Source of the DNA: Hyperoplus lanceolatus
Taxonomy: Eukaryota; Chordata; Actinopteri; Uranoscopiformes; Ammodytidae
Reading direction: 5' to 3'
Length of the DNA: 64,000 nucleotides
Assembly: GCA_026929865.2 (NCBI GenBank)
Contig: JAMBYZ020000028.1
Coordinates: 1 to 64,000 of the forward strand
Shown: one piece after another, positions 1 through 64,000 of the stretch
How the letters are laid out: the number at the start of each line of letters is the position of its first letter
How positions within the stretch are numbered: the stretch's first letter is position 1
Position numbers and translations under genes: made by a program
The notes under the pieces: model-generated
Database searches by the model: none
Told to the model about the DNA's origin: nothing
What the model saw: only the letters and a program-made list of their open reading frames with translations

Positions 1-370
1 GCCACAAAAAGTTTCAGGACATTCTGATGTGTAGTTTCAGAATAAAAGCCCACTAGATATTGAAAATATGAGAGAAATTAGATATGATTTTGGATTCAAT
101 TTTTAAAAAAACGCCCTGTTATTCCAGAGTCATTCCACTCCAGGGTCATAGTTCACAACCCCATGAAGCCACCAAAAAGTTTCCAGGATATTCTGATGTG
201 TACTTTCAAAATAAAAGCCCACTTGATATTGAAAATATCAGAGAAATTAGATATGATTTTTGGATTCAATTTTTAAAAAAACACCCTGTTATTCCAGAGT
301 CATTCCACTGCAGGGTCATATTTCACAACCCCATGAGGTCACACAAGAAGATTCAGGACATTCTGATGTG
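1..370 (+). repeat. Forward tract ending D, E
   Basis: A partial monomer is followed by a D monomer (from about 84) and an E monomer (from about 253) whose core reads actgcagggtcatatttcac, a variant of the usual ataattc form. The E monomer runs into a G tract at its gatgtg position. Confidence 0.9.
143..155 (+). promoter_or_regulatory. DR1-like nuclear-receptor motif (representative)
   Basis: GGGTCA-T-AGTTCA: two RGKTCA-type half-sites in direct repeat with one base between, the DR1 arrangement bound by RXR, HNF4 and COUP-TF family receptors. Most forward monomers have it; E monomers weaken it to AATTCA and H monomers to AGTTAA. This is a sequence match only; binding is not shown. Confidence 0.4.
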
Positions 371-417
371 GGGGGGGGGGGGGGGGGGGGCGGGGGGGGG
401 GGGGGTACTTTTTTCAA

Positions 418-452
<35 letters not shown>
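370..452. repeat. Double poly-G tract at a block junction
   Basis: A run of G from 370 to 405 is interrupted only by C at 391. After a short tactt...tcaa piece, a second pure G run spans 418-452. Intact copies have gatgtgtactttcaggg here, so the G runs sit exactly where normal copies carry G. This is either homopolymer expansion or, more likely, an assembly or polishing artefact. Confidence 0.9.
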
Positions 453-453
<1 letters not shown>

Positions 454-616
454 GACCTCATGGGGTGACCTCCTTGGGGTGTGGAACTCTAAATAATTTG
501 GGTAACTTTGAAAAAACTAGAGCTTTTTTTAATTGAATTAAAATAATAGTTTTATTTATTTTTTCGGGGGGGGGGGGGAATCCGAAATCATATCTATATT
601 TTGTCTCATATTTTCA
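453..616 (-). repeat. Inverted block, damaged and short
   Basis: It opens with two tgacctc-type units and closes with the standard head-to-head junction (gtctcatattttca). The interior is hardly recognisable and contains a 13-G run at 566-578. It is 164 bp long against about 287 bp for intact blocks. Confidence 0.8.
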
Positions 617-1091
617 AAAATTAGATATGATTTTGGATTCAATAAAAAAAAACGCCCTGTCATTCCAGAGTCATTCCACTCCAGGTTCATAGTTCACAAC
701 CCCATGAGGTCCCCCAAGAAGTTTCAGGACATTCTGATGTGTAGTTTCAGAATAAAAGCCCACTAGATATTGAAAATATGAGAGAAATTAGATATGATTT
801 TGGATTCAATTTTTAAAAAAACGCCCTGTTATTCCAGAGTCATTCCACTCCAGGGTCATAGTTCACAACCCCATGAAGCCACACAAAAAGTTTCAGGATA
901 TTCTGATGTGTACTTTCAAAATAAAAGCCCACTTGATATTGAAAATATCAGAGAAATTAGATATGATTTTTGGATTCAATTTTTAAAAAAACACCCTGTT
1001 ATTCCAGAGTCATTCCACTGCAGGGTCATAATTCACAACCCCATGAGGTCACACAAGAAGATTCAGGACATTCTGATGTGTACTTTCAGGG
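617..1091 (+). repeat. Forward tract, n = 3 (A1, D, E)
   Basis: 475 bp. A1 starts with caataaaaaa and has gtcattcc plus aggttcatag variants; D and E follow. Confidence 0.92.
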
Positions 1092-1331
1092 TACCTCATG
1101 GGGTGACCTCATGGGGTTGTGGACCCTGGAGTTGGAATGACTCTGGAATCTTTTAAATTGAATCCAAAAACTCTTATCTAATTTCTCTCATATTTTCAAA
1201 TCAAGTGGGCTTTTATTCTGAAACTACACATCAGAATGTCCTGAAACTTTGTCTGGAATCACGAGAACTATAAAGTTTTTAACAGGGCGTTATTGAATCC
1301 GAAATCATATCTAATTTGTCTCATATTTTCA
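1092..1331 (-). repeat. Inverted block, I2 damaged
   Basis: I1 is readable through ctacacatcagaatg. The start of I2 is replaced by about 40 bp of unrelated-looking sequence (around 1250-1290) before cagggcg and the normal head-to-head junction. Confidence 0.88.
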
Positions 1332-1970
1332 AAATTAGATATGATTTTGGATTCAATAAAAAAAAACGCCCTGTTATTCCAGAGTCATTCCACTCCAGGG
1401 TCATAGTTCACAACCCCATGAGGTCCCCCAAGAAGTTTCAGGACATTCTGATGTGTAGTTTCAAAATAAAAGCCCACTAGATATTGAAAATATGAGAGAA
1501 ATTAGATATGATTTTGGATTAAATTTTTAAAAAAAAAACCTGTTATTCCAGAGTCATTCCACTCCAGGGTCATAGTTCACGACCCCATGAGGCCACAAAA
1601 AGTTTCAGGATATTCTGATGTGTAGTTTCAGAATAAAAGCCCACTAGATATTGAAAATATGAGAGAAATTAGATATGATTTTGGATTCAATTTTTAAAAA
1701 AACGCCCTGTTATTCCAGAGTCATTCCACTCCAGGGTCATAGTTCACAACCCCATGAAGCCACACAAAAAGTTTCAGGATATTCTGATGTGTACTTTCAA
1801 AATAAAAGCCCACTTGATATTGAAAATATCAGAGAAATTAGATATGATTTTGGATTCAATTTTTAAAAAACACCCTGTTATTCCAGAGTCATTTCACTGC
1901 AGGGTCATAATTCACAACCCCATGAGGTCACACAAGAAGATTCAGGACATTCTGATGTGTACTTTCAGGG
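1332..1970 (+). repeat. Forward tract, n = 4 (A1, B, D, E)
   Basis: 639 bp. The B monomer lacks one cac unit (gaggccacaaaaag) and starts with ggattaaat. Confidence 0.92.
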
Positions 1971-2240
1971 GGTGGCCTCCTGGGGTGACCTCAGGGGTTG
2001 GAACTTTGACCCTGGTGATTAGAATGACTCTGGAATATCAAGGCGCTTTTTTTTTGAACATAAAACTCCATCTAATTCTCATCATTCCAATTCATGGGCC
2101 TTTATTCTGAAACTACACATCATGATGGCCTCAAAAGTTGTGTGGTCAGGGGACACCTGAGTGTGGATTTTCGGGAATAACAGGGGTTCGTTTTTTTAAA
2201 TTGATATCTGAAATCATATCAATTTGTCTCATATTTTCAA
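1971..2240 (-). repeat. Inverted block, diverged
   Basis: Both junctions are recognisable, but the interior carries many substitutions and small indels (for example aggcgctttt and tcgggaataacagg). I1 lacks the aatcatatc core. Confidence 0.85.
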
Positions 2241-2882
2241 AATTAGATATGATTTTGGATTCAATAAAAAAAAAAACGCCCTGTTATTCCAGAAAAATTC
2301 CACTCCAGGGTCATAGTTCACAACCCCATGAGGTCCCCCAAGAAGTTTCAGGACATTCTGATGTGTAGTTTCAAAATAAAAGCCCACTAGATATTGAAAA
2401 TATGAAAGAAATTAGATATGATTTTGGATTCAATTAAAAAAAAAACGCCCTGTTATTCCAGAGTCATTCCACTCCAGGGTCATAGTTCACGACCCCATGA
2501 GGCCACACAAAAAGTTTCAGGACATTCTGATGTGTAGTTTCAGAATAAAAGCCCACTAGATATTGAAAATATGAGAGCAATTAGATATGATTTTGGATTC
2601 AATTTTTTAAAAAACGCCCTGTTCTTCCCGAGTCATTCCACTCCAGGGTCATAGTTCACGACCCCATGAAGCCACACAAAAAGTTTCAGGATATTCTGAT
2701 GTGTACTTTCAAAATAAAAGCCCACTTGATATTGAAAATATGAGAGCAATTAGATATGATTTTGGATTCAATTTTTAAAGAAACACCCTGTTATTCCAGA
2801 ATCATTCCACTGCAGGGTCATAATTCACAACCCCATGAGGTCACACAAAAAGATTAAGGACATTCTGATGTGTACTTTCAGG
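2241..2882 (+). repeat. Forward tract, n = 4 (A1, B, D, E)
   Basis: 642 bp. A1 has attccagaaaaattcc, D has gttcttcccgag, and E has cacacaaaaagattaagg: three private variants in one tract. Confidence 0.92.
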
Positions 2883-3155
2883 GTGACCTCATGGGGTTGT
2901 GAACTTGACCCTGGAGTTGAATGACTCTGGAATAACAGGGCGTTTTTTTTAATTGAATCCAAAATCATATCTAATTTCTCTCATATTTTCAATATCAAGT
3001 GGGCTTTTATTCTGAAACTACACATCAGAATGTCCTGAAACTTTGTGGGGGCCTCATGGGGTCGTGATCATGACCCTGGAGTGGAATTTTTCTGGAATAT
3101 CAGCGTGTTTTTTAATTGAATCCGAAATCATATCTAATTTGTCTCATATTTTCAA
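2883..3155 (-). repeat. Inverted block lacking the 13-bp junction duplication
   Basis: 273 bp. The tail-to-tail junction has a single tgacctcatgggg where most blocks have two in tandem. That accounts for its being about 13 bp shorter than the norm. Confidence 0.92.
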
Positions 3156-4307
3156 AATTAGATATGATTTTGGATTCAATAAAAAAAAAACGCCCTGTTA
3201 TTCCAGAGTCATTCCACTCCAGGGTCATAGTTCACAACCCCATGAGGTCCCCCAAGAAGTTTCAGGACATTCTGATGTGTAGTTTCAAAATAAAAGCCCA
3301 CTAGATATTGAAAATATGAGAGCAATTAGATATAATTTTGGTTTCAATTTAAAAAAAAACGACCTATTATTCCAGAGTCATTCCACTCCAGGTTCATAGT
3401 TCACAACCCCATGAGGTCACCCAAGAAGTTTCAGGACATTCTGATGTGTAGTTTCAAAATAAAAGCCCACTAGATATTGAAAATATGAGAGAAATTAGAT
3501 ATGATTTTGGATTCAATTTTTAATAAAACGCCCTGTTATTCCAGAGTCATTCCACTCCAGGGTCATAGTTCACGACCCCATGAGGCCACACAAAAAGTTT
3601 CAGGACATTCTGATGTATAGTTTCAGAATAAAAGCCCACTAGATATTGAAAATATGAGAGAAATTAGATATGATTTTGGATTCAATTTTTAAAAAAACGC
3701 CCTGTTATTCCAGAGTCATTCCACTCCACGGTCATAGTTCACGACCCCATGAAGCCACACAAAAAATTTCAGGATATTCTGATGTGTACTTTCAAAATAA
3801 AAGCCCACTTGATATTGAAAATATCAGAGAAATTAGATATGATTTTGGTTTCAATTTAAAAAAAAAAAACGCCCTGTTATTCCAGAGTCATTCCACTCCA
3901 GGGTCATAGTTCACGACCCCATGAGGCCACACAAAAAGTTTCAGGACATTCTGATGTGTAGTTTCAGAATAAAAGCCCACTAGATATTGAAAATATGAGA
4001 GAAATTAGATATGATTTTGGATTCAATTTTTAAAAAAACGCCCTGTTATTCCAGAGTCATTCCACTCCAGGGTCATAGTTCACGACCCCATGAAGCCACA
4101 CAAAAAGTTTCAGGATATTCTGATCTTTACTTTCAAAATAAAAGCCTACTTGATATTGAAAATATCAGAGAAATTAGATATGATTTTGGATTCAATTTTT
4201 AAAAAAACTCCCTGTTATTCCAGAGTCATTCCACTGCAGGGTCATAATTCACAACCCCATGAGGTCACACAAGAAGATTCAGGACATTCTGATGTGTACT
4301 TTCAGGG
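3156..4307 (+). repeat. Forward tract, n = 7 (A1, C, B, D, B, D, E)
   Basis: 1152 bp. The B-D pair is repeated, and the first D carries ccacggtcatag and an extra A in the type box. Confidence 0.92.
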
Positions 4308-4596
4308 TGACCTCATGGGGTGACCTCATGGGGTTGTGAACTTTGACCCTGGAGTTGAATGACTCTGGAATAACAGGGCGATTTTTTTAAATTGAATCCA
4401 AAATCATATCTAATTTCTCTCAAATGTTCAATATCAAGTGGGCTTTTATTCTGAAACTACACATCAGAATGTCCTGAAACTTTGTGTGTGGCCTCATGGG
4501 GTCGTGAACTATGACCCTGGAGTTGAATTTTCTGGAATAACAGGGCGTTTTTTTTAATTGAATCCGAAATCATATCTAATTTGTCTCATATTTTCA
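4308..4596 (-). repeat. Inverted block, intact reference copy
   Basis: 289 bp. It shows the tandem 13-bp junction unit tgacctcatgggg, then complete I1 (gaccctggagttgaatgactctgg), then truncated I2, recognised by a gaattttctgg variant that has lost the gactc step, then gtctcatattttca. The sequence flips back to forward at aaattagatatg. The I1 unit holds TGAACTTTGACCC at 4337-4349. Confidence 0.95.
4337..4349 (-). promoter_or_regulatory. DR1 motif in I1 of inverted blocks (representative)
   Basis: TGAACTTTGACCC reads GGGTCA-A-AGTTCA on the minus strand. With the next T it fits the TGAMCTTTGMMCYT pattern associated with HNF4/COUP-TF. It lies just after two TGACCT half-sites from the 13-bp junction repeat. 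Most intact blocks have it; those at 39167, 40858 and 43312 have gacactttg instead. Confidence 0.4.
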
Positions 4597-5069
4597 AAAT
4601 TAGATATGATTTTGGATTCAATAAAAAAAAAACGCCCTGTTATTCCAGAGTCATTCCACTCCAGGGTCATAGTTCACAACCCCATGAGGTCCCCCAAGAA
4701 GTTTCAGGACATTCTGATGTGTAGTTTCAAAATAAAAGCCCACTAGATATTGAAAATATGAAAGAAATTAGATATGATTTTGGATTCAATTAAAAAAAAC
4801 GCCCTGTTATTCCAGAGTCATTCCACTCCAGGGTCATAGTTCACGACCCCATGAGGCCACACAAAAAGTTTCAGGACATTCTGATGTGTACTTTCAAAAT
4901 AAAAGCCCACTAGATATTGAAAATATGAGAGCAATTAGATATGATTTTGGATTCAATTTTTAAAAAAAACACCCTGTTATTCCAGAGTCATTCCACTGCA
5001 GGGTCATAATTCACAACCCCATGAGGTCACACAAGAAGATTCAGGACATTCTGATGTGTACTTTCAGGG
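4597..5069 (+). repeat. Forward tract, n = 3 (A1, B, E)
   Basis: 473 bp. The D monomer that normally precedes E is absent; B carries the D-like tactttcaaaat end, suggesting a B/D recombinant. Confidence 0.92.
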
Positions 5070-5360
5070 TGACCTCATGGGGTGACCTCATGGGGTTGTG
5101 AACTTTGACCCTGGAGTTGAATGACTCTGGAATAACAGGGCGTTTTTTTTTAAATTGAATCCAAAATCATATCTAATTTCTCACATATTTTCAATATCAA
5201 GTGGGCTTTTTATTCTGAAACTACACATCAGAATGTCCTGAAACTTTGTGTGTGGCCTCATGGGGTCGTGAACTATGACCCTGGAGTGGAATTTTTCTGG
5301 AATAACAGGGCGTTTTTTTTATTGAATCCGAAATCATATCTAATTTGTCTCATATTTTCA
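5070..5360 (-). repeat. Inverted block, intact
   Basis: 291 bp with both standard junctions and the tandem 13-bp unit. Confidence 0.95.
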
Positions 5361-6681
5361 AAATTAGATATGATTTTGGATTCAATAAAAAAAAAAACGC
5401 CCTGTTATTCCAGAGTCATTCCACTCCAGGGTCATAGTTCACGACCCCATGAGGCCACACAAAAAGTTTCAGGACATTCTTATGTGTAGTTTCAAAATAA
5501 AAGCCCACTAGATATTGAAAATATGAAAGAAATTAGATATGATTTTGGATTACATTTTTTAAAAAACGCCCTGTTATACCAGAGTCATTCCACTCCAGGG
5601 TCTTAGTTCATGACCCCATGAAGCCAAACAAAAAGTTTCAGGATATTCTGATGTGTACTTTCAGAATAAAAGCCCACTAGATATTGAAAATATGAGACCA
5701 ATTAGATATGATTTTGGATTCAATTTAAAAAAAAACGCCCTGTTATTCCAGAGTCATTCCACTGCAGGGTCATAATTCACAACCCCATGAGGTCACACAA
5801 GAAGATTCAGGACATTCTGATGTGTAGTTTCAGAATAAAAGCCCACTAGATATTGAAAATATGAGAAAAATTAGATATGATTTTGGATTCAATTTAAAAA
5901 AAAAACGCCCTGTTATTCCAGAGTCCTTCCACTCCAGGGTCATAGTTCACAACCCCATGAGGTCCCCCAAGAAGTTTCAGGACATTCTGATGTGTAGCTT
6001 CAGAATAAAAGCCCACTAGATATTGAAAATATGAGAGAAATTAGATATGATTTTGGATTCAATTTAAAAAAAAACGCCCTGTTATTCCAGAGTCATTCCA
6101 CTCCAGGGTCATAGTTCACGACCCCATGAGGTCCCCCAAGAAGTTTCAGGACATTCTGATGTGTAGTTTCAGAATAAAAGCCCACTAGATATTGAAAATA
6201 TGAGAGAAATTAGATATGATTTTGGATTCAATTAAAAAAAAAACGCCCTGTTATTCCAGAGTCATTCCACTCCAGGGTCATAGTTCACGACCCCATGAGG
6301 CCACACAAAAAGTTTCAGGATATTCTGATGTGTACTTTCAAAATAAAAGCCCACCTGATATTGAAAATATCAGAGAAATTAGATATGATTTTGGATTCAA
6401 TTTTTAAAAAAACACCCTGTTATTCCAGAGTCATTCCACTCCCGGGTCATAGTTCACGACCCCATGAAGCCACACAAAAAGTTTCAGGATATTCTGATGT
6501 GTACTTTCAAAATAAAAGCCCACTAGATATTGAAAATATCAGAGAAATTAGATATGATTTTGGATTCAATTTTTAAAAAAACACCCTGTTATTCCAGAGT
6601 CATTCCACTGCAGGGTCATAATTCACAACCCCATGAGGTCACACAAGAAGATTCAGGACATTCTGATGTGTACTGTCAGGG
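5361..6681 (+). repeat. Forward tract, n = 8, with an orphan E
   Basis: 1321 bp: B, D-like (gaagccaaac), E, A, A, D-like, D, E. The E at about 5700-5840 has the PstI hexamer and the gaagattc box, but continues into a normal tagtttcagaat end and no inversion follows. Confidence 0.92.
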
Positions 6682-6973
6682 TGACCTCATGGGGTGACCT
6701 CATGGGGTTGTGAACTTTGACCCTGGAGTTGAATGACTCTGGAATAACAGGGCGTTTTTTTTAAATTGAATCCGAAATCATATCTAATTTCTCTCATTTT
6801 TTCAATATCAAGTGGGCTTTTATTCTGAAACTACACATCAGAATGTCCTGAAACTTTGTGTGTGGCCTCATGGGGTCGTGAACTATGACCCTGGAGTGGA
6901 ATTTTTCTGGAATAACAGGGCGTTTTTTTTTTAATTGAATCCGAAATCATATCTAATTTGTCTCATATTTTCA
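6682..6973 (-). repeat. Inverted block, intact
   Basis: 292 bp; the preceding E ends tactgtcaggg instead of tactttcaggg. Confidence 0.95.
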
Positions 6974-8124
6974 AAATTAGATATGATTTTGGGTTCAATA
7001 AAAAAAAAAACGCCCTGTTATTCCAGAGTCATTCCACTCCAGGGTCATAATTCACAACCCCATGAGGTCCCCCAAGAAGTTTCAGGACATTCTGATGTGT
7101 AGTTTCAAAATAAAAGCCCACTAGATATTGAAAATATGAGAGAAATTAGATATGATTTTGGATTCAATATAAAAAAAAACGCCCTGTTATTCCAGAGTCA
7201 TTCCACTCCAGGGTCATAGTTCACAACCCCATGAGGTCACCCAAGAAGTTTCAGGACATTCTGATGTGTAGTTTCAAAATAAAAGCCCACTAGATATTGA
7301 AAATATGAGAGAAATTAGATATGATTTTGGATTCAATTTAAAAAAAAACGCCCTGTTATTCCAGAGTCATTCCACTCCAGGGTCATAGTTCACAACCCCA
7401 TGAGGTCCCCCAAGAAGTTTCAGGACATTCTGATGTGTAGTTTCAGAATAAAAGCCCACTAGATATTGAAAATATGAGAGAAATTAGATATGATTTTGGA
7501 TTCAATTTAAAAAAAAACGCCCTGTTATTCCAGAGTCATTCCACTCCAGGGTCATAGTTCACAACCCCATGAGGTCCCCCAAGAAGTTTCAGGACATTCT
7601 GATGTGTAGTTTCAAAATAAAAGCCCACTAGATATTGAAAATATGAAATAAATTAGATATGATTTTGGATTCAATTAAAAAAAAAACGCCCTGTTATTCC
7701 AGAGTCATTCCACTCCAGGGTCATAGTTCACGACCCCATGAGGCCACACAAAAAGTTTCAGGACATTCTGATGTGTAGTTTCAGAATAAAAGCCCACTAG
7801 ATATTGAAAATATGAGAGCAATTAGATATGATTTTGGATTAAATTTTTAAAAAAACGCCCTGTTATTCCAGAGTCATTCCACTCCAGGGTCATAGTTCAC
7901 GACCCCATGAAGCCACACAAAAAGTTTCAGGATATTCTGATGTGTACTTTCAAAATAAAAGCCCACTTGATATTGAAAATATCAGAGAAATTAGATATGA
8001 TTTTGGATTCAATTTTTAAAAAAACACCCTGTTATTCCAGAGTAATTCCACTGCAGGGTCATAATTCACAACCCCATGAGGTCACACAAGAAGATTCAGG
8101 ACATTCTGATGTGTACTTTCAGGG
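6974..8124 (+). repeat. Forward tract, n = 7 (A1, C, A, A, B, D, E)
   Basis: 1151 bp. The A1 core reads ataattcac, an E-like base in an A box. The last E has gtaattcc. Confidence 0.93.
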
Positions 8125-8235
8125 TGACCTCTTAGGGTGACCTCATGGGGTTGTGAACTTTGACCCTGGAGTTGAATGACTCTGGAATAACAGGGCGTTT
8201 TTTTTTTTTAAATTGATATTTTCAAAATCTTTTGT
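8125..8235 (-). repeat. Inverted block, truncated inside I1
   Basis: I1 runs through cagggcg and a long T run, then breaks off near 8220-8235 and rejoins forward sequence at gtcattccagag. About 175 bp of block and the start of A1 are missing. The first 13-bp unit is mutated (tgacctcttaggg). Confidence 0.85.
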
Positions 8236-8829
8236 CATTCCAGAGTCATTCCACTCCAGGGTCATAGTTCACAACCCCATGAGGTCCCCCAAGAAGTTTC
8301 AGGACATTCTGATGTGTAGTTTCAAAATAAAAGCCCACTAGATATTGAAAATGTGAGAGAAATTAGATATGATTTTGGATTCAATTTAAAAAAAAAAACC
8401 CTGTTATTCCAGAGTCATTCCACTCCAGGGTCATAGTTAACAACCCCACGAAGTCCCCCAAGAAGTTTCAGGACCTTCTGATGTGTAGTTTCAAAATAAA
8501 AGCCCACTAGATATTGAAAATATGAAAGAAATTAGATATGATTTTGGATTCAATTAAAAAAAAAACCCCTGTTATTCCAGAGTCATTCCACTCCAGGGTC
8601 ATAGTTCACGACCCCATGAGGCCATACAAAAAGTTTCAGGACATTTTGATGTGTAGTTTCAGAATAAAAGCCCACTAGATATTGAAAATATGAGAGCAAT
8701 TAGATATGATTTTGGATTCAATTTTTAAAAAAACACCCTGTTATTCCAGAGTCATTCCATCCAGGGTCATAGTTCACGACCCCATGAAGCCACCAAAAAG
8801 TTTCAGGATATTCTGATGTGTACTTTCGA
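8236..8829 (+). repeat. Forward tract A, H, B, D with no E
   Basis: Its first monomer begins mid-unit. It ends in a D monomer (gaagccacc) that runs straight into a fragment of inverted sequence, so the usual E step is missing. Confidence 0.85.
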
Positions 8830-8890
8830 AATAACAGGCCCATTTTTTTGATATTGAAAATCCAAAATATATCTAATTTTCATATTTTCA
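8830..8890 (-). repeat. Inverted block remnant, ~60 bp
   Basis: Only ataacagg, a T run, aatccaaaat, atctaatttt and catattttca remain, ending at the standard head-to-head breakpoint. Confidence 0.8.
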
Positions 8891-9026
8891 AAATTAGATA
8901 TGATTTTGGATTCAATAAATAAAAAACACCCTGTTATTCCAGAGTAATTCCACTCCAGGGTCATAATTCACAACCCCATGAGGTCACCCCACAAGAAGTT
9001 TCAGGACATTCTGATGTGTAGTTTCA
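8891..9026 (+). repeat. Single forward monomer, n = 1
   Basis: 136 bp, the smallest member of the tract length series. It mixes C-like and E-like features (ataattcac, gaggtcaccccacaagaag). Confidence 0.85.
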
Positions 9027-9118
9027 GGGGCTTGGGGGGCTGGGGTTGTTTTGGTTTAGGGGTTTTCTATTTTCGGGGGGAAATCAAAAGCCCACTAGAT
9101 ATTGTCTCAAATTTTCAA
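9027..9118 (-). repeat. G-rich remnant of an inverted block
   Basis: 9027-9080 is G/T-rich with several G runs and little similarity to the monomer. It ends in a forward piece (aaagcccactagatatt) fused to gtctcaaattttca, the relic of the head-to-head junction. The next tract is exactly 644 bp, as expected after a block. Confidence 0.75.
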
Positions 9119-9762
9119 GAAATTAGATATGATTTTGAATTCAATTAAAAAAAAACGCCCTGTTATTCCAGAGTCATTCCACTCCAGGGTCATAGTTCAC
9201 GACCCCATGAGGTCCCCCAAGAAGTTTCAGGACATTCTGATATGTAGTTTCAAAATAAAAGCCCACTAGATATTGAAAATATGAAAGAAATTAGATATGA
9301 TTTTGGATTCAATTAAAAAAAAAACGCCCTCTTATTCCAGAGTCATTCCACTCCAGGGTCATAGTTCACGACCCCATGAGGCCACACAAAAAGTTGCAGG
9401 ACATTCTGATGTGTAGTTTCAGAATAAAAGCCCACTAGATATTGAAAATATGAGACCAATTAGATATGATTTTGGATTCAATTTTTAAAAAAACGCCCTG
9501 TTATTCCAGAGTCATTCCACTCCAGGGTCATAGTTCACGACCCCATGAAGCCACACAAAAAGTTTCAGGATATTCTGATGTGTACTTTCAAAATAAAAGC
9601 CCACTTGATATTGAAAATATCAGAGAAATTAGATATGATTTTGGATTCAATTTTTTAAAAAACACCCTGTTATTCCAGAGTCATTCCACTGCAGGGTCAT
9701 AATTCACAACCCCATGAGGTCACACAAGAAGATTCAGGACATTCTGATGTGTACTTTCAGGG
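9119..9762 (+). repeat. Forward tract, n = 4 (A, B, D, E)
   Basis: 644 bp; B has aagttgcagg, and D-E is the standard pair. Confidence 0.93.
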
Positions 9763-10053
9763 TGACCTCATGGGGTGACCTCATGGGGTTGTGAACTTTG
9801 ACCCTGGAGTTGAATGTCTCTGGAATAAAAGGGCGTTTTTTTAAATTGAATCCAAAATCATATCTAATTTCTCTCATATTTTCAATATCAAGTGGGCTTT
9901 TATTCTGAAACTACACATCAGAATGTCCTGAAACTTTGTGTGTGGCCTCATGGGGTCGTGAACTATGACCCTGGAGTGGAATTTTTCTGGAATAACAGGG
10001 CGTTTTTTTTTTAATTGAATCCGAAATCATATCTAATTTGTCTCATATTTTCA
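9763..10053 (-). repeat. Inverted block, intact
   Basis: 291 bp; I1 has gaatgtctctgg and ataaaagggcg variants. Confidence 0.95.
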
Positions 10054-11545
10054 AAATTAGATATGATTTTGGATTCAATAAAAAAAAAAACGCCCTGTTA
10101 TTCCAGAGTCATTCCACTCCAGGGTCATAGTTCACAACCCCATGAGGTCCCCCAAGAAGTTTCAGGACATTCTGATGTGTAGTTTCAAAATAAAAGCCCA
10201 CTAGATATTGAAAATATGAGAAAAATTAGATATGATTTTGGATTCAATTTAAAAAAAAAGGCCCTGTTATTCCAGAGTCATTCCACTCCAGGGTCATAGT
10301 TAACAACCCCACGAAGTCCCCCAAGAACTTTCAGGACATTCTAATGTGTAGTTTCAAAATAAAAGCCCACTAGATATTGAAAATATGAGAGAAATTAGAT
10401 ATGATTTTGGATTCAATTTTAAAAAAAAACGCCCTGTTATTCCAGAGTCATTCCACTCCAGGGTCATAGTTCACGACCCCATGAAGCCACACAAAAAGTT
10501 TCAGGACATTCTGATGTGTAGTTTCAAAATAAAAGCCCACTAGATATTGAAAATATGAGAGAAATTAGATATGATTTTGGATTCAATTAAAAAAAAAACG
10601 CCCTCTTATTCCAGAGTCATTCCACTCCAGGGTCATAGTTCACGACCCCATGAGGTCCCCCAAGAAGTTTCAGGACATTCTGATGTGTAGTTTCAGAATA
10701 AAAGCCCACTAGATATTGAAAATATGAGAGAAATTAGATATGATTTTAGATTCAATTTAAAAAAAAACGCCCTGTTATTCCAGAGTCATTCCACTCCAGG
10801 GTCATAGTTCACAACCCCATGAGGTCACCCAAGAAGTTTCAGGACATTCTGATGTGTAGTTTCAAAATAAAAGCCCACTAGATATTGAAAATATGAGAGA
10901 AATTAGATATGGTTTTGGATTCAATTTTTAAAAAAAACGCCCTGTTATTCCAGAGTCATTCCACTCCAGGGTCATAGTTAACAACCCCACGAAGTCCCCC
11001 AAGAACTTTCAGGACATTCTAATGTGTAGTTTCAAAATAAAAGCCCACTAGATATTGAAAATATGAGAGAAATTAGATATGATTTTGGATTCAATTTTTA
11101 AAAAAAACGCCCTGTTATTCCAGAGTCATTCCACTCCAGGGTCATAGTTCACGACCCCATGAAGCCACACAAAAAGTTTCAGGACATTCTGATGTGTAGT
11201 TTCAAAATAAAAGCCCACTAGATATTGAAAATATGAGAGAAATTAGATATGATTTTGGATTCAATTTAAAAAAAAACGCCCTGTTATTCCAGAGTCATTC
11301 CACTCCAGGGTCATAGTTCACAACCCCATGAGGTCACCCAAGAAGTTTCAGGACATTCTGATGTGTAGTTTAAAAATAAAAGCCCACTAGATATTGAAAA
11401 TATGAGAGAAATTAGATATGGTTTTGGATTCAATTTTTAAAAAAACGCCCTGTTATTCCAGAGTCATTCCACTGCAGGGTCATAATTCACAACCCCATGA
11501 GGTCACACAAGAAGATTCAGGACATTCTGATGTGTACTTTCAGGG
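10054..11545 (+). repeat. Forward tract, n = 9 (A1, H, D', A, C, H, D', C, E)
   Basis: 1492 bp. H at about 10300 and H at about 10978 share taacaaccccacgaag and an aagaactttc variant 678 bp (four monomers) apart, each followed by D'. This is a local tandem duplication within a forward tract. Confidence 0.93.
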
Positions 11546-11827
11546 TGACCTCATGGGGTGACCTCATGGGGTTGTGAACTTTGACCCTGGAGTTGAATGA
11601 CTCTGGAATAACAGGGCGTTTTTAAATTGAATCAAAATCATATCTAATCTTCCTCATATTTTCAATCAAGTGGGCTTTTATTCTGAAACTACACATCAGA
11701 ATGTCCTGAAACTTTGTGTGTGGCCTCATGGGGTCGTGAACCCTGACCCTGGAGTGGAATTTTCTGGAATAACAGGGCGTTTTTTTTAATTGAATCCGAA
11801 ATCATATCTAAAAGTCTCATATTTTCA
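11546..11827 (-). repeat. Inverted block, intact
   Basis: 282 bp. The following forward monomer begins agataattttttgg, the second junction dialect, common again at 38-53 kb. Confidence 0.94.
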
Positions 11828-13147
11828 AAATTAGATAATTTTTTGGATTCAATTAAAAAAAAAACGCCCTGTTATTCCAGAGTCATTCCACTCCAGGGTC
11901 ATAGTTCACAACCCCATGAGGTCACCCAAAAAGTTTCAGGACATTCTGATGTGTAGTTTCAGAATAAAAGCCCACTAGATATTGAAAATATGAGAAAAAT
12001 TAGATATGATTTTGGATTCAATTTAAAAAAAAACGCCCTGTTATTCCAGAGTCATTCCACTCCAGGGTCATAGTTCACAACCCCATGAGGTCCCCCGAGA
12101 AGTTTCAGGACATTCTGATGTGCAGTTTCAAAATAAAAGCCCACTAGATATTGAAAATATGAGAGAAATTAGATATGATTTTGGATTCAATTAAAAAAAA
12201 AACGCCCTGTTATTCCAGAGTCATTCCACTCCAGGGTCATAGTTCACGACCCCATGAGGTCCCCCAAGAAGTTTCAGGACATTCTGATGTGTAGTTTCAG
12301 AATAAAAGCCCACTAGATATTGAAAATATGAGAGAAATTAGATATGATTTTGGATTCAATTAAAAAAAAAACGCCCTGTTATTCCAGAGTCATTCCACTC
12401 CAGGGTCATAGTTCACGACCCCATGAAGTCCCCCAAGAAGTTTCAGGACATTCTGATGTGTAGTTTCAGAATAAAAGCCCACTAGATATTGAAAATATGA
12501 GAGAAATTAGATATGATTTTGGATTCAATTAAAAAAAAAACGCCCTGTTATTCCAGAGTCATTCCACTCCAGGGTCATAGTTCACGACCCCATGAGGTCC
12601 CCCAAGAAGTTTCAGGACATTCTGATGTGTTGTTTCAGAATAAAAGCCCACCAGATATTGAAAATATGAGAGAAATTAGATATGATTTTGGATTCAATTT
12701 AAAAAAAAACGCCCTGTTATTCCAGAGTCATTCCACTCCAGGGTCATAGTTCACAACCCCATGAGGTCACCCAAGAAGTTTCAGGACATTCTGATGTGTA
12801 GTTTCAAAATAAAAGGCCACTAGATATTGAAAATATGAGAGAAATTAGATATGATTTTGGATTCAATTTAAAAAAAAACGCCCTGTTATTCCAGAGTCAT
12901 TCCACTCCAGGGTCATAGTTCACAACCCCATGAGGTCACCCAAGAAGTTTCAGGACATTCTGATGTGTAGTTTCAAAATAAAAGGCCACTAGATATTGAA
13001 AATATGAGAGAAATTAGATATGATTTTGGATTAATTTTTAAAAAAAACACCCTGTTATTCCAGAGTCATTCCACTGCAGGGTCATAATTCACAACCCCAT
13101 GAGGTCACACAAGAAGATTCAGGACATTCTGATGTGTACTTTCAGGG
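11828..13147 (+). repeat. Forward tract, n = 8 (C, A, A, A, A, C, C, E)
   Basis: 1320 bp. Four A monomers in a row (about 12000-12650) are almost identical, and the two C monomers share aaaaggccactag, pointing to recent amplification of single monomers. Confidence 0.93.
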
Positions 13148-13449
13148 TGACCTCATGGGGTGACCTCATGGGGTTGTGAACTTTGACCCTGGAGTTGAAT
13201 GACTCTGGAATAACACAGGCGTTTTTTCAAATTGAATCCAAAATCATATCTAATTTCTCTCATATTTTCAATATCAAGACTAGATCTTGAATATTCTGAA
13301 ATTAGATATGGGTCAAAAAATGTCCTGATATTAGTGTGTGGCCTCATGGGGTCGTAGTTCATGACCCCATGAGGTCCCGAAATTTTCTGGAATTCAGATG
13401 TTTTTTTTAATTGAATCCAAAATCATATCTAATTTGTCTCATATTTTCA
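13148..13449 (-). repeat. Inverted block, second half scrambled
   Basis: I1 is normal to about 13278. Then come short rearranged pieces in both orientations (agactagatcttgaat, ctgaaattagatatggg). A small palindrome sits at 13341-13373, before a normal head-to-head junction. Confidence 0.88.
13341..13373. repeat. Perfect 12-bp-arm hairpin inside a block
   Basis: cctcatggggtc and gaccccatgagg are exact reverse complements separated by 9 nt. This joins I2-type and forward-type monomer pieces at the type box. Confidence 0.85.
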
Positions 13450-13923
13450 AAATTAGATATGATTTTGGATTCAATAAAAAAAAAACGCCCTGTTATTCCA
13501 GAGTCATTCCACTCCAGGCTAATAGTTCACAACCCCATGAGGTCCCCCAAGAAGTTTCAGGACATTCTGATGTGTAGTTTCAAAATAAAAGCCCACTAGA
13601 TATTGAAAATATGAATGAAATTAGATATGATTTTGGATTCAATAAAAAAAAAAACGCCCTGTTATTCCAGAGTCATTCCACTCCAGGGTCATAGTTCACA
13701 ACCCCATGAGGTCCCCCAAGAAGTTTCAGGACATTCTGATGTGTAGTTTCAAAATAAAAGCCCACTAGATATTGAAAATATGAAAGAAATTAGATATGAT
13801 TTTGGATTGAATTTTTAAAAAAACGCCCTGTTATTCCAGAGTCATTCCACTCCAGGGTCATAATTCACAACCCCATGAGGTCACACAAGAAGATTCAGGA
13901 CATTCTGATGTGTACTTTCAGGG
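13450..13923 (+). repeat. Forward tract, n = 3 (A1, A, E without PstI)
   Basis: 474 bp. A1 carries aggctaatag (13516), shared with 14276, 21192 and 22291. The E monomer has ataattcac but keeps ccactccagg, so it lacks CTGCAG. Confidence 0.93.
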
Positions 13924-14209
13924 TGACCTCATGGGGTGACCTCATGGGGTTGTGAACTTTGACCCTGGAGTTGAATGACTCTGGAATAACAGGGCGTTTT
14001 TTAAATTGAATCCAAAATCATATCTAATTTCTCTCATATTTTCAATATCAAGTGGGCTTTTATTCTGAAACTACACTTCAGAATGTCCTGAAACTTTGTG
14101 TGTGGCCTCATGGGGTTGTGAACTATGACCCTGGAGTGGAATTTTCTGGAATAACAGGGCGTTTTTTTAATTGAATCCGAAATCATATCTAATTTGTCTC
14201 ATATTTTCA
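13924..14209 (-). repeat. Inverted block, intact
   Basis: 286 bp; I1 has ctacacttcagaatg. Confidence 0.95.
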
Positions 14210-14847
14210 AAATTAGATATGATTTTGGATTCAATAAAAAAAAAACGCCCTGTTATTCCAGAGTCATTCCACTCCAGGCTAATAGTTCACAACCCCATGA
14301 GGTCCCCCAAGAAGTTTCAGGACATTCTGATGTGTAGTTTCAAAATAAAAGCCCACTAGATATTGAAAATATGAATGAAATTAGATATGATTTTGGATTC
14401 AAAAAAAAAAACGCCCTGTTATTCCAGAGTCATTCCACTCCAGGGTCATAGTTCACGACCCCATGAGGCCACACAAAAAGTTTCAGGACATTCTGATGTG
14501 TAGTTTCAGAATAAAAGCCCACTAGATATTGAAAATATGAGAGCAATTAGATATGATTTTGGATTCAATTTTTAAAAAACGCCCTGTTATTCCAGAGTCA
14601 TTCCACTCCAGGGTCATAGTTCACGACCCCATGAAGCCACAAAAAAGTTTCAGGATATTCTGATGTGTACTTTCAAAATAAAAGCCCACTTGATATTGAA
14701 AATATCAGAGAAATTAGATATGATTTTGGATTCAATTTTTAAAAAAACGTCCTGTTATTCCAGAGTCATTCCACTGCAGGGTCATAATTCACAACCCCAT
14801 GAGGTCACACAAGAAGATTCAGGACATTCTGATGTGTACTTTCAGGG
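14210..14847 (+). repeat. Forward tract, n = 4 (A1, B, D, E)
   Basis: 638 bp. A1 again has aggctaatag and aatatgaatgaaatt, 760 bp from its twin in the preceding tract. Confidence 0.93.
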
Positions 14848-14970
14848 TGACCTCATGGGGTGACCTCATGGGGTTGTGAACTTTGACCCTGGAGTTGAAT
14901 GACTCTGGAATAACAGGGCGTTTTTTTTAAATTGAATCCAAAATCATATCTAATTTGTCTCATATTTTCA
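14848..14970 (-). repeat. Single-monomer inverted block (I1/I2 recombinant)
   Basis: 123 bp. It begins as I1 (with gaatcc followed by aaaatcatatc) and switches to the I2 end (gtctcatattttca). About one monomer has been deleted, with the crossover between gaatcc and gtctc. Confidence 0.92.
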
Positions 14971-15611
14971 AAATTAGATATGATTTTGGATTCAATAAAA
15001 AAAAAACCCCTGTTATTCCAGAGTCATTCCACTCCAGGCTCATAGTTCACAACCCCATGAGGTCCCCCAAGAAGTTTCAGGACATTCTGATGTGTAGTTT
15101 CAAAATAAAAGCCCACTAGATATTGAAAATATGAAAGAAATTAGATATGATTTTGGATTAAAATTTAAAAAAACTCCCTGTTATTCCAGAGTCATTCCAC
15201 TCCAGGGTCATAGTTCACGACCCCATGAGGCCACACAAAAAGTTTCAGGACATTCTGATGTGTAGTTTCAGAATAAAAGCCCACTAGACATTGAAAATAT
15301 GAGAGCAATTAGATATGATTTTGGATTCAATTTTTTAAAAAACGCCCTGTTATTCCAGAGTCATTCCACTCCAGGGTCATAGTTCACGACCCCATGAAGC
15401 CACACAAAAAGTTTCAGGATATTCAGATGTGTACTTTCAAAATAAAAGCCCACTTGATATTGAAAATATCAGAGAAATTAGATATGATTTTGGATTCAAT
15501 TTTTAAAAAAACACCCTGTTATTCCAGAGTCATTCCACTGCAGGGTCATAATTCACAACCCCATAAGGTCACACAAGAAGATTCAGGACATTCTGATGTG
15601 TACTTTCAGGG
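14971..15611 (+). repeat. Forward tract, n = 4 (A1, B, D, E)
   Basis: 641 bp. A1 has aggctcatag, one step from aggctaatag. E reads ccataaggtcac. Confidence 0.93.
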
Positions 15612-15890
15612 TGACCTCATGGGGTGACCTCATGGGGTTGTGAACTTTGACCCTGGAGTTGAATGACTCTGGAATAACAGGGCGTTTTTTTAAATTGAAT
15701 CCAAAATCATATCTAATTTCTCTCATATTTTCAATATCAAGTGGGCTTTTTATTCTGAAACTACACATCAGAATGTCCTGAACTGGCCTCATGGGGTCGT
15801 GAACTATGACCCTGGAGTGGAATTTTCTGGAATAACAGGGGTTTTTTTTTAATTGAACCGAAATCATATCTAATTTGTCTCATATTTTCA
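15612..15890 (-). repeat. Inverted block, near intact
   Basis: 279 bp; the I1/I2 joint has lost a few bases (gtcctgaactggcctc). Confidence 0.94.
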
Positions 15891-16366
15891 AAATTAGATA
15901 TGATTTTGGATTCAATTAAAAAAAAAAACGCCCTGTTATTCCAGAGTCATTCCACTCCAGGGTCATAGTTCACGACCCCATGAGGCCACACAAAAAGTTT
16001 CAGGACATTCTGATGTGTAGTTTCAGAATAAAAGCCCACTAGATATTGAAAATATGAGAGCAATTAGATATGATTTTGGATTCAATTTTTTAAAAAACGC
16101 CCTGTTATTCCAGAGTCATTCCACTCCAGGGTCATAGTTCACGACCCCATGAAGCCACACAACACGTTTCAGGATATTCTGATGTGTACTTTCAAAATAA
16201 AAGCCCACTTGATATTGAAAATATCAGAGAAATTATATATGATTTTGGATCCAATTTTTAAAAAAACACCCTGTTATTCCAGAGTCATTCCACTGCAGGG
16301 TCATAATTCACAACCCCATGAGGTCACACAAGAAGATTCAGGACATTCTGATGTGTACTTTCAGGG
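15891..16366 (+). repeat. Forward tract, n = 3 (B, D, E)
   Basis: 476 bp; D has cacaacacgtttcagg. Confidence 0.93.
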
Positions 16367-16638
16367 TGACCTCATGGGGTTGTGAACTTTGACCCTGGAG
16401 TTGAATGACTCTGGAATAACAGGGCGTTTTTTTTAAATTGAATCCAAAATCATATCTAATTTCTCTCATATTTTCAATATCAAGTGGGCTTTATTCTGAA
16501 ACTACACATCAGAATGTCCTGAAACTTTGTGTGTGGCCTCATGGGGTCGTGATATGACCCTGGAGTGGAATTTTCTGGAATAACAGGGCGTTTTTTTAAT
16601 TGAATCCCAAATCATATCTAATTTGTCTCATATTTTCA
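16367..16638 (-). repeat. Inverted block lacking the 13-bp junction duplication
   Basis: 272 bp, the second block with only one tgacctcatgggg at the tail-to-tail joint. I2 reads gtgatatgacc. Confidence 0.94.
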
Positions 16639-17114
16639 AAATTAGATATGATTTTGGATTCACTAAAAAAAAAAACGCCCTGTTATTCCAGAGTCATTCC
16701 ACTCCAGGGTCATAGTTCACAACCCCATGAGGTCCCCCAAGAAGTTTCAGGACATTCTGATGTGTAGTTTCAAAATAAAAGCCCACTAGATATTGAAAAT
16801 ATGAGAGAAATTAGATATGATTTTGGATTCAATTTAAAAAAAAATGCCCTGTTATTCCAGAGTCATTCCACTCCAGGGTCATAGTTAACAACCCCACGAG
16901 GTCCCCCAAGAACTTTCAGGACATTCTGATGTGTAGTTTCAAAATAAAAGCCCACTAGATATTGAAAATATGAGAAAAATTAGACACGATTTTAGATTCA
17001 ATTTTTAAAAAAACACCCTGTTATTCCAGAGTCATTCCACTGCAGGGTCATAATTCACAACCCCATGAGGTCACACAAGAAGATTCAGGACATTCTGATG
17101 TGTACTTTCAGGGT
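16639..17114 (+). repeat. Forward tract, n = 3 (A1, H, E)
   Basis: 476 bp; the E monomer begins ttagacacgattttag. Confidence 0.93.
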
Positions 17115-17400
17115 TACCTCATGGGGTGACCTCATGGGGTTGTGAACTTTGACCCTGGAGTTGAATGACTCTGGAATAACAGGGCGTTTTTTTTAAATTG
17201 AATCCAAAATCATATCTAATTTCTCTCATATTTTCAATATCAAGTGGGCTTTTATTCTGAAACTACACATCAGAATGTCCTGAAACATTGTGTGGCCTCA
17301 TGGGGTCGTGAACTATGACCCTGGAGTGGAATTTTTCTGGAATAACAGGGCGTTTTTTTTAATTGAATCGAAATCATATCTAATTCGTCTCATATTTTCA
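17115..17400 (-). repeat. Inverted block, intact
   Basis: 286 bp; the junction unit is ttacctcatgggg, shared with the next block at 18552. Confidence 0.95.
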
Positions 17401-18551
17401 AAATTAGATATGATTTTGGATTCAATAAAAAAAAAACGCCCTGTTATTCCAGAGTCATTCCACTCCAGGGTCATAGTTCACGACCCCATGAGGCCACACA
17501 AAAAGTTTCAGGACATTCTGATGTGTAGTTTCAGAATAAAAGCCCACTAGATATTGAAAATATGAGAAAAATTAGATATGATTTTGGATTCAATTTAAAA
17601 AAAAACGACCTGTTATTCCAGAGTCATTCCACTCCAGGGTCATAGTTCACAACCCCATGAGGTCCCCCAAGAAGTTTCAGGACATTCTGATGTGTAGTTT
17701 CAGAATAAAAGCCCACTAGATATTGAAAATATGAGAGAAATTAGATATGATTTTGGATTCAATTTAAAAAAAACGCCCTGTTATTCCAGAGTCATTCCAC
17801 TCCAGGGTCATAGTTCACGACCCCATGAGGTCCCCCAAGAAGTTTCAGGACATTCTGATGTGTAGTTTCAGAATAAAAGCCCACTAGATATTGAAAATAT
17901 GAGAGAAATTAGATATGATTTTGGATTCAATTTTTAAAAAAAACGCCCTGTTATTCCAGAGTCATTCCACTCCAGGGTCATAGTTCACGACCCCATGAGG
18001 TCCCCCAAGAAGTTTCAGGACATTCTGATTTGTAGTTTCAGAATAAAAGCCCACCAGATATTGAAAATATGAGAGAAATTAGATATGATTTTGGATTGAA
18101 TTTAACAAAAAAACGCCCTGTTATTCCAGAGTCATTCCACTCCAGGGTCATAGTTCACAACCCCATGAGGTCACCAAAGAAGTTTCAGGACATTCTGATG
18201 TGTAGTTTCAAAATAAAAGCCCACTAGATATTGAAAATATGAGAGAAATTAGATATGATTTTGGATTCAATTTTTAAAAAAACGCCCTGTTATTCCAGAG
18301 TCATTCCACTCCAGGGTCATAGTTCACAACCCCATGAAGCCACACAAAAAGTTTCAGGATATTCTGATGTGTAGTTTCAAAATAAAAGCCCACTAGATAT
18401 TGAAAATATGAGAGAAATTAGATACGATTTTGGATTCAATTTTTAAAAAAACACCCTGTTATTCCAGAGTCATTCCACTGCAGGGTCATAATTCACAACC
18501 CCATGAGGTCACACAAGAAGATTCAGGACATTCTGATGTGTACTTTCAGGG
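17401..18551 (+). repeat. Forward tract, n = 7 (B, A, A, A, C, D', E)
   Basis: 1151 bp. An A with gatttgtag and cccaccagat at 18027 matches one at 19810, 1783 bp away. Confidence 0.93.
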
Positions 18552-18842
18552 TTACCTCATGGGGTGACCTCATGGGGTTGTGAACTTTGACCCTGGAGTT
18601 GAATGACTCTGGAATAACAGGGCGTTTTTTTAAATTGAATCCAAAATCATATCTAATTTCTCTCATATTTTCAATATCAAGTGGGCTTTTTATTCTGAAA
18701 CTACACATCAGAATGTCCTGAAACTTTGTGTTTGGCCTCATGGGGTCGTGAACTATGACCCTGGAGTGGAATTTTTCTGGAATAACAGGGCGTTTTTTTT
18801 TAATTGAAACCGAAATCATATCTAATTTGTCTCATATTTTCA
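18552..18842 (-). repeat. Inverted block, intact
   Basis: 291 bp; it shares the ttacctcatgggg junction variant with the block at 17115. Confidence 0.95.
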
Positions 18843-20164
18843 AAATTAGATATGATTTTGGATTCAATTAAAAAAAAAACGCCCTGTTATTCCAGAGTCA
18901 TTCCACTCCAGGGTCATAGTTCACAACCCCATGAGGTCCCCCAAGAAGTTTCAGGACATTCTGATGTGTAGTTTCAAAATAAAAGCCCACTAGATATTGA
19001 AAATATGAGAGAAATTAGATATGATTTTGGATTCAATTTAAAAAAAAACGCCCTGTTATTCCAGAGTCATTCCACTCCAGGGTCATAGTTCACGACCCAA
19101 TGAGGTCCCTCAAGAATTTTCAGGACATTCTGATGTGTGGTTTCAGAATAAAAGCTAACTAGATATTGAAAATATGAGAGAAATTAGATATGATTTTGGA
19201 TTCAATTTAAAAAAAAAACGCCCTGTTATTCCAGAGTCATTCCACTCCAGGATCATAGTTCACAACCCCATGAGGTCACCCAAGAAGTTTCAGGACATTC
19301 TGATGTGTAGTTTCAAAATAAAAGCCCACTAGATATTGAAAATATGAGAGAAATTAGATATGATTTTGGATTCAATTTAAAAAAAAACGCCCTGTTATTC
19401 CAGAGTCATTCCACTCCAGGGTCATAGTTCACAACCCCATGAGGTCCCCCAAGAAGTTTCAGGACATTCTGATGTGTAGTTTCAGAATAAAAGCCCACTA
19501 GATATTGAAAATATGAGAGAAATTAGATATGATTTTGGATTCAATTTAAAAAAAAAACGCCTTGTTATTCCAGAGTCATTCCACTCCAGGGTCATAGTTC
19601 ACGACCCCATGAGGTCCCCCAATAAGTTTCAGGACATTCTGATGTGTAGTTTCAGAATAAAAGCCCACTAGATATTGAAAATATGAGAGAAATTAGATAT
19701 GATTTTGGATTCAATTTTTAAAAAAACGCCCTGTTATTCCAGAGTCATTCCACTCCAGGGTCATAGTTCACGACCACATGAGGTCCCCCAAGAAGTTTCA
19801 GGACATTCTGATTTGTAGTTTCAGAATAAAAGCCCACCAGATATTGAAAATATGAGAGAAATTAGATATGATTTTGGATTCAATTTAAAAAAAAACGCCC
19901 TGTTATTCCAGAGTCATTCCACTCCAGGGTCATAGTTCACAACCCCATGAGGTCACCCAAGAAGTTCCAGGACATTCTGATGTGTAGTTTCAAAATAAAA
20001 GCCCACTAGATATTGAAAATATGAGAGAAATTAGATATGATTTTGGATTCAATTTTTAAAAAAACGCCCTTTTATTCCAGAGTCATTCCACTCCAGGGTC
20101 ATAGTTCACAACCCCATGAAGCCACACAAGAAGATTCAGGACATTCTGATGTGTACTTTCAGGG
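18843..20164 (+). repeat. Forward tract, n = 8, ending in a D/E hybrid
   Basis: 1322 bp: A, A variant (gacccaatgaggtccctc), C, A, A, A, C, hybrid. The last monomer has the D box gaagccacac joined to the E tail aagaagattc, without the PstI site, and still sits before an inversion. Confidence 0.93.
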
Positions 20165-20450
20165 TGACCTCATGGGGTGACCTCATGGGGTTGTGAACTT
20201 TGACCCTGGAGTTGAATGACTCTGGAATAACAGGGCGTTTTTTTAAATTGAATCCAAAATCATATCTTATTTCTCTCATATTTTCAATTTAAGTGGGCTT
20301 TTATTCTGAAACTACACATCAGAATGTCCTGAAACTTTGTGTGTGGCATCATGGGGTCGTGAAAATGACCCTGGAGTGGAATTTTCTGGAATAACATGGC
20401 GTTTTTTTTAATTGAATCCGAAATCATATCTAATTAATCTCATATTTTAA
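20165..20450 (-). repeat. Inverted block, intact
   Basis: 286 bp; the head junction reads aatctcatatttta and is followed by the agataatttttt dialect. Confidence 0.94.
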
Positions 20451-21938
20451 AAATTAGATAATTTTTTGGATTCAATTAAAAAAAAAACGCCCTGTTATTC
20501 CAGAGTCATTCCACTCCAGGGTCATAGTTCACAACCCCATGAGGTCCCCCAAGAAGTTTCAGGACATTCTGATGTGTAGTTTCAAAATAAAAGCCCACTA
20601 GATATTGAAAATATGAGAGAAATTAGATATGATTTTGGATTCAATTTTTAAAAAAACTCCCTGTTATTCCAGAGTCATTCCACTCCAGGGTCATAGTTCA
20701 CGACCCCATGAGGCCACACACAAAGTTTCAGGACATTCTGATGTGTAGTTTCAGAATAAAAGCCCACTAGATATTGAAAATTTGAGAAAAATTAGTTATG
20801 ATTTTGGATTCAATTTAAAAAAAAACGCCCTGTTATTCCAGAGTCATTCCACTCCAGGGTCATAGTTCACAACCCCATGAGGTCCCCCAAGAACTTTCAG
20901 GACATTCTGATGTGTAGTTTCAAAATAAAAGCCCACTAGATATTGAAAATATGAGAGAAATTAGATATGATTTTGGATTCAATTTAAAAAAAAAACGCCC
21001 TGTTATTCCAGAGTCATTCCACTCCAGGGTCATAGTTCACGACCCAATGAGGTCCCTCAAGAACTTTCAGGACATTCTGATGTGTGGTTTCAGAATAAAA
21101 GCTCACTAGATTTGAAAATATGAGAGAAATTAGATGTGATTTTGGATTCAATAAAAAAAAACGCCCTGTTATTCCAGAGTCATTCCACTCCAGGCTAATA
21201 GTTCACAACCCCATGAGGTCCCCCAAGAAGTTTCAGGACATTCTGATGTGTAGTTTCAAAATAAAAGCCCACTAGATATTGAAAATATGAATGAAATTAG
21301 ATATGATTTTGGATTCAATAAAAAAAAAAAACGCCCTGTTATTCCAGAGTCATTCCACTCCAGGGTCATAGTTCACAACCCCATGAGGTCCCCCAAGAAG
21401 TTTCAGGACATTCTGATGTGTAGTTTCAAAATAAAAGCCCACTAGATATTGAAAATATGAAAGAAATTAGATATGATTTTGGATTCAATTAAAAAAAAAA
21501 CGCCCTGTTATTCCAGAGTCATTCCACTCCAGGGTCATAGTTCACAACCCCATGAGGCCACACAAAAAGTTTCAGGACATTCTGATGTGTAGTTTCAGAA
21601 TAAAAGCCCACTAGATATTGAAAATATGAGAGCAATTAGATATGATTTTGGATTCAATTTTTAAAAAAACGCCCTGTTATTCCAGAGTCATTCCACTCCA
21701 GGGTCATAGTTCACGACCCCATGAAGCCACACAAAAAGTTTCAGGATATTCTGATGTGTACTTTCAAAATAAAAGCCCACTTGATATTGAAAATATCAGA
21801 GAAATTAGATATGATTTTGGATTCAATTTTTAAAAAAACACCCTGTTATTCCAGAGTCATTCCACTGCAGGGTCATAATTCACAACCCCATGAGGTCACA
21901 CAAGAAGATTCAGGACATTCTGATGTGTACTTTCAGGG
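20451..21938 (+). repeat. Forward tract, n = 9, containing an orphan A1
   Basis: 1488 bp: A, B, A, A variant, A1, A, B, D, E. The A1 at about 21148 has caataaaaaa and aggctaatag, marks otherwise seen right after an inversion, yet a normal forward monomer precedes it. The last five monomers mirror the whole tract 22225-23037. Confidence 0.92.
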
Positions 21939-22224
21939 TGACCTCATGGGGTGACCTCATGGGGTTGTGAACTTTGACCCTGGAGTTGAATGACTCTGGA
22001 ATAACAGGGCGTTTTTTTAAATTGAATCCAAAATCATATCCAATTTCTCTCATATTTTCAATATCAAGTGGGCTTTATTCTGAAACTACACATCAGAATG
22101 TCCTGAAACTTTGTGTGTGGCCTCATGGGGTCGTGGACTATGACCCTGGAGTGGAAATTTTCTGGAATAACAGGGCGTTTTTTTAATTGAATCGAAATCA
22201 TATCTAATTTGTCTCATATTTTCA
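21939..22224 (-). repeat. Inverted block, intact
   Basis: 286 bp; I2 has gtcgtggactatg and gtggaaattttctgg. Confidence 0.95.
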
Positions 22225-23037
22225 AAATTAGATATGATTTTGGATTCAATAAAAAAAAAACGCCCTGTTATTCCAGAGTCATTCCACTCCAGGCTAATAG
22301 TTCATAACCCCATGAGGTCCCCCAAGAAGTTTCAGGACATTCTGATGTGTAGTTTCAAAATAAAAGCCCACTAGATATTGAAAATATGAATGAAATTAGA
22401 TATGATTTTGGATTAAATAAAAAAAAAAACGCCCTGTTATTCCAGAGTCATTCCACTCCAGGGTCATAGTTCACAACCCCATGAGGTCCCCCAAGAAGTT
22501 TCAGGACATTCTGATGTGTAGTTTCAAAATAAAAGCCCACTAGATATTGAAAATATGAAAGAAATTAGATATGATTTTGGATTCAATTAAAAAAAAAACG
22601 CCCTGTTATTCCAGAGTGATTCCACTCCAGGGTCATAGTTCACGACCCCATGAGGCCACACAAAAAGTTTCAGGACATTCTGATGTGTAGTTTCAGAATA
22701 AAAGCCCACTAGATATTGAAAATATGAGAGCAATTAGATATGATTTTGGATTCAATTTTTTTAAAAAACGCCCTGTTATTCCAGAGTCATTCCACTCCAG
22801 GGTCATAGTTCACGACCCCATGAAGCCACACAAAAAGTTTAAGGATATTCTGATGTGTACTTTCAAAATAAAAGCCCACTTGATATTGAAAATATCAGAG
22901 AAATTAGATATGATTTTGGATTCAATTTTTAAAAAAACACCCTGTTATTCCAGAGTCATTCCACTGCAGGGTCATAATTCACAACCCCATGAGGTCACAC
23001 AAGAAGATTCAGGACATTCTGATGTGTACTTTCAGGG
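22225..23037 (+). repeat. Forward tract, n = 5 (A1, A, B, D, E)
   Basis: 813 bp; A1 has aggctaatag (22291). Confidence 0.93.
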
Positions 23038-23325
23038 TGACCTCATGGGGTGACCTCATGGGGTTGTGAACTTTGACCCTGGAGTTGAATGACTCTGGAA
23101 TAACAGAAGGGTTTTTTTAAATTGAATCCAAAATCATATCTAATTTCTCTCATATTTTCAATATCAAATGGGCTTTTATTCTGAAACTACACATCAGAAT
23201 GTCCTGAAACTTTGTGTGTGGCCTCATGGGGTCGTGAACTATGACCCTGGAGTGGAATTTTTCTGGAATAACAGGGCGTTTTTTAATAGAATCCGAAATC
23301 ATATCTAATTTGTCTCATATTTTCA
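23038..23325 (-). repeat. Inverted block, intact
   Basis: 288 bp; I1 has cagaaggg in place of cagggcg. Confidence 0.95.
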
Positions 23326-24646
23326 AAATTAGATATGATTTTGGATTCAATTTTTAAAAAAACGCCCTGTTATTCCAGGGTCATTCCACTCCAGGGTCAT
23401 AGTTCACGACCCCATGAGGTCCCCCAAGACGTTTCAGGACATTCTGATGTGTAGTTTCAAAATAAAAGCCCACTAGATATTGAAAATATGTGAGAAATTA
23501 GATATGATTTTGGATTCAATTTAAAAAAAAAACGCCCTGTTATTCCAGAGTCATTCCACTCCAGGGTCATAGTTAACAACCCCACGAGGTCCCCCGAGAA
23601 CTTTCAGGACATTCTGATGTGTAGTTTCAAAATAAAAGCCCACTAGATATTGAAAATATGAGAGAAATTAGATACGATTTTGTATTCAATTTAAAAAAAA
23701 ACGCCCTGTTATTCCAGAGTCATTCCACTCCAGGGTCATAGTTCACAACCCCATGAGGTCACCCAAGAAGCTTCAGGACATTCTGATGTGTAGTTTCAAA
23801 ATAAAAGCCCACTAGATATTGAAAATATGAGAAAAATTAGATATGATTTTGGATTCAATTTAAAAAAAAACGCCCTGTTATTCCAGAGTCATTCCACTCC
23901 AGGGTCATAGTTCACAACCCCATGAGGTCCCCCAAGACGTTTCAGGACATTCTGATGTGTAGTTTCAAAATAAAAGCCCACTAGATATTGAAAATATGAG
24001 AGAAATTAGATATGATTTTGGATTCAATTTAAAAAAAACCGCCCTGTTATTCCAGAGCCATTCCACTCCAGGGTCATAGTTAACAACCCCACGAGGTCCC
24101 CCAAGAACTTTCAGGACATTCTGATGTTTAGTTTCAAAATAAAAGCCCACTAGATATTGAAAATATGAGAGAAATTAGATACGATTTTGTATTCAATTTA
24201 AAAAAAAACGCCCCGTTATTCCAGAGTCATTCCACTCCAGGGTCATAGTTCACGACCCCATGAGGCCACACAAAAAGTTTCAGGATATTCTGATGTGTAC
24301 TTTCAGAATAAAAGCCCACTAGATATTGAAAATATGAGAGCAATTAGATATGATTTTGGATTCAATTTTTTAAAAAACGCCCTGTTATTCCAGAGTCATT
24401 CCACTCCAGGGCCATAGTTCACGACCCCATGAAGCCACACAAAAAGTTTCAGGACATTCTGATGTGTAGTTTCAAAATAAAAGCCCACTTGATATTGAAA
24501 ATATCAGAGAAATTAGATATGATTTTGGATTCAATTTTTAAAAAAACGCCCTGTTATTCCAGAGTCATTCCACTGCAGGGTCATAATTCACAACCCCATG
24601 AGGTCACACAAGAAGATTCAGGACATTCTGATGTGTACTTTCAGGG
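23326..24646 (+). repeat. Forward tract, n = 8 (A, H, C, A, H, B, D', E)
   Basis: 1321 bp. The A-H pair with aagacgtttc and acgaggtccccc recurs within the tract. Confidence 0.93.
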
Positions 24647-24720
24647 TGACCTCATGGGGTGACCTCATGGGGTTGTGAACTTTGACCCTGGAGAAATTAG
24701 ATATGACTCTGGAATTCTTA
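24647..24720 (-). repeat. Collapsed inverted block
   Basis: The tandem 13-bp unit and the start of I1 are present to gaccctggag (about 24693). Then aaattagatatg is fused to actctggaattc and the sequence returns to forward. Confidence 0.82.
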
Positions 24721-27700
24721 AAAAAACGCCCTGTTATTCCAGAGTCATTCCACTCCAGGAGTTGAAACGACCCCATGAGGCCTCAATAAGTTTCAGGACA
24801 TTCTGATGTGTAGTTTCAGTTTCAAAATCCCACTAGATATTGAAAATATTTCTGAAATTAGATATGATTTTGGATTCAATAAAAAAAAAACGCCCTGTTA
24901 TTCCAGAGTCATTCCCTCCAGGGTCATAGTTCACGACCCCATGAGGCCCCACAAGAAGTTTCAGGACATTCTGATGTGTAGTTTCAGAATAAAAGCCCAC
25001 TAGATATTGAAAATATGAGAGAAATTAGATATGATTTTGGATTCAATTTAAAAAAAACGCCCTGTTATTCCAGAGTCATTCCACTCCAGGGTCATAGTTC
25101 ACCAACCCCATGAGGTCCCCAAGAAGTTTCAGGACATTCTGATGTGTAGTTTCAAAATAAAACCCACTATATTTTCAGAAAATTAGATATGATTTTGGAT
25201 TCAAAATTAAAAAAAAACCGCCCTGTTATTCCAGAGTCATTCCACTCCAGGGTCATAGTTCACGACCCCATGAGGCCACACAAAAAGTTTCAGGACATTC
25301 TGATGTGTAGTTTCAGAATAAAAGCCCACTAGATATTGAAAATATGAGAAAAATTAGATATGATTTTGGATTCAATTTTTAAAAAAACGCCCTGTTATTC
25401 CAGAGTCATTCCACTCCAGGGTCATAGTTCACAACCCCATGAGGTCCCCCAAGACGTTTCAGGACATTCTGATGTGTAGTTTCAAAATAAAAGCCCACTA
25501 GATATTGAAAATATGAGAGAAATTAGATATGATTTTGGATTCAATTTAAAAAAAAACGCCCTGTTATTCCAGAGTCATTCCACTCCAGGGTCATAGTTAA
25601 CAACCCCATGAGGTCCCCCAAGAACTTTCAGGACATTCTGATGTGTAGTTTCAAAATAAAAGCCCACTAGATATTGAAAATATGAGAGAAATTAGATATG
25701 ATTTTGGATTCAATTAAAAAAAAAACGCCCTGTTATTCCAGAGTCATTCCACTCCAGGGTCATAGTTCACAACCCCATGAGGTCACCCAAGAAGTTTCAG
25801 GACATTCTGATGTGTAGTTTCAAAATAAAAGCCCACTAGATATTGAAAATATGAGAGAAATTACATATGATTTTGGATTAAATTTTAAAAAAAACGCCCT
25901 GCTATTCCAGTGTCATTCCACTCCAGGGTCATAGTTCACGACCCCATGAGGCCACACAAACAGTTTCAGGACATTCTGATGTGTAGTTTCAGAATAAAAG
26001 CCCACTAGATATTGAAAATATGAGAGAAATTAGATATGATTTTGGATTCAATTTAAAAAAAAACGCCCTGTTATTCCAGAGTCATTCCACTCCAGGGTCA
26101 TAGTTCACGACCCCATGAGGCCACACAAACAGTTTCAGGACATTTTGATGTGTAGTTTCAGAATAAAAGCCCACTAGATATTGAAAATATGAGAGAAATT
26201 AGATATGATTTTGGATTCAGTTTAAAAAAAAACGCCCTGTTATTCCAGAGTCATTCCACTCCAGGGTCATAGTTCACAACCCCATGAGGTCACCCAAGAA
26301 GTTTCAGGACATTCTGATGTGTAGTTTCAAAATAAAAGCCCACTAGATATTGAAAATATGAGAGAAATTAGATATGATTTTGGATTCAATTAAAAAAAAA
26401 AAACGCCCTGTTATTCCAGAGTCATTCCACTCCAGGGTCATAGTTCACGACCCCATGAGGCCACACAAAAAGTTTCAGGACATTCTGATGTGTAGTTTCA
26501 GAATAAAAGCCCACTAGATATTGAAAATATGAGAGAAATTAGATATGATTTTGGATTCAATTTTAAAAAAAAACGCCCTGTTATTCCAGAGTCATTCCAC
26601 TCCAGGGTCATAGTTCACGACCCCATGAGGTCCCCAAGAAGTTTCAGGACATTCTGATGTGTAGTTTCAGAATAAAAGCCCACTAGATATTGAAAATATG
26701 AGAGAAATTAGATATGATTTTGGATTCAATTTAAAAAAAAAACGCCCTGTTATTCCAGAGTCATTCCACTCCAGGGTCATAGTTCACAACCCCATGAGGT
26801 CACCCAAGAAGTTTCAGGACATTCTGATGTGTAGTTTCAAAATAAAAGCCCACTAGATATTGAAAATATGAGAGAAATTAGATATGATTTTGGATTCAAT
26901 TTTAAAAAAAAACGCCCTGTTATTCCAGAGTCATTCCACTCCAGGGTCATAGTTCACGACCCCATGAGGTCCCCCAAGAAGTTTCAGGACATTCTGATGT
27001 GTAGTTTCAGAATAAAAGCCCACTAGATATTGAAAATATGAGAGAAATTAGATATGATTTTGGATTCAATTTTAAAAAAAACGCCCTGTTATTCCAGAGT
27101 CATTCCACTCCAGGGTCATAGTTCACGACCCCATGAGGCCACCCAAAAAGTTTCAGGACATTCTGATGTGTAGTTTCAAAATAAAAGCCCACTAGATATT
27201 GAAAATATGAGAGAAATTAGATATGATTTTGGATTCAATTTTTAAAAAAAAAACCCCTGTTATTCCAGAGTCATTCCACTCCAGGGTCATAGATTCACAC
27301 CCCATGAGGTCCACACAAGAAGTTTCAGGACATTCTGATGTGTAGTTTCAGAATAAAAGCCCACTAGATATTGAAAATATGAGAGAAATTAGATATGATT
27401 TTGGATTCAATTTTTAAAAAAAACGCCCTGTTATTCCAGAGTCATTCCACTCCAGGGTCATAGTTCACAACCCCATGAGGTCCCCCAAGAAGTTTCAGGA
27501 CATTCTGATGTGTAGTTTCAAAATAAAAGCCCACTAGATATTGAAAATATGAGAGAAATTAGATATGATTTTGGATTCAATTTAAAAAAAAACGCCCTGT
27601 TATTCCAGAGTCATTCCACTCCAGGGTCATAGTTAACAACCCCATGAGGTCCCCCAAGAAGTTTCAGGACATTCTGATGTGTAGTTTCAAAATAAAAGCC

Positions 27701-29720
27701 CACTAGATATTGAAAATATGAGAGAAATTAGATATGATTTTGGATTAAATTTAAAAAAAACGCCCTGTTATTCCAGAGTCATTCCACTCCAGGGTCATAG
27801 TTCACGACCCCATGAGGCCACACAAAAAGTTTCAGGACATTCTGATGTGTAGTTTCAAAATAAAAGCGCACTAGATATTGAAAATATGAGAGAAATTACA
27901 TATGATTTTGGATTAAATTTTTAAAAAAACGCCCTGTTACTCCAGAGTCATTCCACTCCAGGGTCATAGTTCACGACCCCATGAGGCCACACAAGAAGTT
28001 TCAGGACATTCTGATGTGTAGTTTCAGAATAAAAGCCCACTAGATATTGAAAATATGAGAGAAATTAGATATGATTTTGGATTCAATTTAAAAAAAAAAC
28101 GCCCTGTTATTCCAGAGTCATTCCACTCCAGGGTCATAGTTCACGACCCCATGAGGCCACACAAAAAGTTTCAGGACATTCTGATGTGTAGTTTCAGAAT
28201 AAAAGCCCACTAGATATTGAAAATATGAGAGAAATTAGATATGATTTTGGATTCAGTTTAAAAAAAAACGCCCTGTTATTCCAGAGTCATTCCACTCCAG
28301 GGTCATAGTTAACAACCCCACGAGGTCCCCCAAGAACTTTCAGGACATTCTGATGTGTAGTTTCAAAATAAAAGCCCACTAGATATTGAAAATATGAGAG
28401 AAATTACATATGATTTTGGATTAAATGTTTTAAAAAACGCCCTGTTATTCCAGAGTCATTCCACTCCAGGGTCATAGTTCACGACCCCATGAGGCCACAC
28501 AAACAGTTTCAGGACATTCTGATGTGTAGTTTCAAAATTAAAGCGCACTAGATATTGAAAATATGAGAGAAATTACATATGATTTTGGATTAAATTTTTT
28601 AAAAAACGCCCTGCTATTCCAGTGTCATTCCACTCCAGGGTCATAGTTCACGACCCCATGAGGCCACACAAACAGTTTCAGGACATTCTGATGTGTAGTT
28701 TCAGAATAAAAGCCCACTAGATATTGAAAATATGAGAGAAATTAGATATGATTTTGGATTCAATTTAAAAAAAAACGCCCTGTTATTCCAGAGTCATTCC
28801 ACTCCAGGGTCATAGTTCACGACCCCATGAGGCCACACAAACAGTTTCAGGACATTTAGATGTGTAGTTTCAGAATAAAAGCCCACTAGATATTGAAAAT
28901 ATGAGAGAAATTAGATATGATTTTGGATTCAGTTTAAAAAAAAACGCCCTGTTATTCCAGAGTCATTCCACTCCAGGGTCATAGTTCACAACCCCATGAG
29001 GTCACCCAAGAAGTTTCAGGACATTCTGATGTGTAGTTTCAAAATAAAAGCCCACTAGATATTGAAAATATGAGAGAAATTAGATATGATTTTGGATTCA
29101 ATTAAAAAAAAAACGCCCTGTTATTCCAGAGTCATTCCACTCCAGGGTCATAGTTCACGACCCCATGAGGCCACACAAAAAGTTTCAGGACATTCTGATG
29201 TGTAGTTTCAGAATAAAAGCCCACTAGATATTGAAAATATGAGAGAAATTACATATGATTTTGGATTAAATTTTTTAAAAAACGCCCTGTTATTCCAGAG
29301 TCATTCCACTCCAGGGTCAGAGTTCACGACCCCATGAAGCCACACAAAAAGTTTCAGGATATTCTGATGTGTACTTTCAAAATAAAAGCCCACTTGATAT
29401 TGAAAATATCAGAGAAATTAGATATGATTTTGGATTCAATTTTTAAAAAAACACCCTGTTATTCCAGAGTCATTCCACTGCAGGGTCATAATTCACAACC
29501 CCATGAGGTCACACAAGAAGATTCAGGACATTCTGATGTGTACTTTCAAAATAAAAGCCCACTAGATATTGAAAATATGAGAGAAATTAGATACGATTTT
29601 GGATTCAATTTAAAAAAAACGCCCTGTTATTCCAGAGTCATTCCACTGCAGGGTCATAATTCACAACCCCATGAGGTCACACAAGAAGATTCAGGACATT
29701 CTGATGTGTACTTTCAGGGG
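24721..29720 (+). repeat. Long uninterrupted forward domain, ~30 monomers
   Basis: The first ~500 bp (to about 25210) is degraded, with small deletions (attccctccagg, ctatattttcag). After that come clean A, B, C and H monomers, many sharing ttacatatgattttgg or cagtttaaaa variants. The E monomer at the end is doubled, with PstI hexamers near 29478 and 29647. Confidence 0.93.
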
Positions 29721-29979
29721 TGACCTCATGAGGGTGACGCGCATGGGGTTGTGAACTTGACCCTGGAGTTGAATGCTCTGGAATAACTAAGGGGCGTTTT
29801 TTTTGAATCCAAAATCTATCTAATTTCTTCCATATTTTCATTCCAGGTGAAACTACACATCAGAATGTCATAGTGTGTGGCCTCATGGGGTCACACAAAC
29901 CGTTGGAGTGGACATTCTGAATAACAGTGTAGTTTCTGAATTGAAGCCGAAATCATATCTAATTTGTCTCATATTTTCA
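29721..29979 (-). repeat. Inverted block, damaged
   Basis: Both junctions are present, but I1 and I2 carry many indels and mixed-orientation pieces (tcacacaaaccgttgg, tgtagtttctg). It is the only block between the two long forward domains that is damaged. Confidence 0.85.
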
Positions 29980-30954
29980 AAATAGATATCATTTTGGATT
30001 CAATAAAAAAAAAAACGCCCTGTTATTCCAGAGTCATTCCACTCCAGGGTCATAGTTCACAACCCCATGAGGTCCCCCAAGAAGTTTCAGGACATTCTGA
30101 TGTGTAGTTTCAAAATAAAAGCCCACTAGATATTGAAAATATGAGAGAAATTAGATATGATTTTGGATTCAATTTAAAAAAAAAACGCCCTGTTATTCCA
30201 GAGTCATTCCACTCCAGGGTCATAGTTCACAACCCCATGAGGTCCCCCAAGAAGTTTCAGGACATTCTGATGTGTAGTTTCAGAATAAAAGCCCACTAGA
30301 TATTGAAAATATGAGAGAAATTAGATATGATTTTGGATTCAATTTAAAAAAAAACGCCCTGTTAATCCAGAGTCATTCCACTCCAGGGTCATAGTTCACG
30401 ACCCCATGATGTCCCCCAAGAAGTTTCAGGACATTCTGATGTGTAGTTTCAGAATAAAAGTCCACTAGATATTGAAAATATGAGAGAAATTAGATATGAT
30501 TTTGGATTCAAAAAAACGCCCTGTTATTCCAGAGTCATTCCACTCCAGGGTCATAGTTCACGACCCCATGAGGCCACACAAAAAGTTTCAGGACATTCTG
30601 ATGTGTAGTTTCAGAATAAAAGCCCACTAGATATCTAAAATATGAGAGCAATTAGATATGATTTTGGATTCAATTTTTTAAAAAACGCCCTGTTATTCCA
30701 GAGTCATTCCACTCCAGGGTCATAGTTCACGACCCCATGAAGCCACACAAAAAGTTTCAGGATATTCTGATGTGTACTTTCAAAATAAAAGCCCACTTGA
30801 TATTGAAAATATCAGAGAAATTAGATATGATTTTGGATTCAATTTTTAAAAAAACACCCTGTTATTCCAGAGTCATTCCACTGCAGGGTCATAATTCACA
30901 ACCCCATGAGGTCACACAAGAAGATTCAGGACATTCTGATGTGTACTTTCAGGG
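29980..30954 (+). repeat. Forward tract, n = 6 (A1, A, A, B, D, E)
   Basis: 975 bp; B has lost part of its T/A tract (gattcaaaaaaacgcc). Confidence 0.92.
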
Positions 30955-31241
30955 TGACCTCATGGGGTGACCTCAAGGGGTTGTGAACTTTGACCCTGGA
31001 GTTGAATGACTCTGGAATAACAGGGCGCTTTTTTAAATTGAATCCAAAATCATATCTAATTTCTCTCATATTTTCAATATCAAGTGGGCTTTATTCTGAA
31101 ACTAAACATCAGAATGTCCTGAAACTTTTGTGTGTGGCCTCATGGGGTCGTGAACTATGACCCTGGAGTGGAATTTTCTGGAATAACAGGGCGTTTTTTT
31201 AATTGAATCCGAAATCATATCTAATTTGTCTCATATTTTCA
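30955..31241 (-). repeat. Inverted block, intact
   Basis: 287 bp; the second junction unit is tgacctcaagggg. Confidence 0.95.
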
Positions 31242-34200
31242 AAATTAGATCTGATTTTGGATTCAATAAAAAAAAAAAACGCCCTGTTATTCCAGAGTCA
31301 TTCCACTCCAGGGTCATAGTTCACGACCCCATGAGGCCACACAAAAAGTTTCAGGACATTCTGATGTGTAGTTTCAGAATAAAAGCCCACTAGATATTGA
31401 AAATATGAGAACAATTAGATATGATTTTGGATTCAATTTAAAAAAAAACGCCCTGTTATTCCAGAGTCATTCCACTCCAGGGTCATAGTTCACAACCCCA
31501 TGAGGTCCCCCAAGACGTTTCAGGACATTCTGATGTGTAGTTTCAAAATAAAAGCCCACTAGATATTGAAAATATGAGAGAAATTAGATATGATTTTGGA
31601 TTCAATTTAAAAAAAAACGCCCTGTTATTCCAGAGTCATTCCACTCCAGGGTCATAGTTAACAACCCCACGAGGTCCCCCAGGAAGTTTCAGGACATTCT
31701 GATGTTTAGTTTCAAAATAAAAGCCCACTAGATATTGAAAATATGAGAGAAATTAGATATGATTTTGGATTCAATTTTTAAAAAAACACCCTGTTATTCC
31801 AGAGTCATTCCACTCCAGCGTCATAGTTCACGACCCCATGAGGCCACACAAAAAGTTTCAGGACATTCTGATGTGTAGTTTCAAAATTAAAGCGCACTAG
31901 ATATTGAAAATATGAGAGAAATTACATATGATTTTGGATTAAATTTTTAAAAAAACGCCCTGTTATTCCAGTGTCATTCCACTCCAGGGTCATAGTTCAC
32001 GACCCCATGAGGCCACACAAACAGTTTCAGAACATTCTGATGTGTAGTTTCAGAATAAAAGCCCACTAGATATTGAAAATATGAGAGAAATTAGATATGA
32101 TTTTGGATTCAATTTAAAAAAAAACGCCCTGTTATTCCAGAGTCATTCCACTCCAGGGTCATAGTTCACGACCCCATGAGGCCATACAAACAGTTTCTGG
32201 ACATTTAGATGTGTAGTTTCAGAATAAAAGCCCACTAGATATTGAAAATATGAGAGAAATTAGATATGATTTTGGATTCAGTTTAAAAAATAACGCCCTG
32301 TTATTCCAGAGTCATTCCACTTCAGGGTCATAGTTCACAACCCCATGAGGTCACCCAAGAAGTTTCAGGACATTATGATGTGTAGTTTCAAAATAAAAGC
32401 CCACTAGATATTGAAAATATGAGAGAAATTAGATATGATTTTGGATTCAATTAAAAAAAAAACGCCCTGTTTTTCCAGAGTCATTCCACTCCAGGGTCAT
32501 AGTTCACGACCCCATGAGGCCACACAAAAAGTTTCAGGACATTCTGATGTGTAGTTTCAGAATAAAAGCCCACTAGATATTGAAAATATGAGAGAAATTA
32601 GATATGATTTTGGATTCAATTTAAAAAAAAACGCCCTGTTATTCCAGAGTCATTCCACTCCAGGGTCATAGTTCACGACCCCATGAGGCCACCCAAGAAG
32701 TTTCAGGACATTCTGATGTGTAGTTTCAAAATAAAAGCCCACTAGATATTGAAAATATGAGAGAAATTAGATATGATTTTGGATTCAATTTAAAAAAAAA
32801 CGCCCTGTTATTCCAGAGTCATTCCACTCCAGGGTCATAGTTCACAACCCCATGAGGTAACCCAAGAAGTTTCAGGACATTCTGATGTGTAGTTTCAAAA
32901 TAAAAGCCCACTAGATATTGAAAATATGAGAGAAATTAGATATGATTTTGGATTCAATTTTTAAAAAAAAAACGCCCTGTTATTCCAGAGTCATTCCACT
33001 CCAGGGTCATAGTTCACGACCCCATGAGGCCCCCCAAAAAGTTTCAGGACATTCTGATGTGTAGTTTCAGAATAAAAGCCCACTAGATATTGAAAATAGT
33101 GAGAGAAATTAGATATGATTTTGGATTCAATTTTTAAAAAAACGCCCTGTTATTCCAGAGTCATTCCACTCCAGGGTCATAGTTCACGACCCCATGAGGC
33201 CACCCAAGAAGTTTCAGGACATTCTGATGTGTAGTTTCAGAATAAAAGCCCACTAGATATTGAAAATATGAGAGAAATTAGATATGATTTTGGATTCAAT
33301 TTAAAAAAAAACGCCCTGTTATTCCAGAGTCATTCCACTCCAGGGTCATAGTTCACGACCCCATGAGGCCACACAAAAAGTTTCAGGACATTCTGATGTG
33401 TAGTTTCAGAATAAAAGCCCACTAGATATTGAAAATATGAGAGAAATTAGATATGATTTTGGATTAAATTTTTAAAAAAACGCCCTGTTATTCCAGAGTC
33501 ATTCCACTCCAGGGTCATAGTTCACGACCCCATGAGGCCACACAAACAGTTTCAGGACATTCTGATGTGTAGTTTCAGAATAAAAGCCCACTTGATATTG
33601 AAAATATGAGAGAAATTAGATATGATTTTGGATTCAATTTAAAAAAAAACGCCCTGTTATTCCAGAGTCATTCCACTCCAGGGTCATAGTTCACGACCCC
33701 ATGAGGTCACCCAAAAAGTTTCAGGACATTCTGATGTGTAGTTTCAAAATAAAAGCCCACTAGATATTGAAAATATGAGAGAAATTAGATATGATTTTGG
33801 ATTCAATTTAAAAAAAAAACGCCCTGTTATTCCAGAGTCATTCCACTCCAGGGTCATAGTTCACAACCCCATGAGGTCCCCCAAGAAGTTTCAGGACATT
33901 CTGATGTGTAGTTTCAGAATAAAAGCCCACTAGATATTGAAAATATGAGAGAAATTAGATATGATTTTGGATTCAATTTTTAAAAAAACGCCCTGTTATT
34001 CCAGAGTCATTCCACTCCAGGGTCATAGTTCACGACCCCATGAGGCCCCCCAAAAGTTTCAGGACATTCTGATGTGTAGTTTCAGAATAAAAGCCCACTA
34101 GATATTGAAAATATGAGAGAAATTAGATATGATTTTGGATTCAATTAAAAAAAAAACGCCCTGTTATTCCAGAGTCATTCCACTCCAGGGTCATAGTTCA

Positions 34201-36620
34201 CAACCCCATGAGGTCACCCAAGAAGTTTCAGGACATTCTGATGTGTAGTTTCAAAATAAAAGCCCACTAGATATTGAAAATATGAGAGAAATTAGATATG
34301 ATTTTGGATTCAATTTTTAAAAAAAACGCCCTGTTATTCCAGAGTCATTCCACTCCAGGGTCATAGTTCACAACCCCATGAGGCCCCCCAAGAAGTTTCA
34401 GGACATTCTGATGTGTAGTTTCAAAATAAAAGCCCACTAGATATTGAAAATATGAGAGAAATTAGATATGATTTTGGATTCAATTTTAAAAAAAACGCCC
34501 TGTTATTCCAGAGTCATTCCACTCCAGGGTCATAGTTCACGACCCCATGAGGCCACACAAAAAGTTTCAGGACATTCTGATGTGTAGTTTCAGAATAAAA
34601 GCCCACTAGATATTGAAAATATGAGAGAAATTAGATATGATTTTGGATTCAATTTAAAAAAAAACGCCCTGTTATTCCAGAGTCATTCCACTCCAGGGTC
34701 ATAGTTCACAACCCCATGAGGTCACCCAAGAAGTTTCAGGACATTCTGATGTGTAGTTTCAAAATAAAAGCCCACTAGATATTGAAAATATGAGAGAAAT
34801 TAGATATGATTTTGGATTCAATTTTTAAAAAAAACGCCCTGTTATTCCAGAGTCATTCCACTCCAGGGTCATAGTTCACAACCCCATGAGGTCCCCCAAG
34901 AAGTTTCAGGACATTCTGATGTGTAGTTTCAAAATAAAAGCCCACTAGATATTGAAAATATGAGAGAAATTAGATATGATTTTGGATTCAATTTTTTAAA
35001 AACGCCCTGTTATTCCAGAGTCATTCCACTCCAGGGTCATATTTCACAACCCCATGAGGTCCCCCAGGAAGTTTCAGGACATTCTGATGTGTAGTTTCAA
35101 AATAAAAGCCCACTAGATATTGAAAATATGAGAGAAATTAGATATGATTTTGGATTCAATTAAAAAAAACGCCCTGTTATTCCAGAGTCATTCCACTCCA
35201 GGGTCATAGTTCACGACCCCATGAGGCCACACAAAAAGTTTCAGGACATTCTGATGTGTAGTTTCAGAATAAAAGCCCACTAGATATTGAAAATATGAGA
35301 GAAATTAGATATGATTTTGGATTCAATTTTAAAAAAAACGCCCTGTTATTCCAGAGTCATTCCACTCCAGGGTCATAGTTCACGACCCCATGAGGCCACA
35401 CAAAAAGTTTCAGGACATTCTGATGTGTAGTTTCAAAATAAAAGCCCACTAGATATTGAAAATATGAGAGAAATTAGATATGATTTTGGATTCAATTTAA
35501 AAAAAAACGCCCTGTTATTCCAGAGTCATTCCACTCCAGGGTCATAGTTCACAACCCCATGAGGTCACCCAAGAAGTTTCAGGACATTCTGATGTGTAGT
35601 TTCAAAATAAAAGCCCACTAGATATTGAAAATATGAGAGAAATTAGATATGATTTTGGATTCAATTTAAAAAAAAAACGCCCTGTTATTCCAGAGTCATT
35701 CCACTCCAGGGTCATAGTTCACAACCCCATGAGGTCAACCCAAGAAGTTTCAGGACATTCTGATGTGTAGTTTCAAAATAAAAGCCCACTAGATATTGAA
35801 AATATGAGAGAAATTAGATATGATTTTGGATTCAATTTTTAAAAAAACGCCCTGTTATTCCAGAGTCATTCCACTCCAGGGTCATAGTTCACGACCCCAT
35901 GAGGCCACACAAACAGTTTCAGGACATTCTGATGTGTAGTTTCAGAATAAAAGCCCACTAGATATTGAAAATATGAGAGAAATTAGATATGATTTTGGAT
36001 TCAATTAAAAAAAAACGCCCTGTTATTCCAGAGTCATTCCACTCCAGGGTCATAGTTCACAACCCCATGAGGCCACACAAAAAGTTTCAGGACATTCTGA
36101 TGTGTAGTTTCAGAATAAAAGCCCACTAGATATTGAAAATATGAGAGAAATTAGATATGATTTTGGATTCAATTTTAAAAAAAACGCCCTGTTATTCCAG
36201 AGTCATTCCACTCCAGGGTCATAGTTCACAACCCCATGAGGTCACCCAAGAAGTTTCAGGACATTCTGATGTGTAGTTTCAAAATAAAAGCCCACTAGAT
36301 ATTGAAAATATGAGAGAAATTAGATATGATTTTGGATTCAATTTTTAAAAAAAACGCCCTGTTATTCCAGAGTCATTCCACTCCAGGGTCATAATTCACA
36401 ACCCCATGAGGTCACACAAGAAGTTTCAGGACCTTCTGATGTGTACTTTCAAAATAAAGCCCACTGATATTGAAAATATCAGAGAAATTAGATATGATTT
36501 TGGATTAAATTTTAAAAAAACACCCTGTTATTCCAGAGTCATTCCACTGCAGGGTCATAATTCACAACCCCATGAGGTCACACAAAAAGATTCAGGACAT
36601 TCTGATGTGTACTTTCAGGG
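31242..36620 (+). repeat. Longest forward domain, ~32 monomers
   Basis: 5379 bp of A, B, B*, C and H monomers ending in a D-like monomer (gaggtcacacaagaagtttc, 36406) and E. Sequence is very uniform from about 32.4 to 36.3 kb. 31.9-32.3 kb repeats the variant series (acatatg, ccagtgtcatt, ttagatg, cagtttaaaa) seen at 28.6-28.95 kb. Confidence 0.95.
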
Positions 36621-36744
36621 TGACCTCATGGGGTGACCTCATGGGGTTGTGAACTTTGCCCCTGGAGTTGAATGACTCTGGAATAACAAGCAGGGCGTTT
36701 TTTTAATTGAATCGAAATCATATCTAATTTGTCTCATATTTTCA
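36621..36744 (-). repeat. Single-monomer inverted block (I1/I2 recombinant)
   Basis: 124 bp, formed like the block at 14848 but with an earlier crossover: the T tract and gaatcg are already I2-like. Confidence 0.92.
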
Positions 36745-38235
36745 AAATTAGATATGATTTTGGTTTCAATAAAAAAAAAAACGCCCTGTTATTCCAGAGT
36801 CATTCCACTTCAGGGTCATAGTTCACAACCCCATGGGGTCCCCCAAGAAGTTTCAGGACATTCTGATGTGTAGTTTCAAAATAAAAGCCCACTAGATATT
36901 GAAAATATGAAAGAAATTAGATATGATTTTGGATTCAATTAAAAAAAAACCGCCCTGTTATTCCAGAGTCATTCCACTCCAGGGTCATAGTTCACAACCC
37001 CATGAGGTCCCCCAGGAAGTTTCAGGACATTCTGATGTTTAGTTTCAAAATAAAAGCCCACTAGATATTGAAAATATGAGAGAAATTAGATATGATTTTG
37101 GATTCAATTTTTAAAAAAACACCCTGTTATTCCAGAGTCATTCCACTCCAGCGTCATAGTCCACGACCCCTCGAGGCCGCACAAAAAGTTTCAGGACATT
37201 CTGATATGTAGTTTCAAAATTAAAGCGCACTAGATATTGAAAATATGAGAGAAATTACATATGATTTTGGATTACATTTTTAAAAAAACCGCCCTGTTTT
37301 TCCAGTGTCATTCCACTCCAGGGTCATAGTTCACGACCCCATGAGGCCACACAAACAGTTTCAGGACATTCTGATGTGTAGTTTCAGAATAAAAGCCCAC
37401 TAGATATTGAAAATATGAGAGAAATTAGATATGATTTTGGATTTAATTTAAAAAAAAACGCCCTGTTATTCCAGAGTCATTCCACTCCAGGGTCATAGTT
37501 CACGACCCCATGAGGCCACACAAACAGTTTCAGGACATTTAGATGTGTAGTTTCAGAATAAAAGCCCACTAGATATTGAAAATATGAGAGAAATTAGATA
37601 TGATTTTGGATTCAATTAAAAAAAAAACGCCCTGTTATTCCAGAGTCATTCCACTCCAGGGTCTTAGTTCACGACCCCATGAGGCCGCACAAAAAGTTTC
37701 AGGACATTCTGATGTGTAGTTTCAGAATAAAAGCCCACTAGATATTGAAAATATGAGAGAAATTACATATGATTTTGGATTAAATTTTTTAAAAAACGCC
37801 CTGTTATTCCAGAGTCATTCCACTCCAGGGTCATAGTTCACGACCCCATGAGGCCACACAAACAGTTTCAGGACATTCTGATGTGTAGTTTCAGAATAAA
37901 AGCCCACTAGATATTGAAAATATGAGAGAAATTAGATATGATTTTGGATTCAATTAAAAAAAAAAACGCCCTGTTATTCCAGAGTCATTCCACTCCAGGG
38001 TCATAGTTCACGACCAAATGAGGCCACACAAACAGTTTCAGGACATTTAGATGTTTAGTTTCAGAATAAAAGCCCACTAGATATTGAAAATATCAGAGAA
38101 ATTAGATATGATTTTGGATTAAATTTTTAAAAAAACACCCTGTTATTCCAGAGTCATTCCACTGCAGGGTCATAATTCACAACCCCATGAGGTCACACAA
38201 GAAGATTCAGGACATTCTGATGTGTACTTTCAGGG
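36745..38235 (+). repeat. Forward tract, n = 9, rich in B* monomers
   Basis: 1491 bp: A1, A, B variant (agcgtcatagtccacg, cctcgaggccgc), B*, B*, B, B*, B* (accaaatgaggcc), E. The tccacgacccctcgagg variant recurs at about 62705. Confidence 0.93.
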
Positions 38236-38522
38236 TGACCTCATGGGGTGACCTCATGGGGTTGTGAACTTTGACCCTGGAGTTGAATAACTCTGGAATA
38301 ACAGGGCGTTTTTTTTAAATTGAATCCAAAATCATATCTAATTTCTCACATATTTTCAATATCAAGTGGGCTTTTATTCTGAAACTACACATCAGAATGT
38401 CCTGAAACTTGTGTGTGGCCTCATGGGGTCGTGAACTATGACCCTGGAGTGGATTTTTCTGGAATAACAGGGCGTTTTTTTAATTGAATCCGAAATCATA
38501 TCTAATTCGTCTCATATTTTCA
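38236..38522 (-). repeat. Inverted block, intact
   Basis: 287 bp; I1 has gaataactctgg and the head junction ends tcaaaactag, a pairing shared with 39928 and 42383. Confidence 0.95.
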
Positions 38523-39166
38523 AAACTAGATAATTTTTTGGATTCAATTAAAAAAAAAACGCCCTGTTATTCCAGAGTCATTCAACTCCAGGGTCATAGT
38601 TCACGACCCCATGAGGTCCCCCAAGAAGTTTCAGGACATTCTGATGTGTAGTTTCAGAATAAAAGCCCATTAGATATTGAAAATATGAGAGAAATTAGAT
38701 ATGATTTTGGATTCAATTTAAAAAAAAACGCCCTGTTATTCCAGAGTCATTCCACTCCAGGGTCATAGTTCACGACCCCATGAGGTCCCCCAAGAAGTTT
38801 CAGGACATTCTGATGTGTAGTTTCAGAATAAAAGCCCACTAGATATTGAAAATATGAGAGAAATTAGATATGATTTTGGATTCAATTTAAAAAAAAACGC
38901 CCTGTTATTCCAGAGTCATTCCACTCCAGGGTCATAGTTCACAACCCCATGAGGTCCCCCAAGAAGTTTCAGGACATTCTGATGTGTAGTTTCAAAATAA
39001 AAGCCCACTAGATATTGAAAATATCAGAGAAATTAGATATGATTTTGGATTCAATTTTTAAAAAAACACCCTGTTATTCCAGAGTCATTCCACTGCAGGG
39101 TCATAATTCACAACCCCATGAGGTCACACAAGAAGATTCAGGACATTCTGATGTGTACTTTCAGGG
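38523..39166 (+). repeat. Forward tract, n = 4 (A1, A, A, E)
   Basis: 644 bp. A1 has cattcaactcc and cccattagat. This tract type recurs at 40215 and 42669. Confidence 0.94.
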
Positions 39167-39452
39167 TGACCTCATGGGGTGACCTCATGGGGTTGGGACA
39201 CTTTGACCCTGGAGTTGAATGACTCTGGAATAACAGGGCGCTTTTTTTAAATTGAATCAAAATCATATCTAATTTCTCTCATATTTTCAATATCAGTGGG
39301 CTTTTATTCTGAAACTACATCAGAATGTCCTGAAACTTGTGTGAGGCCTCATGGGGTCGTGAACTATGACCCTGGAGGGGATTTTTCTGGAATAACAGGA
39401 CGGTTTTTTTTTATTGAATCCGAAATCATATCTAATTCGTCTCATATTTTCA
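39167..39452 (-). repeat. Inverted block, intact, gacactttg variant
   Basis: 286 bp. I1 reads gggacactttgaccc in place of gtgaactttgaccc, and I2 has aggacgg after a ggagggg variant. The gacactttg and aggacg marks recur at 40858 and 43312. Confidence 0.95.
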
Positions 39453-39927
39453 AAATTAGATATGATTTTGGATTCAATTTTTAAAAAAACGCCCTGTTAT
39501 TCCAGAGTCATTCCAATCCAGGGTCATAGTTCACAACCCCATGAGGCCACACAAAAAGTTTCAGGACATTCTGATGTGTAGTTTCAGAATAAAAGCCCAC
39601 TAGATATTGAAAATATGAGAGAAATTAGATATGATTTTGGATTCAATTTTTTAAAAAACGCCCTGTTATTCCAGAGTCATTCCACTCCAGGGTCATAGTT
39701 CACAACCCCATGAAGCCACACAAAAAGTTTCAGGATATTCTGATGTGTACTTTCAAAATAAAAGCCCACTTGATATTGAAAATATCAGAGAAATTAGATA
39801 TGATTTTGGATTCAATTTTTAAAAAAACACCCTGTTATTCCAGAGTCATTCCACTGCAGGGTCATAATTCACAACCCCATGAGGTCACACAAGAAGATTC
39901 AGGACATTCTGATGTGTACTTTCAGGG
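39453..39927 (+). repeat. Forward tract, n = 3 (B, D, E)
   Basis: 475 bp; B has ccaatccagg, shared with the tracts starting at 41140 and 43605. Confidence 0.94.
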
Positions 39928-40214
39928 TGACCTCATGGGGTGACCTCATGGGGTTGTGAACTTTGACCCTGGAGTTGAATAACTCTGGAATAACAGGGCG
40001 CTTTTTTAAATTGAATCCAAAATCATATCTAATTTCTCACATATTTTCAACATCAAGTGGGCTTTTTATTCTGAAACTACACATCAGAATGTCCTGAAAC
40101 TTTGTGTGGCCTCATGGGGTCGTGAACTATGACCCTGGAGTGGAATTTTCTGGAATAAAGGGCGTTTTTTTTTAATTGAATCCGAAATCATATCTAATTC
40201 GTCTCATATTTTCA
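39928..40214 (-). repeat. Inverted block, intact
   Basis: 287 bp, the tcaaaactag dialect. Confidence 0.95.
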
Positions 40215-40857
40215 AAACTAGATAATTTTTTGGATTCAATTAAAAAAAAAACGCCCTGTTATTCCAGAGTCATTCAACTCCAGGGTCATAGTTCATGACC
40301 CCATGAGGTCCCCCAAGAAGTTTCAGGACATTCTGATGTGTAGTTTCAGAATAAAAGCCCATTAGATATTGAAAATATGAGAGAAATTAGATATGATTTT
40401 GGATTCAATTTAAAAAAAAACGCCCTGTTATTCCAGAGTCATTCCACTCCAGGGTCATAGTTCACGACCCCATGAGGTCCCCCAAGAAGTTTCAGGACAT
40501 TCTGATGTGTAGTTTCAGAATAAAAGCCCACTAGATATTGAAAATATGAGAGAAATTAGATATGATTTTGGATTCAATTTAAAAAAAAACGCCCTGTTAT
40601 TCCAGAGTCATTCCACTCCAGGGTCATAGTTCACAACCCCATGAGGTCCCCCAAGAAGTTTCAGGACATTCTGATGTGTAGTTTCAAAATAAAGCCCACT
40701 AGATATTGAAAATATCAGAGAAATTAGATATGATTTTGGATTCAATTTTTAAAAAAACACCCTGTTATTCCAGAGTCATTCCACTGCAGGGTCATAATTC
40801 ACAACCCCATGAGGTCACACAAGAAGATTCAGGACATTCTGATGTGTACTTTCAGGG
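40215..40857 (+). repeat. Forward tract, n = 4 (A1, A, A, E)
   Basis: 643 bp; near copy of 38523-39166. Confidence 0.94.
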
Positions 40858-41139
40858 TGACCTCATGGGGTGACCTCATGGGGTTGGACACTTTGACCCT
40901 GGAGTTGAATGACTCTGGAATAACAGGGCGTTTTTTTAAATTGAATCCAAAATCATATCTAATTTCTCTCATATTTCAATGGAGTGGGCTTTTATTCTGA
41001 AACTACACATCAGAATGTCCTGAAACTTTGTGAGCCTCATGGGGTCGTGAACTATGACCCTGGAGGGGAATTTTTCTGGAATAACAGGACGTTTTTTTTT
41101 ATTGAATCCGAAATCATATCTAATTGTCTCATATTTTCA
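40858..41139 (-). repeat. Inverted block, intact, gacactttg variant
   Basis: 282 bp; near copy of 39167-39452 with a shortened I1/I2 joint. Confidence 0.95.
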
Positions 41140-41614
41140 AAATTAGATATGATTTTGGATTCAATTTTAAAAAAAACGCCCTGTTATTCCAGAGTCATTC
41201 CAATCCAGGGTCATAGTTCACAACCCCATGAGGCCACACAAAAAGTTTCAGGACATTCTGATGTGTAGTTTCAGAATAAAAGCCCACTAGATATTGAAAA
41301 TATGAGAGAAATTAGATATGATTTTGGATTCAATTTTTAAAAAAACGCCCTGTTATTCCAGAGTCATTCCACTCCAGGGTCATAGTTCACAACCCCATGA
41401 AGCCACACAAAAAGTTTCAGGATATTCTGATGTGTACTTTCAAAATAAAAGCCCACTTGATATTGAAAATATCAGAGAAATTAGATATGATTTTGGATTC
41501 AATTTTTAAAAAAACACCCTGTTATTCCAGAGTCATTCCACTGCAGGGTCATAATTCACAACCCCATGAGGTCACACAAGAAGATTCAGGACATTCTGAT
41601 GTGTACTTTCAGGG
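41140..41614 (+). repeat. Forward tract, n = 3 (B, D, E)
   Basis: 475 bp; near copy of 39453-39927. Confidence 0.94.
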
Positions 41615-41905
41615 TGACCTCATGGGGTGACCTCATGGGGTTGTGGACTTTGACCCTGGAGTTGAATGACTCTGGAATAACAGGGCGTTTTTTTTAATTG
41701 AATCCAAAATCATATCTAATTTCTCTCATATTTTCAATATCAAGTGGGCTTTTATTCTGAAACTACACATCAGAATGTCCTGAAACTTTGTGTGTGGCCT
41801 CATGGGGTCGTGAACTATGACCCTGGAGTGGAATTTTCTGGAATAACAGGGGCGTTTTTTTTTTAATTGAAATCGAAATCATATCTAATTCGTCTCATAT
41901 TTTCA
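41615..41905 (-). repeat. Inverted block, intact
   Basis: 291 bp; I1 has gttgtggactttg, a variant seen again at 44249, 46618 and 52792. Confidence 0.95.
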
Positions 41906-42382
41906 AAATTAGATAATTTTTTGGATTCAATTAAAAAAAAAACGCCCTGTTATTCCAGAGTCATTCCACTCCAGGGTCATAGTTCACAACCCCATGAGGT
42001 CCTCCAAGAAGTTTCAGGACATTCTGATGTGTAGTTTCAAAATAAAAGCCCACTAGATATTGAAAATATGAGACAAATTAGATATGATTTTGGATTCAAT
42101 TTAAAAAAAAAACCGCCCTGTTATTCCAGAGTCATTCCACTCCAGGGTCATAGTTCACGACCAAATGAGGCCACACAAACAGTTTCAGGACATTTAGATG
42201 TGTAGTTTCAGAATAAAAGCCCACTAGATATTGAAATGATCAGAGAAATTAGATATGATTTTGGATTCAATTTTTAAAAAAACACCCTGTTATTCCAGAG
42301 TCATTCCACTGCAGGGTCATAATTCACAACCCCATGAGGTCACACAAGAAGATTCAGGACATTCTGATGTGTACTTTCAGGG
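41906..42382 (+). repeat. Forward tract, n = 3 (A1, B*, E)
   Basis: 477 bp. B* has accaaatgaggcc and ttagatg, as at about 38020 and 48180; those three B* monomers each precede E. Confidence 0.93.
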
Positions 42383-42668
42383 TGACCTCATGGGGTGACC
42401 TCATGGGGTTGTGAACTTTGACCCTGGAGTTGAATAACTCTGGAATAACAGGGCGTTTTTTTAAATTGAATCCAAAATCATATCTAATTTCTCACATATT
42501 TTCAATATAAATTGGGCTTTTATTCTGAAACTACACATCAGAATGTCCTGAAACTTTGTGTGGCCTCATGGGGTCGTGAACTATGACCCTGGAGTGGAAT
42601 TTTTCTGGAATAACAGGGCGTTTTTTTAATTGAATCCGAAATCATATCTAATTCGTCTCATATTTTCA
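42383..42668 (-). repeat. Inverted block, intact
   Basis: 286 bp; gaataactctgg and tcaaaactag dialect. Confidence 0.95.
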
Positions 42669-43311
42669 AAACTAGATAATTTTTTGGATTCAATAAAAAA
42701 AAAACGCCCTGTTATTCCAGAGTCATTCAACTCCAGGGTCATAGTTCACGACCCCATGAGGTCCCCCAAGAAGTTTCAGGACATTCTGATGTGTAGTTTC
42801 AGAATAAAAGCCCATTAGATATTGAAAATATGAGAGAAATTAGATATGATTTTGGATTCAATTAAAAAAAAAACGCCCTGTTATTCCAGAGTCATTCCAC
42901 TCCAGGGTCATAGTTCACGACCCCATGAGGTCCCCCAAGAAGTTTCAGGACATTCTGATGTGTAGTTTCAGAATAAAAGCCCACTAGATATTGAAAATAT
43001 GAGAGAAATTAGATATGATTTTGGATTCAATTTAAAAAAAAACGCCCTGTTATTCCAGAGTCATTCCACTCCAGGGTCATAGTTCACAACCCCATGAGGT
43101 CCCCCAAGAAGTTTCAGGACATTCTGATGTGTAGTTTCAAAATAAAAGCCCACTAGATATTGAAAATATCAGAGAAATTAGATATGATTTTGGATTCAAT
43201 TTTTAAAAAAACACCCTGTTATTCCAGAGTCATTCCACTGCAGGGTCATAATTCACAACCCCATGAGGTCACACAAGAATATTCAGGACATTCTGATGTG
43301 TACTTTCAGGG
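42669..43311 (+). repeat. Forward tract, n = 4 (A1, A, A, E)
   Basis: 643 bp; third copy of the cattcaactcc tract. Confidence 0.94.
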
Positions 43312-43604
43312 TGACCTCATGGGGTGACCTCATGGGGTTGGACACTTTGACCCTGGAGTTGAATGACTCTGGAATAACAGGGCGTTTTTTTTAAATTGAA
43401 TCCAAAATCATATCTAATTTCTCTCATATTTTCAATATCGAGTGGGCTTTTATTCTGAAACTACACATCAGAATGTCCTGAAACTTTGTGTGAGGCCTCA
43501 TGGGGTCGTGAACTATGACCCTGGAGGGGAATTTTTCTGGAATAACAGGACGTTTTTTTTTTTTATTGAATCCGAAATCATATCTAATTCGTCTCATATT
43601 TTCA
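43312..43604 (-). repeat. Inverted block, intact, gacactttg variant
   Basis: 293 bp; third copy of the gacactttg / aggacg block. Confidence 0.95.
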
Positions 43605-44248
43605 AAATTAGATAATTTTTTGGATTCAATTAAAAAAAAAATGCCCTGTTATTCCAGAGTCATTCCACTCCAGGGTCATAGTTCAAAACCCCATGAGGTC
43701 CCCCAAGAAGTTTCAGGACATTCTGATGTGTAGTTTCAAAATAAAAGCCCACTAGATATTGAAAATATGAGAGAAATTAGATATGATTTTGGATTCAATT
43801 TTTAAAAAAACGCCCTGTTATTCCAGAGTCATTCCAATCCAGGGTCATAGTTCACGACCCCATGAGGCCACACAAAAAGTTTCAGGACATTCTGATGTGT
43901 AGTTTCAGAATAAAAGCCCACTAGATATTGAAAATATGAGAGAAATTAGATATGATTTTGGATTCAATTTTTAAAAAAACGCCCTGTTATTCCAGAGTCA
44001 TTCCACTCCAGGGTCATAGTTCACAACCCCATGAAGCCACACAAAAAGTTTCAGGATATTCTGATGTGTACTTTCAAAATAAAAGCCCACTTGATATTGA
44101 AAATATCAGAGAAATTAGATATGATTTTGGATTCAATTTTTAAAAAAACACCCTGTTATTCCAGAGTCATTCCACTGCAGGGTCATAATTCACAACCCCA
44201 TGAGGTCACACAAGAAGATTCAGGACATTCTGATGTGTACTTTCAGGG
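43605..44248 (+). repeat. Forward tract, n = 4 (A1, B, D, E)
   Basis: 644 bp; B, D, E as in 39453-39927, with an extra A1 carrying gttcaaaacccc. Confidence 0.94.
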
Positions 44249-44537
44249 TGACCTCATGGGGTGACCTCATGGGGTTGTGGACTTTGACCCTGGAGTTGAA
44301 TGACTCTGGAATAACAGGGGGTTTTTTTAAATTGAATCCAAAATCATATCTAATTTCTCTCATATTTTCAATATCAAGTGGGCTTTATTCTGAAACTACA
44401 CATCAGAATGTCCTGAAACTTTGTGTGTGGCCTCATGGGGTCGTGAACTATGACCCTGGAGTGGAATTTTCTGGAATAACAGGGCGTTTTTTTTTTAATT
44501 GAAATCGAAATCATATCTAATTCGTCTCATAATTTCA
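44249..44537 (-). repeat. Inverted block, intact
   Basis: 289 bp; the head junction has cataatttca. Confidence 0.95.
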
Positions 44538-45350
44538 AAATTAGATAATTTTTTGGATTCAATTAAAAAAAAAACGCCCTGTTATTCCAGAGTCATTCCA
44601 CTCCAGGGTCATAGTTCACGACCCCATGAGGTCCCCCAAGAAGTTTCAGGACATTCTGATGTGTAGTTTCAGAATAAAAGCCCACTAGATATTGAAAATA
44701 TGAGAGAAATTAGATATGATTTTGGATTCAATTTAAAAAAAAATGCCCTGTTATTCCAGAGTCATTCCACTCCAGGGTCATAGTTCACAACCCCATGAGG
44801 TCCCCCAAGAAGTTTCAGGACATTCTGATGTGTAGTTTCAAAATAAAAGCCCACTAGATATTGAAAATATGAGAGAAATTAGATATGATTTTGGATTCAA
44901 TTTTTAAAAAAACGCCCTGTTATTCCAGAGTCATTCCACTCCAGGGTCATAGTTCACGACCCCATGCGGCCACACAAAAAGTTTCAGGACATTCTGATGT
45001 GTAGTTTCGGAATAAAAGCCCACTAGATATTGAAAATATGAGAGAAATTAGATATGATTTTGGATTCAATTTTTAAAAAAACGCCCTGTTATTCCAGAGT
45101 CATTCCACTCCAGGGTCATAGTTCACAACCCCATGAAGCCACACACAAAGCTTCAGGATATTCTGATGTGTACTTTCAAAATAAAAGCCCACTTGATATT
45201 GAAAATATCAGAGAAATTAGATATGATTTTGGATTCAATTTTTAAAAAAACACCCTGTTATTCCAGAGTCATTCCACTGCAGGGTCATAATTCACAACCC
45301 CATGAGGTCACACAAGAAGATTCAGGACATTCTGATGTGTACTTTCAGGG
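44538..45350 (+). repeat. Forward tract, n = 5 (A1, A, B, D, E)
   Basis: 813 bp; B has catgcggcc and gtttcggaat, duplicated 4648 bp downstream at 49611. Confidence 0.94.
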
Positions 45351-45635
45351 TGACCTCATGGGGTGACCTCATGGGGTTGGGAACTTTGACCCTGGAGTTG
45401 AATGACTCTGGAATAACAGGGCGTTTTTTAAATTGAATCCAAAATCATATCTAATTTCTCTCATATTTTCAATATCGAGTGGGCTTTTATTCTGAAACTA
45501 CACATCAGAATGTCCTGAAACTTTGTGTGTGGCCTCTTGGGGTCGTGAACTATGACCCTGGAGTGGAATTTTCTGGTATAACAGGGCGTTTTTTTTTATT
45601 GAATCAAATCATATCTAATTCGTCTCATATTTTCA
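45351..45635 (-). repeat. Inverted block, intact
   Basis: 285 bp; I2 has cctcttggggtc, which is matched in the block at 50000. Confidence 0.95.
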
Positions 45636-46617
45636 AAATTAGATAATTTTTTGGATTCAATTAAAAAAAAAATTCCCTGTTATTCCAGAGTCATTCCACT
45701 CCAGGGTCATAGTTCAAAACCCCATGAGGTCCCCCAAGAAGTTTCAGGACATTCTGATGTGTAGTTTCAAAATAAAAGCCCACTAGATATTGAAAATATC
45801 AGAGAAATTAGATATGATTTTGGATTCAATTTTTAAAAAAACTCCCTGTTATTCCAGAGTCATTCCACTCCAGGGTCATAGTTCACGACCCCATGAGGCC
45901 ACACAAAAGTTTCAGGACATTCTGATGTGTAGTTTCAGAATAAAAGCCCACTAGATATTGAAAATATGAGAGAAATTAGATATGATTTTGGATTCAATTT
46001 AAAAAAAAAACGCCCTGTTATTCCAGAGTCATTCCACTCCAGGGTCATAGTTCACAACCCCATGAGGTCACCCAAGAAGTTTCAGGACATTCTGATGTGT
46101 AGTTTCAAAATAAAAGCCCACTAGATATTGAAAATATGAGAGAAATTAGATATGATTTTGGATTCAATTTTTAAAAAAACGCCCTGTTATTCCAGAGTCA
46201 TTCCACTCCAGGGTCATAGTTCACGACCCCATGAGGCCACACAAAAAGTTTCAGGACATTCTGATGTGTAGTTTCAGAATAAAAGCCCACTAGATATTGA
46301 AAATATGAGAGAAATTAGATATGATTTTGGATTCAATTTTTAAAAAAACGCCCTGTTATTCCAGAGTCATTCCACTCCAGGGTCATAGTTCACAACCCCA
46401 TGAAGCCACACAAAAAGTTTCAGGATATTCTGATGTGTACTTTCAAAATAAAAGCCCACTTGATATTGAAAATATCAGAGAAATTAGATATGATTTTGGA
46501 TTCAATTTTTAAAAAAACACCCTGTTATTCCAGAGTCATTCCACTGCAGGGTCATAATTCACAACCCCATGAGGTCACACAAGAAGATTCAGGACATTCT
46601 GATGTGTACTTTCAGGG
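45636..46617 (+). repeat. Forward tract, n = 6 (A1, B, C, B, D, E)
   Basis: 982 bp; A1 has aattccctg and gttcaaaacccc, matched at 50285-51268. Confidence 0.94.
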
Positions 46618-46904
46618 TGACCTCATGGGGTGACCTCATGGGGTTGTGGACTTTGACCCTGGAGTTGAATGACTCTGGAATAACAGGGAGGTTTTTTAAA
46701 TTGAATCCAAAATCATATCTAATTCCTCTCATATTTTCAATATCAAGTGGGCTTTTTATTCTGAAACTACACATCAGAATGTCCTGAAACTTTGTGTGTG
46801 GCTCATGGGGTCGTGAACTATGACCCTGGAGTGGAATTTTCTGGAATAACAGGGCGTTTTTTTAATTGAATCCGAAATCATATCTAATTCGTCTCATATT
46901 TTCA
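46618..46904 (-). repeat. Inverted block, intact
   Basis: 287 bp. Its counterpart in the 4.65-kb duplicate is the G-rich block at 51269. Confidence 0.95.
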
Positions 46905-48394
46905 AAACTAGATAATTTTTTGGATTCAATTTTCAAAAAAACGCCCTGTTATTCCAGAGTCATTCCACTCCAGGGTCATAGTTCACGACCCCATGAGGCC
47001 ACACAAAAAGTTTCAGGACATTCTGATGTGTAGTTTCAGAATAAAAGCCCACTAGATATTGAAAATATGAGAGAAATTAGATATGATTTTGGATTCAATT
47101 TTAAAAAAACGCCCTGTTATTCCAGAGTCATTCCACTCCAGGGTCATAGTTCACGACCCCATGAGGCCACAGAAAAGTTTCAGGACATTCTGATGTGTAG
47201 TTTCAGAATAAAAGCCCACTAGATATTGAAAATATGAGAAAAATTAGATATGATTTTGGATTCAATTTAAAAAAAAAATGCCCTGTTATTCCAGAGTGAT
47301 TCCACTCCAGGGTCATAGTTCACAACCCCATGAGGTCCCCCAAGAAGTTTCAGGACATTCTGATGTGTAGTTTCAAAATAAAAGCCCACTAGATATTGAA
47401 AATATGAGAGAAATTAGATATGATTTTGGATTCAATTTAAAAAAAAACTCCCTGTTATTCCAGAGTCATTCCACTCCAGGGTCATAGTTCACGACACCAT
47501 GAGGTCCCCCAAGAAGTTTCAGGACATTGTGATGTGTAGTTTCAGAATAAAAGCCCACTAGATATTGAAAATATGAGAGAAATTAGATATGATTTTGATT
47601 TCAATTTAAAATAAACGCCCTGTTATCCCAGAGTCATTCCACTCCAGGGTCATAGTTCACAACCCCATGAGGTCACCCAAGAAGTTTCAGGACATTCTGA
47701 TGTGTAGTTTCAAAATAAAAGCCCACTAGATATTGAAAATATGAGAGAAATTAGATATGATTTTGGATTCAATTTTTAAAAAAACGCCCTGTTATTCCAG
47801 AGTCATTCCACTCCAGGGTCATAGTTCACAACCCCATGAGGTCCCCCAAGAAGTTTCAGGACATTCTGATGTGTAGTTTCAAAATAAAAGCCCACTAGAT
47901 ATTGAAAATATGAGAGAAATTAGATATGATTTTGGATTAAATTTTTAAAAAAACCTCCCTGTTATTCCAGAGTCATTCCACTCCAGGGTCATAGTTCACA
48001 ACCCCATGAGGTCCCCCAAGAAGTTTCAGGACATTCTGATGTTTAGTTTCAGAATAAAAGCCCACTAGATATTGAAAATATGAGACAAATTAGATATGAT
48101 TTTGGATTCAATTTAAAAAAAAAAACGCCCTGTTATTCCAGAGTCATTCCACTCCAGGGTCATAGTTCACGACCAAATGAGGCCATACAAACAGTTTCAG
48201 GACATTTAGATGTGTAGTTTCAGAATAAAAGCCCACTAGATATTGAAAATATCAGAGAAATTAGATATGATTTTGGATTCAATTTTTAAAAAAACACCCT
48301 GTTATTCCAGAGTCATTCCACTGCAGGGTCATAATTCACAACCCCATGAGGTCACACAAGAAGATTCAGGACATTCTGATGTGTACTTTCAGTG
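46905..48394 (+). repeat. Forward tract, n = 9 (B, B, A, A, C, A, A, B*, E)
   Basis: 1490 bp; the first five monomers, including gacaccatgagg at 47492, match 51474 onward. Confidence 0.94.
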
Positions 48395-48680
48395 TGACCT
48401 CATGGGGTGACCTCATGGGGTTGTGAACTTTGACCCTGGAGTTGAATAACTCTGGAATAACAGGGCGTTTTTTTAAATTGAATCCAAAATCATATCTAAT
48501 TTCTCACATATTTTCAATATCAATTGGGCTTTTATTCTGAAACTACACATCAGAATGTCCTGAAACTTTGTGTGTGGCCTCATGGGGTCGTGAACTATGA
48601 CCCTGGGAATTTTTCTGGAATAACAGGGCGTTTTTTTTTTTTGGAATCCGAAATCATATCTAATGCGTCTCATATTTTCA
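48395..48680 (-). repeat. Inverted block, near intact
   Basis: 286 bp; it follows agtgtgacctc, and I2 has lost the gagt of ctggagtgg. Confidence 0.94.
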
Positions 48681-49999
48681 AAACTAGATAAATTTTTGGA
48701 TTCAATTAAAAAAAAAACGCCCTGTTATTCCAGAGTCATTCCATTCCAGGGTCATAGTTCACAACCCCATGAGGTCCCCCAAGAAGTTTACGGACATTCT
48801 GATGTGTAGTTTCAAAATAAAAGCCCACTAGATATTGAAAATATGAGAGAAATTAGATATGATTTTGGATTCAATTTTTAAAAAAACTCCCTGTTATTCC
48901 AGAGTCATTCCACTCCAGGGTCATAGTTCACAACCCCATGAGGTCACCCAAGAAGTTTCAGGACATTCTGATGTGTAGTTTCAAAATAAAAGCCCACTAG
49001 ACATTGAAAATATGAGAGAAATTAGATATGATTTTGGATTCAATTTTTAAAAAAACGCCCTGTTATTCCAGAGTCTTTCCACTCCAGGGTCCTAGTACAC
49101 GACCCCATGAGGCCACACAAAAAGTTTCAGGACATTCTGATGTGTAGTTTCAGAATAAAAGCCCACTAGATATTGAAAATATGAGAGAAATTAGATATGA
49201 ATTTGGATTCAATTTAAAAAAAAACGCCCTGTTATTCCAGAGTCATTCCACTCCAGGGTCATAGTTCACGACCCCATGAGGTCCCCAAGAAGTTTCAGGA
49301 CATTCTGATGTGTAGTTTCAGAATAAAAGCCCACTAGATATTGAAAATATGAGAGAAATTAGATATGATTTTGTATTCAATTTAAAAAAAAATGCCCTGT
49401 TATTCCAGAGTCATTCCACTCCAGGGTCATAGTTCACAACCCCATGAGGTCCCCCAAGAAGTTTCAGGACATTCTGATGTGTAGTTTCAAAATAAAAGCC
49501 CACTAGATATTGAAAATATGAGAGAAATTAGATATGATTTTGGATTCAATTTTAAAAAAACGCCCTGTTATTCCAGAGTCATTCCACTCCAGGGTCATAG
49601 TTCACGACCCCATGCGGCCACACAAAAAGTTTCAGGACATTCTGATGTGTAGTTTCGGAATAAAAGCCCACTAGATATTGAAAATATGAGAGAAATTAGA
49701 TATGATTTTGGATTCAATTTTTAAAAAAAACGCCCTGTTATTCCAGAGTCATTCCACTCCAGGGTCATAGTTCACAACCCCATGAAGCCACACACAAAGT
49801 TTCAGGATATTCTGATGTGTACTTTCAAAATAAAAGCCCACTTGATATTGAAAATATCAGAGAAATTAGATATGATTTTGGATTCAATTTTTAAAAAAAC
49901 ACCCTGTTATTCCAGAGTCATTCCACTGCAGGGTCATAATTCACAACCCCATGAGGTCACACAAGAAGATTCAGGACATTCTGATGTGTACTTTCAGGG
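48681..49999 (+). repeat. Forward tract, n = 8 (A, C, B, A, A, B, D, E)
   Basis: 1319 bp; the last five monomers duplicate 44538-45350. Confidence 0.94.
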
Positions 50000-50284
50000 T
50001 GACCTCATGGGGTGACCTCATGGGGTTGTGAACTTTGACCCTGGAGTTGAATGACTCTGGAATAACAGGGCGTTTTTTTAAATTGAATCCAAAATCATAT
50101 TAATTCTCTCATATTTTCAATATCGAGTGGGCTTTTATTCTGAAACCCACATCAGAATGTCCTGAAACTTTGTGTGTGGCCTCTTGGGGCCGTGAACTAT
50201 GACCCTGGAGGGGAATTTTCTGGAATAACAGGGCGTTTTTTTTTATTGAAATCGAAATCATATCTAATTCGTCTCATATTTTCA
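50000..50284 (-). repeat. Inverted block, intact
   Basis: 285 bp; 4649 bp from its counterpart at 45351. Confidence 0.95.
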
Positions 50285-51268
50285 AAATTAGATAATTTTT
50301 TGGATTCAATTAAAAAAAAAATTCCCTGTTATTCCAGAGTCATTCCACTCCAGGGTCATAGTTCAAAACCCCATGAGGTCCCCCAAGAAGTTTCAGGACA
50401 TTCTGATGTGTAGTTTCAAAATAAAAGCCCACTAGATATTGAAAATATGAGAGAAATTAGATATGATTTTGGATTCAATTTTTAAAAAAAACTCCCTGTT
50501 ATTCCAGAGTCATTCCACTCCAGGGTCATAGTTCACGACCCCATGAGGACACACAAAAAGTTTCAGGACATTCTGATGTGTAGTTTCAGAATAAAAGCCC
50601 ACTAGATATTGAAAATATGAGAGAAATTAGATATGATTTTGGATTCAATTTAAAAAAAAAAAAACGCCCTGTTATTCCAGAGTCATTCCACTCCAGGGTC
50701 ATAGTTCACAACCCCATGAGGTCACCCAAGAAGTTTCAGGACATTCTGATGTGTAGTTTCAAAATAAAAGCCCACTAGATATTGAAAATATGAGAGAAAT
50801 TAGATATGATTTTGGATTCAATTTAAAAAAAACGCCCTGTTATTCCAGAGTCATTCCACTCCAGGGTCATAGTTCACGACCCCATGAGGCCACACAAAAA
50901 GTTTCAGGACATTCTGATGTGTAGTTTCAGAATAAAAGCCCACTAGATATTGAAAATATGAGAGAAATTAGATATGATTTTGGATTCAATTTTTAAAAAA
51001 ACGCCCTGTTATTCCAGAGTCATTCCACTCCAGGGTCATAGTTCACAACCCCATGAAGCCACACAAAAAGTTTCAGGATATTCTGATGTGTACTTTCAAA
51101 ATAAAAGCCCACTTGATATTGAAAATATCAGAGAAATTAGATATGATTTTGGATTCAATTTAAAAAAAAACACCCTGTTATTCCAGAGTCATTCCACTGC
51201 AGGGTCATAATTCACAACCCCATGAGGTCACACAAGAAGATTCAGGACATTCTGATGTGTACTTTCCA
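50285..51268 (+). repeat. Forward tract, n = 6 (A1, B, C, B, D, E)
   Basis: 984 bp; duplicate of 45636-46617. Confidence 0.94.
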
Positions 51269-51473
51269 GGGGGGTGGGGGGGGTCCTCATGGGGTTGTGG
51301 ACGGGCCTGGGGTTTAGGACTCTGGGTTTTTTTGGGCCGGATTGGGAGGGGTTATCTCTTTTTTCTCATATTTCCATTTCCATGGGTTTTTTCTAAAATA
51401 AAATCCCCTAAATTTAATTGGTGTTACATAATGAATAAAAGCCGCAATTGATATTGAAAATATCCAGATGTAA
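51269..51473 (-). repeat. G-rich, corrupted inverted block
   Basis: About 205 bp where the 4.65-kb duplicate has an intact 287-bp block (46618). Traces remain (cctcatggggttgtgg, actctgg, ctcatattt), between G/T-rich pieces that do not match the monomer. Later bases return to aataaaagc and gatattgaaaatat in the forward sense. Confidence 0.82.
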
Positions 51474-52791
51474 ATCAAAGATATGTTTTTGGATTCAATT
51501 TTAAAAAAACGCCCTGTTATTCCAGAGTCATTCCACTCCAGGGTCATAGTTCACGACCCCATGAGGCCACACAAAAAGTTTCAGGACATTCTGATGTGTA
51601 GTTTCAGAATAAAAGCCCACTAGATATTGAAAATATGAGAGAAATTAGATATGATTTTGGATTCAATTTATAAAAAAACGCCCTGTTATTCCAGAGTCAT
51701 TCCACTCCAGGGTCATAGTTCACGACCCCATGAGGCCACACAAAAGTTTCAGGACATTCTGATGTGTAGTTTCAGAATAAAAGCCCACTAGATATTGAAA
51801 ATATGAGAAAAATTAGATATGATTTTGGATTCAATTTAAAAAAAAAATGCAATGTTATTCCAGAGTCATTCCACTCCAGGGTCATAGTTCACAACCCCAT
51901 GAGGTCCCCCAAGAAGTTTCAGGACATTCTGATGTGTAGTTTCAAAATAAAAGCCCACTAGATATTGAAAATATGAGAGAAATTAGATATGATTTTGGAT
52001 TCAATTTAAAAAAAAACGCCCTGTTATTCCAGAGTCATTCCACTCCAGGGTCATAGTTCACGACACCATGAGGTCCCCCAAGAAGTTTCAAGGACATTGT
52101 GATGTGTAGTTTCAGAATAAAAGCCCACTAGATATTGAAAATATGAGAGAAATTAGATATGATTTTGGATTCAATTTAAAAAAAACGCCCTGTTATTCCA
52201 GAGTCATTCCACTCCAGGGTCATAGTTCACAACCCCATGAGGTCACCCAAGAAGTTTCAGGACATTCTGATGTGTAGTTTCAAAATAAAAGCCCACTAGA
52301 TATTGAAAATATGAGAGAAATTAGATATGATTTTGGATTCAATTTTAAAAAATTGCCCTGTTATTCCAGAGTCATTCCACTCCAGGGTCATAGTTCACGA
52401 CCCCATGAGGCCACACAAAAAGTTTCAGGACATTCTGATGTGTAGTTTCAGAATAAAAGCCCACTAGATATTGAAAATATGAGAGAAATTAGATATGATT
52501 TTGGATTCAATTTTTAAAAAAACGCCCTGTTATTCCAGATTCATTCCACTCCAGGGTCATAGTTCACAACCCCATGAAGCCACACAAAAAAGTTTCAGGA
52601 TATTCTGATGTGTACTTTCAAAATAAAAGCCCACTTGATATTGAAAATATCAGAGAAATTAGATATGATTTTGGATTCAATTTTTAAAACACCCTGTTAT
52701 TCCAGAGTCATTCCACTGCAGGGTCATAATTCACCAAACCCCATGAGGTCACACAAGAAGATTCAGGACATTCTGATGTGTACTTTCAGGG
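51474..52791 (+). repeat. Forward tract, n = 8 (B, B, A, A, C, B, D, E)
   Basis: 1318 bp. gacaccat at 52061 pairs with 47492. The last E has accaaaccccatg. Confidence 0.93.
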
Positions 52792-53093
52792 TGACCTCAT
52801 GGGGTGACCTCATGGGGTTGTGGACTTTGACCCTGGAGTTCGAGACTCTGGAATAACAGGGCGTTTTTAGAATTGAATCCAAAATCATATCTCATTTTAT
52901 ATTTTATATTTCAAGTGTTTTTATCTGGGTTTTTGTGTGAAACTACACCGATCCCCAAAATGTCCTAGCTTTGTGTGTTTGGCCTCAGGGTGTAGGTTAT
53001 GACCCCTGGAGGTTCCCTTTCTGGAAGTAATTTTGGACAGGGCGTTGTGTTTTTAATTGCGAAATCATATCTAATTCGGTCGTCATATTTTCA
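52792..53093 (-). repeat. Inverted block, decayed
   Basis: 302 bp. The tail-to-tail joint is clean, then indels accumulate from about 52890 (tatattttatattt, ccgatccccaaaatg, gaagtaattttgg) to a distorted head junction. Confidence 0.85.
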
Positions 53094-53917
53094 AAATTAA
53101 GATAATTTTTGATTCAATTAAAAAAAAAAAACGCCCTGTTATTCCAGAGTCATTCCACTCCAGGGTCATAGTTCACAACCCCATGAGGTCCCCCAGAGAG
53201 TTTCAGGACATTATGATGTGTAGTTTCAAAATAAAAGCCAACTAGATATTGAAAATATGAGAGAAATTAGACATGATTTTGGATTCAATTTAAAAAAACG
53301 CCCTGTTATTCCAGAGTCATTCCACTCCAGGGTCATTGTTCACAACCCCATGAGGTCCCCCAAGAAGTTTCAGGACATTCTGATGTGTAGTTTCAGAATA
53401 AAAGCCCACTAGATATTGAAAATATGAGAGAAATTAGATATGATTTTGGATTCAATTTAAAAAAAAACGCCCTGTTATTCCAGAGTCATTCCACTCCAGG
53501 GTCATAGTTCACGACCCCATGAGGCCACACAAAAAGTTTCAGGACATTCTGATGTGTAGTTTCAGAATAAAAGCCCACTAGATATTGAAAATATGGAGAG
53601 AAAGTAGTTATGATTTTGGATTCAATTTAAAAAAAAACGCCCTGTTATTCCAGAGTCATTCCACTCCAGGGTCATAGTTCACAACCCCATGAGGTCACCC
53701 AAGAAGTGTCAGGACATTCTGATGTGTAGTTTCAAAATAAAAGCCCACTAGATATTGAAAATATGAGAGAAATAAGATATGATTTTTTGGTTTCAATTTT
53801 AAAAAAACGCCCTGTTATTCCAGAGTCATTCCACTCCAGGGTCATAGTTCACGACCCCATGGAGGCCACACAAAAAGTTTCAGGACATTCTGATGTGTAG
53901 TTTCAGAATAAAAGCCC
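53094..53917 (+). repeat. Forward tract, ~5 monomers (A, A, B, C, B)
   Basis: About 824 bp with scattered single-base insertions; the last B stops inside aaagccca, where it meets the next block. Confidence 0.88.
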
Positions 53918-54070
53918 ATGGGGTGACCTCATGGGATATTGAACTTAGACCCTGCAGAGTAGGAATATCTGGAATGACATGGCATTTTGGAAATTCAATC
54001 AAAATCATATCTGAGAATGGACTTTTATTCTGAAACTACATATCAGAATGTCTGAAACTTGTGTGTGGCC
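53918..54070 (-). repeat. Inverted block, decayed, with shifted breakpoints
   Basis: It joins at aaagcccatgggg rather than tttcaggg, with no E monomer before it, and leaves at gtgtgtggcccgttattcc instead of the head-to-head point. Confidence 0.75.
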
Positions 54071-55900
54071 CGTTATTCCAGAGTCACTGCTAGGGTCTAC
54101 AGAAATTTTTCTGGACATCCCTTATGAGGTCACCCAAGAAGTGTCAGGACATTCTGATGTGTATCGGGGTTTCATATCAATTAAAGCTCATAGATTTTCA
54201 AAATATGAGAGAGAAATTAGATATGATTTTGGATTCAAATTAAAAAAAAATGCCCTGTTATTCCAGAGTCAGTTCCACCCCAGGGTCATAGTTCACGACC
54301 CCATGAGGTCCCCCAAGAAGTCTCCAGGGACATTCTGATGTGTAGTTTCAGAATAAAAGCCCACTAGATATTGAAAATATGAGAGAAATTAGATATGATT
54401 TTTGGATTCAATTTTAAAAAAAACGTCCTGTTATTCCAGAGTCATTCCACTCCAGGGTCATAGTTCACGACCCCATGAGGCCACAAAAAGTTTCAGGACA
54501 TTCTGATGTGTAGTTTCAGAATAAAAGCCCACTAGAATATTGAAAATATGAGAAAAATTAGATATGATTTTGGATTCAATTTAAAAAAAAAAACGCCCTG
54601 TTATTCCAGAGTCATTCCACTCCAGGGTCATGGATTCACGGCCCCATGCAGGTCACCCCAAAAGAGAGTTTCAGGGACATTCTGATGTGTAGTTTCAAAA
54701 TAAAATAGAGGCCCACTAGATATTGAAAATATGAGAGAGAAATTAGATATATGATTTTGGATTAAATTTTTAAAAAAACGCCCTGTTATTTCAGAGTAAT
54801 TCCACTCCAGGGTCATAGTTCGCGCCTCCATGAGGTCACACAAAAAGTTTCAGGACATTCTGATGTGTAGTTTCAGAATTAAAGCCCACTAGATATTGAA
54901 AATATGAGAGAAATTAGATATGATTTTGGATTACATTTTAAAAAAAAAAATGCCCTGTTATTCCAGAGTCATTCCATCTCCAGGGTCATAGTTCGACCCC
55001 ATGAGGCCCACACAACAGTTTCAGGACATTCTGATGTCTAGTTTCAGAATAAAAGCCCACTAGATATTGAAAATATGAGAGAAATTGGACATGATTTTGG
55101 ATTCAATTTAAAAAAAAAACGCCCTATTATTCCCAGAGTCATTCCACTCCAGGGTCATAGTTCACAACCCCATGAGGTCCCCCAAGAAGTTTCAGGAGAT
55201 TCTGATGTGTAGTTTCAAAATAAAATTCCCACTAGATATTGAAAATATCAGAGAAATTAGATAAGATTTTGGATTCAATTTTTAAAAAAAAACGCCCTGT
55301 TATTCCAGAGTCATTCCACTTCAGGGTCATATTTCACGACCCTCATAAGGTCACCCACAAAGTTTCAGGACATTCTGATGTGTGTAGTTTCAGAATATAA
55401 GCCCGCTAGATCTAGAAAATATGAGAGAAATTACATATGATTTTGGATTAAATTTTAAAAAAAAACGCCCTGTTATTCCAGAGTCATTCCACTCCAGGGT
55501 CGTGGATCTTCCGACCCCATGAGACCACACAAAAAGTTTCAGGACATTCTAATGTGTAGTTTCAGAATAAAAGCCCACTAGATATTGAAAATATGAGAAA
55601 TTAGATATGATTTTGGATTCAATTTTTAAAAAAACGCCCTGTTATTCCAGAGTCATTCCACTCCAGGGTCATAGTTCACAACCCCATGAGGTCCCACAAA
55701 AAGTTTACTAGGAGGTCATTTCTGATGTGTACTTTCAAAATAAAAGCCCACTAGATATTGAAAATATCAAGAAATTAGATATGATTTTGGATTCAATTTT
55801 TAAAAAAACGCCCTGTTATTCCAGAGTCATTCCACTCCAGGGTCATAGTTCACGACCCCATGAGGGATCACACAAAAAGTTTCAGGACATTCTGTATATG
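54071..55900 (+). repeat. Forward tract, ~11 decayed monomers
   Basis: Monomers are recognisable but carry many one- to ten-base insertions (aagtctccaggg, gaggtcatttctg, agagagtttcaggg). The change is scattered rather than type-specific. Confidence 0.85.
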
Positions 55901-56150
55901 TGGTATTCATGGGAGTAAAGCGCTTCTTGGGGTTTTGTGAACTTTGACCCTGGAGATTACATATGACTCTGGAAATATAAATTATTTTTTAAATTAATAA
56001 AATCATATTAATTTCTCTGTTATTTTCACAAATGAACTGTCTGAGTTCCACAACAGAGATGTCCTAGATCATGTGAGCCTCATGAGGTCATTCAACTATG
56101 TTTTAGGTATTTTCTGGAATGTGTAGAGTTTTTTTTAATTAAATGAAATC
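55901..56150 (-). repeat. Inverted block, strongly decayed
   Basis: Only islands are readable: gaactttgaccctggag, atgactctgg, atttctctgttattttca, gtcctag, cctcatgaggtca. Boundaries are approximate. Confidence 0.7.
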
Positions 56151-57177
56151 CTACTAGATATTGAAAATATTTTAAAAATTAGATGATGATTTTGGATTCA
56201 ATTAAAAAAAAAACGCCCTGTTATTCCAGAGTCATTCCACTTCCAGGGTTCATAGTCCCCCACGGCCCCATCAGGGATTTACCCAACAAGTTTCAGGACA
56301 TTCTGATGTGTAGTTTCAAAATTAAAGCCCACTAGATGTTAGAAAATATGAGAGAAATTAGGTATGATTTTGGATTCAATTTTTTAAAAAAACGCCCTGT
56401 TATTCCAGAGTCATTCCACTCCCAGGGTCATAGTTCACGACCCCATGAGGCCACACACAAAGTTTCAGGACATTCTGATGTCTAGTTTCAGAATAAAAGC
56501 CCACTAGATATTGAAAATATGAGAGAAATTAGATATGATTTTGGATTAAATTTAAAAAAAAAAACGCCCTGTTATTCCAGAGTCTTTCCCTTTCAGGGAT
56601 TCATGAGTTTCACGACCCCATGAGGTCACCCCAAAAAGTTTCAGGACATTCTAATGTGTAGTTTCAGGAATAAAAGCCCACTAGATATTGAAAATATAGG
56701 AGAGAAATTAGATACGATTTTGGATTCAATTTTTAATTTAAACGCCCTGTTTTTCCAGAGTCATTCCACTCCCAGGGTCGTAGTTCACGACCCCATGGGG
56801 TTCACCCAAGAAGTTTCAGGACATTCTGATGTGTACTTTCAGAATAGAAGCCCACTAGATATTGAAAATATGAGAGAAATTAGATATGATTTTGGATTCA
56901 ATTTTATAACCCTGTTATTTCAAAGTCATTCACCTCCAGGGTCATAGTTCACAACCCCATGAGGTCACCCAAGAAGTTTCAGGACATTCTGATGTGTAGT
57001 TTCAAAAATAAAAAGCCTTTAGATATTGAAAATTTAAGTGAAATTAGATATGTTTTAGAGCATAATTTTTAAAAAAAACCCTGTTATTTCAAAGTCATTT
57101 CTAACTCTAGGGTCATAATTAACATTTTTTGCAGTTCCTTTAGAAGACTCAGGACATTTCAATGTGCAGCTTTCACG
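56151..57177 (+). repeat. Forward tract, ~6 decayed monomers
   Basis: Insertions are common (ttccagggttcatag, catgagtttcacg). From about 57005 to 57177 similarity falls to short islands. Confidence 0.8.
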
Positions 57178-57480
57178 GTGGCCTCAGCAGGGGACCCTCA
57201 TGGGACAAGGACTATGTTGGGGTTAGAAATGACTCCCCCCTGAAGCGTTGTGAATCAAAAGCCATCACCCATCATAGCCCAATTCTCCATAAGCTCAATA
57301 TCAAGTTAGACATTCTAATTAAAATCTGAAAATCACACATCAAAATCTCCTGAAACCTGATGTGTAATGTGGGGTCGTAGTGCCTGACCCTGAAAGTGAA
57401 AGATTACTTCTGGAATAACAGGGGCGGCCCAAATTTTTTTGGTGAATCGGAAATCCTCTGGAATTTTGTCTCATATTTTC
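57178..57480 (-). repeat. Inverted block, most diverged in the window
   Basis: About 303 bp, close to normal length, yet only pieces match (tcatgggac, ctcaatatcaagt, cacacatcaaaatctcctg, ggaataacaggggcg) before a recognisable head junction. Preserved length with high divergence suggests age or poor base calls rather than replacement. Confidence 0.75.
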
Positions 57481-58300
57481 AAAAAATTAGATATGATTTT
57501 GGATTCAGATAAAAAAAAAAACGCCCTATTATTTCAAGTCATTCCACTCCAGGGTCATAGTTCACAACCCCATGAGGTCCCCAAGAAGTTTTCAGGACAT
57601 TCTGATGTGTAGTTTCAAAATAAAAGCCCACTAGATATTGAAAATATGAAAAGAAAGTAGATATGATTTTGGATTCAATAAAAAAAAAAACGCCCTGTTA
57701 TTCCAGAGTCATTCACTCCAGGTCTGCGTTCCACAACTTATGAGGTCCCCCAAGAAGTTTCAGGACATTCTGATGTGTAGTTTCAAAATAAAAGCCCACT
57801 AGATATTGAAAATATGAAAGAAATTAGATATGATTTTGGATTCAATTAAAAAAAAAACGCCCCTGTTTCCAGAGTCATTCCACTCCAGGGTCATAGTTCA
57901 CGACCCCATGAGGCCACACAAAAAGCTTCAGGACATTCTGATGTGTAGTTTCAGAATAAAAGCCCACTAGATATTGAAAATATGAGAGCAATTAGATATG
58001 ATTTTGGATTCAATTTTTTAAAAAAACGCCCTGTTATTTCAAAGTCATTCACACTCCAGGGTCATAGTTCACGACCCCATGAAAAATACTAAAAGTTTCA
58101 GGATATTCTGATGACTAGCGCTTTCAAAATAAAAGCCCACTTGATATTGAAAATATGAGAGAAATTAGATATGATTTCTGGATTCAATTTAAAAAAAAAA
58201 CGCCCTGTTATTCCAGAGTCATTCCACTGCAGGGTCATACTTCACAACCCCATGAGGTCACACAAGAAGATTCAGGACATTCTGATGTGTACTTTCAGGG
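57481..58300 (+). repeat. Forward tract, ~5 monomers (A1, A, B, D, E)
   Basis: About 820 bp with moderate damage; the D box is lost (gaaaaatactaaaag). The closing E is clean. Confidence 0.88.
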
Positions 58301-58606
58301 TGACCTCATGGGGTGACCTCATGGGGTTGTGAACTTTGACCCTGGAGTTGAATGACTCTGGAATAACAGGGGTTTTTTTAAATTGAATCAAAATCATATC
58401 TAATTCTCTCATATTTTCAATATCATGAGGTACTGTTATTCTGGAACTTCACATCAGAATATCAAACTGAACTTTTGTGTGGCCTCATGGGGTCGTGATA
58501 TGACTATGACCCTTGGAAGTGGAAATTTTCTGGAATAACAGGGCGTTTTTTTAGAGTGGATCGAGAAATCATATCAAATTTTCTCACTAGATATTTTAAG
58601 GAGTTG
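58301..58606 (-). repeat. Inverted block, decayed at the end
   Basis: I1 is clean to about 58424. I2 has insertions, and the head junction is replaced by ttctcactagatatttt. Confidence 0.85.
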
Positions 58607-58730
58607 AATTTTATTTTTATAAAAATTTTTCTATTGTTCTTCCGTTCTTCCGTTCTAGGTCTGGGGTTTGAGGCCCCTTAAAGACTTACACAAAAATTTT
58701 ATTTGAAATTTTAAAATTATTAAAAAATTC
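58607..58730 (+). repeat. Highly diverged forward monomer
   Basis: The faintest monomer in the window. attgttcttccgttc lies where tgttattccagagtc is expected, followed by aggtctggggtttgagg and acttacacaaaaa. It contains a doubled ttcttccg unit. Confidence 0.65.
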
Positions 58731-60928
58731 CCACTAGATATTGAAAATATGAGAAGAATTAGATATGATTTTGGATTCAATTAAAAAAAAACGCCCTGTT
58801 ATTCCAGAGTCATTCCACTGCAGGGTCATAATTCACAACCCCATGAGGTCCCCCAAGAAGTTTCAAGACATTCTGATGTGTAGTTTCAAAAATAAAAGCC
58901 CACTATATATTTAAAATATGAGAGAAATTAGATATGATTTTGGAGTCAATTTTTAAAAAAAACTCCCTGTTATTCCAGAGTCATTCCACTCCAGGGTCAT
59001 AGTTCACGACCCCATGAGGCCACACACAAGTTTCAGGACATTCTGATGTGTAGTTTCAGAATAAAAGCCCACTAGATATTGACAATATGAGAAAAATTAG
59101 ATGTGATTTTGGATTCAATTTAAAAAAAAAACGCCCTGTTATTCCAGAGTCATTCCACTCCAGGGTCATAGTTCACAACCCCTTGAGGTCCCCCAAGATC
59201 TTTCAGGACATTTCGATGTTTTTTTTTAAATAAAAAGCCCACTAGATATTGAAAATATGAGAGAAATTAGATATGATTTTTTGATTCAATTTTTAAAAAA
59301 AACTCCCTGTTATTCCAGAGTCATTCCACTCCAGGGTCATAGTTCACGACCCCATGAGGCCCCACACAAAGTTTCAGGACATGCTGATGTGTAGTTTCAG
59401 AATAAAAGCCCACTAGATATTGAAAATATGAGAAAAATTAGATATGATTTTGGATTCAATTAAAAAAAACGCCCTGTTATTCCAGAGTCATTCCACTCCA
59501 GGGTCATAGTTCACGACCCCATGAGGCCACACAAACAGTTTCAGGACATTCTGATGTGTAGTTTCAGAATAAAAGCCCACTAGATATTGAAAATATGAGA
59601 GAAATTAGATATGATTTTGGATTCAATTTAAAAAAAAAACGCCCTGTTATTCCAGAGTCATTCCACTCCAGGGTCATAGTTCACAACCCCATGAGGTCCC
59701 CCAAGAAGTTTCAGGACATTCTGATGTGTAGTTTCAAAATAAAAGCCCACTAGATATTGAAAATATGAGAGAAATTAGATATGATTTTGGATTCAATTTT
59801 TTAAAAAAACGCCCTGTTATTCCAGAGTCATTCCACTCCAGGGTCATAGTTCACGACCCCATGAGGCCACACAAAAGTTTCAGGACATTCTGATGTGTAG
59901 TTTCAGAATAAAAGCCCACTAGATATTGAAAATATGAGAGAAATTAGATATGATTTTGGATTCAATTTTTAAAAAAACGCCCTGTTATTCCAGAGTCATT
60001 CCACTCCAGGGTCATAGTTCACGACCCCATGAACCCACACAAAGTTTCAAGGTTTCAGGTTTTCTGATGTGTACTTTCGAAATAAAAGCCCACTTGATAT
60101 TGAAAATATCAGAGAAATTAGATATGATTTTGGATTCAATTTTTAAAAAAACGCCCTGTTATTCCAGAGTCATTCCACTCCAGGGTCATAGTTCACGACC
60201 CCATGAGTCCACAAACAAAGTTTCAGGACATTCTGATGTGTAGTTTCAGAATAAAAGCCCACTAGATATTGAAAATATGAGAAAAATTAGGTATGATTTT
60301 GGATTCAATTAAAAAAAAAAACGCCCTGTTATTCCAGAGTCATTCCACTCCAGGGTCATAGTTCACAACCCCATGAGGTCCCCAAGAAGTTTCAGGACAT
60401 TCTGATGTGTAGTTTCAAAATAAAAGCCCACTATATATTGAAAATATGAGAGAAATTAGATATGATTTTGGATTCAATTTTTAAAAAAACTCCCTGTTAT
60501 TCCAGAGTCATTCCACTCCAGGGTCTTAGTTCACGACCCCATGAGGCCACACACAAAGTTTCAGGACATTCTGATGTGTAGTTTCAGAATAAAAGCCCAC
60601 TAGATATTGAAAATATCAGAGAAATTAGATATGATTTTGGATTCAATTTTAAAAAAACGCCCTGTTATTCCAGAGTCATTCCACTCCAGGGTCATAGTTC
60701 ACAACCCCATGAGGTCCCCCAAGAAGTTTCAGGACATTCTGATGTGTAGTTTCAAAATAAAAGCCCACTAGATATTGAAAATATGAGAGAAATTAGATAG
60801 GATTTTGGATTAAATTTTTAAAAAAAAACACCCTGTTATTCCAGAGTCATTCCACTGCAGGGTCATAATTCACAACCCCATGAGGTCACACAAGAAGATT
60901 CAGGACATTCTGATGTGTACTTTCAGGG
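58731..60928 (+). repeat. Forward tract, ~13 monomers
   Basis: Order returns: a monomer with the PstI hexamer but an A box (58818, no inversion after it), then A, B and D types and a closing E at about 60855. Several copies share aactccctg and ctatatattgaaaat variants. Confidence 0.9.
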
Positions 60929-61214
60929 TGACCTCATGGGGTGACCTCATGGGTTTTGAACTTGACCTTGACTTTGGAGTTCAATCACTGGGGAATAACA
61001 GCGCGTTTTTTTAGAATTAATCCGAACTCATATCTAATTTCTCTCATATTTTCAATATCAAGTGGGCTATTAATTCTGAAACTACACATCATAATGTCCT
61101 GAAAGTCTTGTGTCTCACATGGGGTGGGTGAACCTATGACCCTGGAGTGGTTTTCTGGAATAACAGGGCGTTTTTATTGAATCTAAATCATATCTAATTT
61201 GTCTCATATTTTCA
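60929..61214 (-). repeat. Inverted block, slightly diverged
   Basis: 286 bp with both junctions. I1 reads gaacttgaccttgactttggag, which disrupts the usual gaactttgaccc. Confidence 0.92.
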
Positions 61215-62206
61215 AAATTAGATATGATTTTGGGTTCAATAAAAAAAAAAACGCCCTGTTATTCCAGAGTCATTCCACTCCGGGGTCATAGTTCACAACC
61301 CCATGAGGTCCCCCAAGAAGTTTCAGGACATTCTGATGTGTAGTTTCAAAATAAAAGCCCACTAGATATTGAAAATATGAGAGAAATTAGATATGATTTT
61401 GGATTCAATTTTTAAAAAAACGCCCTGTTATTCCAGAGTCATTCCAGTCCAGCGTCATAGTCCACGACCCCGAGGCCACCCAAACAGTTTCAGGACATTC
61501 TGATGTGTAGTTTCAGAATAAAAGCCCACTAGATATTGAAAATATGAGAGAAATTAGATATGATTTTGGATTCAATTAAAAAAAAAAACGCCCTGTTATT
61601 CCAGAGTCATTCCACTCCAGGGTCATAGTTCACAACCCCATGAGGTCACCCAAGAAGTTTCAGGACATTCTGATGTGTAGTTTCAAAATAAAAGCCCACT
61701 AGATATTGAAATATGAGAGAAATTAGATATGATTTTGGATTCAATTAAAAAAAAACGCCCTCTTATTCCAGAGTCATTCCACTCCAGGGTCATAGTTCAC
61801 AACCCCATGAGGTCCCCCCAAGAACTTTCAGGACTTTCTGATGTGTAGTTTCAAAATAAAAGCCCACTAGATATTGAAAATATGAGAGAAATTAGATATG
61901 ATTTTGGATTCAATTTTTTAAAAAACGCCCTGTTATTCCAGAGTCTTTAAACTCCAGGGTCATAGTTCACGACCCCATGAGGTCACCCAAGAAGTTTCAG
62001 GACATTCTGATGTGTAGTTTCAAAATAAGAGCCCATTAGATGATTGAAAACATGGAGAGAAATTAGATATGATTTTGGATTCAATTTTAAAAAAACGCCC
62101 TGTTATTCCAGAGTCATTCCACTGCAGGGTCAATTCTAACCCCTGTCAACAACAAGTCAAGTGGAATTTTGTCATACTAGAAGATCAGAATGTCCTGACC
62201 TTGGGG
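61215..62206 (+). repeat. Forward tract, n = 6 (A, B, C, A, C, E decayed)
   Basis: About 992 bp; first copy of the 1.25-kb repeat. The E monomer is clean to about 62132 and then garbled to 62206. Confidence 0.9.
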
Positions 62207-62461
62207 TGACCTCATGGGGTTGTGAACTTTGACCCTGGAGTTGGGTGACTCTGGAATAACAGCGGTTTTTTTTTGAATTGAAAAAATCATATCTAATTTC
62301 TCTCATATTTTCAAATTAGATGTGATTTTGGATTCAATCAAAAACGTCCTGTTATTCCAGTGTCGTTCCCTCGGGGTAGTGCACACCATGGAGGGATTTC
62401 TGGAATAACAGGGCGTTTTTATTTGATCCGAAGATCATATCTAATTTGTCTCATATTTTCA
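62207..62461 (-). repeat. Inverted block with a forward insert in its middle
   Basis: Reverse at 62207-62313 (I1 to a head-type end), forward at 62314-62390 (gattttggattcaat to a garbled gttccctcgggg), then reverse at 62391-62461 (I2 end). Four orientation switches lie within about 255 bp. Confidence 0.83.
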
Positions 62462-63444
62462 AAATTAGATATGATTTTGGATTCAATTTAAAAAAAAACG
62501 CCCTGTTATTCCAGAGTCATTCCACTCCAGGGTCATAGTTCACAACCCCATGAGGTCCCCCAAGAAGTTTCAGGACATTCTGATGTGTAGTTTCAAAATA
62601 AAAGCCCACTAGATATTGAAAATATGAGAGAAATTAGATATGATTTTGGATTCAATTTTTTAAAAAAACGCCCTGTTATTCCAGAGTCATTCCACTCCAG
62701 CGTCATAGTCCACGACCCCTCGAGGCCACACAAAAAGTTTCAGGACATTCTGATGTGTAGTTTCAGAATAAAAGCCCACTAGATATTGAAAATATGAGAG
62801 AAATTAGATATGATTTTGGATTCAATTTAAAAAAAAAACGCCCTGTTATTCCAGAGTCATTCCACTCCAGGGTCATAGTTCACAACCCCATGAGGTCACC
62901 CAAGAAGTTTCAGGACATTCTGATGTGTAGTTTCAAAATAAAAGCCCACTAGATATTGAAATATGAGAGAAATTAGATATGATTTTGGATTCAATTAAAA
63001 AAAAACGCCCTCTTATTCCAGAGTCATTCCACTCCAGGGTCATAGTTCACAACCCCATGAGGTCCCCCAAGAACTTTCAGGACTTTCTGATGTGTAGTTT
63101 CAAAATAAAAGCCCACTAGATATTGAAAATATGAGAGAAATTAGATATGATTTTGGATTCAATTTTTTAAAAAACGCCCTGTTATTCCAGAGTCTTTAAA
63201 CTCCAGGGTCATAGTTCACGACCCCATGAGGTCACCCAAGAAGTTTCAGGACATTCTGATGTGTAGTTTCAAAATAAAAGCCCACTAGATATTGAAAATA
63301 TGAGAGAAATTAGATATGATTTTGGATTCAATTTTAAAAAAAAACGCCCTGTTATTCCAGAGTCATTCCACTGCAGGGTCATAATTCACAACCCCATGAG
63401 GTCACACAAGAAGATTCAGGACATTCTGATGTGTACTTTCAGGG
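62462..63444 (+). repeat. Forward tract, n = 6 (A, B, C, A, C, E)
   Basis: 983 bp. cctcttattcc (63009) and gtctttaaactcc (63192) repeat those at 61759 and 61943, about 1250 bp upstream. Confidence 0.94.
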
Positions 63445-63723
63445 TGACCTCATGGGGTGACCTCATGGGGTTGTGAACTTTGACCCTGGAGTTGAATGAC
63501 TCTGGAAAAACAGGGTTTTTTAAATTGAATCCAAAATCATATCTAATTTCTCTCATATTTTCAATAAACAAGTGGGCTTTATTCTGAAACTACACATCAG
63601 AATATCCTGAAACTTTGTGTGTGCCTCAGGGGTCGTGAATATGAACCTGGAGTGGAATTTTCTGGAATAACAGGGCGTTTTTTAATTGAATGAAATCATA
63701 TCTAAATTTTTCTCATATTTTCA
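63445..63723 (-). repeat. Inverted block, near intact
   Basis: 279 bp with small deletions in both units (gcctcaggggtc, gtgaatatgaacc). Confidence 0.93.
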
Positions 63724-64000
63724 AAATTAGATATGATTTTGGATTCAATTTTAAAAAAAACTCCCTGTTATTCCAGAGTCATTCCACTCCAGGGTCATAG
63801 TTCACGACCCTATGAGGCCACACAAAAAGTTTCAGGACATTCTGATGTGTAGTTTCAGAATAAAAGCCCACTAGATATTGAAAATATGAGAGAAATTAGA
63901 TATGATTTTGGATTCAATTTTTAAAAAAATGCCCTGTTATTCCAGAGTCATTCCACTCCAGGGTCATAGTTCACGACCCCATGAAGCCACACAAAAAGTT
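63724..64000 (+). repeat. Forward tract cut by the window end (B, D)
   Basis: The window stops inside a D monomer's aaaaagtt. Confidence 0.93.

What the first reader, a model, noticed from the sequence alone, without database searches (positions are those of the whole stretch)
617..52791. Forward tract lengths are quantised between fixed-breakpoint inversions
Distances from each head-to-head junction to the next tail-to-tail junction cluster at about 136, 475, 643, 813, 983, 1151, 1320 and 1490 bp, close to n x 169.5 - 34 for n = 1, 3, 4, 5, 6, 7, 8 and 9. Block plus tract is therefore a half-integer number of monomers (762 bp = 4.5; 931 bp = 5.5). One founding inversion seems to have been copied about 47 times, while forward monomers between copies were gained or lost only in whole units, as expected from unequal exchange in register.
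Basis: seen in the sequence. Interest (0 to 1): 0.75.

Follow-up and report, generated by a model that had tools for sequence, protein, structure and literature searches.

The report
One small inversion copied through satellite
In what looks like a fish genome, a 169-base satellite repeat carries a short backwards segment that mostly has the same two breakpoints, so the forward stretches between copies come in whole-repeat lengths; one old inversion seems to have been copied across the genome, which gives a natural marker for how satellite DNA reshuffles.

Summary
The window is a 169-bp satellite interrupted by a reverse block of about 290 bp with fixed breakpoints. In 617-52791, 37 forward tracts of 100 bp or more lie between reverse stretches; 33 run from phase 167 to phase 131 within one base and fit length = 169.15n - 36. 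Unfiltered, the 37 lengths have resultant 0.93 at period 169, against at most 0.51 in 20,000 randomised sets. Given fixed breakpoints in a regular array, quantisation is a corollary; the real content is common ancestry. Blocks share private variants (site 61 A in 111/113 blocks, 4/765 forward monomers), and the last forward monomer before a block has its own (65G 72/74 against 6/199 inside). The two junctions occur 8,578 and 8,338 times in the 807-Mb assembly, not about 47. Tract ends are position-locked and interiors mixed, as in-register exchange predicts, but conversion or circle amplification is not excluded. Blocks hold 2.7-5 times the indels of unselected forward flanks, perhaps sequencing error at hairpins. 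Closest published case found: conserved inversion sites in Tribolium madens satellites. New variant of a known kind.

The parts
1..64000 (+). 169-bp satellite array, forward orientation predominant; first 64 kb of contig C48 (100,496 bp)
1089..1331 (-). reverse block (243 bp, error-rich, near contig start)
1967..2239 (-). reverse block (273 bp, error-rich)
2881..3154 (-). reverse block without the 13-bp duplication (274 bp)
4305..4596 (-). reverse block (292 bp)
5067..5360 (-). reverse block (294 bp)
6679..6973 (-). reverse block (295 bp)
8122..8232 (-). irregular reverse stretch (111 bp), breakpoints not the usual ones
9760..10053 (-). reverse block (294 bp)
11543..11827 (-). reverse block (285 bp)
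13145..13449 (-). irregular block: usual outer junctions, interior broken by short forward pieces in the segmentation
13787..13920 (+). example of the position-locked last forward monomer (E-0, 134 bp, phase 167 to 131); start counted back from the tail-to-tail junction
   Evidence: exact start is inference
13921..14209 (-). reverse block (289 bp); folded with its upstream forward arm
14845..14970 (-). short reverse block, one monomer fewer (126 bp; site 16 T)
15609..15890 (-). reverse block (282 bp)
16364..16638 (-). reverse block without the 13-bp duplication (275 bp)
17111..17400 (-). reverse block (290 bp)
18549..18842 (-). reverse block (294 bp)
20162..20450 (-). reverse block (289 bp)
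21936..22224 (-). reverse block (289 bp)
23035..23325 (-). reverse block (291 bp)
24644..24690 (-). truncated reverse block (47 bp); usual tail-to-tail side only
24691..29716 (+). long uninterrupted forward tract, about 30 monomers, starts at phase 164
29717..29979 (-). diverged reverse block (263 bp)
30952..31241 (-). reverse block (290 bp)
31242..36617 (+). long uninterrupted forward tract, n = 32
36618..36744 (-). short reverse block, one monomer fewer (127 bp; site 16 C)
38233..38522 (-). reverse block (290 bp), in first copy of a recent duplication
39164..39452 (-). reverse block (289 bp), in first copy of a recent duplication
38233..39924 (+). two-block unit (block, n=4, block, n=3), first copy of a recent tandem duplication
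39925..40214 (-). reverse block (290 bp), in second copy
40855..41139 (-). reverse block (285 bp), in second copy
39925..41611 (+). second copy of the two-block unit, 98.7% identical at aligned bases
41612..41905 (-). reverse block (294 bp)
42380..42668 (-). reverse block (289 bp)
42380..43308 (+). third copy of the block + n=4 part, 99.6% identical at aligned bases to 38233-39163
43309..43604 (-). reverse block (296 bp)
44246..44537 (-). reverse block (292 bp)
45348..45635 (-). reverse block (288 bp)
46615..46904 (-). reverse block (290 bp)
48392..48680 (-). reverse block (289 bp)
49997..50284 (-). reverse block (288 bp)
52789..53093 (-). diverged reverse block (305 bp), at the finding's end
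58298..58588 (-). reverse block (291 bp) with an altered head-to-head end
60926..61214 (-). diverged reverse block (289 bp)
63442..63723 (-). reverse block (282 bp)

Best explanation
One rearrangement in an ancestral 169-bp satellite array put about 1.7 monomers (290 bp, with a 13-bp tandem duplication at one end) in reverse orientation between phase 131 and phase 167, replacing 35 bp. This founding event is inferred from common breakpoints and shared variants; its chemistry (two template switches, or a small inversion with deletion) is a guess. The block was then copied together with its neighbouring forward monomers by tandem duplication and recombination between arrays, to roughly 8,300-8,600 copies in the assembly. 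Homologous exchange in register between forward tracts keeps the first and last monomers of each tract tied to their junctions and changes only the whole number of monomers in between, so tract lengths are 169.15n - 36. The same in-register process sometimes removes one monomer inside the block. No function is needed to explain the pattern. Shown: fixed breakpoints, shared private variants, whole-unit steps, recent copies that include blocks. Inferred: the founding mechanism, and that unequal crossing over rather than conversion or circle amplification is the main route.
For: Junction phases over C48 and 16 loci from 13 other contigs: tail-to-tail (131|70-71) in 148 of 187 forward-to-reverse switches, head-to-head (15-16|167) in 145 of 186 reverse-to-forward switches. 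Block-private variants: site 61 A in 111/113 full blocks and 4/765 forward monomers; 74 A 109/113 and 0/765; 54 A 108/113 and 4/765. Last forward monomer (E-0) in 74 tracts with n >= 5: 65G 72/74, 76A 72/74, 106A 73/74, 128C 74/74, against 6, 3, 2 and 22 of 199 interior monomers. The signal fades with distance: 92A, 114T and 164C are in 39-42 of 74 at E-1, 2-5 of 74 at E-2 and 11-19 of 199 inside. An E-0 signature has 10,206 matches genome-wide; in the exact matches listed, 15 of 18 junctions on C8 and 8 of 10 on C5 have it at the fixed offset, and 15 of 15 and 8 of 13 signatures have an exact junction. F1 is associated with the block before it (9.8 times permuted, p 0.0005), while F1 and E-1 of one tract are not (1.4, 0.5, 0.9 times, all p > 0.1). 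Short blocks, 14 of 128, carry R1 variants with site 16 of either type (7 and 7). Recent duplication 38233-39924 / 39925-41611.
Against: Tracts of n 1-2 are scarcer than a free-exchange simulation gives (8.5% against 20.8%). 14 of 66 spacings under 3 kb on C1, C5, C8 and C14 are 1,426-1,445 bp (n = 7) (my count; no test), which hints at amplification of whole units. Left and right blocks of a tract are still associated (4.0 times, p 0.005), E-1 is not significantly tied to the block after it (1.5 times, p 0.13), F3 shows more association with the preceding block (2.1 times, p 0.02) than F2 does (1.2 times), and interior neighbours are associated as strongly as end neighbours in places. Blocks are no more alike within C48 or one locus (median distance 0.038) than between them (0.034). 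In the recent duplication the forward tracts are 99.8-100% alike but the two blocks only 97.6% and 95.7%. No raw reads were seen.
Confidence: 0.78

Rival explanations
1. The block spread mainly by excision of unit circles, rolling-circle copying and reinsertion, or by gene conversion between chromosomes, and not by unequal crossing over within arrays.
For: Blocks are as alike between loci as within C48 or one locus; spacings near 1,438 bp recur on three large contigs (14 of 66); near-identical same-length tracts occur on different contigs (11 of the top 25 pairs; some may be the two haplotypes of one place).
Against: Successive tract lengths in C48 show only a weak correlation (r 0.17, p 0.08, 49 tracts), so long runs of one unit, as circles would leave, are not seen there; tract-end locking and interior mixing fit exchange.
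Confidence: 0.25
2. The inverted block is kept by selection because its arms of about 270 bp can form a hairpin or cruciform that helps a pericentromeric or centromeric array work, as proposed for dyad symmetries.
For: One block with its arm folds at -259.8 kcal/mol against -61.2 +- 5.0 for shuffles (trivial for any inverted duplication); listed arrays lie near one end of five large contigs; short spacings are scarce; published proposals for beetle satellites.
Against: No chromatin or CENP-A data; no CENP-B-box-like site in the window at up to 1 mismatch (motif recalled); blocks carry excess indels and some are truncated; tracts of about 30 monomers exist without a block.
Confidence: 0.12
3. 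The reverse blocks are sequencing or assembly artefacts.
For: Poly-G stretches and degraded blocks near the contig start (window 370-452) and poly-G at the end of C8; blocks have 2.7 to 5 times the gap events of unselected forward flanks.
Against: The same breakpoints on chromosome-scale and small contigs, 8,578 and 8,338 matches in nearly equal numbers and 0 for the backward-read controls; the adjacent forward monomer is also distinct, which no hairpin artefact explains.
Confidence: 0.03
4. The same inversion arose many times at a fragile site of the monomer.
For: Fixed phases could reflect a hotspot.
Against: Shared block-private variants and the E-0 variants would not recur independently.
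Confidence: 0.02

Closest known systems
Tribolium madens TmSat1/TmSat2 satellites with conserved inversion sites INV_1a, INV_1b, INV_2 (PMC13081366; abstract, search passages, section 7 part 1 and section 10 part 1 read)
   Same: Orientation changes within satellite arrays; a subunit at the inversion site is diverged from the standard one yet 98-99% alike among thousands of copies (INV_1a, INV_1b); dyad symmetry; putative pericentromere.
   Different: There inverted subarrays run for kilobases and form macro-dyads, with two satellites intermingled. Here a fixed 290-bp (or 125-bp) block sits in an otherwise one-way array of one satellite. The paper says satellite macro-dyads are documented only in Tribolium.
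Tribolium brevicornis 1061-bp satellite with inverted segments of about 470 bp (Mravinac et al. 2005; seen only as described and cited in PMC13081366)
   Same: An inverted segment is built into the repeat unit.
   Different: There the unit is a 1061-bp monomer; here the forward part varies by whole 169-bp monomers.
Higher-order repeats in centromeric satellites such as human alpha satellite (recalled)
   Same: Position-specific monomer types propagated with a unit; whole-monomer length variants.
   Different: Standard higher-order repeats run head-to-tail; here each unit holds an inverted block and a half-monomer register shift.
Medaka centromeric repeats (PMC5705604, search passages read)
   Same: Teleost; one figure legend notes an inverse orientation of a repeat pattern in a centromeric region of about 305 kb.
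   Different: No fixed short inverted block was described in the passages seen.

Membership tests
Satellite DNA | Long head-to-tail arrays of one monomer | tested here: met
   169-bp period over 64 kb
Higher-order repeat | Monomers at set positions are more alike between units than to other positions | tested here: inconclusive
   clear at E-0 (0.980 between tracts, 0.91-0.93 to interior monomers), weak at F1 (0.957), interior positions near background
Higher-order repeat | Constant number of monomers per unit | tested here: not met
   n from 1 to 32 in 118 tracts
Conserved satellite inversion site (Tribolium INV type) | Same breakpoint; junction unit diverged from standard monomers but homogeneous among copies | tested here: met
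   113 full blocks, median 97.3% to their own consensus
Macro-dyad symmetry (Tribolium) | Opposed subarrays of several kb and similar length | tested here: not met
   intact blocks in the window are 126-305 bp; larger flips on C1 were not examined
Centromeric satellite | Binds CENP-A, FISH at centromeres | not testable with these tools
   only the position near one end of listed large contigs is known
Centromeric satellite with CENP-B box | NTTCGNNNNANNCGGGN (recalled) | tested here: not met
   0 in the window at up to 1 mismatch, 3.34 expected by chance

The most novel reading that the evidence does not exclude
A vertebrate satellite carries a single-origin inverted hairpin block at some 8,500 sites that locks the register and identity of the flanking monomers and sets a minimum spacing, so that it acts as a selected structural bookmark in fish (peri)centromeric chromatin: a vertebrate counterpart, on a smaller scale, of the beetle inversion sites.
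Probability: 0.12. Interest if true: 0.75.

Novelty: new variant of a known kind. Interest (0 to 1): 0.45.

Why it matters
Because the block is in reverse orientation and has private variants, each copy is a landmark in otherwise uniform DNA. It lets one ask directly whether satellites evolve by crossing over, conversion or circle amplification: tract ends stay linked to the landmark while interiors mix. It suggests that conserved inversion sites in satellites are not confined to beetles, and that conserved breakpoints need no function if one founder is copied. The excess of indels in blocks warns that inverted repeats inside satellites may be poorly called in assemblies.

Tried and rejected
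Geometric lengths, as from random placement of fixed-phase blocks: rejected on C48 (49 tracts, chi-square p 1.6e-7). I first read this as evidence against free exchange, but a simulation of free exchange (one run of 500 tracts with mean n of 6) gives a humped distribution, so only the shortage of n 1-2 remains unexplained.

Block error test: my first comparison chose pairs by forward identity and found about 6 times the substitutions in adjacent blocks. That is largely selection bias. With selection on one flank only (102 and 38 pairs out of 5,253 pairs of 103 usable blocks) block substitutions equal those of the far flank (0.0445 against 0.0487; 0.0345 against 0.0343), and only gap events stay high (0.0145 against 0.0054; 0.0149 against 0.0029). 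In the 9 pairs with both flanks nearly identical, three blocks still differ by 12, 30 and 39 substitutions.

Identity of the organism: COX1, ND2 and COX2 from a 16,509-bp contig read as a teleost fish by eye; not tested against a database; species unknown.

Papers: the held library has no paper with any of four satellite oligos. Seven other searches listed none that, by title and start of abstract, describes this satellite or such a block in a fish; I opened three papers. No exact match in viral or prokaryote contigs. A count of all forward monomers in the genome did not complete.

Correction: an earlier count said 16 other contigs; the right count is 16 loci from 13 other contigs. Within-contig in the output means within C48 or within one locus.
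Full report
What is there. The window is the first 64 kb of a 100,496-bp contig in an 806.7-Mb assembly of 527 contigs. COX1, ND2 and COX2 from a separate 16,509-bp contig read as a teleost fish by eye; no database test was made. The window is a 169-bp satellite of about 37% G+C. A dynamic-programming segmentation against the consensus on both strands shows forward tracts that mostly begin at consensus phase 167 and end at phase 131, separated by reverse blocks. A full block is a 13-bp duplication (GGGTGACCTCATG) followed by about 277 bp of reverse monomer, from forward phase 97 down to 153 through one whole extra monomer. Of 128 blocks with intact ends in the material segmented, 113 are full-length, 14 are about one monomer shorter and 1 is 243 bp.

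The observation. In 617-52791, 37 forward tracts of at least 100 bp lie between reverse stretches and 33 have both fixed phases within one base; these give length = 169.15n - 36. Without a phase filter the 37 lengths have a resultant of 0.93 at period 169; the largest of 20,000 randomised sets was 0.51. I also segmented the rest of C48 and 16 loci from 13 other contigs, mostly 10 kb each (loci L001-L008 and L030-L040 were not segmented). There, 141 unfiltered tracts of 100 bp or more gave a resultant of 0.90 for the 138 under 4 kb. 118 of 153 tracts had both phases fixed; the 35 others are decayed or fragmented sites, split segments, or a non-satellite stretch in L021. On contigs C1, C5, C8 and C14, of 66 spacings under 3 kb between listed tail-to-tail junctions, 51 are half-integer multiples of 169.2 (fraction 0.4-0.6) and 8 are near integers (exact matches only, from the first 100 places listed). 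The half-integer value follows from one number, 290 - 36 = 254 bp = 1.5 monomers, fixed once at the founding.

Quantisation is a corollary. If both breakpoints are fixed and the array is regular, tract lengths must be whole monomers plus a constant. The informative question is why the breakpoints are the same.

Single founder. The 113 full-length blocks share variants that forward monomers lack: site 61 A (111/113 against 4/765), 74 A (109/113 against 0/765), 54 A (108/113 against 4/765), 55 A (103/113 against 2/765). Blocks are a median 97.3% identical to their own consensus, gaps counted. More telling, the forward monomer just before a block, which is in the ordinary orientation, has its own set: 65G 72/74, 76A 72/74, 106A 73/74, 128C 74/74, against 6, 3, 2 and 22 of 199 interior monomers (tracts with n of 5 or more). 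A signature of this monomer has 10,206 matches genome-wide with up to 2 mismatches. Among the exact matches listed, 15 of 18 junctions on C8 and 8 of 10 on C5 have the signature at the fixed offset; conversely 15 of 15 and 8 of 13 signatures have an exact junction. The tail-to-tail junction has 8,578 matches and the head-to-head junction 8,338 with up to 1 mismatch, and the backward-read controls none.

How lengths change. Tract ends are locked and interiors are not. E-0 is nearly fixed, the E-1 variants are in about half the tracts, and E-2 is at background. Random tracts compared from the tail-to-tail end are 0.980 identical at E-0 and 0.944-0.962 further in; from the head-to-head end, 0.957 at F1 and 0.945-0.957 further in, so the locking is clear on one side and weak on the other. 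F1 is associated with the block before it (9.8 times permuted) and E-0 with E-1 (7.8 times), while F1 and E-1 of one tract are not associated (1.4, 0.5 and 0.9 times for short, middle and long tracts). Against full decoupling, left and right blocks of a tract remain associated (4.0 times, p 0.005), E-1 is not significantly tied to the block after it (1.5 times, p 0.13; two polymorphic block sites), F3 is more tied to the preceding block (2.1 times, p 0.02) than F2 (1.2 times), and interior neighbours are also associated (for example F3 with F4, 4.1 times), partly because two monomer types alternate. The block itself loses a monomer: all 14 short blocks carry the R1 variant at site 61 and 13 of 14 that at site 74, while site 16 is C, as in most R2 copies (99/113), in 7 and T, as in R1, in 7. 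That suggests at least two crossover positions, though some R2 copies lack the C. Copying that includes blocks is visible in the window: 38233-39924 and 39925-41611 are 98.7% identical at aligned bases, and 42380-43308 is 99.6% identical to 38233-39163.

What the exchange model does not explain. A simulation of free in-register exchange with mean n of 6 gives a humped distribution like the observed one, but with 20.8% of tracts at n 1-2, against 10 of 118. The loci were chosen by similarity to two forward monomers and cut to 10 kb, which may bias the sample. 14 of 66 spacings on the large contigs are 1,426-1,445 bp (n = 7) (my count), which hints at amplification of whole units. Blocks are not more alike within C48 or one locus than between them.

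Data quality. In the recent duplication the forward tracts are 99.8-100% alike while the two blocks are 97.6% and 95.7% alike. In a wider test with pairs chosen on one flank, blocks show 2.7 to 5 times the gap events of the far flank but the same substitution rate. Insertions against the consensus are 0.0037 per base in blocks and 0.0016 in forward monomers, and singleton substitutions about twice those of the linked E-0 monomer. Degraded blocks and poly-G lie at the contig start (window 370-452), and poly-G at the end of C8. Lower base-calling accuracy in inverted duplications is published for nanopore reads (PMC7229812, abstract and outline read). The sequencing platform here is unknown, so I cannot separate calling error from real hairpin mutagenesis. 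Neither accounts for the shared variants.

Place and possible function. Listed junctions on large contigs lie near one end: C1 about 130 kb from the end, C5, C6 and C8 within 1-3 kb of the end, C14 about 1 Mb from the end beside a run of N, where the list is cut. That suits a pericentromeric or subtelomeric array; no TTAGGG was in the 500-base end stretches read of C1, C5, C8 and C14. A block with its arm folds at -259.8 kcal/mol, as any inverted duplication would. I find no evidence that requires selection.

Known relatives. Tribolium madens satellites have conserved inversion sites that are diverged from standard subunits but 98-99% alike among thousands of copies (PMC13081366). This is the same kind of thing on a smaller scale, in what looks like a fish, with a fixed short block instead of opposed kilobase subarrays. 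It fails the constant-length criterion of a strict higher-order repeat and the macro-dyad criterion.

Noticed in passing
370-617: Runs of up to 35 G and a degraded reverse block at the contig start; a similar poly-G stretch at the end of contig C8 (L038). Probably a contig-end consensus artefact.
   Followed up: partly
51265-58588: Region with several degenerate reverse stretches (identity 0.68-0.88) and lower forward identity, unlike the clean array before it.
   Followed up: no
24644-24690 and contig C48 99637-99684 (in L012): Two truncated blocks (47-48 bp) cut at almost the same internal place and followed by forward sequence from phase 164-168; perhaps one deletion that was itself copied.
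   Followed up: partly
L014 and L025 (oriented copies at 8136-8447 and 6778-7084): The tail-to-tail loop is flipped in place (block longer and next tract shorter by about 34 bp), as recombination between the hairpin arms, or an assembly ambiguity, would give.
   Followed up: partly
G000:C1 43.43-43.64 Mb: Listed junctions change strand between 43.495 and 43.497 Mb and back between 43.573 and 43.574 Mb, so an inverted segment of about 76-79 kb, or a scaffold join, lies within the array.
   Followed up: no
L021 about 6930-9030: Stretch of about 2 kb with no clear satellite similarity inside the array, possibly an inserted element.
   Followed up: no
10054-11542, 18843-20162, 36745-38233: Forward tracts with a 339-bp period: two monomer types (differing at sites 28-29, 82, 94, 98, 102, 134) tend to alternate.
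   Followed up: partly
L027 1-1133 (as fetched): A reverse stretch of 1,133 bp ending with the usual head-to-head junction, far longer than any intact block in the window.
   Followed up: no
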